Assembly: GCA_963971425.1 (NCBI GenBank) | Contig: OZ020521.1 | Span: 7,395,519 to 7,459,518, forward strand | Direction: 5' to 3' | Length of the DNA: 64,000 nt | Source: Bryoerythrophyllum caledonicum | Taxonomy: Eukaryota > Streptophyta > Bryopsida > Pottiales > Pottiaceae | Shown: positions 1-64,000 of the stretch, piece by piece | How the letters are laid out: every line of letters begins with the position of its first letter | How positions within the stretch are numbered: the stretch's first letter is position 1 | Notes under the pieces: generated by a model | What the model was told of the DNA's origin: nothing | Seen by the model: only the letters and a program-made list of their open reading frames with translations | Database searches by the model: none | Position numbers and translations under genes: made by a program

Positions 1-1459
1 TATTCTCAAAAGATAATTCACATGGTTGCAAAACTCATTTGACCTTGATTTTTTGCAAGCACTCACATTGCGTTACCATCTACAACATTTCCAAAAACCA
101 CCGCACGATATGATGGGGTTTTTCCTTGGGTAGAAGTTGAAATTTTGAACCCAACAAAAAGTACCGACCGATCAGAAGTCAACCCAACTTTGACTGTTAT
201 AATAATAAAATCCACACGGTCATTTTGCCTCAAATTTTCAGCATACATTCATAATCAAAATATAATCCAACTTCAACGGTTAGATCTACCCAATCGCATT
301 TTTCTCTGAGCCACGTGATTTTAATGAGATCAGGGTTCACCACTGCCTAATTTTGCTTGATATGGAGGGGGCGCTTAGGGGTTAACCTTATCATATTCAC
401 ATACGACACCATACATGTAGAATACATGACCATTTTGCAGCTTCTCAAAGATGTAGTAGGTGCAATAATGATCTAAATTTGAAATGTCATGTGTCATTGA
501 ATTGGGCTCCACACAAATATAAACTTTTGTAACTATCAAAGTTTTCCTAAAAGTAAAGGGAGGTCATCTCAAATCTTATGGTCTTATGTTAATAACTAGA
601 ACCACATACACATGGTGACTTGACTTTGGAAAGGTGTGGGAGAACCACCACTCAACTTTTTTGGGAACTTGGGGGTACTACAGGGGAGCTTTAGCTCGCA
701 TAGCCCCTAAATTATTTTGACAATTTCACACCAAAAACACTTCAAAATTGCTTGTTTTAGTGCAATGAGTAAAGACAAAACAAAAACTCTTACTTCTAGT
801 TTTAACCATAGGATCTTAATTAAGACTTATAAAGTAACTTACATAAAAAATTCATGTAGTTTGACCACATGGATTGTGATGTTATAGTGTTTGAAGTAGA
901 GAAAAGGTCCATTTTCTTCCTACATTATCCTAGACTTTGATCATCAAAAATCTTGGTGTTAGATTTTTGCATTACACAAGGTCTAAATTAATTTCCATCA
1001 TGTTAAGAATGACATTAGTTCCTTGTACTCCAATTTTAAGAGGTAGAAAAAGGGTGTAGCATATTCAAAAAAATGTGCAAGGAGTGGAGGTTCAAAAATT
1101 GTCAAATTGCGTTATATTTTTCTGTGAACTTAGTATGTTTTGGAATGAGAATCCGGATGGTCAATAAGAAGGTTTACATCACATAATGCTATGGAAAAAA
1201 TAAAAAGTAAAAAATATGATGATCTCAAAGTTTATGTGAAAATGAAGAAGTATTTATAACTTTTTCTTTAAATGTTGGATTTAGGAAAAAATTGGACTCA
1301 CACAAAGCTTTTAGTAATTTCCATCTACATTAAAAATTTCAAAGAAAAATATTATAAAATGACACCGTAGGAACCTGCTCGAACCTTCTTGAGCCCCCCA
1401 AGGGGATTCTTGGAAATTTAGGGGATAGGATAGGGCCCATTAGCATTGATTGCCATTAC
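1..1459. other. AT-rich intergenic stretch, no gene recognised
   Basis: No open frame of convincing length or composition is seen on either strand. The sequence is AT-rich and non-repetitive to the eye. One weak copy of a TTTAGCTCG-like half-palindrome occurs near position 690 but has no partners nearby. Confidence 0.5.
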
Positions 1460-1997
1460 GGTCCATTGATAGGACCCCCTTATAGTCATCACGGCCGGTG
1501 CTCGTGCCACTACCTACACTTCATCTTTGAAAATCCTTGAGGATACCTTTAAAATCCCCATCGACCCTATTAAAAATACCTTCAAAAACATTAATATCAT
1601 TGCTATTCAACATGCTACGTCCATACTGCTACATAAATGTAAAATTGAAAACAACCAAACCCTCCAAGACATTCAAGACACCCCATAAAATCACACCTAC
1701 CCTACCTCACTTACGCTCTCACTCCTTGCCTACCAAAGACCTCCCTTGCGAACATCCTATATAAAAATTGTTTCCCCTCCTACCCCTTCCCTCCCCCCCC
1801 TTTTTCCCCTTGCATTCGTTTCTTGTTATGGTCGGTTTCATGAGTTGTTGGTTATTAGTTACATAGTGTCTATCCTCAAGAGGGGGAAGTAGTTCCATAC
1901 TGCTAATTCCTTGTCCGGTGGGCATGGTCTTAGTAGTGGAACGAACAGACACTTTATTCACGCCGGTCTCCTTCGAGGATCGGCGTTCTTCTTCTGA
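1460..1997 (+). mobile_element. 5'-truncated copy of the Dualen-like LINE
   Basis: This stretch matches the 3' end of the large LINE at 22-35.8 kb. It starts with the equivalent of about 35270, including the match to CGGCGCTCGTGCCACCACC-type sequence, and runs through the last codons of the second endonuclease domain. It then shares the 3' UTR block beginning TTACATAGTGTCTA, the conserved tail around GTGGAACGAACAGACAC, and a terminal hairpin at 1961-1985 followed by a short TTC-rich end. The middle of the 3' UTR has diverged. The coding remnant no longer has a long frame. 5' truncation is the expected product of target-primed reverse transcription in LINEs. The two copies differ enough to be separate insertions of one family. 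Confidence 0.85.
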
Positions 1998-3092
1998 TTG
2001 CCATTACTACTCATGCATTACATTTGTGCAGAAAAAGGGAGTATGAGATTTTTGACAATCTATTTTGGTGCATAAAAAAATCTCACCCCATGTGACATCC
2101 TCTCTTTCCACTTCCAGAAGCACTTCCAGGAAAATTCAACTGTATACCTCAATTCTTACACCTTGTATGTCAAAATACACAAAACATCATTTAAACCAAA
2201 TCGGCTTCTCAGACCTTTTAAGGGTTCAATCACTCTTGAGTCCCAATAACAGAAGACGCCGCCCAAGTGCATGTTCTTTGGCTCAGAGTGGATCATCAGT
2301 CACGTCAAAAAGAAAAAGAACCTGACAAGTTTTCTGCAAGGAAACGCCCACGATTACGCAACAATGTGCACCTGACATGTTGAAGCAAGCCTGCTCAATA
2401 TGTGTGGAAATGGCGCTGGAGTTGATGAGAGACGAATTGAATGCACCTGTCTTGCTTCATCGTGCATCTGGAGACAACAAAATAAGTCACAAAGGTGAAA
2501 AAAACAGACGGGAAAAACTGAGTCCATGCTAATCTTGCTTTCACCAGGACATCACCTCAACATCATGACTCACAAGTGGTGAGACGTGACCAGCTTGTAC
2601 CTCCCCCTCATCATCAGTTAGACACCCTCTTTTTGAAGCCAAGTAAAAAAAGTTCATGTACACAATAGTTTTGATAATTCCAGTGTTCCCTGTACATGAT
2701 TCAGATTCAGCTGCCTAAGAGAAAGGCCCTATGAACACATAATAACAACTCATAAAATATGCTGCATGCACTACTCCTACTTCCACACAATTGCACAAAA
2801 CCTAGTCTCATCCTCTTCTTCTTCATGATTTGGAGCCAATTTCTCTTCATCCCTCGCTCAAAAGTTGTCTTCACTATCGACTTTGCATGTTGTACAGAGG
2901 TGCAGGGCATGTGGTCCTTCCTACAATCCAGATGTTGATGATGTACCCTATTTTCACACGCTTGGAGCTGCTGCTGCTGCTGGCCACGCGCTATGCTGCA
3001 AAACAAACACTAGTGTAAGCACAACAAGCTCTGAGAGGACATGCGCTGAGGTAAATACTGAACTTAATTTCACTACCTTGTCAGAAGAGGAA
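1998..3092. other. Intergenic stretch, probably includes the 3' UTR of the minus-strand gene
   Basis: No gene is supported here. The part nearest 3092 lies directly downstream of the stop codon of the minus-strand gene at 5275-3093 and probably contains its 3' UTR and polyadenylation region. The rest shows only short scattered frames on both strands. Confidence 0.4.
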
Positions 3093-5275
3093 CTAGTAAA
3101 GGTCACCTAGTTTCCTGTTCTTCTTCGACGGCTTCTTCGCGGTTTCAGATCTGGTACGCACTTCGTGCACCGTTTCCTCGTTCTGCTCCTTCTTCGCCAA
3201 AACCTGCAAAAGAACCGCCTTCTTCAAGCTGCTGATTGAAGTTTATCACAAGGCAGTCATAAAACCAGCAAAACGAAGACAATCCTCTTGCCTCTTAGAA
3301 ATTCAGCACTCCAGGGATTGACAAACAAGTGGGAGATTTCACATCCAAAGAAACCCTACCCTAGAAGAAGGAGAAGCTTATTACAAAACCATTAAGTCCC
3401 AGTTCATAAAACTGTTTGCAAAATGAAGGAATTTCTCTCGCCTCCCAAAATTTCAGCTCTCCAGGGATATGCAAAAAAGTGGGATAAGAAACCCCACCGG
3501 AGGAGGAAAAGAGTTAGCATTCTTCAAGCTACTGATTGAAGTTTCTCACAAGGGAGTGATAGCACCATAGCGTTTGTGGATACCTTCTAGCTCCAACACT
3601 CTATGCAGAACCGAAGACAATTGGCAACTAAGTGGGGGATGAGGAGAAATCCTACCCGAGGAGAAGGAGAAGATTTCGCATTTTCAGCAGAGAGTACCGC
3701 CCCTCGAAGCCCAGCCGTGACGCGCTTGGGTCTTTTCATTTCCAAGGAAGACTGAGATGGCTTCACGTCATTGTTCACTTCCGCCAGAGCTTGCTTGGTT
3801 GCCGCTCTTGACGGCTTCTCATACTGCAGCGATTGCGCCAGGTACCGGTCTCCGGCTGTCAACCTTCTAGGCCTCTTGTGCACTCCATCTGTTGCAACAG
3901 CAGCTCCCCATGGTCAAAATACGATACATCTCTTGCTTGAATACACATCAAGAAAACTGGTCAAGACATGCTACTAAATGGCCGAGGAAACAAGGCCTGG
4001 TTTTCCAAAACACTAGAGTTGTTTGTAAAGTCACCCAAAATCTGAAAAAGATACCCCCTCTTTTCTATCTAAAATCAGCTTAAATGAGAGGAGAGAGAAA
4101 GGCGGCAATTAATCATCAGAGATGATCCCATGAAAACTCGGCTAGAACTATTTTGACGTGAGCTGAGAGACCACGAAGCTCTTCCAATGATTGAATTGAA
4201 GGATGAGACCACGAAGCTCTTCTATCGATCTGATAACTATTTGGAGTGAGGAAAGCGCAGTCTTTGGGTGACTATGCAAATACATCTCTCGCTTGAGTAC
4301 AGACAGCTACAAATCCGCCATAAATTTGATCAAACAAAAGCTTACAAAAAAGGTTGCTAATAAACAACTGAGGAAACAACTCCCAATACTGAAAACAGTC
4401 CATTTCTCGAAAGCACGTCGACGAACTGGTCAAGCAATTGCTAGCAAAAACAAGGAATGCAGCAATACTCACTTTCATGACGATCGCCAGGGCAGTCGAT
4501 GACAGCAGGGCTCTCAGGCGCCGACGCGTCCGCGGCGCGGCCAGGCTCTTCGGCGCTCTTCTTGCCAGGCTTCTTGACAGGGACAGCGATGGTGCTGGCG
4601 CCGTTGTTCTCCGCCTCGTTGTCCGCCGGAGGAGAGGACGACGTGACACCGCCCTGCGAGTTCACGGGCGAGGTCGCCTCCGTGACCGAGTCGCGCGCCG
4701 ACCGCACATTCCGCTTGTGGCGCTTGCTCTGCGACGACCCGTTGCTCTGCGACGCCATTGCGTGCACGGTTTGCAGCGCGCTCACCTCCTCCGTCGCCTC
4801 AGGATTCGTCGCCTGCTGCTCATGAACCTTCACAAAGCCCCAAACTCAAAAACTTCGCCAAGAAAATTTACAGGTAACCCCAAAGAAGAGTTGCAGAAAC
4901 CGCAACAAAGTGCGCGGGGTTTTCATCTTCTTGCAAGGGAAGTTTTCAAAGTGCGAGAGCTGATGGTTTTCTCACCACGGGTTCAGTGCGTGCGGGTGAT
5001 TCAGTTGTTGCGGGGAAGTCGAGCTTGGGCGCAGCGTCGTGGCCGTCGGCGTTATTGAGGTCGTGCACCTTGAACGTCTGGAATGAGGCGTGGCGGACGA
5101 GTTTGGTACACCCCCACGACCACAATGCAGGCGACGGCGAGGGCGCGTTCGACGCGACCACCTCGAACATCTCGCGCGTCTCCCACGACTTGCACTCCTC
5201 GCAGTAATACTTGATCCACCTCCGCTTCTGCTCATGCGTCGCCACGGGGCTCTTCGCTTTCTCGTCCGACATCAT
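3093..5275 (-). CDS. Uncharacterised basic, probably nuclear protein with an N-terminal CxxC motif
   Basis: Four exons join in frame with GT-AG introns: 5275-4976, 4827-4473, 3888-3656 and 3203-3093 (999 nt, 332 aa). The start is the first ATG (MMSDEK) in the open frame. Near residue 20 is WIKYYCEECKSWETRE, followed by WSWGC about 25 residues later. This recalls a CW-type or small zinc-ribbon fold, but the later paired ligands are not clear, so I do not assign a family. The rest is rich in Ser, Lys, Arg, Ala and Glu and probably disordered. Exon 3 carries two related basic motifs, KRPRRLTAGDRY and KRPKRVTAGLRG, about 40 residues apart, which could be nuclear localisation or nucleic-acid contacts. 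The last exon ends in KKPSKKNRKLGDLY. The codons are GC-rich compared with the flanks. The gene is divergent from the Sel1 gene, with about 1.6 kb between starts. Function is unknown; the gene model is well supported by phase-consistent splicing. Confidence 0.7.
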
Positions 5276-6856
5276 CCTGCTCACTCACTCCAAAATTGCA
5301 GCAACCATCAAAAACCCAACCTAACCCTACTACACCAACCAAGATACCCTAACCTCGCAGGGAAGGAAAAAAAGCGCGAGACAAAACACCACCTGCTTCC
5401 CTCCACCAAGCAAAAGAAGTTTACACTGTTGTTGTATAGTAGCACCCGCACCCAACTAAAGACATCTCACACTCAACTCTCTCTCTCTCCCTCTCTCTCA
5501 TACACAACCTTCACGTTACCTTGACGATGAAGCTGCAAAAGAACACCACCTGGTCCCGTTCCCGCAAATATCTGCCACGAAGAAAACAAGAGATATTCTT
5601 TATACTCACAATCAACTAATTACATATCATAACCATCTCTCTCTCTCTCTTCTCACGTTACCGAATAATGATCGACAACCTCGAGGTTACTTACCAGTCT
5701 CTTGGCATGAGCTCTCTTGTGCAAAGAAAAAGGCTATAATAAGGGGATATCGTTAGTAAAATGAGAAATATAATTTTAACGTAAGACCAATGTGACTGCG
5801 GATATACTTTTTTTCAGTAGCGTGCATGGAATTTGATTAAAGGTTTTAGCGTCCGTGCATGGTAATGATTTTTCTTTTAATTTAATTTGTTTGATTTTCT
5901 TGGATTTAGTAGTAGTTCCTATTACGTGAAATTCCAGGCGTGGAACTGATGACCCTGTCATTTCAGACCAAGAATCTACTACTTTACCATAGTAGGTGTA
6001 GACCTGGGTCCTGGATAATAGTGTTGTTGTGTTGTAGTAAGAGTGGATGGGACCGTTCTGACCTCAGCGGATTGCTGTGTGTAAAGCTGATGACATTTTG
6101 GTACAGACACATGAACCATGATGAATGAAGATGCGGAGGAGGGTGTTTATTGAATGTTACCTCTACTCATGTAGCGTGACATAATGATATTATATACTAC
6201 TACTACTCATGTGTTGATTGGTTGCATGTCCATTGTTCTTTTCTGTCGAGCTCTTAGATTAACTTTGATGAGGCACCATCTCAAACAGTTTCTGTTCTGA
6301 AAAGAAGCCTTGGTGCAGAATCCGGGTTGAAGACTTTCCAACTTTCGCACTTGCTCCGTGATTTTCGACATGCGGATTTTCGGTGAGTGAGTTGGTCGAT
6401 GCATTGGATTGTAGCATTAGTTTGGCAGTCTGGTGCCATGTTTTGTCCAGTGATTCCAAGGTGGTTTGGGGTTGTCAGTAGCGTTTCATCTCTCCTGAAA
6501 CACGGCCGGAATTTCTGAGAAGGTGAAACACACAGGATTGCACTTGGAATAGGGTTCGGGGCGTATGTTTTTTTGACGGTGATTAGTTGCTTGAATTGGA
6601 GGTTACGAGGTGTTTTCAAGGTCGCGCGTGTCCAATTTCTGAGTAAATGTACGTTTTAGGGTTTAGTCTGCATGTAGCAATTTTTGAGCCTTAGAGTCTA
6701 GAGGAGAGATTGTAAGGTTTTCGGTGATGGATTTCTGTTTTTCACCCTAGTGAGGTGGGTTTTGGAGGTTTAGCCATTGTTCTCGCAAGGAACAGGGGGG
6801 CATTTGCTGTTAGGGGTGAATTCTGTTGTTGAAAGGCGAGTGTTGTTCGTACAACC
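5276..6856. other. Divergent intergenic region between two host genes
   Basis: This is the shared upstream region of the minus-strand gene ending at 5275 and the Sel1 gene starting at 6857. It holds two CT-dinucleotide tracts (about 5481-5512 and 5636-5652) that are typical of plant 5' leaders. No further coding sequence is supported. Confidence 0.45.
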
Positions 6857-9093
6857 ATGTGGGGCCGGAGGTTGGTGCAGCCGCTCCAGAAGCGTTTCGT
6901 ACCTGTCCTTGCCCCGGTAAGCCCACCTGTGCCAGTTCATGCCCATCGCTGCTTTTTCAACAATTCCGTGACTTATGGCTGTCAGGGTAAGCTAATTTGT
7001 ATTGTGCTTGCGAACAACAGACGCGGCGATGGAGCAGCAGCACCACTCCGGATGTGCGCGAGTTTATGGGGAAAGGATTAACCGCTGTCGCCGAACTCGA
7101 GCGGCTGTCGCCGTTCACCGATTTCAATGACATCCGTCTCAGACCATTACTCAAGGTATTGGGTTTTCCTCGGGTTCAGTGTGAATGGCCTTTGATTTGC
7201 TGACAATTAATGGACAAGCACGTCTTTGTTCACGTTCTAGTCTGTCTCTCTCTCGTGCTGTTTAGTGGAGGTGCTCACGCTTTAGGGTTTGGTGGCGTGC
7301 AGACAGCGAAGGAGAGTTTTGAGCTCACTTTGGAGACTGAGAAGGACAATGCGGCCGCCATGTTGTGGCTGGCCCGGCTTCACCTCTATTACAACATTCC
7401 AGGAGCCTGCTTGAGAAGGTAGTCCTGCTTGTGGAAGCTGAGATTGATGTTATAAATGTGCATCCTCTGTTTGTGATTCCTACATGCTAATGATGGACCT
7501 GGTGTTTTTGCAGTGGAGCGAACTTGCTGGAAACAGCTGCTGATGCCGGACTTGCTGAGGCACAGTACGAGCTCGCAGTGCGCATTCGATCAGAGGTTAT
7601 TCTCGAGATTAAGTCCATGAGTTTGACAGCTATATCTATTATGCCTTTACTTATTCTTCTAAGCTTAACTCTTTAATCTGTGACCATCCTTTCATGACCA
7701 CTCCAACTTTCTTGCTTAGTCCTTGGAAGTGGTCATGATTTTCAGGCTGAATTACTAGGCGATGAGGACGCAATGGATGACAGAACATTCAAGTATTTAG
7801 AGTCCGCCGCTTGTCAGGTAACCCTTTCATCTGTTCACGACAAAATAAGGGCACTTTCATTGGTTGGATTTTGCGAGAGGTGAGGAGCGTAGCTGATTTC
7901 TGTTTGAGTGTTGCAGAAACATGCTGGTGCCCTGTTTCTGGTTGGGACGATGTATCTCTCTGGCAAATATGTGCGTCGAGATCCTCAAGCAGCTGCCTGG
8001 TGCTTCCGCAAAGCTGCAGATCAGGTGTGCCAATCTTTTCCTTGCATATGCCTTGAAGAAAATGAAATATCCATCCCTTTGGCGTTTGCAGCTTGGGACA
8101 TGTGAGTGAAAAGGTTGTAACCTTTTTCTTGGACACGTTGGCAGGGCCACATACCTGCATCTACAGTATATGCATCACTTGTCAGCAAAGGTACACAACT
8201 GATCCATCCCCATGTGTATGAATGCTTGAGTTCAACTGATTATCTGTCCATATCCATAGCTTGTTAAACCTCATGAGAAAGGGGCCAAATTACATACCAT
8301 TGGCAATGTAAAAGTTCGTCCTGGACCAATGCTAGGACGGCCCTTTTCCTCATTTTCTTTTCTAATGGGTCATGTTCAGTCCTTCACTGGATGTCCATTC
8401 TCAGTAGCCGCTTTTAAGCTCATTTAGGAATCCTCCTTCTCAAAGATTCTGAAATGGAAGGCCGTCCTAGCACTGGTTCTAGAATGTTCCACATGGCTAG
8501 TTTGAAAGTCTCTAATTCTATCTGTAGAGATTTGAAGTCCCACATCCATTTCTTGCTCGAGCATATTTTGCCTCACTTGCTTCTTTTTTAACGACAAGGA
8601 CACCCCTTTTTTTTTTTTTTTTCTTTCTCTGTAGCTGTATGAAACTGGTCGTTGCTGACGGTGGCAAAGTCTAGGAAATGAGTTGTTCCCATGATTCTAT
8701 TTCTACCGTGAATCGTCTCTAGCTAAAGTTGAGCATAAGAAGAAGGGGTGAGTTGATGGAGTCCACAGTTGGTGTTCATTGTCTTTCTAACTCCCTTTTC
8801 TAGTTTGCTCCCCCACAAATACATTTTGGACCTCGATACAATAGGTTATGATCTGTAATTAATCATGGTTCTTGATGATTTTAGGTGCAGAGTGGGAAGA
8901 AGTGGACACAGCAGAGAGGAATGATGAGGCTATGGAGCTATCATCAGCACAGAAATATGGTGAAGGGTTGGAGCTAAGTGAGGCTGCACGGTTCCACTTT
9001 GACAAGGCAGCGGAGGCTGGTGACCCTCTGGCACTGGAGTGGTTGACAAGGGCGCCTCCTGCCAAAGAGGAGGAGGAGCCTCTTCTCAGCTGA
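6857..9093 (+). CDS. Sel1-repeat (SLR/TPR-like) protein, possibly mitochondrial
   Basis: Eight exons splice in frame with GT-AG borders: 6857-6916, 7021-7155, 7303-7418, 7514-7595, 7746-7817, 7917-8024, 8145-8190 and 8885-9093 (828 nt, 275 aa). After a short Arg-rich amphipathic-looking N-terminus (MWGRRLVQPLQKRF, a possible organelle presequence) come Sel1-type helix-turn-helix repeats. The first is around AAAMLWLARLHLYYN and GLAEAQYELAVRI, the second around GALFLVGTMYLSGKYV and AAAWCFRKAADQG, and the last around SAQKYGEGL and FHFDKAAEAGDPLALEWL. Sel1 repeats scaffold protein-protein contacts, for example in HRD3/SEL1L. This protein is far shorter than HRD3 and lacks a visible membrane segment, so it is a small SLR adaptor of unknown partner. 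The protein ends in an acidic tail (KEEEEPLLS). Intron 7 (8191-8884) contains a MITE-like foldback. No frame-breaking change is seen. Confidence 0.85.
8318..8488. mobile_element. Small MITE-like foldback in intron 7 of the Sel1 gene
   Basis: The left arm around 8320-8347 (GTCCTGGACCAATGCTAGG, then ACGGCCCTT) pairs with the right arm around 8459-8486 (AAGGCCGTCCTAGCACTGG). About 24 of 28 positions match as inverted repeats. The roughly 110-nt interior has no coding capacity. The size and terminal inverted repeats suit a MITE. I could not define a clean target-site duplication. Confidence 0.55.
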
Positions 9094-10447
9094 ACACACT
9101 GTTCACATAGTACGGATTTAAATAAATTTATTTGTAAAGCGAAGAGGCACAGATACCAAGGATTTAGATCTCTTTCCTCATTATTATTCTTTTTATTCAA
9201 AAGAGTCATACTTTTCACTACCTACAAATGCAGAATAAGTCACATTTTTTTTGGTGTGTGTCGCTTTTTGCTCACCATCTTCACAAAGTACTCCACAGAC
9301 TGTAATAAGTGAAAAGCATACAAGCATACAAATTCTTCACTCACTCATTAAGAAATCATTATGCAACATCCAATGAGATCATACCAAATTTCTAACCAGA
9401 GCATACAGTCCTCCCCAAATTAATGGGGAGTACATTAGCGGTGAGGTGATGCAAGAGCTTGAAAGCGGCGTGAATGTCTGGTTGACACCTTGCAATACCG
9501 CGGCCATACGCACGCCGTGTTTACGGCCACATGTCACAGTAGTGATGATCCGGTAGTGTTTAGGGTTTTAATTGCGGTGGAATAGGAGGTGAGTGGTGAA
9601 TTTAACCCTTCAGCGGCAGAAGCTGCCACTGGTGGCCACAGTATTCTACATGTACGGTGTCGTGTATGGACATGATAAGGCTGAGATATTGAAATGACCT
9701 CCAAATGAAAGATGTCAATGGAAGAATCTTCAATCTAACGGTGTAAGTCTCGTTAAATTTTATTTCTTTTTTATTTAACAGAGTAAAATACGTGCGGGTA
9801 TATACGGTTCCCGACTGACGTTTAAGGGTTCAGAGGTGAGTGCTTCCTACTCTTGTTCGAAAATGTGTAGTTTTTGACGGTGACGATGGGCCAGTTTGAA
9901 AATGTGTAATTTGGGGATAGTCAACTGAGAGATGGAGTCGGTTTGGATCATGACTTGCTTCTTCTCTCTGGTTTGGAACTCCAGGGCGGTTACCTGGAGG
10001 TGCCTGCAAAGAGGTAATTTCTAGGTTTACCGTTTGTGAGGGCGGTTTGGATGTTGGAGATCTCTATCTTCGATCTGGGTTTGTGAGGTATGACTTCTTC
10101 TTTATTGGAAAGTGGGTTTGTTTGGTCATCGCAGTGAAAGCAACTATTAGCTTGAGGAGTTGGTGCATTCTGGTGAATTGAGTTCAACTTGGAAGTGTGT
10201 CGTTTGTCATGAATGTCAACTGTTTTGAGCTTGAAAAGTGGTGAACAGCAAAGATTGTGATTTGGGAGTTTCAGTCTTGGATATATGGTATGATGGGTGC
10301 CACAGGGAGGGTGTGAAAGAACGAGGTTGAGAACGAGGGGGGATGACCATCAAGGTGAGCTCACTTCCGCGGCTGGGTTCATGAACTTCACTGCCAAGCA
10401 CGAGAGTGCGAGGCAGCCAACTTTGAGGCGCCGTTGCAGGTCACGAA
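9094..10447. other. Intergenic region with the probable leader of the C78 peptidase gene
   Basis: No coding gene is supported. The sequence CGTTGCAG immediately before the ATG at 10448 is a good splice acceptor, so an untranslated first exon and a leader intron probably lie in this stretch. The 3' UTR of the Sel1 gene follows 9093. Confidence 0.4.
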
Positions 10448-11878
10448 ATGTCGCAAGAAAAGCCTGGTCTAAGAAAAACAATGGAAAGAATCGAACTCGA
10501 GAGTGAGCGCGGTGGCTGCTCGACAGCTAAAGGAGGGATGGACGGTAGCCACACCGACCTGCAGTTCTCCGAAGTCCCGGAGCCAGGGAACGATGGAGGC
10601 GGCGGCGAGGAGGGCGCAGTAGAGAGGCGGCGACACAACAAGGAGGCGCTGCAGCGGCTCAACATCGACGACGCGGTCAAGAGTCTGATGATGTTGCAGA
10701 TTCGGGAAGCGTCGGTTCCCCACGTGGTCGACGGAGCGCTTTTGGACCTGCTGCAGAAGTGCCTGAAGAAGGACCAGGGGCGGTCGTCGGTGGTGACCCT
10801 GTCGGGCTACATCGAGCACTTTGAGAGCCGCATGGACCAGGATCTGGGCTGGGGGTGCGGGTGGCGCAACATCCAGATGCTGGCCTCATACATGCTGGCA
10901 CAGGACTCCGAGGTGAAGGACGTGCTGTTCGGGGGCTCGGGATTCGTGCCCGACATCCCCGCCATGCAGCAGTGGCTGGAGATCGCGTGGCTGAAAGGCT
11001 TCGACGTGCTGGGCGCGGACTACTTCGACTGGAAGATCACGGGCACGCACAAATGGATCGGCACCACCGAGTGCGCGGCGCTCCTGCGCTCGTTCGGCCT
11101 GCGCGCGCGCATCGTCGACTTCCGGACCGCGAGCAGCAAGCGCGACATGGGCGGCATGCGCGGCAAGGTTGGCTCAGACAGCAAGAATGCCGAATCGCTC
11201 TCCCGCAGCTTAGACCGCATGACGGTCTCGCAGCAGGACGAGGTGGTGGACCAGGTCGTGGACGAGCAGGGCGATCTCCACTACCTGCGCCAGCGTCAAG
11301 AGGATAATCCCGACGTGTGCCAAACCTGTGTCGACGAGCGCAAGAACGGCGCGTTGTATCACCTGCACTCCAACCAGGGCGTCATCCACAACGGCGATTC
11401 TGAGAACATCACGCAGGAGGAAGGGGACGACGTCTCCAGCGCGCGCGGCAGCGGCGGCGGCGGTGGCGGCGGCGGCTGCCCTTCTGACGTCGAACTCAAC
11501 CACAAGTACATGACCAACTGGATCTGGAACTACTTTTCCGGCGAGAATGTGCCTGAGCACAACTCCATCACGTTCAGCAGCCGCTCGCCGCTCTACTTCC
11601 AGCACCGCGGCCACTCACGCACCATCATCGGCATCGAGCGCTGCAAGGAGGGCACCAGCAAGGAGGAGGACTACCTGATCGTGCTGGACCCCTCGCAACG
11701 CATGCTCGACCTCATGCGGTCGCTCAAGCGGCAGCAGGGGTGGGAGGAGCTCGTCAAGCGCGGCATGCGCTCGCTCATCCAGACGGAGTACCAGCTGTGC
11801 TACGTCGAGCCTGGGATCGCGAAAGGCGAGGAACTCGAGAGGTTGAAGACGCTCAGCAGCGTGCGCCACATGTATTGA
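10448..11878 (+). CDS. ZUFSP/ZUP1-like C78 family cysteine peptidase
   Basis: One coding exon of 476 aa. The C78 signature is clear. The catalytic Cys is residue 137 in DLGWGCGWRNIQML, the catalytic His is 389 in RGHSRTIIGIE, and the Asp is 414 in YLIVLDPS. The Cys-His-Asp order and the LGWGCGWRN and GHSRTI motifs are those of ZUFSP/ZUP1, a deubiquitinase in animals that prefers K63-linked chains; the UFM1 proteases have a DxH arrangement instead. Residues 112-225 form the first half of the fold and about 350-476 the second. Between them lies a low-complexity acidic and Gly-rich insertion, including a run of eight Gly near 336-343. No zinc finger is seen in the roughly 110-residue N-terminus, unlike animal ZUFSP. 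The start is an ATG directly after a splice acceptor. GC content is far above that of its surroundings. Substrate preference is inferred from the family. Confidence 0.9.
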   Translation: MSQEKPGLRKTMERIELESERGGCSTAKGGMDGSHTDLQFSEVPEPGNDGGGGEEGAVERRRHNKEALQRLNIDDAVKSLMMLQIREASVPHVVDGALLDLLQKCLKKDQGRSSVVTLSGYIEHFESRMDQDLGWGCGWRNIQMLASYMLAQDSEVKDVLFGGSGFVPDIPAMQQWLEIAWLKGFDVLGADYFDWKITGTHKWIGTTECAALLRSFGLRARIVDFRTASSKRDMGGMRGKVGSDSKNAESLSRSLDRMTVSQQDEVVDQVVDEQGDLHYLRQRQEDNPDVCQTCVDERKNGALYHLHSNQGVIHNGDSENITQEEGDDVSSARGSGGGGGGGGCPSDVELNHKYMTNWIWNYFSGENVPEHNSITFSSRSPLYFQHRGHSRTIIGIERCKEGTSKEEDYLIVLDPSQRMLDLMRSLKRQQGWEELVKRGMRSLIQTEYQLCYVEPGIAKGEELERLKTLSSVRHMY

Positions 11879-12930
11879 CTTGTACTAGCTTGGTGCATGC
11901 AGTCCTCAGATCGTTGCAGCATCGTCTGGGGATATCATCTCTGGTCTTGCTAGAACATCGACCCTCACGTGCCTACTTTCAATTCGGACATAACTGTAGA
12001 TTGATATCCCTCGTTTTAGCATTTTTTATGGGTCCGTCTCAAACTCAAAACGCATTGTTTTTCATTCAATGATATCTGATCATCCTTGGTGGAAGCTGAG
12101 ATTATACCACCTCTTGCGTTCTTGCAGGGTCTGAGGTCCTGAACACTGGTGTTGTCTTTTTACTCTTGATGTGATTTTGATGCATTGGGATTAGCTTAGT
12201 TCTTGTAGGAACAAGAAGAAGAGAAGATATTTGGACATATTGAAGTCTAAATTGTTGAAGGTTTTTTTGCAACAATGATTAAAATATTGAAAGGGGCACT
12301 TTTGAGTTTGGTATTTAGTTTAGGCTAATGAAACATGTCTGTACTAGTTGGTTGTATTCGTACTTAATTTATTGAGAATGAGGACTCTCCGACAAGTATG
12401 GGAAATTTAAAGGATTAATGGAAGGTGATATCAATATTTTGCTAAGGCCATACCCTTACAATACCTAGATGATATCCATACAATATGGGGTTGGTATCCA
12501 TATAATATCTAGGTGATACCCATGGTATGGGAACCACCTTTAATTGAGAACATACATACTTCAACAGAAATTGTTCAATACCGATGGATGTGTATAGTAC
12601 AAAGCATGGAAACACGTTCAAGTTATGACAAATTTGCACCGATTATTGTATACTACAAATTAAAAACTGTTGTAAGAAAGACATCTTCAATAACTTTGGC
12701 ATCTCTACACTGCACCAACTCTAGAACATTCAGATGCTACTTGTTTGAGGTTCTTCAAATGAAGGTATTCTGTTGCAAGTCGTAGAGTAAGTATTCCTCC
12801 GGATAGCACTTAGTTGTAGCTAAATCTACCCAAAGTATCCGCTCTAAATTCGTTCCCACAGAGACCTATTGTTCCTTTCCTAACTGATGGGTAAAAACTA
12901 ACTAACTACCAAAAACTACTCCACTGGTTA
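11879..12930. other. 3' flank of the peptidase gene and AT-rich intergenic DNA
   Basis: No gene is supported. At about 12446-12535 there is a degenerate foldback built from GGTATCC/GATATCC and ATATCTAGGTGATACCC-like words. It resembles a GGTATCCC-rich block near 38.64 kb. Confidence 0.4.
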
Positions 12931-15900
12931 GTTTTCCTATTCATCCCTTGATCTACCATCCGGATCCTTCCGGATTCTGGAGTTCTTATAATAGTTTCCA
13001 AATCCTTCCGGGTCCCAGATTACTTCAGACGGAGTTCCTTCCGGATTTTTTAAACAAGTGGCCGGGTGCCATTGATCCTGTTTTGTGTAAGTGGCCGGAT
13101 TCTCCATTGTCTTGTGACTTAGAGTGGCTAGACACCCACTGCCTTGTAACTTATGTTGGCTAGACACCCACTCTCCTACTCTGCTAACCGGTGAATAGTT
13201 GTTACAACCTGATCCACATTCTCACATCATCCGGATGGCCATCTGTATGCGGTCACGCAGAGGTCAATCGGACTACGACATTCTGGCTCGTACTGTGGTG
13301 GCTCTGCTGAATTATGAGTGTTGTAGTTTGTAAGTAAACTTCCTTCTAGACATACACACCGGGCTTTTTCCTATCGTAAGGGAAAATTCCGGCCGCAACC
13401 GAAATTCGGGTTCACACGGCTATTCCGTGCCCTAGAAACTACCAAGCCCACCCTTGCAGTACATCCTCTCCCCCTCTTGGCTCCTTCCGATCCCTACAGA
13501 ATGTCAAGTCTCTACCTAGTATCTCCTCCAGCTCTTCCAGGCGCTCTCCCAATGCAAGTCCCAACCGGTCATTCTAAGTACAACTTCTTGCAACCCTCAA
13601 TGCATAAGAACTACAAATCACAGTAACCAAACGGAAATGGATCTGCTTCCTCGCAGGAAAGAAACCTTAATCGCAACAAGTTCAAGAAGAGAAAATGTGA
13701 TAGATAGAAAATACTCTTCATCAGAGAAAACAAGATGATGAGTTTTAGGAAGTACCAACAAAACTCCTGAATTTAAAGTCTACCTTATCCGCTCAAAATC
13801 CGGGAAATCTAATCTTAAAAGTAAAAAGATTTTATCCTTGACAAACGGATTTGAAATCTCAGATCCAAAATTTATCGATCTGAGATCCGGTTTTTCCGCT
13901 CCTAATTAGTAAACCAGTTTAGGGTATTCTTTAGCCTAGGGCTTGGTAGCCGGGTGCAACCTTAAGCCCCGTCGTTAATCGCTGCTACACCTAGCTGACT
14001 AAAAGACCCTAACTACGGAGTAATCTCGATCTTCTTCCTAAGACTCCTACGCCTAGGGGTTACCTCTTCTGCGGCCGCCTCGTCTCTAGCTGCTCCGGAG
14101 TGGATGCTGGCGGCTCCGGCGTAGACTCGGGCTCCTTCTCCTTCCAACCGGAAGAAGTTTCCGGATCTCCCGCTGTTGGTGTGTCGGTCTGTAGTGAGGG
14201 TGATTGGACTCGAGGGTTGGGTAGGTCTCGGAAACTTCTGCTTGGGCAGACGTCCATGTCAATCACTACTTGGCTGCAATGTCGAGGAATTGCCCGCACT
14301 TGAACTGGAGAGGGAGACTCTGACGGAATCCGGAAGGGCAGAGGGGGTTCTTGCGAGAGGCCTTCCGGCATGACGCTCTGCCACTTGTGGAGGGTCTCCG
14401 TGCTTGGTAGGGGCACCTTGCTCCAGCTCATAATATGGGGAGCTAAATCCGGAGTTCCAATGAGGTCATTGAAACCTCTGGCCGGTGTCTGTGGGGTTCC
14501 GGCTATAAGTTTGGGTGGAGTTCCAGATGGCCCGGCCCTTGCCGGTGTCGCAAGTGCTGCCTCCGAAACTTGGGTCTCTGGTGCCATTTGAGCTGTGGGG
14601 GTCAGATTCTTCACCAGCTCTTGCATCTTGCTCCAGGTTTCCTCCATCTTCCGGCTGTGGTCCAAGAGAAATCGGATGATCTGCTCTCTGTTGAGTTTCT
14701 CATCCTTCTCCAAGCTCTCAGTGTAGAGGAGAGCCCGGTTGACGGTGTCACCTGGAAAGTTGAGGGCGGCACGAACCTCCATCAAGGCCTAAGAGGAGGC
14801 AGAAATCTTGGCTTCCGCCTCGGCTCTTGCTTGCTAGGCCTCCTCTTGAGCAGCTTCCACCTGCTCCACTCGCTTCCAGAGCTGGACATTGGTCTGGGTG
14901 AGGGTGGTTTGTTGCTGCTCCAGCTGCTGGACCAAAACTTCTTTAGTCATCAGCTCCTTAAGTCGGGGAATGAAATCCACAGAGTCGTTCTTCCTCACTT
15001 CTTCCATGATGGCCATTATCATGGTTGTTTGCTCCCTGATTTCTCCGTTGTGGATACTTGCCCGCCAGACGACATGTTGGCAGAGCTCCGCAACGTCCCC
15101 CAAAATGCGGCCGATCATTCTCGGGGAAAAAATTGGTACCGGCTCTACTCCGGTGCTATAGGATTCAGCCGGTGGCGCTCCGGAGGGTGGTACCTCGGTC
15201 GGGGTCTGGGTCTCCATATCTTCCGGAGGCTGGCTCGAACCTGCGGGTTTCGGAGTCTTTCTACACTGACCTGCTCCGCTTTCGGGATCTCCTGATGATG
15301 AGCGGGGACGATGTTTGCGAATCCGAGTCTTCAGAGTCCTCCTTCCCCTCCTCCGTCTTCTATCTGCCGTAAGACTCGATGTTGAGTAGTTTGTTGAACT
15401 CATCTTGGTCCTTCGGAGTTAACAGCTTCTTCTTTGCGTACAGATGCACCACGTAAGTTGAGAGGGGCGTTGCTGTCTTCCTGGCCTTTGGAAGGTTCTT
15501 GACCATCCGGTCGACATGGTCTCCCATCAGGGCCGCCTAGTCTACTGTATGCTTCCCTCTCATTGCCCCCAGGAATAGACCAGCTAGCTTCGCCACTACC
15601 CTCTTCGGCTTTTCCGGATGGAAAATAGGGTTCAGGAAGGCGATGACTAACGTGGCGTCCGGATTCATGAGGTCACCAAAGACGTACTTGTCCTTTGGGT
15701 TGGCCTTTTGCAGGAACTCTCCCTTCACCAAATCGTCATTGCGCTCTGCCACCTTGATTACCCCCTACCGGAAGCCGTAGGTGTCCGTCCAGGTTGCGGC
15801 AGTCCATTCTTCTGGATGCGCCCGGATGCGTCCGTCGTACTGGTTCGGCGGCTTTCCCACAAGCTCCGTCACCATCGCCTCACTTTGGAAGGCCCACAAC

Positions 15901-16385
15901 GCTCCCAGAAGGCAGTTGCACCCCATAAGCTCCAGGTAGCTCTCCAAAATCCAAAACTCTTCCTCCTAAGTTGGCAGTTCCGGCGCCACCTTCTGGAGCA
16001 GTAGGGTTCTGGCGGCTGGAGTCTTGCTCTTCTTCCCCGTCATCCGGCCCCACCTCTCGCTGTGCTTGCACCTCGCAATCTTTCCAGAAACCCTGCACGC
16101 ACTGACCTTACAAAGACCCTCGTTTCTAGTCTACTTTTGCATTAGATAATAAGAAGACAGAAGGCGTAGGGAAGCAGAAAAGAGCAGAGAGCGCAGGAAA
16201 CAACAATCGAGAATGATGGCGCCCTCCGCTAGCAGACGCGTTATATATCTTGCACGATGTACGGATACCGTTGGGGTCATGATGATGGTTCCGGATCCGG
16301 ATATCGTCTGGATCGGTACGACCGGATCCGGACTCCACCGTTCTCCGGCTTTTGGACTTCCGGAAAAGTACCAAAACTGTCAGGT
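12931..16385 (-). mobile_element. Decayed repeat element with plant-transposon/gag-like ORFs (fossil)
   Basis: A region unlike its neighbours, rich in CCGGA/TCCGGAT words from about 12950 to 16380. Minus-strand frames run from about 16100 down to 14060. The upstream part includes NPIFHPEKPKRVVAKLAG. It resembles the plant 'putative transposon protein' domains often found next to retroelement genes. The downstream part is Pro/Ser/Thr-rich with a coiled-coil stretch (LVQQLEQQQTTLTQTNVQL) and GDTVNRALLYTESLEK. No reverse transcriptase, integrase or DDE domain was recognised, and I could not find matching terminal repeats. It may be a non-autonomous relative of an LTR element. It is clearly broken, with several interruptions, and I treat it as a fossil. 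Confidence 0.4.
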
Positions 16386-16499
16386 TTAAGGATGCCGGTT
16401 TAGTAGTGAGACCTTATTTCTACCTAGGACCTATTTATGCTATCAAAAGAAAGAACACCATATTCGTTATATTGGGAGATTTAGCGACTCCCAAATTAA

Positions 16500-16805
16500 C
16501 ACATGTAGAACATAAGAGCTAAAGTGCACATCTAAACTCTACACTATGGAGGCATATGAGTTTCCATTAAATTGGGAGGTAATGTTCACTACAAAAACAC
16601 GAGTTCAGAAGTGGGAAAAAAGTTGCACACACACTAGCTCTCTTCGAACTAAAGTGTCCCCATCACATAGAGGTGCAATGAACTCAAAAAAGCAATTCCA
16701 CACACTTTAGCTTCACTTGACCTACAGTGCGCACCATTACTAAGTGCAATGAACTAAAAAGAAGACTTGCTGACACTTTAGCTCCACTAGAGCTAAAGTG
16801 TGAAC
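16500..16805. repeat. Decayed P1-type palindromes at the 3' side of the DUF7869 element
   Basis: Three variants of the TTTAGCTC...GAGCTAAA palindrome start at about 16633, 16706 and 16777, that is 73 and 71 bp apart. The best is CACTTTAGCTCCACTAGAG followed by CTAAAGTG. Words such as GTGCAATGAACTAAAA recur between them. A related block is at 36.9-37.1 kb. The position, downstream of the minus-strand transposase gene, suggests the distal subterminal region of that element. Confidence 0.6.
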
Positions 16806-17291
16806 CAGCATTAACTTTCTACCATTCACCATGAAGGCAATTACTAGTGTTACTGATTTCAAGATTACAAGTAATTTACCTCATTGTCTTTTTAAAAAGG
16901 AAACAGAAACACATTGCAAATTATCACGGATACGCAAAAACAATGGAGAGAATATATCATAGCAATCATTGGCATTATATATAGTTATACAGAGTGTAAT
17001 CGAATACAAATATCTATAATCTCAGCACCAATGGATCTAACCATATTACATGAAGTATCACGCATCGGAATCCAAAATCTAGGAAAAAGAAAGTCCATTT
17101 ATCTAACTCTATTAGAATTCGGCCCTTGCAAGTGCTTCCAAGGAGGCCTTGATAATCGCTACTTGACCCTTCGGAATTTTTGTAGTTGAATCTTGTACAT
17201 GACCTCCATCCCTTTTTGAAGACCTAGGTTTCCATGCTGTCAAGATTGAATCGGTACTCTCCCACATTATGGCTATCCCCTTTTCAACTGT

Positions 17292-19950
17292 CTAGCGAAG
17301 GTTGCAATTGGTATCCCAATCTTTGTAGAACTTCAGAACATCCCGATCGCGTGACATAGGGCGGAAGAATTGAATACGGACGGTGTTTGGCATGTCCGGG
17401 TTAGAGTTAGGATCTGAAATTGCTTGAGCAATCCAAAATGGGCGCTCGTCTCCATCATAAGGCCACAATGCAACAAAATAGCCAGCATAAAGATCACGAC
17501 CAACTCTAAAAGAAGGAGGTGGACGATCGCGTCTCTGGCCAACAAAATGCTCATCTTCACGGTACTCCTCGCGAACCTCACCATCCGCCGAGAACTCATC
17601 TTCAATAGCATGGGCAATTCGCGTTGTTGGCCACAAGCCGTCTTCCAGAGATATCCGCGTATCCATTGGAAGAATCAGAGCATCTCTAATGTCGCGCCAA
17701 TAGTACAATAGCGGCTCAAAACGTGATCTGGCTTCAACAAACTCCCGCGATGATTGCTCCCAATGATCGATGAATCCTGAAAGCCCCTTCACAATCTCAG
17801 GGAGATGCCGCATCGTAGAAGGCTTCAATGCGTCTGGTTCTCCGCGAGGCCATAAACTTCTCCCTTCAATATCCTCCTTCCACAATCTGATGCCACTACC
17901 TTCCCCTCCTTTAGGAAGCCAATCCTCATCATGAAAAAGAATTTTATACTTCATTACCAGACAACCACTTGAGTCCACGTAAAACTTGAATTGATGAGCC
18001 TTCGTATCATGTATGACCCTGCAAAGCTTCATCGCCGTCCGCAATCATATCCCCAATGAACTTCTTAAAGTCAGGAACCTCTTGGATGAGATGCGGGATT
18101 GTGGGAACACTCTCATTTTTCATGAACGACTCTCTTGAGCAGAGGAATGGTTGGAAAACTCTCCTTCCTCAATGCCATACTCCAACGTCCAAATAATGCA
18201 TCTATATCATCATGTGTATGAGCAACTAGCATGAAATTAACATATATCTTGCGGAAGATGCGTTTTGCAACAAGGAGAGACCAAAAACAGAAAACAAATC
18301 TATTTTTGTTATCACCAACAGCATTGTCCATTTGCACGTTCAATATTGGAGGCAAAGGCCTCCCTGGAATTGGGATATCTGGAATTGGCCCTAATGGATC
18401 CAAACACATCTCTGAACCCCGTAATACCGCCGCATACAATGGATGAGAACTAGATTCTAGAAAGAGTTGCCTGGAGGTTGATTTCGGAGGTGCCTCTAGG
18501 TCACGCAATAGTTTTGCGAACGACCCGACCGTGTAATTGGCATCATGGGAGTATAAATCAAGGCCGTAATGGGCATAATGTTGGTCCACATGACTATGGG
18601 TAAGCATGCCTGTGACTGAAAGAGGCAACTTCAAAAGCCCATCTAAGTGCTTTGTTTTATGTGAAAAAACTGGGGAGGCGGTCTTCGAGTGATCCATCTT
18701 ATCATCCATGATGGTTAGAACTTCCTGGGGCGACGACTTGGATCGAAATCGGTTTAGGTAGTACAAGTCCCGATGTGCAAAAGCAGAATCGATGTGAACC
18801 TGCATCTTCTTCTGCCATAGCAGTGATGCTTGTGTCCCAGGTTGAGTAAGTTTCTTCTGCTCCTGGTATTTGTCACATGTAGAACAACGGGCAAGTTGTC
18901 TCCACCTTTCTTGGCATAGTACTCAGGGAAGCTCACTCGCCGAATCTTACTCAAGCTTGATGTTGAGATTGGCGGCAATCCACAATCACCGAGATGATCA
19001 TCAAGAAGCGGTATCTGATCCTTCCACTTAAAACTTGCAGGTAAGACCTTTGCTACAGCCTTCTCCCCAGATGGGAGAACACGAGACTTGTGAGGCATGT
19101 GGTCCGCATGTCTATCGAGAATGGCTCCAAGAGCGGCAGTAGCCACAACCGTATGACCTCTAGGCTTACGCAAACCGGTATTCCCGTGGTGTTGAGCCGC
19201 ATGACCAACGGCAGCGTCCTTTGCATTCCGATAGAAAGTACTCGAACTTACACCCATGATTTTCATCCAGGCATGAGCACAAACGTCCACACCCTCTAGG
19301 GTGACAACCTTCCTACCCGCAGTGTTTCTATGAAACTGCCTGTGAACGTCGAGTTTGATATGATTCCTGAACTGCACAATGGTCTCACTGTACAAGCGTG
19401 TACGGAGGATTTTTATTTTATCTCTAGGGTAGTGTTGAACATAGTTTTGAATGCAACAACTATTGCTCGCAACTGCGTTAATGGAATGAGGGGTCATGAG
19501 GAATTCAGCATTCCTGGACACTGTTGGACGTGTATTCCTTGAGGAATTGTCATATGAACGGGAGCTCCCACCTAGAGGTCTGTTACGCTCAACCAACCAG
19601 ACATTGTAAACGTCCCTAAGGCAATGATGGAAGAGACTCACACCGTTTAGGAAGACTTGTTGAATTGGCTAGGACTTAAACGAGTACCTCCATTCATCAG
19701 GAGCTTCCTCCAGAACAAAAGTACTGGACACCTGTACTACAACATTCGAATCCCCAAGAGGACCAGAGGAACCTAGAATTGCACTGGACCGGACATTGCG
19801 AACCAACCCCTCCGCAATGCGAACACCTGAACCATTGTGAAGCGAAACAGTCATCCCGGCCCATAGACGGCGAGGAATAACATCAAACTCAGGAAGGTCT
19901 GGATTAACGGGAGCGTCAACATGAACATTGTCGTCCTCAGAGGAAGACAT
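17292..19950 (-). pseudogene. DUF7869-type transposase-like gene (DNA transposon), decayed
   Basis: The coding start is ATG at 19950 (MSSSEDDNVHVD), one base after a splice acceptor (19953-19952). The frame runs to 18.9 kb with one in-frame TAG near 19669. A single-base frameshift near 18.9 kb moves into the CxxC segment RCSTCDKYQEQKK and the core at 18805-18113, and further shifts near 18.1-18.0 kb lead to the C-terminal part at 18044-17292. The core contains VQMDNAVGDNKNRFVF and VAHTHDDIDALFGRW, the DN...HTH(E/D)DID pattern of the DUF7869 family. That family is widespread in mobile elements and is thought to be a DDE-type transposase. The C-terminal 250 residues include WPYDGDERPFWIAQ, a small beta-rich domain. 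About four breaks in all, so the copy is recently inactivated. The leader intron upstream carries the 47-bp-period palindrome array. Confidence 0.6.
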
Positions 19951-20235
19951 CCTGCATTCCAATGAGAAAAATATTAGATAATCCTTCTAATAAGTATGGG
20001 TGAATACCTTGTAGGAATGGACATCAATGCAGAAGCTTATGAAGTGGATAATTTAGCTCGAATTGAGGTAACTTCTAGCGCTTGAAAAACAACCTGCATT
20101 TATTTGAATTGACATTGTATACAAGGCAATTTTAGCTCGACTCGAGGTAAACTAGGATGGAATTTGACAAGAATGCAATTTTTTGTTAGCACTCTAAATA
20201 CGATTATGAAATAATCGCACCCTTGACAATGACAT

Positions 20236-20585
20236 TTTAGCTCAACCCAAGCAAAAGTGTCCAACAAAAAATAATATGACAGTTTAGCTCGAGTCGAGCT
20301 AAACTGTTGAACTATATTGATAACGACAGTTTACCTCGAGTCGAGCTAAACTGCCGTAGAAAATATGGTATTACAGTTTAGCTCGAGTCGAGCTAAATTG
20401 TCATACCATATTTTCTACGGAAGTTTAGCTCGACTCGAGCTAAATTGTCGTTATTAATATAGTTTGATAGTTTAGCTCGACTCGAGCTAAATAGTCATAC
20501 CTTATTTACAACAACCGTTTAGCTCGACTCGAGCTAAACTGTCATTCAATATATGGTATGGCACTTTAGCTCAATTCGAGCTAAA
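20236..20585. repeat. Eight-copy palindrome array P1, exact 47-bp period
   Basis: The palindrome TTTAGCTCGA-N-TCGAGCTAAA (21 bp, with variants) starts at 20236, 20283, 20330, 20377, 20424, 20471, 20518 and 20565. Each step is exactly 47 bp. The 26-bp spacers are not copies of one another in direct order. They mirror each other around the copy centred on 20387: the spacer left of it pairs with the spacer right of it in 23 of 26 positions as an inverted repeat, and the next pair matches in about 21 of 26. The array is thus a long foldback made of short palindromes. Two weaker copies lie at 20052 and 20131. The array sits in the putative leader intron (about 19952-20818) of the DUF7869 gene. Confidence 0.95.
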
Positions 20586-21185
20586 GTGTCCTTCCGTGAT
20601 TCTCGGCGTCATTTTCGGTCTTCATATTGACAAACTCTTCAGCCTATGAATCTGCCTGTCTATATACTAGCACCCGAATTCTTGCGTTAGTCATCGACAT
20701 ACGCGCAGTGACGCTTCAAAATCACAGTGACAACTACAACTAGAGCAATAACCTTCACTGTCACATCCAAATTGCAAGAGTGCACGGAGAATGCAAGAAG
20801 TATACATCAATGTGTACCTTATGAAGTAGACTTCTGGTACGTTGTTGCGTCAGGCAAGCGCTGATTTCAATCGTGCGCAACCCTAAACCCTCCTCAACCT
20901 CCCACAGTTGTACTACCTCCAAGCCTCTACCCAACAACGTTGCACAACAACCAAACTGAGAAGGGAAAAAAATGAAGAAAGTGGGCGGAGGTTTGGCGAG
21001 GTCACTCACGCACACACGACGATTTCAGAATTGGCGGGAGGAAACTTCAGAATTAGCGGGAGGAAACTTTTCCACAGCCCCTTAAAAAATGCAAATTTGA
21101 AATCTTGGCGGGAAACTTAATGAACTATATCCCGGTCGACTAAAATAAGGAAGAGTACATACCTCGAATATACTCGAAAATGCAA
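20586..21185 (-). promoter_or_regulatory. Probable leader exon and promoter of the DUF7869 element gene
   Basis: On the minus strand, CTTCATAAG followed by GTACACATTG gives a plausible donor at about 20818. It pairs with the acceptor at 19952 just before the ATG, so an untranslated first exon would end near 20819. No coding sequence is supported. The donor choice is inference. Confidence 0.4.
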
Positions 21186-21189
21186 GTTA

Positions 21190-21325
21190 TTTACACGTAA
21201 ATGTGGGATTCAGGGTTAGGATAAGACTCAGGGATAGGGTTAGGATTTAGGGTTAGGGTTAGGATTTAGGGTTTAGAATTTAGGTTCAGGATTAGGGTTC
21301 AGGGTTTAGGGTCCTTGGTTTTGGT
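21190..21325 (+). repeat. Degenerate interstitial telomere-like tract
   Basis: Short runs of TTAGGG and TTTAGGG are mixed with GGATTTAGGGTT and GGTTCAGG variants over about 130 bp. TTTAGGG is the usual plant telomere unit. The tract is too short and irregular to be a chromosome end and is best read as an interstitial remnant. Confidence 0.7.
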
Positions 21326-22779
21326 ATTATCTTGCCGATGATTTCATTTCAATTTGCTAATACTTTGAATATTCCGGATATTGACAATTCAACTAGGTAT
21401 AGGGATATGTAGAGAACATATTGAAATGATTAGAGTGAATTTGTATTACAATCCAAATAGGACTTATCTATAAAGTTGAAAGAAAAGACCTTTACAAACG
21501 AGTAGCATTATAAAAACAAAAAACAAGTAATATGTGCACGTGTAAGAAGTCTAGTGGGAAATTGAGGATTTTTTTTCGAAATGACTAGTGCGTGAGCTCC
21601 GTATTTCCTGGTGAGGGGAGGTGGGGGACTTAGCCTGTGAGCTGCGAACTGCGTGCAATAGGAGTTGGCTGGCCCTATTGGGAGCCCCCGTAGTGTGCAG
21701 ATTTGTGGTAGTTTGGTGAGATTTGAGATGCACTAGACGTGTTGGATGGCTCAACACCAGATCTGAGGAGGGGAGTTGAAGGTTGTCTCAAGAAGGTGCA
21801 GATTTGTGCAAGTACGATCTGAAGCAGGAACTTAGTGTTGGGGCTAGATCTGCCACCACTTAGACCACATAGAACACGACCCATCCCAGATCTGGAGCAC
21901 ATGGATCATATCTGGAAACCTCTCCAACAAGTCTCCCTCTCCCCAACCTAGGAACCCAAGTCTCAAGATAGGGCGAAGTCATCACTCAACACTACTGCTA
22001 CGCAGCTCTAACTCGACACCACAGGCTATCCCTTACTTTCCCATCTATTGCAAAGTTTCATGGTTAGAAGTAGATCTTGTTTTTGCATTATGCAGTCGCG
22101 TGCATACATTAACATGTATTCTTAAGTGGAGTAAATATAGGAACAGAAGGGTTGTCCGCAGTGGGAGCAGGACAGTAACAATCGTCACAGCGCGGAAATG
22201 CACCCCACGCAGCAGAGCTGTCCCCAAACAGACCGGAGCAGCTGCATCAAACCCTACAACAACTAGGAGTACACCTCGCAGCATAGCGGATCTGAATCGA
22301 AACAGAACTGCGGCACATACTACATCCTCGTCGACAGATCTGCGCACACAACCAAACCAATCAGCTTCAACGGACCCAGGTACGTCTCTCAATAACCAAT
22401 ACTACCATTCTTTTATTTGTTGTATTTACACAATCATCCCCACTCCACAAACCTCAGCCTCTCTCCCACTTAACACTACGATCTACACATCTAGATACAT
22501 CACAAGAAGCACAACACATAGACAGAATACACCAATTAGACAAACCCTAGAACACACAACTACTCTCTCACACACAGTAACAAATAGACACAATACCTCA
22601 AGTGATAGACCTACCTCCTCCCCACACACCTCCTCCAACATCCCGTGGCCTAGAGCATCCCCTCACGCGCGGAAGCGCTGTCCATTCCCCTGTAGACACA
22701 AAGATAAAAATATATATATATCAAAAAACCATCAACATGAAGTGTTAGAAACCCTGAACAAACTAAGACGGAGCAGTTT

Positions 22780-23925
22780 GAAGAGCGGCAGTAGACACAA
22801 GGGCAAGCTCACGGATAGTCCCTGCGAAACAGAGAACTCGAGGACAGTACCTGCGAACCACGAAGGAAGTTCAGTGAGGAGAGCTCGCGGACAGTACGTG
22901 CGAAGAAGACTGAAAAGCTGCAGCGGACTAAGTGCCGAAAGACAGCAGTAGAGCGGACACGAATACAAGGGCGAGATCGGCACAAGGCAGCGGACTGGTC
23001 CGAAGATCGGAGACAAACGCGGCAGTAGACATAGCAAAGGACGCGGGGGCGAGCGGCAGCAAGTGCGAGGCCGAGCAAACGCAGCAGCAGTAGACGCAGC
23101 AGCGAACACAGCAGCAGTGGACGCAGCAGCGAACGCGGGAGTAAGACGGAACCCTCCAGGTACACCCCAGATCGCAAACTCCATCTCTCCTAATCCCCAC
23201 CCCTAGATCTCACCCCCCCTTCCCACAACCTTACTCTACCACTTCGTCGTCCTCCCTCATCCTCAATTGATCTTCTCTCACCTCCCCATAGAACACCTCC
23301 CCACGCCCTCACTAAAACCCCCATCCCTTCCCACCCGACCCTCCCTGACCCCCCCCTCACTCTCCCTTCTATCATCCTCAGTACACCTCCCTCCGCTCCT
23401 ACTACTCTCCCTCCCCACCCGACCTTCCCTAACCCTACCCTCACTATCCACCTTCTCAACCTCACTCCCCCCTGCCATTTCCCAACCCCCTTCCCAGCTC
23501 CAAACTGAACCTCCCCTCCTCCCCGATTATCCCTCCCCGCCCTCACCCAAACCCCAACTGTCCTCACCCCTCCTCTCAACCCTCCTTCACGACTCCCTGA
23601 AAAAACATCCACCTCTCGACCATGAACTCCCTCCCTGTCTCAACCTTGAACTCCATCCCCCGCGCACAGGAGGTCGGTACAGAAGGAAGAGAAGTACTGG
23701 TAATCCCCTGCAGCGACCCGCAAAACCCCGCGGCTACCAAAATAAGTCTGTAGCGACCTGCAGAACCCCGCAGTGACCCCCCAACGAAGGCAGCGACCCC
23801 CCAACCAAGGCAGCGACCCCCCAATTTGGCATAGCGACCCTGTAGCCTCTCTCAACGACCCACTAGCTTCCCATAGAGACCCCCCAAACCCTCCCTGCGA
23901 CCCTCCAACTTCCACCTGCGATCTC
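22780..23925 (+). repeat. Low-complexity GC-rich leader of the LINE
   Basis: 22780-23180 repeats words such as GCGGACAGTACGTGCGAAG and GCAGCAGTAGACGCAGCAGC. 23190-23600 is C/T/A-rich with CCCTCCC runs. 23690-23925 has about ten irregular copies of a roughly 20-bp GCAGCGACCCCCCAACCAAG unit. Tandem leader repeats are common in LINE promoters. A long frame at 22100-22951 is only this composition bias. Confidence 0.6.
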
Positions 23926-23937
23926 TCCTTTTCGAAA

Positions 23938-25572
23938 ATGTCCAGTGGGGACCCGAAAAGAAACTTATTATTTGAGGAAGCCATGGAAATAGAGTCCCCT
24001 GCGGCAATCTCCACCACATCTGTAAAGGAGAAGTTTGCAAGAAAACAGGAGGAAGTGACCAGCAGCTCTAAGAAATACAAGAACACCGCAGAAGGAAGAG
24101 GTAAGTCCCTCACACTCGAACCCTTGAACATGTATTTTAACTTCTGGTTTGGATTTGAGGTGATGGAAACTCTTGCACAAGAGGAGGGCATGGAGGAGCT
24201 CCCTAGAAAAGAGACAGCTCAAGATCTTATGGTTAGGGGCATGAAGAAGGAGGAGGCAGAGGAAGCAAGCATTGCCAAAGTTGCCTTTCCAAGGATTCCC
24301 CAACAATTATACCCAAGTACAAGAAACGGCGTGGAGGGCCAACATTTCAACATAACCCAGGTTCCTTGTGATATTATTGTCAATAACACCTCAGGTTTGA
24401 CAATAGACTTCCAAGTTGCTATTCATTTTGAGCCTCCTACCTCCCCCATGATGCATGATGATGTTAAAAACATGGTTGTTAAAAGACTAAAACTTATGGA
24501 AATTGAACTTGGTGAGGACCTCATTGATCCTATCTCCATACAATGCCTTAGTGTTAAAAGAGGGGGAAAAAAAGGAGTATGGGTGGGTATTGTTAAATTG
24601 CACCTATTAAAACCAGAAATTGATGGACTTATGATGCTCAAAGGCATTAGACCTTTTATACTCAAAATTGATGGCCACAACACCATAGGTAAGGTTTGCA
24701 AGAGCTTCCATCACATTGCAAGTTCTAACCTATCCGTGAAAGTGAAAAGTGATTCCATTGTAGGAATTTCAGCACAAGCACTCTTCAAGGACATTCTACA
24801 CAATAGCTTCACAAGAGGGCAAGAAATCGAAGTCACGGGAGTACACAAGTCTAAGGAGGACTCTCATGCGTTCATCATGGCTACAACCCCGGAGCAAGCG
24901 AAAAGGATCAACCTCCACCAAATCACAACTCAACACGAAGTACTCCATGTCAAGCACATCTCCGGAGGACGAGCCATGCAAACTTCCAAAGCTAAGAAAG
25001 ACGCTCTAACCTTAACCCTCTCTCCTCTACCTCTACGCATAAGTGTCATTGACACTACGAACATAATCCATAAAATCATAGGTGCAAGCAACATTAAAGA
25101 GACTTGGTTCCATAAAGTTGTTGGAACTAGACACAATGGTAGTGTCAATATACATTGTGCTAACCCCATTGTGTACCGTGAGTTTGTGGGAAAAACATAC
25201 AACATTGAAGGTAATTATGTGGACTTTGCACCACATCGAAGGAGTTTGGAAGGCGAAGAGCCGCCCTCACAAGAACAAATCCAACAATTTGGTTTTGACG
25301 ACATCAACTCCGCCATGGTGAACACGGTGGCAACATACAAGATGAAAGAAGCACCTCCTTCTTTGACAAAGGAGGACATAGTGGAAATTGTGGAGGAAAG
25401 CAACAAGAAGATGAGATTGGAAGTGAAGGAGTATGTGGATGCAAAGAATGAAGAACCAAGGGTCCAAATGCTAAGTATCCAAGAGTCCATGGGAGCCGCA
25501 TATACAACAATGCAAGCCATCACAAACTCAATTGGCAAGCCAAGCTTGGAGGGCAACCCGTCAAATATGTAG
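23938..25572 (+). CDS. LINE ORF1 protein (putative RNA-binding coat protein)
   Basis: 544 aa from the first ATG (MSSGDPKRNLLFEEA); the open frame extends upstream through leader repeats without an ATG. Early Lys/Glu-rich segment (KEKFARKQEEVTSSSKKYK), then a globular middle of mixed alpha/beta character (ITQVPCDIIVNNTSGLTIDF, GVWVGIVKLHLLKPEIDG, VIDTTNIIHKIIGASN). The C-terminal helical region (LTKEDIVEIVEESNKKMRLE) could form a coiled coil. No CCHC knuckle is visible. By position it corresponds to LINE ORF1, which in other clades binds element RNA. I do not recognise a named domain. It is intact, with no stops, and lies 77 bp before the next ORF. Confidence 0.65.
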   Translation: MSSGDPKRNLLFEEAMEIESPAAISTTSVKEKFARKQEEVTSSSKKYKNTAEGRGKSLTLEPLNMYFNFWFGFEVMETLAQEEGMEELPRKETAQDLMVRGMKKEEAEEASIAKVAFPRIPQQLYPSTRNGVEGQHFNITQVPCDIIVNNTSGLTIDFQVAIHFEPPTSPMMHDDVKNMVVKRLKLMEIELGEDLIDPISIQCLSVKRGGKKGVWVGIVKLHLLKPEIDGLMMLKGIRPFILKIDGHNTIGKVCKSFHHIASSNLSVKVKSDSIVGISAQALFKDILHNSFTRGQEIEVTGVHKSKEDSHAFIMATTPEQAKRINLHQITTQHEVLHVKHISGGRAMQTSKAKKDALTLTLSPLPLRISVIDTTNIIHKIIGASNIKETWFHKVVGTRHNGSVNIHCANPIVYREFVGKTYNIEGNYVDFAPHRRSLEGEEPPSQEQIQQFGFDDINSAMVNTVATYKMKEAPPSLTKEDIVEIVEESNKKMRLEVKEYVDAKNEEPRVQMLSIQESMGAAYTTMQAITNSIGKPSLEGNPSNM

Positions 25573-25649
25573 CGTCCAAAGACTACAAGGTAACTAGTAA
25601 TTATCTCATACTATGTGATAAGGACGACAAATTAGACTACATTCTACAC

Positions 25650-27199
25650 ATGACTTACACCTACTGTATTCCTTGCAAGTATAAATACAAACATACACAT
25701 TTATGTCTTCAAAGGTATACAAACATACACAATACTACGCCCACAAAAATACCCAAAATAGAATACATACTACTCTACAAAAAAACCCTCATTAAAATAC
25801 AAAAAAACATACACATATTAGAAAAAAATTCCTTACACATCCTCCAAATTTTATATAAAGTGATTGAGTCGACAATATACTATATGACATATAGTATACA
25901 GTATACTAACAAACATGAATACCTTGCCAAAAACTACAAAGAAAAAATTAAAAAAATTGGTACACATACTGGGATACATACAAATACAGATACAGATATG
26001 AATACGAATACCTATACTGCTACCAATACGAACATTAAAACGAATACTGAAAAAAATTCTAATACGAATACTGTTACAAATACTAAGACTAAAACTGGGA
26101 TATATACTAATACAAACATATGTATAAACTTTAAATTAGAAGCAACTACACTCACATTTATAACTACATATCATCAAAAAACAAGGAATATTAAAATGAC
26201 AAAAAATAGGAAAATCAAGGAGAGTAAAAAGAGATATAATAAAATAAAGAAGATAGATATTTATAAAATTTCAAAGGTTTCAAATAGAGCAAGTAATATT
26301 AAAAATAAAAGAATAAAATTGGAGAGGATATATAAGGGAAAAATAAAGGGTAAGGTTGAAAACCATTATCATAAGAATACAAATAATAAGAACATAGTAA
26401 CAAACAACAACACTAAAAATAGAATATGCTCCCTAAGAAATTCAAAAATAAGGGATGGAAAATTAACCAAAATAATAACGAGAAATAATTATCATAAGAA
26501 TTCAAATAATAAGAACATAGCAAAAAACAACAGAACTAAAAATAGAATAGGCTTCCTAAGGAAATCAAAAATAAGGGATGGAAAATTAACAAAATTAGTA
26601 ATGAGAATTTATTATCATAAGATTACAAATATTAGGAACATAGATATAAACAACAGTACTAAAAATAGTATATACTACTTAAGGAATTCAAAAATAAGGG
26701 ATTGTAAATTAACCAAATTAGTAATGGGAATCAAATATAATAAGAATACAAATATGAAGACTATAGCTATAAACAGCAGTACTATAAATAGAATATACTT
26801 CTTAAGAAATACAAAAATAAGGGATGGAAAAATCACCAAATTAGTAATGGGAATTAATTATAATAAGAATACAAATATGAAGAACATAGCTATAAACAAC
26901 AGTACTAAAAATAGAATTTGCTTCCTAAGAAATTCAAAAGAAGGGTTGGGGAATGCACCAAAATAGTAATGGGAATCAAATATAATAAGAATACAAATAG
27001 GAAGACTATAGCTATAAACAGCTGTACTAAAAATAGATTATGCTTCCGAAGAAATTCAAAAATAACGGATGGAAAATTAACCAAACTTGTAATGAGAGTT
27101 ATAAATTTCAGAGTAAAAATAAATAGAGAAGATAGTAATAATAAAAGAGTTAATAGTAATATTAAAATTGTTATATATAAAGATGAGGAGACTTTGTGA
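25650..27199 (+). CDS. Extra LINE ORF built from a 41-codon tandem repeat
   Basis: ATG at 25650. Very A-rich, Lys/Asn/Ile/Thr-rich frame of 438 codons ending at 26966. The same repeat continues in another frame to 27199, so there is one frameshift near 26.95 kb. Residues about 110-155 are a Thr-Asn/Thr-Tyr/Thr-Asp run encoded by an AATACN-type hexamer. From 26373 six copies of a 123-bp unit (41 codons) follow at steps of 123, 123, 123, 123 and 122 bp. Each encodes a variant of KNRIxFLRNSKIRDGKLTKL. An exact multiple of three with diverged copies suggests the repeat grew while translated. The protein is highly basic; nucleic-acid binding is a guess. No known domain. Confidence 0.5.
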
Positions 27200-27355
27200 T
27201 TAAATAGTATAAATTTGTTGGGAGTATGTAGAATTATTAAAATAGGAGGAGGGATTCATGTCTCGCCGGCTGGGGTGGCGCCAAAGGCGCCAAAAATAGA
27301 CTTACTAAAAATAGAAATTCTAATAAAAGTAAGAATATATACGAATCTGATTGAA

Positions 27356-30300
27356 ATGAATATCAATCTATTTTTAGAAAACATAGTTTTAGACAAAATA
27401 TGTTTAGAAAGAAATCTTTTAGAAAACTCATTATTTCAATGTACGGGTACATATACTGATATGTATACTGATACTTATACTGATACATACACCGATGAGT
27501 ATACTTATAAATATACCGATACAAATACTGGTACGTATACTGATACATATACTTGTATGTATATAAATACAAATACTTATACTTATACAAATGCAAATAC
27601 CAATACAAATATTGGTACGTGTACTCATACGAATACTAACACAAATACTAACAAAGATACTGATACAAATACCAAGACAAAAACCGTGACATACACTAAT
27701 ACAAACATACAAAAGAATACTAATATAATACCACATAAAACTACATACACACACACAAAGACAACCACACACCATCAACGAAACACATACATATACATAC
27801 ACACATACAAAGACAAACACATACAATCAAAAAAACACAAATACCAAAGCCACATTCAAAAACAAAAAATTCTAAAACAAAACAAAAAACTCATCTACTA
27901 CAAACTACTAATATTAATTGGAGGAGACATGGAGACTAACCCAAGACCCATGCCGAACATATTAGAAAGACACCCCGCTTCGCACAAAAAGAATGCCAAA
28001 ACATATTTCATACCAAATACTAATACAAACACCAAAACAAACAACTGTACAAACCACAAAGTATATAATAACACCGCATATGAAAAAAAGGACTTAAAAG
28101 CCACTTTAAAAACCAACATAAACCCACATACAAATAGTCTTAAACATAATAGTTACATATGCACACGGACAAAAACAACCAAGATAAAATACAACCAATC
28201 ATACATACATCCATACACTACTAAAACAAAAACAACCACAAAAAACACATGGACAAAAAATAAACTAAAGACGAAAACAACTACACCTACTATAAAAATA
28301 AATAAACCCACAACAAACACACAAAATACAAACATCCACCTACCCCCAAACCAACAAGTCATTAATAACACAACAAAGCCTTTAAAATACACCACTAAAC
28401 ATATATACCACAAACTTCTACTACTTCTAGGAGGAGACATTGAAACCAACCCGGGACCCATGCCCAATATACTAAAAAGACATCCTACATCACATAAGAA
28501 AAATGCCAAAATCTACTTTATACCTAATACCATAAAACTCCAACCAGAATATGAACACATTGCAAAACCCTTCGCACCATTTCTACAAAACACACATACA
28601 TTACACCACATACACAACACTTCCCACCCAAACATTGCCCAATACATACAACAAAAAAATACGCATCCACCACCCCACATCTTATATGCACTAATAATCA
28701 CTACTCATCCAAACATAGATGAATGTAACCAACTTCTAAATCCACAAAATTGGAACACAATTACATGGACTGATACACTCCTACAAACCTTACTAACCTT
28801 ACAAAACCCACCAGAACGACACATTTACACTCCACACCCCTATACTGAATTCCTAGTAGACAACCAAAATATTATAAACCATGAGAATTCAATACATAAA
28901 AGACTATACGACTTCTTACATAGTCAAGACATACCACCCTCAAATGATATAATAAAACTAAAATTCCCTTACCTCCCCAACAACCTCATAAGTGAATCAC
29001 TAAAATGTCTAGACCCTATACCAGAATACACCCACCCACCCCCACCTCTTCCCTACATCCCTCCTCAAAATCAAAATCAAAACATTAGACCAAACCAAGA
29101 AAATACATACATAATCACATGGAATGCCTCCTCACTAAACACTGCCCTTCCTAGCTTACAAACTCTAGTCGCAAACACAGACACACCACCGGCTCTTATA
29201 GTTATACAAGAAACAAAACTAACCGCCACAAAATCTACAAAATATATACAAAATATATTTCAAGACTATAAACTCATCTTTAACAATACACATGCACTTA
29301 CAAGATGCATGCAACAAAGGAGACTATACACACCGGGCCGCGGTGGCCTCCTTACATTAATACACAAAAAATATACATTCCCCGGCAACATCAACAAAAT
29401 CCCTACCCCAATGCACATATCACCATACATTCAAATAATTAAAATCACTAATCACCCACTACAATCGTGGTTAATCTTTCACATGTATATGCCATCCCAT
29501 CCCGAAGATACTAGATTTCTCTTAGATATACAAAACACTATTACAACCCATATTAATAATCATCCCAATCATACATACCTATTATGTGGAGACTTCAATA
29601 GAGACATAGCGCTAATTTGCCGCCAAAGTGGAAACCATCACACCCCCCCTCAAAACATTGATTACCAATGGCGCCGCTTCACAGAAAACTTAAACTTCAC
29701 TTACATCAATACCGATACACAATTCTCTAGACAAGGTGGCTACAATTATAGTGATTGGAGTCTAATAGATGGTTTCTATATAAATACAAACAACAACACA
29801 CAATACACCTCCACAACAAACAAAGATATTATTCTCAATTCGGACCACTCACCCGTACAACTGCACATCCCAAATAACACACTAATTAGTAGAACTCCTA
29901 CAATCCCAAACAAAGACACTATACGCATACTCAACCCCATCCCAAAAACCAACATAGAAAAATTCAACACAAAATTCTTCGAAGAAAACATCGTACAAAT
30001 AGACTCCCTCATAAACACTCTTGAAATCAATAGTCAATTAACACAAGCACAATGGCAAGAAGCATGCCACTCTCTAGACAAACATCAATAAAATCTCTGA
30101 TACACTAGAACAAACTTGTAGAGCACACCCAATACCCCAAATGACAAACAGAACCTCTCAACAAGGCGGGTATCTACCCCGCAAACTTTCTAAAACTTGG
30201 AAACAACACTTAACCACATACCATACCATACGTAAAACCATTAGAATTGTAAAAAACAACCCTCAATGGCGTAACCACCCCATACACAACGAACTACTAA

Positions 30301-33300
30301 CTATACAACACATCCAAATCCCTACCCCGCCGCCTCCGGACCTTCCCCACGACACATGGATAAAAGATATCGCGATAATTGCAAAAAATGCCAACATACA
30401 AGCCCGGAAAATAATCACAAAATACACAAAAGAAAACATTAAAAAAGCCATCTCAAAATACAGACAACTATACGAAATCAGCCCCAAAAAAATTAACAAA
30501 AAAGTCTTTAAAAACCTTGAATCCCCACCAATGGATTGTATCAAAGATCAATATAATAATATTCTAACTAGCCCCGAAGACATTGCGAATGAAATATTCA
30601 ACCAACAAATAAAAACCAATAGACCAACAGTACCAACATGTAATTACCAGCCACAACATACAATAGAATGCACATTTGCAATACGCCAATACCCTTGGCA
30701 CGACCTGGACGGATATATCCTTGACAAACGGGGTGAACCAGAAATTCCACTACATAAATACCTCAACAGAGCCACATATGACACATGCCTCCAAAATCTT
30801 GAAATTATAAAGCCCCAGGCCCAGACCGCATACCAAACTCAATACTCAAAAACATGCCTCCAAGATTTCATAAACTACTATTCCTATTCTTTTCTCACTG
30901 CTATAAACAAAAACAAATACTAAATTCATGGAAAACAAGTACAACAATTCTACTATACAAAAAAGGCGATCCATCCATGCTACCCAATCATAGACCAATT
31001 GCACTAGCTAACACAATATATAAGCTTTTTACCAGTACACTGACCCACATACTATCCTCATACGGCGAAAAATTCAAAATCCTACATGATAGTCAAGAAG
31101 GATTTAGAGCGGAGAGAAGTACCGCACGGCAAATACAAACTATAATAGCGGCATTAGAAGACGCAAAATTTACTAACCAAGATATATACATACTATACGT
31201 GGACTTCAAAAATGCCTTTGGCTCAATTGATCATGCCAGACTTCTAGCAATAATGTCAGACCTTGGCTACCCAAAAGAGGCAACTACACTTGTTGGAAAC
31301 ATCTATTCCCAATCATCTACTTGCTATATCGGCGAACACTTTGGGAAAACAAAACCTATACCCATCCAAAGAGGAACTATACAAGGGGACACCCTCAGCC
31401 CATACCTATTTATTATATTTTTAGAACCACTACTTAGATGGCTAGAAAGAGACAATAATGGATATACTTTCGGCACATCACAAGTCACAATAAACTCCGC
31501 CGCATACGCAGATGACCTAGCCACCATAACTAACAAAATCAAATCAATCCAAATACAACTCCATAAAATTGATAGATATTGTAAATGGGCTGGCATGGAT
31601 GTGGGAGTTCCAAAATGTGCCGCTACCGGATGCCCAAACAAATCTAAATTGAACCCTACCACTTTCAAAGCCCTAATGCAAACCTCTAACATCAACTACC
31701 GCAACCAACCAATCCCTATACTACACCAAAACGAACCATACTTATACCTAGGCACAAATCTTGTTCCCTCACTAAAATGGAAAATCCAAATCCACACTAC
31801 AACCACAAAGCTCATCAAACAATGCAAAGAACTAACAACATGTCCGGCCACCATGAAACAAAAAATAAAAATGGTTGATACCGTACTACGCCCAGGTGTG
31901 GCATACAGTTTTTATGGGGTACCATACTCTATGCCAGCCATCAAAAAACTTGATCAAAAAATAATCGCCATACAAAAAACCATATGTGGACTACCAAAAT
32001 GTATGTCAAACGTAATAACACAACTACCACATAACCTATTTGGTCTTGAAGCTTTCTCCCTAAAAAACGCATATCTCCGATGTATAGGAGAACAACTACA
32101 AAATGCCTTAAACGATAAAGGTAGACTTGGAAAAATTTATAATGGATTAACTCAATACATCCTCGCCCAATACGGGGGCGCCGAAAACATACCCAGAATT
32201 AAAAAAAGCGACTGTATAAGATCACCAATAACACGGACATTCTTCTTATTAAAACATATAGCCAAAGTCTACCTTAAAAGCACACTCCCAAACTTCCTCA
32301 TTAATCCTACAACACTTGAAACACTATGGCGACAAGAAACACTAAACCACAACACACTCAATGCCCAACTCTCCCAAAAGCTTCTACAAAAACTCCTCTC
32401 AAAAAATATTTTTGAATTAGCACAAATTACGTTACCCAACGGCACACATATCATGAACAACGAGGACTTCAAAACCTACCACTTCACCCCATCCAAACTA
32501 TTAAAAAGTGCCTTAAATATTGCTAAACAACTATTTTGCCACCAAACATGCCCCAATATATGTCGTATTCCTTGTAACATACATTTATACTCTCACATAC
32601 TTAAAGATTCATTCATCACCCTCAACAATAACATCAACCCAAGAAATATCCCCACACCAATCAATCCCGCTAACCCCCCACATACATATCACCCCCGCCC
32701 CCACCCCCCAACATACATCCCCAAAAACCCTACCACATATCCCATTAATAACATCATACACCATAAACATATCCAACACACAGACACAAACAACATACAA
32801 AATACCTACACAAAATATCTATGCCAATGGCAACACAATGATAATACATATAATAAATGGCTCCCCCAAAGAGACCTTTTTCCACGACACGATACCAATA
32901 CCTCCACACATAACACCAAAAAATTGAAACAATACTACCAAAAAATTCAAAACAAAACATACGGGGATATCATCCTAGCCCATCACCCCCAAGAACAATT
33001 CCCAGACTCAAGATCCGTAACACCACCCATAATTATCCCACTCTTAAACATCTACACAACAGAATGCAACCCCGAAAATGATATCCTTACATCTTCAAAC
33101 ACAATTCAAATAGATATCAATCAAGCACATCTATACGAAGAAAACGGCCGACATTTACACACCATACCCATTACCAGGCTCCAATGGTTATGGAAACAAT
33201 ATCATACAAAATTCCAAACCCCTACAAACATTGAACCAACAACCCAACCCTTTGAAACCAAAATAATCTGGCTTTACCAAAGGTATAAATATCGAATACC

Positions 33301-35491
33301 AAAAACTGACCCCTTCAAAAATGCACAATACACAATACCCACCCCCATCTTAGACTCACTAATCTCATCCTTTAACATCGAGCACTCATACTTTTCCTCC
33401 CCGATCACATGTCCTACCAAACTAAATAAATTCTACTCACCATACGAAAGAGACAAAATATTTGGATCCCTAGGCAAGGCCTTTGACCACAAATGGATCG
33501 GAAATGGCATAGCTCACCCCCACAACGAGAAAGACATGGAACAAGCCATACATTGGGCTAGACTTGCCGCCAAACACGATCCAAATAACACAAAAACAAT
33601 CATCGTCACACCGAACAACAATTGGTACCAAAACAACAACCAACATTCAAATCCATTCCCAGATTCCCACATCATCGCAGTCTTCGAAGCAGACACAATA
33701 ACATACATAAAACCTAATATTCCACCTGAGCTAAAAAAACCCCGAACTGAACCATCTACATTACAAATACTATGCGTCCATCATCAAAATCAAACCATTG
33801 GCTCTCTAGAACAGCTTGCGGAACTTACCTCCATAACAGACAATCTAGATATACAAAGACCATACACAAAACCGGCCCAACCAACACCCATACAAACCCC
33901 CGTAAACAAAAGTAAAAATTGGTCAAAATTAAACTATATCAACAACACATTAAACTACTCCGTCATACCTCCCTCCCTCCCAGACAACCCAACTCATACC
34001 ACACCAAAATTTAACCCCGCACACAGTTATTACACCGACGGCTCCTTTAAACCACCGGAACAAATTAGCCCGGGCTCTTGGCGCAGAGAAAAAGCTGGAT
34101 ATGGCATATATAATTCTACCAAAGAAATTAAACTAGCCAAAAGACTCCATGGACTACAAAATATCCTCAGAGCAGAACTTATGGCCATTCACAAAACACT
34201 ACAAATCATCACAACAAAATACAAAAATGAACCTGCACATATATTCACCGATTGTATAAATGCACTCTACCTGCTGAACACTCAAATAACACACCCTACC
34301 CTTCACAACAGTCACCCCGACCAAACCATATTAACATCAATGGTACAAATGTTACAAAACCGCACACAAATCACAACCCTTCACAAAGTTAGAGCCCATG
34401 CCAACATTGATGGCAACGAACAAGCAGACAAACTTGCAAAAGAAGGCCGAGAAAAAACACACAAAAATGCCAAGGACCCGCACGAACACGCCCATGCCAC
34501 CCCATACTACTTTCAAAAAGAAGATTGGCCTTCCAAAGAAGATACCCCCGACAAAGGCCCAATTAGATTTTTGGGCAAATATCTCAAAAAACAAGACCTC
34601 TACAACAACCTTGACACAATCTCAGAAAATATTCCTAACATAGATAAATGGACTAACAATAACGACATAGACAATGAACTCTCTACAAACTTTTGGAAAA
34701 ATCCCATCATCTCAGACTCACAAATAACATGCTTCATCAAATTCCGTACTGGCCAGTATATGGGAAACGCTCGCAAACAACTCTTCTTTGGAACAGAGAG
34801 ATTCCCATCCATAACATGTCCCATATGCCCCTCAACGGACCCCGACACATGGCTTCATGTGCTACTCAAATGCCAAAACCACCACATTCATTCTTTAATT
34901 GTTAGAAGACACAATAAAGCGGTATGGGAAGTCCGAAAACTAATTACATCCTACAATAAATCGAGATGTTTCATATTAATGAACGCCGGCACTTTTAATA
35001 ATAATCCACAAGAGAATACGGTCCCCCCTTGGCTACTCCCATGCTCATGTATGACCCAAAGATGTCAGTGTAACGCTCGGCTCAAACCGGACATCCTTTG
35101 CGTTAAAGGTTTACCATATAATGACCCACCACCCGATAACATCAACCAAAAATACACCATTCAATTCATTGAGTTCACATATTGCAATGACAGATTTTCC
35201 CCGGAAACAATCCAAAATAAAATAGATAAATACCAACCCCTTATTGACGACATCATCGCCCTCGGATGGAATGTCGACCCCCTTATTGTAATCACTTCCG
35301 GCGCTCGTGCCACCACCTTTATCCCATCTATGAAATCTCTAGAAGATAACTTCAAGATATCCATTGAAACAATTAAAACCTCCTTTAAAAACATTAACAC
35401 CATTGCTATTCAATATGCCATGTCCATTCTCCTGCATAAACGCAAAATTGAAAACAATCAAGTCCTCCCAGATACACGGGACCCCCCTTAA
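27356..35491 (+). CDS. LINE ORF2: 2A motifs, APE, RT, RNase H, CCHC, restriction-like endonuclease
   Basis: The first ATG is 27356; the frame continues to 30091, shifts to 30093-30815, then runs to 35491. These are two single-base frameshifts. The N-terminus has a Thr-Tyr/Asn/Asp repeat, then 2A-like motifs at 27920 and 28430. The APE domain begins at about 29107 (ITWNASSLN) with QETKL, LLCGDFNRD (29582-29608) and SDHSP (about 29842). RT: KAPGPDRIPNSIL (about 30812), YVDFKNAFGSIDH, RGTIQGDTLSP, AAYADDLA (about 31500). RNase H: YYTDGS (about 34030), RAELMAI, FTDCINAL, HKVRAHANIDGNEQADKLA. Then a CPIC-x9-H-x4-C finger (about 34825) and LKPD (about 35085) ... FIEFT with a downstream KIDKY, which is the CCHC plus R/KPD...D/E layout of restriction-like LINE endonucleases. 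The family call rests on these motifs. Confidence 0.8.
27920..28459 (+). other. Duplicated 2A-like ribosome-skipping motif in LINE ORF2
   Basis: At 28430-28459 the frame encodes GGDIETNPGP preceded by a Leu run (KLLLLL), the full D(V/I)ExNPGP 2A signature. At 27920-27949 it encodes GGDMETNPRP preceded by KLLILI, where the essential Gly before the final Pro is Arg. The following 20 or so residues (MPNILKRHP, HKKNAK, YFIPNT) also match, so a segment of at least 100 bp was duplicated 510 bp apart. Known 2A sites in LINEs release an N-terminal peptide by ribosome skipping between Gly and Pro. The second copy should work and the first should not. Confidence 0.85.
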
Positions 35492-35639
35492 ATTCCTCCC
35501 CAACCTTGATTTATCATGACGTGCTTGTTTTGAGGTTTTTGACTACTTGCTTGGTTTATGGTTGGTTCGTTGGCTAGTCGCTTGGGTTGTGATTTGTTGG
35601 TCGGTTGATTGTTTTGTGGCTCCTTGGCTTCTTGTTACA

Positions 35640-35775
35640 TAGTGTCTACCCTCGAGAGAGGGAAGTAGTTCCAGCTTACTATTTCCTTGTCCAGTGGGCA
35701 TGGTCTTAGTAGTGGAACGAACAGACACTTTATTCACGCCGGCCTCCTTAGGAGACCGGCGTTCTTCTTCTTCTG
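35640..35775 (+). promoter_or_regulatory. LINE 3' end: conserved tail, terminal hairpin and TTC-rich end
   Basis: The tail is shared nearly base for base with the truncated copy ending near 1997. The hairpin at 35737-35761 has stem CGCCGG-c-CTCC with GGAG-a-CCGGCG; the truncated copy keeps the hairpin with altered bases at 1961-1985. A short TTC repeat follows in both. In other LINEs such a terminal stem-loop is where the reverse transcriptase recognises its RNA; that role here is inferred. Confidence 0.75.
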
Positions 35776-38590
35776 CACGTGTAATTTTGAGGAAAAAATA
35801 TGTATTCAAACATGCTTCGGACATCATTTCTTTGGGTTTTTTTGAAAGTACATATTATTACTATTTTGTAATTAACTTAGATTGTTCATTCTTGCGCAAG
35901 AATCCCAAATTTCCCCATGGTCTGGATTTGGAATTGAAATTGATTACTATCCACTAAGTACTCAAAGACTGAAAATGTGCGGAAACTAATAGTTGGAATA
36001 AAATATCTTATTCTTGACTTCACATTGTACTATCATGAGTTTAGGGTGTGACAATCTAAGCATGACATGAAAGATGGAGGAATTCTTGACCATGCACAAT
36101 TTATTTTATGTTTTGACGTGAAATTAAAGACTCTGTCGCTTGTAAAACATAGAGACTGGAACAATATTAAAAGATTAAACAAGAAATGGAATGACCTTCT
36201 CATGACAAAAAAAGGATAATCAAAATATAAAATATAACTAATACAAAGTGTATCACTTAGTGCATCAAGCATAATTTAATGTTAATAATGTAAATAATTT
36301 TGGATTTATTTATACATGCAATAAAGGAATACTTAGTTTTTAGCACGTTCAAGTGGTCACAAATTATATTTTAAATTCTCAATTTTTTGTACAAGAATGG
36401 TGAAAAACATGAGGCATATTACGAAGTAATTTTTTTTTGTATTGAACGCCTTCAATAAAAGTTATGCTAGCCAAAAGAGAAACTTCTCGATTGTCGGCAG
36501 TTCGAGCAACTTTATAACCTTATGCTATGACACACTATGGAATGTGATATTTTCAATACATAGAAGTAATATTAGAACGTTTGATATTGTGGAAAAACAT
36601 GTTATTTTTCTAGTGACAAATAAGATTATATCCCAATTAATACATTTTCACACATTGTCACATATTATTGATTTAGGGTACCAGAAATACTTAGACTTCA
36701 TATCCACTGAAGACTAGGAGATTGTCATATTTTTTTGCTTTTTAATATTACTATTGGAGGTTTAGGTCTACATAATTTGAAAATCCTTTTAAAATTCAAA
36801 AGATTTTTTTTCACATTGTGAAATACTTAACCATAAAGAGAAGTATGGAGTTCAAAATGATTGTTTGAAGAAATGAAAATACACATTGCACATACATCAG
36901 CTTGGGTTTTTAGCAGAGGAGTGCCCCATCACTACGTGGAATGAACTAAAAGGAGTGTGTGCACACACTTTAGCTCCAATAGTGCAAACGTGTGCCCCAT
37001 CATTAGGTATAGTGAACTATAAAGAAAACACGCACAGTTTAGTTCTACTAGAGCTAAATTAGAAGGAGCTTGGGAATAATAGGACATAGGTATGAAGCAA
37101 AAGGAAAATCTCAAAAATTGGACAAAGTATAATATACACATGAAGGAAAAATGAAATTCCAAGTAGAAGATTGGAAAAATAAGAACATTCTTTCTGGAAC
37201 GAAAGTGAGAAAAGTAAGGAATATTGGAGAAGTGAAAAACTTAAACATACAATAAATATAGAAATACAAAAAAAATACTCATTAGATATCCATCACATAT
37301 TATGCATTTAATGTGCATTACATATTCAGTAAATATTCATTAAATACTCATTGAATATGCAAATACACATTGATTTTACATTTGAAATTTATTAACTATT
37401 CATTAACAATACATTAAATATTCTATAAATAATCCTTAAATATACAAATATACAAATATTAATTAAACTGTCATAAAATATACTTTTAAAACTCTAAAGA
37501 TTCATGAAATAAAATTTAAATATTCTTTAACTGTTCATAAAAATTACAGATATACAAATAGACATTAAATATTCTATAAAAAATCATAACAAAGTCATTT
37601 GTTATTGGCTAAAGATATGATTACACATTAAATATTCAGTAGATATTCCTAAATAATGTGAAAGAAATGCAAGACAAAATAATGAGAATAGTTATGAATA
37701 AGACGATAAATATCTCAATATATTTTGATAATTATATGTGTTTACTCTATACAATAACAATTTTTTTTTGTAAATAGTATTTATAGCTAACTTCTACAAG
37801 CTTTCAATTTTTGTTGCTGTAATCATAAATTTACAATGTAAGTATCAGTTTGAATTTATAAAAATATTTTTTTTTCCCAAAATTATTAAAATGTAAAAGC
37901 ATGTTCAATTTCGTGTTGAAAGTAAAAGACAAAAATTCAAAGACAAAAAGACAAATACAAGAAGACAAAGACAAAAAGACGAAGACATAGTTGTAGGAGC
38001 CCCAGTAGCTGTTGTTGAGACCCCAACAGCTATTGCTGGGGGCCCAACAACTATTATTACGTGATGGTGGTGGGATGGTGTTGGTTGTGATTTGAACTGG
38101 TGTAGGAGGAACTTATATATAACGACGGTAATGAATTTACACCTTCTGTAATGCAGTAATTGAAATTGTGTCAAATGAAAGCCAGCTAATCCACTCAAAG
38201 CATGAAAGAAAACCAAGCACTTTAATCCTATTTTCAACACTAAACACATGTCACATTGAGTTGTTCACGTCCGTGCAATCAAAGTTTGTGTATTATAAAG
38301 AATATTTGAATATATAAGTCTTAAATGAGATCATACGTTTGAAATTGGAAATATTATATTTTCTTTGACTCTCGATCATTGCCTAAGAATTTACAAATTT
38401 GTAGTGTTTTAGGCTTAGAGAAATTGTCTTGGAAACTTACAAGTAGAAAAATTGTAAACGCGTAAAAAACTGACATTATGAGAAGGTTTAACTTTTCTTA
38501 AAAATGAAATGGAAAATATGCACAAAGTATGAAATCGAATTGATTTTTTTAAAATCGAAAAGTAAATTCTTAAAAAAAATTCTGAAAAGT
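35776..38590. other. AT-rich non-coding stretch
   Basis: No gene is supported. From about 37270 to 37670 there is a degenerate minisatellite of ATTAAATATTCATTAAA-like words. A palindrome fragment at 36.9-37.1 kb is listed separately. The segment 37,920-38,040 has short AGACAAAAAGACAAA and CCAACAGCTRTTG repeats. Confidence 0.45.
36905..37065. repeat. Fragment related to the DUF7869 element end, with two P1-type palindromes
   Basis: P1-like palindromes start at about 36969 and 37038, 69 bp apart. The surrounding words (CCATCATTAGG, GTGAACTA, AAGAAAACACGC) align with 16690-16805, where the palindromes are 71-73 bp apart. This is a diverged copy of the same subterminal block. Confidence 0.6.
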
Positions 38591-38599
38591 TGGTGCATC

Positions 38600-38705
38600 C
38601 ACCAGAATACCCAAGGGTACTAGCCCGATATCTGAGGGAGCATCCCGAGGGTATCTAGGCGATCCCGAGGGTATCCCAAGGGTATCCCGAGGGTTTCGAC
38701 GCGGC
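38600..38705. repeat. GGTATCCC-rich repeat block upstream of the ParB/methyltransferase unit
   Basis: Several copies of CCCGAGGGTATC and CCCAAGGGTATC, partly palindromic, over about 100 bp. The word GTATCTAGGCGATCCCG resembles ATATCTAGGTGATACCC near 12.5 kb. Confidence 0.6.
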
Positions 38706-39855
38706 CATAGGAGCCGTCCTCACGGCTTAGGGTTTTGAATTGAAGACGTCCAGGGTCTCGAATCGGGCCGCAAGCTCTCTTTCTCTCTCTCCTTTCCGTG
38801 CTCCTCTACGTGTTCTCCTTCGTCTTCGTGTTCGTGTCTGTGGTGTGCATGTTCTCCTTCGTGTTCGTGTTTGTGTCTGTGGTGTGTGTGTTCTCCTTTG
38901 TCTTCGTATCTGTGGCTTGTCTAAGTTAGTTTTGTGTTTGTGTTTGTGTTTGTCTTCCGCTCGTGCTGGTGTTGCGCGTCTGTTCGTGTAGAGTATTTCT
39001 CAGTTCGTGTTTGTAGAAGCACTTTCAATAGAGTTTCTGTTAGGGTTTGTTGCGCACGTTCTCCGAAACGTGTAGACTTAGGTTTTCTGCTGATAGGATT
39101 TGCAGGAAGTGAGGGTTTGAATTGAGTGAGGTTTCAAGCACGTAGAGATTGAAACGCGTGAAGCTATGAAGGATTGACGTGATTTTCGAACGAGGAGGAG
39201 GAACAAGAAGCTGAAGAAGACTTTCGACACTTAAAGGTATGTGTACAGATCGCGTTCTTGTACAAATGTTTCATAGTTTTTCTGCTTTTGTGAATTATGT
39301 TTGATGTTCCGTGTTTTCTGGTTTTCTGTTAGCTGAAATTATGGTGTTTGGTGGTGTTTGCTGTGATAGTATGGATTTTTTTTTCCTTCAGGCATTTGTT
39401 GTGTTTTATTGCTCTTAGTTTCTGATTGTATTAGGAGTGCGTGTGTTGATTGTTGTTTTGTGGAATTGGTGTTATGTTCTGTCGTAGTGTTGATGCTAGT
39501 TCATTTTTAAAATAGAAAATTCGTTTCAATGTGTAGCTTTGAATTTGCTGCTTTGTGTTGAATGTGCTGATTTCGATGTATAGAATGTTGAATGTATTCA
39601 TTGTTGAATGTGTTGAAACGTCAATGTGTTGAATGTTCAATGTATTGCTTTATGTTTAGGTTTTTCTGTGGTTCTGCATTCTAATTGCTTCTGTGTGGTT
39701 GTATTTTCTGTCTGCATGTTGTTGTTTATTGGTTTTGGGATAGAGTGATTGGTTGTTTGATTGATTAGTTGATTGATTGTTTGTTATTGATCTTGCAGGA
39801 CGTCTAGATCCAACAGATTTGTCTGGGATTAGAGTTCATAATCAATGGCTGAAAG
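38706..39855 (+). promoter_or_regulatory. Untranslated leader exons of the ParB/methyltransferase unit
   Basis: A CT- and TTCGTG-rich leader from about 38.75 kb ends in CACTTAAAG followed by GTATGTG (donor at 39235 or within a few bases). A second small exon, 39799-39855, is bounded by TTGCAG and by GCTGAAAG followed by GTAAAATC. The next acceptor, TGTGCAG, is at 40943, placing the palindrome array inside leader intron 2. Exon calls rest on splice signals only. Confidence 0.5.
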
Positions 39856-39964
39856 GTAAAATCCATAGTCTAATCCAGGAGCCCTATACCCTACGCCTTG
39901 AATATCGTTTTACAAAACACAAACCTGTAGAAACTGTAATACATAATCATTTCAGTCAACACAT

Positions 39965-40515
39965 TTTAGCTCGAGTCGAGCTAAAGTGGAGCCCAAATAG
40001 GACACTGTTGGCTACACTTAAGCTCGACTCGAGCTAAAGTGCGGCTAAAATTACACACTCTTGACTACACTTTAGCTCGACTCGAGCTAAAGTGCGGACA
40101 AAGATGCATTAGACCAGTACAGTTCTGCTCAACAGAAGCTTAACTGTACAGGACCAATGCATCTCTCTTGGCACTTTAGCTCGAGTCGAGCTAAATTGCG
40201 GATAAAATTACACACTCTTAGCTACACTTTAGCTCGACTCGAGCTAAAGTGCAGACAAAGATGCATTAGACCGGTACACTTTTGCTCAACAATAGCTAAA
40301 CTGTACAGGACCAATGCATCTTTGTTGGCACTTTAGCTTGACTCGAGCTAAAGTGCGGCCTAAATTACACGCTGTTGGCTACATTTTAGCTCGAGTCGAG
40401 CTAAAGTGCCAACAAAGATGCACTGGTCATATTTACAACTCAATAACTCTGCCTATTGAAATAATAATCAATCTAATTATCAAATCCAAGACGCTTTACC
40501 TTGAATCGAGCTAAA
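39965..40515. repeat. Palindrome array P1 with 53-bp period in a leader intron
   Basis: Copies start at 39965, 40018, 40071, about 40122, 40175, 40228, 40281, 40332, 40385 and 40495; nearly all steps are 53 bp. Copies at 40122 and 40281 are degenerate (TGCTCAACAG-type centres). Units repeat with a 157-bp super-period of three palindromes (40071 to 40228, 40175 to 40332). Flanking words such as AAGATGCATTAGACC reappear inverted as GGACCAATGCATCT around the degenerate copies, so each super-unit is itself a foldback. The core sequence is the same as in the 20.2-20.6 kb array, but spacing and spacers differ. Confidence 0.95.
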
Positions 40516-40943
40516 GTGTAAAACAGAAGTCATAAACCACAACCAAAACATCACTACTTTCATTTCTAAAAACATTCCAAAAGTAAAGGTTACCGATGAC
40601 ATCGATGACCCAACTCATGACCACTTCTCGTTCACCTCTCAGAAATTGTGCATGAGCTTAAGTCCCGCTCCAACCACTTGAGAACTTCATAGAGTGAGCT
40701 TCATCAGTGATTGGATCGGTTCGGAAGCTTTTTCACAGTTTCGGGTGTTGAACAAGAAGTTGTTATGAATTGATTGCATGGGTTTAGGAAAATATTAAAA
40801 ATGACTAAACTATGTTGCAAAATGTTAAGTAAATACTCTTTCGGATACACTTTAGCTCGACTCCAGCTAAAGTCTAACCTCTCCGTCCTTACTGGATGAT
40901 CAATTTAGCAATCAAATATTTGTGCTCGGTTTTGTATGTGCAG

Positions 40944-42409
40944 ATCTGAGAGGGACATGATGGTGACTCAGCTGCAGCACTTCTTCCAGCCGAAGCCCGT
41001 CGACATTGATGATGACGATGGAGACGACAACAACCACTTGGATTGATGGGAGCTCAAAGATCCAACAATGACTCTGAAGTGGACGCTGCTGTGGGCCCCC
41101 TACACAGAGAATCTAGTGTTTGGTTAGACCTTCGCTGGTGATATCAGTGAACCCCAGCACACCGACTTCAAGACCAAAATTACTGATGTAGTCCACGAAG
41201 ATAACGATCTAGTGAAGTTGTCGTGTGAAACAACCACTGAGTCTGTCGATCCTTATTTGTTCACTATTGTAGTGAACAATACTTCGTCTCCATTCTGTAT
41301 CTACAATTTAGTCAGTTCTCTTAGGGGGTCACAATTTAATGATATAGTGGCTCAGGTCGACCACGAAATCTCACAAAAGAAATGGGAGACTAGTAGTGGT
41401 CAGCGGCTGAAAGCGAAGGCTGTAGCGAATAAACTCCGCGTCATTCTTTCCAGAATGAGTACCTTTGCCGCTCTTGAGAAGGCAAAATTAATCGCGGCAA
41501 GGCGCCCAATAGAACTATCGGTAGTATCTAGGGCCGTGACCGGTAGCCAGAATATGAGTCAAGCGTCGGTACCGGTTAGAACTCCAGGTGCAAGAACAAG
41601 TCGAAGCACCCTACGCAACACGATGTCCGCTTCTCCCGTCAAGAAGCGCTCAGCTGCCAAGAAGCCGGAGACCTCTTCGAGAAAGAAGACGAAGCTCGTA
41701 TCACAGGAGGAGTTAGCCAATTTGATGGCCTCTGCACTGTCGGAGCTCCTTTCGGCGCTCGGGTTCGGAGAGGTAATCGACTACACCAACGTCCAACAGA
41801 TTTACCAGAAATTCTAGACGGAGTGACAGACCTGCTTCTTCCAAGGAGACAGAAAGATGAAGATTGAGCTTGACGTGATGAGGCTGCATAATGCACCGCC
41901 GGAGTGGATGATCCGTGCATTCGAACCTCGGGGTATGGAGGAGTTGAAGCATTATTACCTCGAAATGCCGGACAAGACGCAGAAGCAGACTCTCCGCGTC
42001 ATGCCCAAGCTCGATCATATGCCAACGACGGTTCAAGAGCTCAGCGACTGCGACTTCTATATCATCAACGGCCAACACAACGTTGCTGCATCAAAGTCGA
42101 TGATAAACGGCAACGTCCCGGAGGTTATGAGAAGGCACTTTCGAACATGGCAGTGTTACATTGTCTGGACGGAGGACCCTGAGAAGCTGAGGAAGATTTC
42201 CGCGTATTATAATCGCGTAAATCACTTGGTCCAATTCAAGCCGACGTGGGCAACAAATATCTTTGGCTCTCGGGCGTTGTGGATCCAAGCTGGTAGACCG
42301 ATGCCAAAGCACTCCGCTGCAGGCATTCCCGGGTCCCATAGGTCAGGTCGGAGAACGGCAGTGGAGATTGCCAATGACAAGAAGTTTGAGGTGATTAATC
42401 TTAACCAAG
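40944..42409 (+). pseudogene. ParB-like (DGQHR-type) domain exon of a mobile multi-domain gene
   Basis: This exon follows the acceptor TGTGCAG and ends at AACCAAG before GTCATGC. The first part encodes an acidic stretch (DIDDDDGDD) and a Ser/Lys/Arg-rich linker (KKRSAAKKPETSSRKKTKL). The later part, from about 41857, holds DCDFYIINGQHNVAASKSM and CYIVWTEDPEKLRKISAYYNRVN. This fits the ParB N-terminal/DGQHR fold, where the usual motif is (D/G)GxHR, but here the Arg is Asn. The exon carries a few in-frame stops, so this copy is probably inactive, though splice sites and overall reading are well kept. The next exon encodes a methyltransferase-like domain. ParB-methyltransferase fusions are known from bacteria and phages. 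Confidence 0.55.
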
Positions 42410-42616
42410 GTCATGCACTTTAGCTCGACTCGAGCTAACTTGTGTGTTTGCACACTTCTAGTACGGTTTTGTATACAGATTCAATCACTAATAGTGTATA
42501 CTCTCCGGTTGCAAGTTAGCTCGACTCGAGCTAACCTGCATTTTTTGGACCTGCTCGTCATGTTTATTTTCTATTGTGATTGTACACTAAATCAACCCTG
42601 CCTATGTTCTGCACAG

Positions 42617-44014
42617 CCATTTCTAAACGCGGTTTGTGAGCGCTTTGCAATGATCGACGTTGCAAAGAGCTAGGCAGCGCTTAAGAAAGCCGGAAAGGCA
42701 AAGGAGCTCTCAATTACGAACGAGGTGAAGATCATCACCGCGACAGATGAGACCTTCAAGCTCTGGTCGGACGTCATCTCTTCCACGGCACAAGGCGACT
42801 TCATCAACGTCGATTCGACAACGTCGCCCTTGTCAAAATTTAAAGACGCCAAGTCCTGGGTGCCTGAGAAAGATGGGGTTTTGACGCGCGAGTTCTTCAA
42901 ATTTTTCGGCAACATGACCGAGGCTGATCACGCAACACTGTGTAAGCATATACTCAATCAATCAGGACCATCGCGAAAACTACCTTATCCTAAGGTGGTT
43001 GTGAAGCAGCCGCAATCTGTGCTGGAGGATTGCTACAACGCCCGGGACTAGGTCGATCGAAGGAAGAGGAAGGAGGTCGCTCGGATGGAGCTTCAGTTGA
43101 TCAGGCCGGAGCTCGCCTTCTTCAACAGCACTGGAGCGTACAATCGTTTCAACTGGCAAAAGTTTAAGACGAACTACAACGTGAGCAAGGCCTCAAAGCG
43201 TGCCCTCTTGGATTGGGGTCCACCGGATTCGTACTACGCAAACTCGAGGCAGACACAGTTTCGCAACTGCAAATGTGAAGATCTCTCTCCGTATGCGAAG
43301 GAGTTCTTCAGAGTCTTCATCGATGTGCGGTCGCGGTTCGTTGCACCTCAGGGGGCCTTGCACTTTCGTCCATACAAGGCGGCAACCAACTCGCTCGGAG
43401 GATGGACCTGAGATTCGTGGCGTAACATGGGCTGCAACGTGAAGCTCGCCATCATCGACTTCGGTAATATCCCTGGTTTTGCAGGGAAGGCAACGTTGTC
43501 ATTGGAGAAGGTTGCCGCCTTGTATGGACGAAAGTGCAAGGCCCTTCTTCGACGAGTTCATGACGATGTTCGCATCGAAAGGGCAACCTCCCCTCACCGG
43601 TCTTCCAGCGTGGCTCTTCATTTGCGGCGATGAGCAGTCACACCTTCAAGTGACAGCGTTTGCTGAGGGCCCATCGTTGTGCCATGCGTACGATGTGCTA
43701 CAGTCGAAGTATCTTCCCTCAGAGAACGAGCGTTCGGGGGGTTCGCGCCGAAGACCAACATCGCTCTCGACCCAGTTTGGCTCCTCTTTCTCTTCAAGAA
43801 AGAGCTTACGCAGATCCCGGCCGTGAAGAAGATCTACGCAGCTCCGGAGCATGTCTTGCACACCAAGCCACGCAAGTACAACGAGCTAGCCTACTCCATG
43901 AACATGAACGAGTTGAGGATGGAGTTCTTCATCAAGGTCCTGGAGCTGTTCTACAAGAGGGGGGATTCTGTTGTCCAGCTGTTTGGCGGGACGAAATTAC
44001 TGACTACGAGTGTG
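42617..44014 (+). pseudogene. DNA-methyltransferase-like domain exon
   Basis: Bounded by TTCTGCACAG and by GTAAATATC. The order of motifs suits a permuted amino-MTase. LLDWGPPDSYY is a motif-IV-like (D/N)PP(Y/W) block. WLFICGDEQSHLQ suits the strand after it. KIYAAPEHVLHTKPRKYNEL comes before the C-terminal block GDSVVQLFGGTKLLTTSVV, which fits the AdoMet-binding motif I (D.F.GTGT). The family call is moderate because no single motif is canonical. The exon has some frame breaks and contains a perfect 35-bp inverted repeat (43353-43387 with 43510-43544). The ParB-like exon lies directly upstream, and the intron between them has two P1 palindromes. Confidence 0.5.
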
Positions 44015-44300
44015 GTAAATATCCCTGCAGTTTAGCTCGACTTGAGCTAAACTGTTGATTCCTCTCTCTGCCTATGCATGTATTGTTTCAGCAAGGTCGT
44101 CTCTCACGCTTTTGTAGCGTGGCACTTTAGCTCGAATCGAGCTAAAGTGCCGGCTTATACTTATTTGGTTTTCTAGCAGTCATCAATCGCGTCGTATCCT
44201 TTCAAGTTTTAATAGCTGCGTTTTCGTATCAGTGTTCTTTTGTACTCACTTTAGCTCGATTCGACCTAAAGTGTAACTTGTTCAATCCATTCGTGTGCAG

Positions 44301-45264
44301 ATGTTGGATCTGGAGGCATTCTGCATATGCCACAACACCGATGAGCAGGACCTCGACGACGCCCAGGAGGTTGCGTTGACATTGGATCGGACCGATTTCA
44401 ATGTTGATGCATATTACGTCAACGCGGAGATCTTCCCCGTGCTTGGAGAGGCCGTTGCCAAGGGGAAAGGAAAAGCGGTTATTGATCTCGTCGATGAGGA
44501 AGAGGAGGAGGATGTGGTCCCGAGCCCCCTAGGTGTGTGCCCGAGCACCAGTACGGCCACACTTGATGCCGATTCCCATGACGATTTCGAAATCGCCACT
44601 CCGCCGGAGCTTCATAGTGGCTCTCAGTCTGAAGCGGGTGAGACAATGGGTACCTCGCGGCAGCGGCTCGAATTCCTGGAGTTGGAATCGCTTGATATCT
44701 CCGAGAGGCCTCATTCAGCTCCGACCTTGGGTGGGTCATTTGCTCGGCCCGCAGCCAAGAAGAGGAAAGTCGCCAGCGCGACCGGCCGCTCTCCGTTGGC
44801 AACGACAAGCAGTGCTCATGATGACATCAGGTTTATCGCCCTAGAGAAGAAGCTTGAAGAGGAGGCCACCCGGATGAGGTTGATGGAGCAGCGGCTGGCA
44901 AAGCGTGACGAGGAGCTCAGGGATATGCAACGGAGGCGTGACGAGGAGATGAAGAGGGACCAAGACCAGAGGCATAACGATATGATGCTCATGATGCAGA
45001 GATTCATGACGGCTACTTTGCTTCCTGTCGCCACGACACCACCCGTAGTGAATACTACGATCCCCCAGCCTCCCATCTCAGCTGAAGAAGGGATTGCGAG
45101 TCTACCTCGCGGTTTGCTGATGCCGTCTCCGGCGGGTTCCTCCCCCGTCTCCATGGGGGCTCAATCACTGCCTGATCCCCCGTCCCCGCCGACCCGCCCC
45201 TCTTGCCTTCCGAAGTCGCCTGATCGGGACGTATCTATCGCAAATGTCCCCAACTCATCGTCAG
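44301..45264 (+). CDS. Acidic and coiled-coil extension downstream of the methyltransferase-like domain
   Basis: Exon bounded by CGTGTGCAG and by CGTCAG before GTTAGTG, open throughout. It begins LDLEAFCICHNTDEQD, which could finish the methyltransferase domain. It continues with an acidic tract (VIDLVDEEEEEDV), a basic patch (AAKKRKVASATGR, NLS-like), and a strong coiled coil from FIALEKKLEEEATRMRLMEQ through about 55 residues, ending Pro-rich. The layout suggests a nuclear, self-associating protein. Function is unknown. Confidence 0.55.
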
Positions 45265-45470
45265 GTTAGTGTACGTAGTTGTGAGTGTATAGAGGCAGAA
45301 CATTTTGTAAATGTCCAATTTTGTACTCCAGTATTTTTTGTTAATATTACAGTGCTCAGTGATCACTTCAGCTCGACTCAAGCTAAACTGTTTGACATCA
45401 TACGACTCTGACTTGTATCAGTGTCCTATGTGCGCATCTGCTGATGGTTAAAGTTGTTGAATTTTTTTAG

Positions 45471-46634
45471 ATCTAAGTTTTGGTGATGACGTGATTGCTC
45501 AACCAGTCGTAGATGAGGTCGTCCAAACCGTAGTCCCAATCGTAGAGGATGTCGTCCAAGCTTCGGCCGTGCGCGTAGATGAGATCAGTCATGATTCTCC
45601 TGTCCCGGAACCGTGCCCCCTCTTCTTGTCCCGGAACTGTGCCCCCAAATGGTTCTGGAGCACTCGGAAATCCTTGACACCATGCAGGTTTCGTTGGGAT
45701 CGATGGAGGTCCGAAACGAAATACCCCGAGACAATGAAGTTCTCGAGGTGCTCTTCTAACACTATTCACACTCTGTGCTTCCCCATGTCGCTGCCCCCCC
45801 CCCTCGTTTGCTCTCTTCGTTCTACATTATGTTGACTTGTCGTTGTTAATGAATCTTTAGTAATGTTGTTCGTTCTCCTGTCGTTTCCGAACCAGGTCTG
45901 CGAGGCATCAATAAGTGGTGCCAGTAATTTAGAAGAAATACCTAGAGTCTTTTCAGATCCCGAAGGCAAATGGTTGAATGTTGTGCTGGACCTAAATGGG
46001 ATTCTATGCACGTGTAAGCCATCGTGGCAAGCCAGGGGATCCAGGAACTCTATCCCGTCCATTCACTCCGCTTCGTTGCCGGCCAAAGTAGGCCCTAAGC
46101 TAGTTCGGGTGCGCCTTGGTTATGCTGAATTCCTTACGAAGTTGTCTAAGATTGCCACCATCACGATCTGGAGTTCGATGATGGAATCCACAACACGTGA
46201 GATATGTCAATATCTTTTTCAGCATAGTTCTGCGTATCCTCTCAGGATCTTTGGTCAGGAGAGTTGCGATAGGGTTCCCGAGCGTAGAGTCGGTAGCAGA
46301 ACAATCTACATGAAGGAATTTGGCACTCAGAAGGACATCTTCTTGAAGACGTTATCGAACCATCTCTTCAATAGCTTGGGCCGTGAGTATACTCTGGCAA
46401 ATACGCTTGTCATTGACGATAGCCCGATTAAGCATGTGCTCAATTTGCCGGAGAACGTCCTTCTTCTTCCGTCATGGTCGCACAACCATGATGGCGCGAG
46501 TGATGATTCTGTACTCCTGGAGGAATTGCTGCCATATCTCTCTGACCTTCATCAGTTTTCGGGTGGCCTAGCGCAGTACCGTGCTGAACATCCCTCGGGC
46601 CGGGAGATGTTCTATAATGATCAGAAGACGTGTG
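45471..46634 (+). CDS. FCP1/SCP-like HAD phosphatase domain
   Basis: An exon starting at 45471 (DLSFGDD) and, after an apparent intron ending with acceptor ACCAG at 45895, an exon 45896-46634. The latter has the FCP1-like HAD core. Motif I is VVLDLNGIL (Asp kept; the usual second Asp is Asn). Motif II is TIWSS. Motif III is TLVIDDSPIKHVLNL. The spacing fits NLI-interacting/CTD-phosphatase proteins. In the family the first Asp forms a phospho-enzyme; the Asn at the next catalytic position may lower activity, though D-x-N-G-x-L variants occur in plant relatives. It lies in the same orientation as the ParB/methyltransferase exons and ends at a donor (GTCAGT), so it is probably a 3' part of that gene or its operon-like neighbour. 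Confidence 0.65.
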
Positions 46635-46957
46635 GTCAGTCTGCGAGTATTTGTACCGCAATTTAAGCCTATCAGAATCTCCATTCCTAATGTAGTTGGA
46701 AACGCTTAGAACCTTAATACACTTTAGGTCGAATAGAACTAAATTGTTTCCATTGACTGCAGCTCCATTTTGTAAATTTTGTTGGACTGTGTTTTGTATA
46801 TATTTTTTGATAATACAAATGGAGATGTATCTCCACTGTGTTTGTTGTGCGGATTGGATACCTTCTGCTGATAAAATGTCGTCCTTTTTTTAATGATTGA
46901 AGTTTTCATCTATTGTTCTGAGGTATGTGAGTGTCACTTTTGTTGAAATTTCTACAG

Positions 46958-47815
46958 GGCTGTGATAGTCGGGCATCCGTGGATTCCTTGTTGGGCCCAC
47001 AAGAGTTCGCCCTTTCCCTTCGGAGTAAAGGGCTTTTGTTGCACTCTGCTGCAACCGCGCAGTCAACCATGGATTATTTGACCATGGCAGTGGACGACGG
47101 AGTTGTTGAAAGCCCTATTGCGCGGGAGCCAATTCATGAAAGGAACAACTCACCTTCGCCGCACTCGCCACGTTCAGTTCCGGGGTCTCCGCATCTAAAC
47201 CTAGATAATTGTACTCTGGCAAAGCGTATTCTCTATGACGGTTTAAGGGATGCCACTTACCAACGCTCGCTCACGGTGCGTGTTATGCTGACCTCCAAGT
47301 TATTGCACTATTGAGTCGTTCTTACCTAGGGAGTCTTGGTTTGTTGTTGAGGTACCTTGCACTCTTGTAGTTTTGCTTCATTTGAGCTTGTTTTTGTTCA
47401 TTGGATGTTAAATGTGCTATGTGAATTTTCTCTTCTGCATCTTAGCTCTAATCGACCTAAAGTGCAATAGGATGGATCTTGATGATGCAGTTTTCATGTG
47501 TGCCGTGTAGGTGTATTAGACCTAAAAGTGTATTTGTTTGGATTGTTTGTGGCGCCTATTGTGCAGGAACCATTTGGTAAATGTCTTCGCCCCCGTATTC
47601 TCTCAAGAAATGGTGCTGGAATCAAATGCTCTCCTTCCGCTCCCACCCGCCGTCACTCGCTGCCCAAATCAAACACGGACGAGGTGCGTAGGCGGGGTTT
47701 GCAGCGTCTTCTTGAGAGTCCATTAATGCAAGAGAATGGCGCAACATGGACTAAGCAACGTCAAAGGGCTTTTTTGAAGACGCGTATAGAGGCTTATGGA
47801 GGGACTCCCTAGACT
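46958..47815 (+). CDS. C-terminal exons of the ParB/methyltransferase/HAD unit, unknown domain
   Basis: Two exons, 46958-47275 and 47567-47815, with good splice signals (TTTCTACAG; CTCACG before GTGCGTG; TTGTGCAG). The first encodes DSLLGPQEFALSLRSKGLLL and a Ser/Pro-rich linker (NNSPSPHSPRSVPGSP). The second is basic (TRRHSLPKSNTDEVRRRGLQ) and ends KTRIEAYGGTP. No known domain. The intron between them and the one before each hold a P1 palindrome (47441 and 46723). Confidence 0.45.
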
Positions 47816-49676
47816 CTTTGATTAGTGATAGGGCGATTGTGTTTTGCCTCGAGGTAAATGAGTGTTGTGTGTGACTTTTTTTCATGAAGTTTTGAATATA
47901 GCTTGGATTAATGGTATATGCTTCCTTTACCGTTACCACTTTTTGGACAATCAACTATTTTGGTCCATCCATGGTATGAAATATAGTATTCATGATACAT
48001 TGTCTTTATGCTTTGCACCTTCAAATGTCTATATTTATTGATACTTCAACGACCATATATCTTCATAATCATGGAAATTTTCCAATATAACGAATATGGT
48101 GTTAAAGCTTACTATCTAATTTTTTTAATTTTCTCCCATTTCTTTCTAGATTTAATGCTAGTGTCCAAAAGCGAGTGGGAACACCTTCCCACATATTCCT
48201 CACAGCCTCTGACATGGTCCTACCCTTTCAATTTCCATCCACCCTATGGATGTATCGCGGCTCGTTTAGGTTTTGTGGCACAAGTGTAACTACTATTGAT
48301 TTCAAAGGTCCCACGATAGCCCCAATCTTCCTGCCACTCAGATGCAAGAGGTGCTTGATACCACAATGCTAAGTCATCAGAAGGCCACGTATTGGCAGTT
48401 GCAATGTTGCATTGTGTCATTGGAGTCTTATGAAGTTATGGAACTTCTTGATGAGTTTATCTAATGAGTCCATCTCCTCAAGTAACATCATTTTGAGGCC
48501 ATGTTCAAGAAGGCGGACAAAGCTTGGTTTGCAATTGCGGATCCACTCACTGCGGCTAAGTCGACGTCAACTTCGTAAAAACGGGTATAAGAGTGAATAT
48601 TCCTTCAGCGAACGTTGTTCATCATTAGTTCTTGCAATATTTCTATCACGGAATTCTGTTTCTACCTTCCATACGCCAATTGCAAGGAAGCTCCAATAGA
48701 AGTGCTATGAATGAGTTGTTGGATCTGCTTTGAAACCACTCAAAATTGCTTTGTTCGGAACGTGATTGGCAGAAGGATGTCAAATTGAAGGGGATTGACT
48801 CAAGTTCCATAATGTGGCAGAAAATACGTCTTCCATATTGCCGCTAGAAGAGTGCACTTGTTTGCATATTCATGGAAGTCCTCAAGAAACAATGGTGGCT
48901 GCGTTGTGGTCCACAGAGAGGCAAACATCGCAACACCTATCATGGCAAACACTTTCAATACATAAGAACGATGTCAAAGTAGTGACCAAAAGGAAATACA
49001 GACTACTTACAACAATATGAAGGTACAAGTACACATACCTAGTGAAAAACACTCCACAATGGACCCTTGCAAATTGCATCCAGAACCTACATCCTTGCGA
49101 CAAAATACAACTTATAGCTCTACTCGAAGCTCTACCAATTTCTTTCGTTGTTGATGAAAATGACTGTGAATCCTCCCCTAATGATCCAACATATAATATA
49201 GGTTCAACACTAGATACCTCTTTTAACTAGTATTTGAGTAGTCCAAAAAATTACAGCTCACAAACGGCGCACAATTTATAAAGTAACGGTGTTTCATGCA
49301 TGGAAAGGGTATGTGACCATATAAGGTAATTCTTTTATTACAAAAGAACTTCGTATTACAGTAATTTCTAATTCATGCTCAAAGGTATAGCGTACTATAA
49401 GAGACATGGTGAATTCTCTAAACTACCATAGTTTCTTATAATTTTCATACAATACTCAATTTTGTCTATATGAAGTATCCAAGAATGCCTTTGTTTATGG
49501 ATGGATCGAATAATGGAAAAAAGTTGTTCGGTAATGTGTTAAATTAGTCTATGTGTTTACAGTCAATATTAAATGGGACATCCACATATGCATCAAAAGA
49601 CTCCAACAATTACAAAGATGATATCAAACAAAAGTAGGCTCCATATAAAATCAAAACAAAAAATCAAACCGAAGAA
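47816..49676. other. Stretch without a supportable gene
   Basis: Only fragments of frames are seen, such as FKKADKAWFAIADPLTA near 48.5 kb. They are too broken to assign and probably come from an old transposon. AT-rich. Confidence 0.4.
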
Positions 49677-51290
49677 TTACGAATCTTCCGCCAAAAAATC
49701 AACAAAGTCATCCTTGTCCAAACAAGGGACACTATTGTCGGACCCACTACCATCAGCCTCATTGTCTATGGACAGCCTTGAAATGGACCTACGACAGGAT
49801 GCCTGAGAAACATTTGGAGGGGATGATTGTGCTGCCATTGCATCTACAACACCACTATCTCATGAAGCAAAACCATACAAGTACGGCGGACTCTTCACCA
49901 ACTTTAACAACCTTGACAATACCCTTGCCCGCGTTGTTGATGGCCAAGCCATCAACAACCTCGACCAAACGCATAAAACCAGAGCGAAATTGTTGTTAAA
50001 GTTGGAAATAAAATTACAAACTCTCTTTAAAACACACTCATGCAAAATTCACCAAACAGGTAGAGAACTTACTTGCAAGTTCTCTTACCAATTGTCTTCA
50101 CCTGTGGCTCATCGTCATTGAGCTCCAACATGCGCTTACGAGAGTCCTTCTGCACTACTGGTGCCATTGCCGACTACACCTCGACCAACTTAGGAATCAA
50201 GGGTCGGAGGAACCCCTCAACCAAGTTCGGGTCAGACTCCAATGCCAAGATGTGGCGCTTTAAGGCCTTTCAAGCCTTAATTGATGACCCTTCACAAGAT
50301 AAGTAAATAAATCCGTTTCAAACTTGGAACTATGGATAAGGATAATATAATTTGAGGTAGTAAGAAAACTTACTAGTAGATGTTGTCTGATCAAGAACTA
50401 TGTTGTCTTCTTTGGTGCAAAAGCGAATCAAAGCCTAATGAGGTTTGTGGACTCCTTGCGCGCTTCCTGCGATGGCTCTATGGTGGTCCCTTCATCGTTA
50501 GCGTGTCTTGTGTGACAAGATCGGTCAAGTCACCATTCGAGGACAGTTAAATCCCTTTGAGGATCAACTCCATCCTATTGTAGAAAGAAAAAGGGGCCGT
50601 TGACTCCGACTTTCTCACAAAACACTTCGCTAGTAAGTACTTGTGAGTGCGCATGGGCTGCCCATTGTGCGAGATTGGCAGGCATTGCTAGCAAACCACT
50701 TTGTCTCCTCGATGAACTCCGCCCAATCTACCAAGCCGAGAAGTTCATTGAAAATGAACTCGAAGCCTGGGTAGAATACGATCAACGATGCTCCGCCACC
50801 ACAACTTGGTCTAAACGGTTGGATAATCATCCTCTTCAGAGATATTGTCAAAGATAGGCATGATAGAAAGAACACTCTCAGTCTCTCATACACCACCGAC
50901 ATTCCAATAGAAGAATCCACCTATTTGAACACTATGATCGTATATACGGTCTGTAAGAGCTTCGTGAAGTTTGTTGAGAACCGGCTCTTGGTTGAGGACA
51001 AAATTCCTTGTAATGGTATCACCACAACATGAATGGCAAGCAATGTACCCCCCTACTAAGCAATGAGCTTCTCGTGTCTCTCTTCATCACTAATGCTCCA
51101 AGCTACTTGTTCCTCTCCTTGGCTTCCTTCTTCATTGTCCTTGCGATCTCTTTCTCCACCCTCAGGGCCTCCTTCTTTGCCGCCTTAGCCGCCTTTGTAG
51201 CAGCCACTTCTTTCTCCTTCTTAATCAACTCCACATCCACATGCCCAACCATCGAAGGAACTGATGGAGGAAACATCCCGTTGTCGTGGT
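49677..51290 (-). pseudogene. Decayed minus-strand gene of unknown family
   Basis: Reading from right to left: a Lys/Glu/Ala coiled coil (VDVELIKKEKEVAATKAAKA and on) near 51250-51100; a segment at 50920-50640 with FRPSCGGGASLIVFYPGFEF; a segment near 50290-50080 with ALKRHILALESDPNLVEGFL and MLELNDDEPQVKTIGK; and a C-terminus near 49830-49677 (SGSDNSVPCLDKDDFVDFLA, then ED and S before the stop). The pieces have protein-like composition but stops interrupt them. Introns were not resolved. I do not recognise the family; a transposon gene is the likeliest source. Confidence 0.35.
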
Positions 51291-52660
51291 AGAGAGTTTA
51301 TGTTCCAAGAAAATACTGGATTTCTGGCTGCCACTTTTACTCAATCAAGTTCTTGATAAAAGAAACTCCAAATATATATGAAGATTGTCCCTTTCAAGAG
51401 ACAATCACTTCATTACACAAGTCCTTATAGGACAAAGGAACCCAACTATCTAAGGAAACTATATAATTTTACAAGCCTTAGAAAAGGAAACTAACCCGAA
51501 TCCTAAGAGCTTGTATCTCTTAATCTAACCGTCTAAATAGATCCAAACTTCAGCAGTAGAAGTGATATACTATTAAAATTAGCTACACAAAGTTTCAACC
51601 GTAGATACCTCACGGATCTTGAGATATCAGAGAAATACCTACAGCCTCTCTAAAACCTTGTTTACAAACACCCGCGCACCAAAATCTTCATAACTTCCAA
51701 GAAAATGCTCCAAACGCTATGAAACTTAAGATATAGCTTGACAGCATAATAAACCACCTTCTTGAAAAATATTAGCCAAAAACTCGTCCAGAAGCCAAAG
51801 ATATGGCCAAAACCGCCACCAACATCAAAGTAATATACTTACAGTCTTAGAAAATATTTGTGCGCTGTTCAGCTCCAAATATCTCCTACATAAAAGCTCC
51901 AAATCCTTCGATTCTTCCGCGTAAAAGGTAGAGCTTGAAAACACCTTTGTAGTTACTCTTCCCGATCTCCAAAAGCTTTCTTGAAACTCCCGGAATGCTC
52001 AAAAGAGTGGCAGTAGGTTCCCAAATCGCCCCCTAACTTCTAATGCTCATAACTTCTTAACCCCAACTCCAAATCCTACGTTTTTTGTACCCAAAGTATA
52101 GCCTGCAATCCAAACTACTCGAATATGGCCTCCCTCGATCGAATGCCGCCTTCAGAGTCGCTGAAACGCTTGATAAGGCCGCGGACAGCCCCCTTGATTC
52201 TCATTGGACACGAGAATCGGCGAATGGGAGGAGGACATTTCATCCAAAACCCATCCCCCTCCATCCCTTGCCACCTCCTCCTATCCTTTGCCACCTCCTT
52301 CTTATCCTTCGCCACCTCCTTCTTATCCTTCTATCCCTTGCCATATCATTCTATGTTTTTTTTTACACTATCTTTTGCATATTCAATTCTATCCTTTCTA
52401 TTTAAACATTTAGAACTAAACTCTAAACTTTGAGGCCAAACTTTATCTAAAAGCTTAACATCAAACATTTAAGTCCTAAATAATCCAAAGACTTCAACTA
52501 ATTTAACAAAAACGTACGAAATAACCCTTTCATATCAACTTTCAAACTAATTTACCAACTATTATAACAAACCCCAAACTTATAAACATATTACCAATCG
52601 TGATTGGTTTTTTACATATTTTGGTAATCCCAATGCTACAAACGCTTATATACTACTGGA
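51291..52660. other. Non-coding stretch with a short minisatellite
   Basis: No gene supported. At 52262-52340 about three and a half copies of a 21-bp unit (CCTTTGCCACCTCCTTCTTAT-like, one base removed here: CTTTGCCACCTCCTTCTTAT) lie in tandem. Confidence 0.5.
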
Positions 52661-52675
52661 TGACATCTTCGCACA

Positions 52676-52945
52676 TCGATCACGGCTCAGCGGGCTGGCT
52701 GAGCATTCCGCCACACTAAACTAGTTCAAAGTTCGATTCCCGTAGACTCCCTGAACGGTTAATGTGACGCGTGGTCCTGGGGGCTGCTAAAACCTTAGCA
52801 GTGAGACAGCCGGTTGACGCTCCTAAAGCCTGAGCTAGTGACAAGATGCAGGAATATCATTCCCAAGATAAGGCTCGCCCCGGTAAAGTATGACCGTGTG
52901 GTTGAGGATGAATCCACTAGTCATATCTTCACTGTTGGCCTAGAC
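52676..52945 (+). mobile_element. tRNA-derived SINE
   Basis: A pol III A-box-like word (GGCTCAGCGGGCTGG, from 52684) and a B box (AGTTCGATTCCCG, around 52729-52741) are spaced as in a tRNA-derived promoter. They are followed by a roughly 200-bp unrelated body containing CCTGGGGGCTGCTAAAACC and ending near a T-rich stretch. The head resembles AU-type plant SINEs. It does not fold as a functional tRNA. No target-site duplication was fixed. Confidence 0.6.
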
Positions 52946-53924
52946 CATTCAATACCCCCTATTTTTCTATACTAATATATGTTTTCACACCATGTATGTA
53001 ATCACTTCACGACACCGTCATCACCATCAAAGACTGGTAAGGAATCACAACGGGTCCTCAACTTCATCTCCTCGCCCGAGATAGAATGAGAATCCTTTAG
53101 TTCTAAGTATTAAGGGAGTGCACCAAGTGGTAACAAGAAAAACGACGCAACCGTGCCTCCGTGAAGATGTATAGGGCATCTGTAGGTTCCTTCTACATGT
53201 TCAAGTGGATCGGCAGATGTTCAGGCTGCATGGCTCTCTTGGCAACTAGCTCCCTCTAAAAGTAGCGAACCAACGCTCTCTTCATCGACCTTTCACACCC
53301 CAGCTGCGTCAAAAATTCCTTGGTCCTCATGAAGTCAATCTTCTTTTCCATAACTTGGCAAAGTTCCTTACCTCGAGTGTCACTCTCTATCAGAGCGAAG
53401 CTAGTATGTGAGCGGGGAGCAAGGAGCAGGGAGCAGGGAGCAGGGAAAATGGAAGCAGAGAGCAGGAACTTGCAAAAATCTCTATTGAGATTTTAAAAAT
53501 TCGGTTGTTAAAATATAAAAATCATGTAACTTATATTTCTTTAAAAATTAGCAAAAAGATGCCTATGACCGTGTACCACAGGGGGTCCTAAACCGCGAAT
53601 AAAATATGGATTTGCACATTAAGAGACGTTGAATCTGGTTTGAAAAAATTCAAAATTTCAAAAGTTTGAGGGGATTGGAATATATTATTCACTACTTTAT
53701 TTTTTTACTCAATTGGTGAAAAGATAAAATTATAAACTTGAATAAGTCGCACATAAGCCACGGAAGATTTCAATAAGTCGCACAGTCGCACATAAGCTAC
53801 GAAAGATTTCAAAAACTTGGTAGTGGCCCTTTTCGTCGCACTCCATATTCAAATATAACCCAACAAACTTAATACACAATTTCAAACCCTACAGTATAAA
53901 GGAAACTACAAATTACTTTCTACA
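52946..53924. other. Non-coding flank downstream of the MULE gene with short tandem repeats
   Basis: 53412-53460 has tandem GGAGCAGGGAGCA units. 53742-53812 has two copies of an AGTCGCACATAAGCYACG-containing unit of about 35 bp. This could include the 3' end of the MULE, but I could not identify its terminal inverted repeat. Confidence 0.45.
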
Positions 53925-56900
53925 TCATGGTGATACGTGGCATAAAACCCCAGTTTCTAGAACACGCTTCACTTCATTGAAGCTAAAGCTCGGGGCATGC
54001 ATAAACACATCAATTGCGGAATCCAAACTACAGATAACAGTAAAGATGTAGTAAAGATGCTTGCATTGGGTCCATTGTCCTCGTTTTCCTAAGGACTTTG
54101 TCAACATCTCTTTGAAGTATGGACATGAACAATCTGGAAATGAACCTACAGTGATCAGGTACTGTTGAGAATTGGGAACTATACCGGATTCTAGAGTAAC
54201 GATGCATCCAAATCCTGGATGAGGTACCATGGTCACTTGATGAATGCGACACTTGAGGGTGACAGCTGATGCACAATTGTTGAGATGTTTTGTTGTAGGA
54301 GCCCTCATATTCCTGCGAATACTCTTCCCAGATCTGATCTTAGGATATTCATCAGGGGAATCCATAGTGGAATGAAAACTCATATCAAGGGTAGGACCTT
54401 GACTACCAAAAAGTCGTCTTGGAGACATCGCCACACGCTGAGGTAGTTGAAAACCTGCATTCTCGAGTGCCAAAATTTCTTTCTTCGAAAGATTAGTTCC
54501 AATTTGAACTGGCCAGACACTTGGAACATCAGGTTTCGAGAGGACCCACTTGCGTTTGGTGCCCTTCACACAACGCTCGATGTCGTCATTGCAGAAGAAG
54601 AATTGCATGCGCTCGACCTTGTTCTTCTTATAATTGTCCATCATTCCAACATAGGTAGGAGCAGGAGTGCTTTTGTTGTCTTGCACAATTCTTGCAATAC
54701 ACTTCCTCTTGGTAACTGCCTGTAATGCAAAACATGCTTTTGCAGAAGTCTTTGGCAATCTAGCAATGTGCCATTGCGACTTATTGCATACAGTCTCCTG
54801 AACGGCAGTAGTATGGCTTGAAAGAGATCTCAATGGAGATTGAATCACCTCTGTTGCCATGGGAACGGTTTCTTCTTCAGGTACGGAAGAAAGAAACTCC
54901 TCGTGAACATTACTCATACTAGGTGCACCCGTACGAGCTCTGGATGTTCTGGTATTGATTCTTGGATAGGAATAGTTTACCTTGTCAGGCCGATGGGACT
55001 CGTGCTCGTCACCTAAAGGCATGTCGGGCTTGCGTTTTTGACTACCAAATACTTCTTCTCCTTCCATGTGGGGATGACGAGTGCAAAATTCATCAGCTCC
55101 AGGCATTTTTGCTATTGCCTCGTTGAGAACCTTGGGGTTTCCAAAGCGAGAGACAGAGCGTTGGGCAACCCTTAATAGCAACTCCTCCTTTCCAGGCCCA
55201 TTGCCTCCACGTTCCCCTTTAAGAAACTGATAATACTTCACCACTTGCATAAATGCCCTAACAAAGTCATCCACAGTGGCCACATACAAGTCATTTCCTC
55301 GATTTCCGGACTGCTGGAGCCATTTGTTGTGGACTGTCTCTGCAAGATTGCATGAGGGCATCTCGGCAAGCTCAGCCTCATTAAGATTCTACACACATGC
55401 CATGGAATGAAGGAACAAAGGTGTTATTCAACAAATAACATGGAAATTGATGAGTACGAATATTTTGGCACATAAATGAATGGTTTCATAAAACATGTAT
55501 ATGGCTTTCGCTTACCAATTGCATAAAGCCACCCCACTGGCGGTATCGAAAATGCCAAAATGCTAGCCACAGCTCCAAACGACTCAAGCTCTCCCCCGTT
55601 GCGGCACCTAAAGAATGCCACCATCCTACGATGGCGTGGTAGCGAGTTTCGGCCTCATTAAATGTTGTTGCATTCTTATATTGCTTGCAAAGCTGTCGAT
55701 GTTGATCTTGGAGGTCAGCCTTGATGTCGGCCTTCGTATGCTTCTCAAGAGATTGGGTCCAATGGAAGAAGCATGTTCGTTCTTGATTGGCCATTGGGAT
55801 GGATGCATCGCCACTTCCATAGATGACCCGCACTGCATTCCAATTTGCTTGCGCGCTATCAGCCATGAATCCTTTGAACTTAGGATCCGGTATGTCATGC
55901 CTAGCTGCTACTGCATTTAGATTCTTCCAAAAAATGCATTGAGCAGCGGCATCTTCAGACTGCATATCACAAACCGCCACAGTCATAACCCTACACAAAG
56001 TTGAGTCGTACACATGGCAAGCCATCGTGGTCCACTGCTTTACACGCTTGACATGGTCAAACATCAACCATGCGTCTTCGAGGTCGCCGGTGGGCTGCAT
56101 TCGTCTTACCAAGTCAACTCCACTTCCTGGCCCCACTTCAGACATCTTGAAGACAAATACCTTATCTGAATCAGATCCTTGGCCCGGAAGTTTATTTTCC
56201 TGAATGAAAGCCCAATTGCTGCAACCCCTCAATTTTGTGATACTATCCATGATGCCATACCGCCGTAGGTACTTGAAACTTGTGACCTGATTTCGAATAC
56301 TAGGTGAACTGATGGACTTGCACATATCCAAAACAGGTACTAACTCCTCCAGGTTCAAGGTCTTCGACGGAACATCTTCAGGTCGTAGAAGAAGCTCTCC
56401 AAGAATATCTTTACTTGCCTCCAAAACAATTGCAGAGGTAGTAGCATTTGGGGTCCTTTCAACATGCTCCCCAAGAAGGGCATTGGTCCTCTCGATCAAC
56501 TCCCTATAGTCACCAACTTTGACAGGATGTCTATGAACCCCTAAATGCACACATGCGCGAGTCATAATTGAACTGCCAAACACATAGTATATTCTAGAAT
56601 CGCAGCTAGCAAGGCAAGAAGGGGGTGTCTTACAAATCTTACAAACCAGTGATGAACCGTTCGGTGGAAGACAACCAACCCCAAACTTTGCCGAAGTCGA
56701 GCCCTCCCACTCCGTACTGTTGATGGAAGATGTTCGATGGACACGAGTCAAGTAGGCACAATTGCGGTTATTGCATTGGAGATGGCCCACACAACTGGAT
56801 GTGCGAAATGTCAGTCCCGCGTCATTTTTGATATGCGAGGTAATTGTCTTTGTCCAAGCGTGGCCGTCGTATCGCTTGTCCATTCCTGTCATCAACTTCG

Positions 56901-57615
56901 CTTGCGAGAGCATTCCAGAGGCTTGGACGGGAGGTAATTCAAAAATGACATCCTCATTGAAATCAGGGGGTAGACTATGTACTCTTTGAATACAAACAGT
57001 ACTATAGTCAAGCTTCTTGAGCATGTTTCTAGATCCTTTTCCATCACGTAACTGCTTTAGTGAGTCAATAATACTAACAGAGTCACTAAAGCTCGTAGGA
57101 GAAGATCCACTTCTACCCGAGATGCGATCAACCGATGAATCTGGCCTTGAGCAATCAACGATGGTACGCGACAAAGGAATCTTACGAGCAGGAGAATCAA
57201 TATCGGAGTCATCACTTATGATAGTGACAAAGTTAGAATCAAGCTGAACCTTTACTTCAGAGAGTATGGGAGCATTTGAACAATGAGGAGTACGATCCTC
57301 TGCGGATGGGTTCTCAGCAATGTAACTTACGCCATAGACTCTGAATCTACCTGGCTTAAGCAACCACTGCTTCTCATTATCAATATATGTATGATGCTGA
57401 CCTAGCGTATGAGTAATGCGTCCAGAGGAACCATCAAACATTTCTTCGTCGAGATACAAAGAGTCTGCTTTCAAATGAAATCTCAGGCTCAATCGTGACG
57501 CAGAAATATGAGCAAATCCATCTTCAAAGAGAGGGATTGTGAAAGGCAAACTATCAAGAGAAGCGCGTATGACAGCCATAGTGTAGTGACACTCATCTAT
57601 CTCCTTTGCGGCCAT
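53925..57615 (-). CDS. MULE transposase with WRKY-GCM1 and SWIM zinc fingers, apparently intact
   Basis: Two exons, 57615-55516 and 55388-53925, join in frame across a 127-bp GT-AG intron (1187 aa). The start is the first ATG (MAAKEIDE), a little after a possible leader acceptor at 57647. Residues about 250-370 form a WRKY-GCM1-type finger: SCVGHLQCNNRNC, VCKICKTPPSC and HLGVHRHP. The MULE DDE core has Asp 520 (AWLMFDHV) or a nearby Asp first, Asp 586 (FMADSAQANWNAV) second, a CxxH in TCFFHW, and Glu 717 in NLAETVHNKW. The intron separates the second Asp from the Glu. Near residue 1120 is a SWIM finger (CSCPYF ... CKH). MULEs of this make are cut-and-paste DNA transposons. No stop or frameshift is seen, so this may be an active or recently active copy. 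Terminal inverted repeats were not found by eye. Confidence 0.85.
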
Positions 57616-58295
57616 TCCGCCAGAGGTACTATCACACAATTGCAATCTGGAAAGGACTCTAGAAGTCAATGTCAATGAATATATTCAGTGCCTATGAGAG
57701 GAAGTAAATCTGAAAGAGATCAAACGATTGAATTGACCACAAAGTAAATCAACAGCTGTGATGCAAGAGATTGATGAGGTGGCAAATCGTAAGCCAGTAA
57801 TGAATATTATTGGTTCCTAAATCTGTAGTATAATAGGACTTGATGACAAAGAATTGAAAGATATATATGAAATAGATCTCTGGGCCTGATTGGAGGTTAG
57901 TGAAGCAATTCTATTGGGATAATCGACAAGATTGACAGCTTTGCCAGTGCACTGAATGGTCAATAATAGACAAATAACTGAGACTGGACGCCGTCACCGA
58001 TGTCAGTGATAGTCAAAATAGGATAGTACTCGTGTACAATATAGAGTGTATTGTTAGTCGAATTCCATTTTTGATGACTGTTAAAGCACGCTGAGTACAT
58101 CGAGATGAGAATTGAACGAATAGTTACACAGTAGTACAGATTCATCATCCCTATCGGTAGTCTCCATAAAAGGACCCGCAGTTGTGGTGTTTCAATGGAG
58201 AGTGATGAGATGGTGATTGTGATCATGTTGGTAGGTGTCTAAGTAGGTGACTGAAAATATATGTACTTAGAGGGGTTCGGTATTCTCTAGTTCAA
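57616..58295 (-). promoter_or_regulatory. Upstream region of the MULE gene
   Basis: AT-rich, no coding sequence supported. On the minus strand CTTTCCAG at about 57654-57647 could be the acceptor of a leader intron. It separates the MULE from a divergent short exon at 58296. Confidence 0.35.
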
Positions 58296-58619
58296 ATGCT
58301 AAATGGGCAGTTTAGGTCGCCATCAGCACGAGGTAGAAGAGGAAGAAGGAAGACCGGATTCAGATTCTCCAGTAGAAAGACCATAACTAGATATAGATTG
58401 CAGAAAGAACTGAAGTTGAGGGAAGGTCAGGGAGGTAGAGAATGTTCAAAGGGGTCAAGTACAAGTGAAGGAAGTAATAGGAATTATGAGAGCAATGGAG
58501 ATGACGGTGGAGCTTCTGAAACCAATATATCAAATCTGATGTCTACGGTGAAGGAGTTGAGATTTGAATCAAGTGCATCGGAAGAAAGTCACGGATCCCA
58601 ACATATCGCACTGGCTGAG
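58296..58619 (+). CDS. Short basic exon of an unknown gene
   Basis: ATG at 58296, open for 108 codons to a good donor (CTGGCTGAG followed by GTAGGTTTTG). Arg/Lys-rich N-terminus (SARGRRGRRKTGFRFSSRK), then Ser/Glu/Asn-rich. No downstream exon was recognised. It may be the second, divergent gene of the MULE or an unrelated host exon. Confidence 0.3.
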
Positions 58620-59470
58620 GTAGGTTTTGTCGATTGCCTTGTACTTTTGGAATTATTTCATTGTTTATTGAGAATTATACTCTACAAATCTAATGATTTG
58701 CATTGATGCACCATTTTGCTAAATGGACTTCAATTTAGAGAATTGAAGAAGTAACAACACTATAAACATTGATAAGAAGCTGAATATGTTCATTCCATTT
58801 TGCAACTAGATTACAAGAAACTGAGAGGGTGGCCTTACTGAATATGGAGGCTGGCAATAAATATACTAGATAATACTAGATAATACAATAACCTTAGCGC
58901 ACATTTGTCCATTGTCCTTATTCATTAACTGCTTCATTGACCAAGAAGATTAAGTAAATTAAACTAAAATACGCATAACACCATAGATCCATGGTCGAGT
59001 ATAATAATTTTGATTCCGACTCATAATTTATGAATCATCAGAATAACATAATATATGATAATCACCAGTATGGACTTATCAAAATTTGGACGGGAAGTCA
59101 AATATTCAGCTCTACAGGATCTTAAAGAATACTAAAAGATTACTATTCGTTACTACTGCGGATTAATGAGGATGCATTTCAGTTTGCAACGCACCAATCT
59201 TCAAAATAACAGGTACTTGAGGGCCTACGAATTCATTAAGATTCGTACCTGCTGAATGTAGTACGAATACTGAAATGAATGGTCGTCATCCTCTCGAGCC
59301 GGAAACCCTTGGCCAGGCTATATGCTCTTTCCCAGAGGTCGCAAGCAGCTTCATCTATTCTTCTGTTTTTGGATCAGGTGGTCTTATGGTCGTTCAGTTT
59401 CCACGTAGGGTTTGTTCTTTGCTGTGCTGACGAAATGAACTGAGATTTCTGTGACTCTTTCCCAGAATGA
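58620..59470. other. AT-rich stretch without a supportable gene
   Basis: No coding frame, repeat or RNA gene could be supported here. The right part probably contains the promoter of the second ParB-like gene. Confidence 0.4.
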
Positions 59471-59779
59471 GGCTCACGCACGTTTGGATTGGTGGGGATG
59501 CAGGAGTGTGGTCACCGTAAACGCGGCGACCGGGTAGCAACGCATATTGACAACCAGGACTTTGCAATCACCATCGGCGGTTTCTGCAAGGTACAATATC
59601 TAACAAACATTGAATCGCATGATGTATTCAAGATTCACAATTCTGATTCTAGGGTTTGATCGGGCTATGTTCATTTGTTCACTGAATTTTGCGTTAGGGG
59701 ACGTGCTATCACTTGGGAGCCGCTGGGCGTGAGTAGGTCGTAGATTAGGTTATACTATTTCCTCCGTCGGTGCCGACGT

Positions 59780-60180
59780 TGTTCGATCCTGAAGATGTTG
59801 TTCGATCGTGTGGAATCTTGAGTTCAGATTCACATCAATATAAGGTTTCACACTCACGCACAAATGAGTTCAGATTCGCACTCACTGACGAATGAGTTTG
59901 GATTGAGTTTGGAATGAGTTCGGGTTCGTGACATTGGATTCGAGCGTCGTGAAGTCTTCTGTGTGTGACGTTGTTCGATCCTGAAGATGTTGTTCGATCC
60001 TGAAGATGTTGTTCGATCGTGTGGAATCTTGAGTTCAGATTCACATCACTATAAGGTTTCACACTCACGCACAAATGAGTTCAGATTCGCACTCACGCAC
60101 GAATCAGTTTGGTTTGAGTTTGGAATGAGTTCGGGTTCGTGACATTGGATTCGAGCGTCGTGAAGTCTTCTGTGTGTGGA
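59780..60180 (+). repeat. 211-bp tandem duplication
   Basis: Two nearly identical units are offset by exactly 211 bp (TTCGATCGTG at 59801 and 60012; GAAGTCTTCT at 59951 and 60162). Internal words such as GTTCGATCCTGAAGATGTT and CACACTCACGCAC also repeat within a unit. The second unit has a short extra copy of the first of these words. Confidence 0.9.
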
Positions 60181-60542
60181 TTCGTTAGTGTAGCCAACTT
60201 CACGAAAACTGGTTGCTTTTATGAGGTCTGCGTGTGGTTGTTTCTATGAAGATTATTGCGTGGGAAGTCCTGAAGTTGACAGAAAGAGTGTTCGTTACTT
60301 GGGTGGTGATGGTGGGGACGGTTGAGTGTCGCGGGAACTTGTTGGAGGGCACCACGTGGTGGGACATGAGTCCTTGCTTCGGATTGGCCTGGGTTTCGAT
60401 GGTTGGTGGTGGTCACTATGACAGTCGGTGGTGGACCATGTTCAGTGGTCAGCACCCGATACAACGATCGATTAGATAGGGACTACCTTATGTTGATCAG
60501 CTAGCGAAGGCATGAATGGAGTGAAGAAATATATGAAGGCGA

Positions 60543-60835
60543 ACTTGATCCTGCCAGTAGTCATATGCTTGTCTCATTAAATTGTGCCACGCATGTGTTA
60601 GTACTGTGACTGCGAATCTCATTAAATCAGTAACTGTGGCTCTGATGGTACCTTGCTACTCTAACCGTTGTAATTCTAAAGCTTATACATGGACAAACTC
60701 CCGACTCGGCTCGACTGGGAGAGACATATTTATTAGATAAAAGTCCGATGCGTGCTTGCCTGGAATTGCGGTGAACCATATATACTTGACGAATCGCACG
60801 GCCTCTTGCGCTGGCGTTGATTCATTATGATTTCA
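60543..60835 (+). pseudogene. Diverged 5' fragment of 18S rRNA
   Basis: The stretch follows the first roughly 300 nt of plant 18S rRNA in order. It begins CTTGATCCTGCCAGTAG and TCATATGCTTGTCTC almost at the mature 5' end. Then come CTCATTAAATCAGT, GGTACCTTGCTACTC, GTAATTCTAAAGCT, TATTTATTAGATAAAAG and CGAATCGCACGGCC. Many substitutions and small gaps show it is not a functional rRNA gene. It ends about 9 bp before the second P2 palindrome. Confidence 0.85.
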
Positions 60836-61928
60836 TGAACCAGCGTCGGTACCGACGCTAAATATTTACCACCATTTGGCTGGAATATTTACGACACTAA
60901 AGTCGATCTTTCATTCAAAGTTTATCGTTGGTATGTGAGTTGAGGCCTATTCTTGAGCTGATTCGTCTGGAAGATGTTGTGAGAGTTGAATGCACTTCAA
61001 CCATCCAGGGCGTTTAACCAACGTCGGCACCGACGCACCTGCCCTCCGGATTTATTTCACTGAGAAACTCCATAGATTTATCGCGTTTGATTCATTTGCT
61101 GTTTCATTGAATGAGTATATCTCTTTCTAAATATGATCATCTGGTTATTTAGTTAGCTATCTTATGATAATTAGTGAGCCTCATATGGGCTCGTCGGTAC
61201 CGACGATCTTCCTTTGCAGATCTGAAATAACCAAGAAATGAATCATGATTACAGAAAATGCTTTAGAGGGTCCAAGTTCTCATTAATGTCCCGTCAAGAT
61301 GGTGATTCTGCTTTCTTTTATGAATATTCTGTTGAAATGAATTGATTGTAATAAGCACCACAATGATCGTCGGTGCCGACGTAGTCATTTTCTGTTTAGT
61401 TCATCACAGTAATGTTTGTTTGATTATCAAATTATACTTGATATATTGGTCCATATTAGCCTAGAATTATTGTACTTTGGTCGATCCCTTCCTTTGTGAG
61501 CGCGTTCCTGAGTAGATCCTGACTGCGAGTTGCCAGCAAATCCCCCCGGAAGCTGTAGCAGGGGTGCCGTCCTCTCCTATGTGTGGCGACCATAGTTGAC
61601 GCCGCTGCTGGCAACCGTGATGGTGCCTGGGCTTCCGCCGTGCTATGGGAGCCCGTTCTTCGAGGGGGCGCTGGAGTTCGTGATAATTGTGTAAAGAGTA
61701 TACGGCCGCTCCCGGAGTAGCGTCGGTGCCGACGTTGTTTTTTGGCAGCCCATGCATACCCATGAACTGTGTATGGATTGAGAACATTTGGATTAATTTA
61801 TATAGAGTTCTCAGATTTTGGTTGATTCTTGTCTGGTATTTGCCTTTGCTCTCGTCTCATTATATTGTCATCCTTTGTAGAATTGTGTTGCTTAGATACT
61901 AATTATGATATGACGCAAAATTCAGGTC

Positions 61929-64000
61929 ATGGACCCATCATCATCTCAACGGTCTACCCGATCACCCGAATTCTCTGGTGGCACAAGTTCACATCCGGAC
62001 GCGGAGGTTTCGGTGGCGGATGAGGTGGATTGTCAACTACATCTTAACGAAGATGAGCTTCGTCAACACCAAAGGGTAAATTGTATCTTTGCCATAGACA
62101 GCCTTCGCATTGCACCCAAGGCTTCCTCTCGCCTTGATGTGCCGTTGTGCAGGCTTGTGTACATGCCACTTGTCCGACCCACACTGGAGTCGGATATTAA
62201 GCGGTTGGAGGCTGAATTTACTCATGGATATCGCCCAGGATCTACCGTGTTTTATGTTTCTCTTTCCAATGACCTCGGTGAGGAGTCCTTTGTCACCGAG
62301 GAGGATAGAGGAAAATGGGGCCCATTATGGAACGCAGCCAATGATCGCTTTGAGTCAAATCTTTTGGCTACTCCCCAGTTGAGCTTCTTGAGGAATCGTA
62401 AACTCTTCATATGTGATGGAAATCATCGGTTCAAGGCATGGATGGGATATATTGAAAGAATGCACAATGCTGATGTAAATTGGCACATCTCTGTGGATTG
62501 CATTTGTTTGGATATCAAAGGCAGTGTCGGATTGGCTCTTCATGCTATGCACGATATTAACAGGTGAACATCATTCACTGAGTCCTTGCAATATTCATTC
62601 GGTACTTGCATCCTGGATTCATTGTTTGATTGTTGATTCTATTGTCCCTATGTAGAGCCACAGAAAACTCACACGTCAAGACCAACTTCATGCACATACT
62701 CCATCGAATTAAGGCGATTGGAAGTCAACCACTTGAATCATTCTAGGATTTGTTGACTACAGAGGATTATCACAAGTGCTTGGCTAATCCTGGGAGAGGG
62801 AAGTCATGGTATCCATTAACAGTCGATGTCTTCGTCTCTCTACTCTTTCGGGTCAGTATTTTCACTTTTATGTTTTTCGGTTGTAAATGTATGCATTTAT
62901 TGGTAATTTCTTATATTCTTACATATAAATTATATTTGATATGGAATTATACCATTTCAAACCTCTTTACCAATTGCTGTTGGACCTCAGCAAGAGATTG
63001 CTGATGCATCAGATGAAGCTGCCAGAGTGTACCACGAAAATACTCCTGTGGAACTTCGGATTGACTCTGAGATTACCACTTCAATGCGAGGTGCAGCAAA
63101 GGCAAAAATTCAGATGTACAAGGGTCAGTGGTCCAAATATTCGGCCGTTGCAAATCCAAAGCTTGGTGACCAATTCCTTGAAGAGGTAAAAATGATTCTT
63201 TAATATATTTGTTATTTCATCTGAAGTTATATACCAACATAGAGTGATTATTCAAAATAATTTCTCTCCTTATAATTTCAGATTACAAAGCATTGGAGTT
63301 CGAATTCAAAGCCAGAGATGACTTTGGATAAGTTACAGTTGATTGCAACTTCCAATGTCCCATCCCATTTCAAAGTTCGATGGCTTCTGTGGTGGAATTC
63401 TAGCAATGCCACTAGGGAAGCTCTCCACTTTCCTCATAAAGGATTCAGCGATAAGGAGTTAGACTCGTGGTTAAACAAGGCATCCTTTTGGGCCGGAGTG
63501 AGTTCTGTTTAGCAAATTTCTTAATTTTTATGAATTAAGTTCATCATATTTTGGAATCGGTTCGTTCATTAAATGTTTTCAACCCAAGTGAGTAAGTTAA
63601 TGTTTCAAAATTTGATCATTGTAGCTTGAAGTCGCCGTATCTGAGGAGTTTGAGAGTGTACTTAAAGCCGACAAGCTGCCTCTGAAGTTGGACCTACCGG
63701 AGAGACCTCGATCTCCACAAGAGTATGTGGAAGCATCAAGGGTTAAATTTTGGGTGCATGCCTTTCCAACACTCTTAAGAAGCAAGACCACATTCTCAAG
63801 GTCAAAAGAATTTAAGAACCACAAGAATATTGACTTGGCTGTGAAGCGAGTTGTTTGGAGGTGAGTGGGGTATTTTAGTGATATCAATTACAAGTCATTG
63901 CCTTTAATTTATTTATCTAAATGTGTTTTTGCAACTTTCAGGTATTATATGAAGGAGCTCTTTGTTAAGGGTGCCCTTGAGAGACATCAGCTTCCATTGT
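61929..64000 (+). CDS. Second ParB-like domain gene, multi-exon, runs off the window
   Basis: ATG at 61929 just after a splice acceptor. Exons: 61929-62563, 62656-62851, 62991-63185, 63282-63497, 63625-63860 and 63942 to beyond 64000, with phase-consistent GT-AG introns. Near residue 160 is RKLFICDGNHRFKAWMGYI, a canonical ParB/Srx-type (D)GxHR motif, followed by a beta-strand and helix (VNWHISVDCICLDIKG) typical of that fold. Later exons (ITKHWSSNSKPEM, HFKVRWLLWWNSSN, KFWVHAFPTLLRSK) match no domain I know. One in-frame TAG lies in exon 2 (between ESF and DLLTTEDY), a single C-to-T step from CAG. Otherwise the frame is clean. By analogy with the 40.9-kb unit a methyltransferase part might follow beyond the window, which is a guess. 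Confidence 0.6.

Follow-up and report, generated by a model that had tools for sequence, protein, structure and literature searches.

To our knowledge, transposon self-recognition that brings escape from silencing without opening the whole genome is known in detail only for VANC. VANC21 is reported to bind a 9-base motif in intronic, intergenic and terminal non-coding DNA of its own transposon, with motif-bearing tandem repeats that are intronic in VANC21 and VANB21 and lie upstream in the case of VANA21; the related VANC6 uses a different motif, and the domains reported for VANC proteins are DUF1985 and DUF287 (PMC5735166). Sola transposons are described as having a 4-bp TSD and TIRs of 11–1124 bp, with some elements exceeding 15 kb, and are present in a moss (PMC10741241). 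The ParB-CTPase fold of prokaryotes and phages is reported to occur often on mobile genetic elements and in fusion with methyltransferases, has DUF1015 (given as ‘DU1015’) among the domains of its proteins, and lost NTP binding when the arginine of its motif was mutated (PMC12704722).

The locus described here lies in a window of 64,000 nt (the whole stretch of DNA that was analysed), with exon models that rest on splice signals and open reading frames and use no transcripts. It contains a transposon, element 1, with multiple copies of palindrome P1, TTTAGCTCGA-N-TCGAGCTAAA, and a separate gene, gene B, with palindrome P2. Like Arabidopsis VANDAL/VANC as described (PMC5735166, PMC10398659), element 1 has an element-specific motif in introns and non-coding DNA, partly in tandem; as in VANDAL, a gene for a putative transposase is accompanied by an accessory gene, and different families have different motifs. 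Unlike the 9-base word of VANDAL, the palindrome of element 1 spans at least 21 bp. Also unlike VANDAL as portrayed in these accounts, element 1 combines a 4-bp TSD with DUF7869 and has no recognised VANC-type domain (no Pfam match to DUF1985 or DUF287 in the scanned pieces of its two genes, gene A and the DUF7869 gene). With Sola, as that group is described (PMC10741241), it shares the 4-bp TSD together with TIRs.

One TIR DNA transposon with a divergent gene pair

A single TIR DNA transposon runs from 16454 to 48103; it holds two divergently oriented genes and measures 17.4 kb once a nested LINE is excluded. The TIRs, starting AACACCATATTCGTTATATTGG..., are 29 nt long and 93% identical, with the first 22 nt exact (blastn minus-strand match, E 4e-6). 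P1 aside, no other exact inverted 18-mer in the window has its copies more than 1 kb from each other (the TIRs account for 5 of the 91 overlapping pairs), and 20 shuffles yielded no such 18-mer. The element is flanked by the 4-bp TSD AAAG, a match that on its own would arise by chance in 1 of 256 cases. A 14.2-kb LINE with an 11-bp TSD splits element 1, having been inserted later; a PCIF1 domain, which it carries, is named for a LINE in no title or abstract among the matches listed from the open-licence literature. The features of element 1 are as follows:

16450–16453, unstranded: left copy of the TSD AAAG, beside the TIR (from sequence)
16454–16482, plus strand: left TIR (blastn minus-strand match to 48075–48103)
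16633–16800, unstranded: degenerate P1 sites near the left end at ~71-bp spacing, 72% alike to 36920–37058
17292–19950, minus strand: damaged DUF7869 transposase-like gene (PF25273, 5.7e-35; in-frame stop, frame changes)
20052–20585, unstranded: P1 array of 10 sites, the last eight exactly 47 bp apart, inside the 5′ intron predicted for the DUF7869 gene
21535–21545, unstranded: left copy of the nested LINE's TSD, TGCACGTGTAA (from sequence)
21546–35773, plus strand: nested LINE, free of P1 (TSD; RVT_1, RNase_H, PCIF1_WW)
35774–35784, unstranded: right copy of the nested LINE's TSD, TGCACGTGTAA (from sequence)
36969–37058, unstranded: degenerate P1 sites, relatives of the group at 16.6 kb (from sequence)
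39856–40943, plus strand: first intron predicted for gene A, carrying a P1 array (P1 positions, splice model)
41857–42409, plus strand: exon part of gene A with weak ParB-like NGQHN motif (profile comparison)
42410–42616, plus strand: predicted intron of gene A, carrying 2 P1 sites (from sequence)
42617–44014, plus strand: gene A region with methyltransferase hint, 3 stops and 2 frame changes (sequence, profile)
44015–44300, plus strand: predicted intron of gene A, carrying 3 P1 sites (from sequence)
44301–45264, plus strand: gene A exon with coiled coil at ~44840–45010, by eye (from sequence)
45265–45470, plus strand: predicted intron of gene A, carrying 1 P1 site (from sequence)
45895–46663, plus strand: NIF-type phosphatase domain of gene A (PF03031, 1.7e-16)
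46723–47461, plus strand: degenerate P1 sites at 46723 and 47441, in the final inter-exon gaps of the gene A model
48075–48103, minus strand: right TIR (inverted match to the left TIR)
48104–48107, unstranded: right copy of the TSD AAAG (from sequence)

Gene A is the second, long gene of element 1 and lies on the plus strand, divergent from the DUF7869 gene. Both genes are damaged in this copy, which no longer functions as a coding unit and would serve only as a target. DUF7869 is a domain of unknown function in Pfam, which we take to be a transposase from its motifs; the word is absent from the open-licence literature searched. The 5′ intron of this gene is predicted from a splice acceptor signal adjoining the ATG, with no identified signal on the donor side. 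The preliminary description had its finding extend over 39799–64000, and the left part of element 1 falls outside that range.

Palindrome P1 and its possible readers

P1 occurs in the 64-kb window at 33 sites with up to 5 mismatches and at 37 with up to 6. The cut-off of 5 was chosen after seeing the longer list; sites with exactly 6 mismatches are found outside element 1 at 690, 8718 and 59105, and inside it at 47506. Exact 10+1+10 palindromes of any sequence number 13, where 100 shuffles gave 0.05 on average and never more than 2, and the exact P1 arm is present in 11 of the 13. At up to 5 mismatches all 33 sites lie inside element 1, with none in the other 32 kb of the window and none in the nested LINE, and a window-wide satellite is thereby ruled out. 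The idea of a mobile element with its own palindromic sites in introns, put forward in the preliminary description, is thus strengthened by the confinement of P1 to one TIR-bounded transposon. As an exact pattern, P1 was found in none of the viral contigs.

No site falls into the modelled exons, which make up 8.0 of the 17.4 kb; the value attached to this avoidance, 1.4e-9, assumes independent sites, which array copies are not, and the count used rougher intron limits than the coordinates listed above. P1 arrays occupy the first intron predicted for each of the two genes (that of gene A with a mean spacing of 52.5 bp, the degenerate unit at 40123 included), and P1 therefore follows element 1 and not the ParB-like domain. 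Each ParB-like gene had been thought to sit beside a palindrome family of its own; this does not hold for P1, which also fills the predicted intron of the DUF7869 gene and recurs near the left end. P1 as a site family private to gene A is ruled out on the same ground.

By analogy with VANC in VANDAL, P1 may be the self-recognition motif of the element, read by an element-encoded protein; we give this reading somewhat less than an even chance. On this view the element would encode a DNA-binding protein that attaches to P1 in dimeric form throughout its length; the product of the accessory gene A is the likeliest candidate, followed by the transposase. Such binding could single out copies of the same family and either keep them open in the face of host silencing or ready them for expression and transposition. 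If this is true, a second, apparently unrelated element would have a VANC-like layout with a long palindrome for its word, next to a gene with a different palindrome at 175-bp steps; this would suggest that sequence-specific self-marking arose more than once, and the palindrome–protein pairs would be open to direct testing.

Subterminal repeats serve in synapsis and autoregulation in En/Spm-type elements, and the transposase alone might read P1 in this manner, using the sites near the ends and in the 5′ introns, with inner copies generated by duplication. The sites near the left end (16633–16800) and those inside the 5′ intron predicted for the DUF7869 gene speak for such a role. Gene A, however, holds 18 of the 33 sites, 8 of these past its first intron, and in the model five of its six inner introns carry one to three sites each. 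Furthermore, P1 is missing, at up to 5 mismatches, from the last 600 bp of element 1, next to the right TIR (last site 47441–47461, TIR from 48075). We consider a role for the transposase alone rather unlikely.

The tandem arrays are clear, with units of 47, 52–53 and ~71 bp, as could be left by a passive minisatellite that spread within the element by tandem and foldback copying and has no reader. However, sites of separate introns are little alike beyond the palindrome in an ungapped comparison, exons are avoided and the sites are confined to element 1, which makes passive spread distinctly unlikely.

Matching arms could also reflect a nucleic-acid hairpin, whether a pre-mRNA fold that aids splicing, dsRNA, or foldback copying that matches the arms. 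Stems of 12–14 bp (−14 to −25 kcal/mol) form in seven of seven folded P1 sites, picked among the better ones, and P1 is present in six of the seven modelled gene A introns. Arm positions 11–16 are paired in 127 of 210 cells (35 sites) as compared to 113.9 in within-locus shuffles (p 0.0024), with p values of 0.0076 for positions 11–13 and 0.057 for positions 14–20; these position groups were set after a first look at the pairing. The co-variation of the outer arms argues against a fixed dimer site and fits better with hairpin or foldback copying. The core positions 1–10, in contrast, show no excess pairing over the consensus (299 of 350 versus 295.3, p 0.10), and P1 is also located near the left end of the element. 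On balance, a hairpin function for P1 appears quite improbable.

Gene B and palindrome P2

The second palindrome lies further to the right in the window, in a single predicted intron:

59591–61925, plus strand: predicted 5′ intron of gene B with all six P2 sites (splice signals from sequence)
61929–64000, plus strand: gene B, several predicted exons, running past the window end (open frames)

P2, CGTCGG-YR-CCGACG, has six exact sites, all within 59765–61734 (at 59765, 60844, 61022, 61192, 61368 and 61721), and no site with 1 or 2 mismatches in the 64 kb. The two palindrome families reported earlier are thus both real, P1 with 33 sites at up to 5 mismatches and P2 with six exact ones. The P2 arms are identical at 12 of 12 positions in all six sites. 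Taken as a whole, exact palindromes of 14 bp show no enrichment (6 versus a shuffle mean of 4.1 and a maximum of 12): the oddity of P2 is one word repeated, not the number of palindromes. Gene B has one TAG in its second coding exon, and no TIR of an element around it was found within the window, the right end lying past 64000.

Invariant arms and short hairpins (−6 to −11 kcal/mol in three of three folded, of the six sites) count against the hairpin explanation, and a minisatellite leaves P2 unaccounted for, since the intervals between its sites are non-homologous (15 interval pairs, z at most 2.1). P2 as a diverged satellite is ruled out by the same intervals.

The last five sites fall on a lattice of ~175 bp, with 0 of 3000 random sets equally regular; for all six sites the best period is 178, and 10 of 3000 random sets are equally regular. 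Under the self-recognition reading, gene B and P2 would constitute a second system with the same logic and another motif, in which six identical sites, five of them at nucleosome-like 175-bp steps, might accommodate one dimer per linker or nucleosome. The CENP-B box is a strictly kept short box in the 171-bp alpha satellite. P2 resembles it as an invariant short word at about nucleosome spacing; unlike the alpha satellite of the CENP-B box, P2 is not a satellite, because its intervals are not homologous.

ParB-like regions of genes A and B

Both genes had been called ParB-like, a designation with modest profile support for gene B; gene A cannot be told apart from controls. A motif scan of 1227 ORF fragments from the window placed gene B first (21.8 bits) and gene A second (12.0), with a chance fragment at 11.6. 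The gene B motif DGNHR (62415–62429), which has the arginine of the ParB G-x-R/H-R motif, beats 85 of 85 controls on the DUF1015 profile and likewise on ParB_N (21.8 versus at most 18.6); on the YbdM family its score of 19.3 lies under the best control (21.6). Its best profile match is DUF1015 (PF06245), with an hhalign probability of 71% over 31 columns at the DGHHR motif of that family; against Pfam DUF1015 the E-value of 0.075 fails to reach the cut-off, and the motif region alone aligns. The gene A motif NGQHN is without the arginine, its ParB_N score merely ties with the best control (18.63 versus 18.60), and it lies below the best controls on the DUF1015 and YbdM profiles. DUF1015 is not equated here with the serine kinase SerK; PMC12704722 names both without identifying one with the other.

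Neither ParB-like region has a significant match in Pfam, PHROGs, NCBIfam or PDB, and their AlphaFold single-sequence models are unusable (mean pLDDT 34.0 and 32.4). Genes A and B show no similarity to each other beyond blastp alignments of at most 13 residues, hhalign being no better than for shuffles. Viral contigs contained no relatives of either region; among phages, gene B had none and gene A a single chance-level protein in two records (E 0.9). A ParB-like gene in a eukaryotic transposon is named in no title or abstract among the matches listed from the open-licence literature.

Palindromic sites near the gene, and a gene B motif resembling that of the fold, recall ParB–parS (PMC12704722). 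Unlike ParB, genes A and B yielded no HTH domain above the cut-off when the pieces of gene A, and gene B up to the window end, were scanned against Pfam (HTH_Tnp_Tc3_2 in gene A, with E 0.05, missed it). They also had no Pfam match to ParB_N, and gene A is without the NTP-binding arginine. In the preliminary description, ParB-like proteins load at the palindromes, spread as at parS and may methylate. The gene B scores on DUF1015 and ParB_N speak for such loading, as does the fact that both genes adjoin palindrome clusters; against it stand the YbdM result for gene B, the scores and missing arginine of gene A, the lack of an HTH in the scanned pieces, and the occurrence of P1 in the DUF7869 gene, in the pieces of which no ParB domain was recognised. 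We regard this model as highly improbable. In our view it is unlikely that eukaryotic DNA transposons outside the VANDAL group evolved sequence-specific self-recognition of their own in which an element-encoded protein with a ParB fold recognises a palindrome particular to its family, located in introns and ends (P1) or nucleosome-spaced in the first intron (P2); this would represent a chromatin-directed eukaryotic use of a ParB-like switch.

The methyltransferase-like domain ascribed to gene A is reduced to a hint: the piece resembling motif X/I of the beta class (N6/N4 DNA methyltransferases) scores 19.7, where the best of 68 controls reaches 15.7, at an hhalign probability of 3.4%, the motif IV piece is no better than controls, and the joined reading has no Pfam match. 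Gene A also encodes the NIF-type phosphatase domain (PF03031), a feature absent from the preliminary description.

Borders of element 1 and distribution of its palindromes

Two palindrome families recur in the window, and both prove to be real, in agreement with the preliminary description. For P1, a palindrome of 21 bp or more, exact 10+1+10 palindromes number 13 in the window, whereas 100 shuffles gave 0.05 on average and never more than 2; the exact P1 arm is present in 11 of these 13. P2 (CGTCGG-YR-CCGACG) is present in six exact copies in 64 kb, with none found there at one or two mismatches; since exact 14-bp palindromes are not enriched as a class (6 versus a shuffle mean of 4.1), P2 is unusual by its repetition and not by its palindromy.

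P1 resides in element 1, a DNA transposon bounded by TIRs and flanked by a 4-bp target site duplication (TSD):

16454–16482 and 48075–48103: terminal inverted repeat (TIR), 29 nt, 93% alike, first 22 nt exact
directly flanking both element ends: target duplication AAAG, 4 bp
21546–35773: nested LINE, inside element 1, with an 11-bp duplication TGCACGTGTAA

P1 excepted, the TIR is the sole source in the window of exact inverted 18-mers separated by over 1 kb (5 of the 91 overlapping pairs), and 20 shuffles yielded none. As the LINE carries its own duplication, we count the length of element 1 without it, at 17,422 bp. Two divergent genes lie in the element: on the minus strand one with a DUF7869 match (Pfam, E 5.7e-35), and on the plus strand gene A. 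By TSD, TIR and size, element 1 is a candidate member of Sola, whose description in PMC10741241 it fits on these counts.

All 33 P1 sites at up to five mismatches fall within element 1, none of them inside the LINE and none elsewhere in the 64-kb window. None lies in modelled exons, though these occupy 8,026 of the 17,422 bp; a uniform-chance figure overstates significance, as array copies are not independent. At the same threshold, arrays of 10 sites each fill the predicted first introns of gene A and the DUF7869 gene (the latter intron predicted from its acceptor signal only), and the other introns of the gene A model hold eight more, spread over 5 of 6. Degenerate copies, related to each other, are located at 16.6 and 37.0 kb. 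P1 belongs to the element and not to a gene: its earlier assignment to one ParB-like gene gives way to an element-wide distribution that takes in the DUF7869 gene. P1 spacing averages 52.5 bp, or five helical turns, in the gene A array (39965–40405, degenerate unit at 40123 counted); in the DUF7869 array the sites are spaced by 47 bp.

Proposed self-recognition, possible hairpins and the state of the copy

Because this layout resembles that of VANDAL21 and the VANC21 motif, we propose that P1 would be a self-recognition motif for a protein encoded by element 1. Element 1 has a putative transposase gene, an accessory gene and a word specific to its family, which recurs within introns, close to one end and as arrays; PMC5735166 and PMC10398659 describe a similar arrangement for VANDAL21. 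By analogy, element 1 may work like VANC, with anti-silencing the likeliest use of P1; a P1 reader would then exist, would be the gene A product and would act on chromatin. Gene B, which runs off the window end, and P2 would form a second such pair. No VANC domains were detected in the pieces of element 1 genes scanned, and we do not file element 1 as a VANDAL. ParB–parS as defined was rejected for element 1, the HTH not being found above cut-off in the gene pieces scanned.

The pairing data favour a hairpin or foldback element in the P1 flanks, and a constant core, since arm positions 11–16 pair in excess of within-locus shuffles (127/210 versus a mean of 113.9, p 0.0024) and positions 1–10 do not (299/350 versus 295.3, p 0.10), the position groups having been picked after an earlier look at the pairing data. 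Hairpins of 12–14 bp are predicted in 7/7 chosen P1 sites; those of P2 are short in 3/3 sites folded.

As read in the standard code, this copy cannot yield intact proteins: in gene A, exon 2 is interrupted by three in-frame stops and exon 3 adds a further three along with two frame changes, and the DUF7869 gene is broken by one or more stops and by frame changes. Reading TAG as glutamine clears four of the six gene A stops and leaves two TGA and the frame changes. Within the damaged part of gene A, a 40-nt inverted duplication (43353–43392 / 43505–43544, 95%) looks as if it arose from template switching.

Gene A, gene B and the P2 sites

All results for element 1 and both genes come from a single copy within the 64-kb window. 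Against 85 controls (60 shuffles and 25 window pieces), the DGNHR stretch of gene B scores 37.3 with the DUF1015 profile (probability 71%; controls reach 19.1), and gene B scores 21.8 with ParB_N (controls reach 18.6) and 19.3 with the YbdM family, below the best control (21.6). Gene A scores 18.63 with ParB_N (best control 18.60), 15.8 with DUF1015 and 16.1 with YbdM, the last two below their best controls (19.1 and 21.6). All three profiles align at its NGQHN stretch, which is without the motif arginine, a residue whose mutation abolished NTP binding in PMC12704722. AlphaFold models of the two ParB-like regions from single sequences have mean pLDDT of 34.0 and 32.4. Gene B thus probably belongs to the ParB-fold superfamily, and gene A may; of the two genes first called ParB-like, gene B stands above controls on DUF1015 and ParB_N, and gene A is not clear of them. 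Of the methyltransferase-like domain ascribed to gene A, a single motif piece finds weak support. Gene A carries a NIF-type phosphatase domain (E 1.7e-16), whose family is known to target phosphoproteins, the tails of RNA polymerase II among them. We infer that the NIF-phosphatase exons and the ParB-like exon form one gene.

The P2 sites lie in an apparent 2.3-kb intron:

59591 (donor) to 61925 (acceptor): predicted first intron of gene B, splice signals from sequence
59765–61734: six P2 sites, inside this intron

The 12 arm positions are the same in all six sites, with variation in the central YR only. Site-to-site distances are 1079, 178, 170, 176 and 353; the last five sites fit a 175-bp lattice (R = 0.998; matched by 0/3000 random sets with the period free over 100–260), and all six a period of 178 (R 0.983; 10/3000), a pattern spotted post hoc at one locus. 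A worn satellite was ruled out because the intervals, when compared, share no homology. The same predicted intron contains an 18S rRNA-like fragment (60630–60834; E 4.5e-6, below the Rfam gathering score) that ends 9 bp before one P2 site. A recent tandem duplication of 193 nt (59775–60178, 97%) begins within the first P2 site.

The LINE and other features of the window

Judging by its intron-containing genes (from splice signals), LINE and 18S rRNA-like fragment, the DNA is eukaryotic. A peptidase C78 domain, which we take to denote the UFM1 protease family, lies in one single open frame (10448–11878). The minus-strand gene at 53925–57675, perhaps a MULE-type transposase, has two long open frames and a C-x-C..C-x-H tail, presumably SWIM-like; its Pfam scan gave no significant match.

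The LINE open reading frame (30854–35491) encodes reverse transcriptase and RNase H with a PCIF1_WW match between them (3.2e-11, above cut-off), which suggests that a domain related to PCIF1, the cap-adenosine methyltransferase, may sit inside a non-LTR retrotransposon; no published case appeared among the literature matches listed. The upstream frame (27200–30088) has the stretch GGDIETNPGP, which we take to be a 2A-like motif, and a degenerate second one, GGDMETNPRP, ahead of an Exo_endo_phos domain (24.6 bits, cut-off 24.5). At 1473–1995 the window also contains the 3′ end of another copy of this LINE (75–85% identity).
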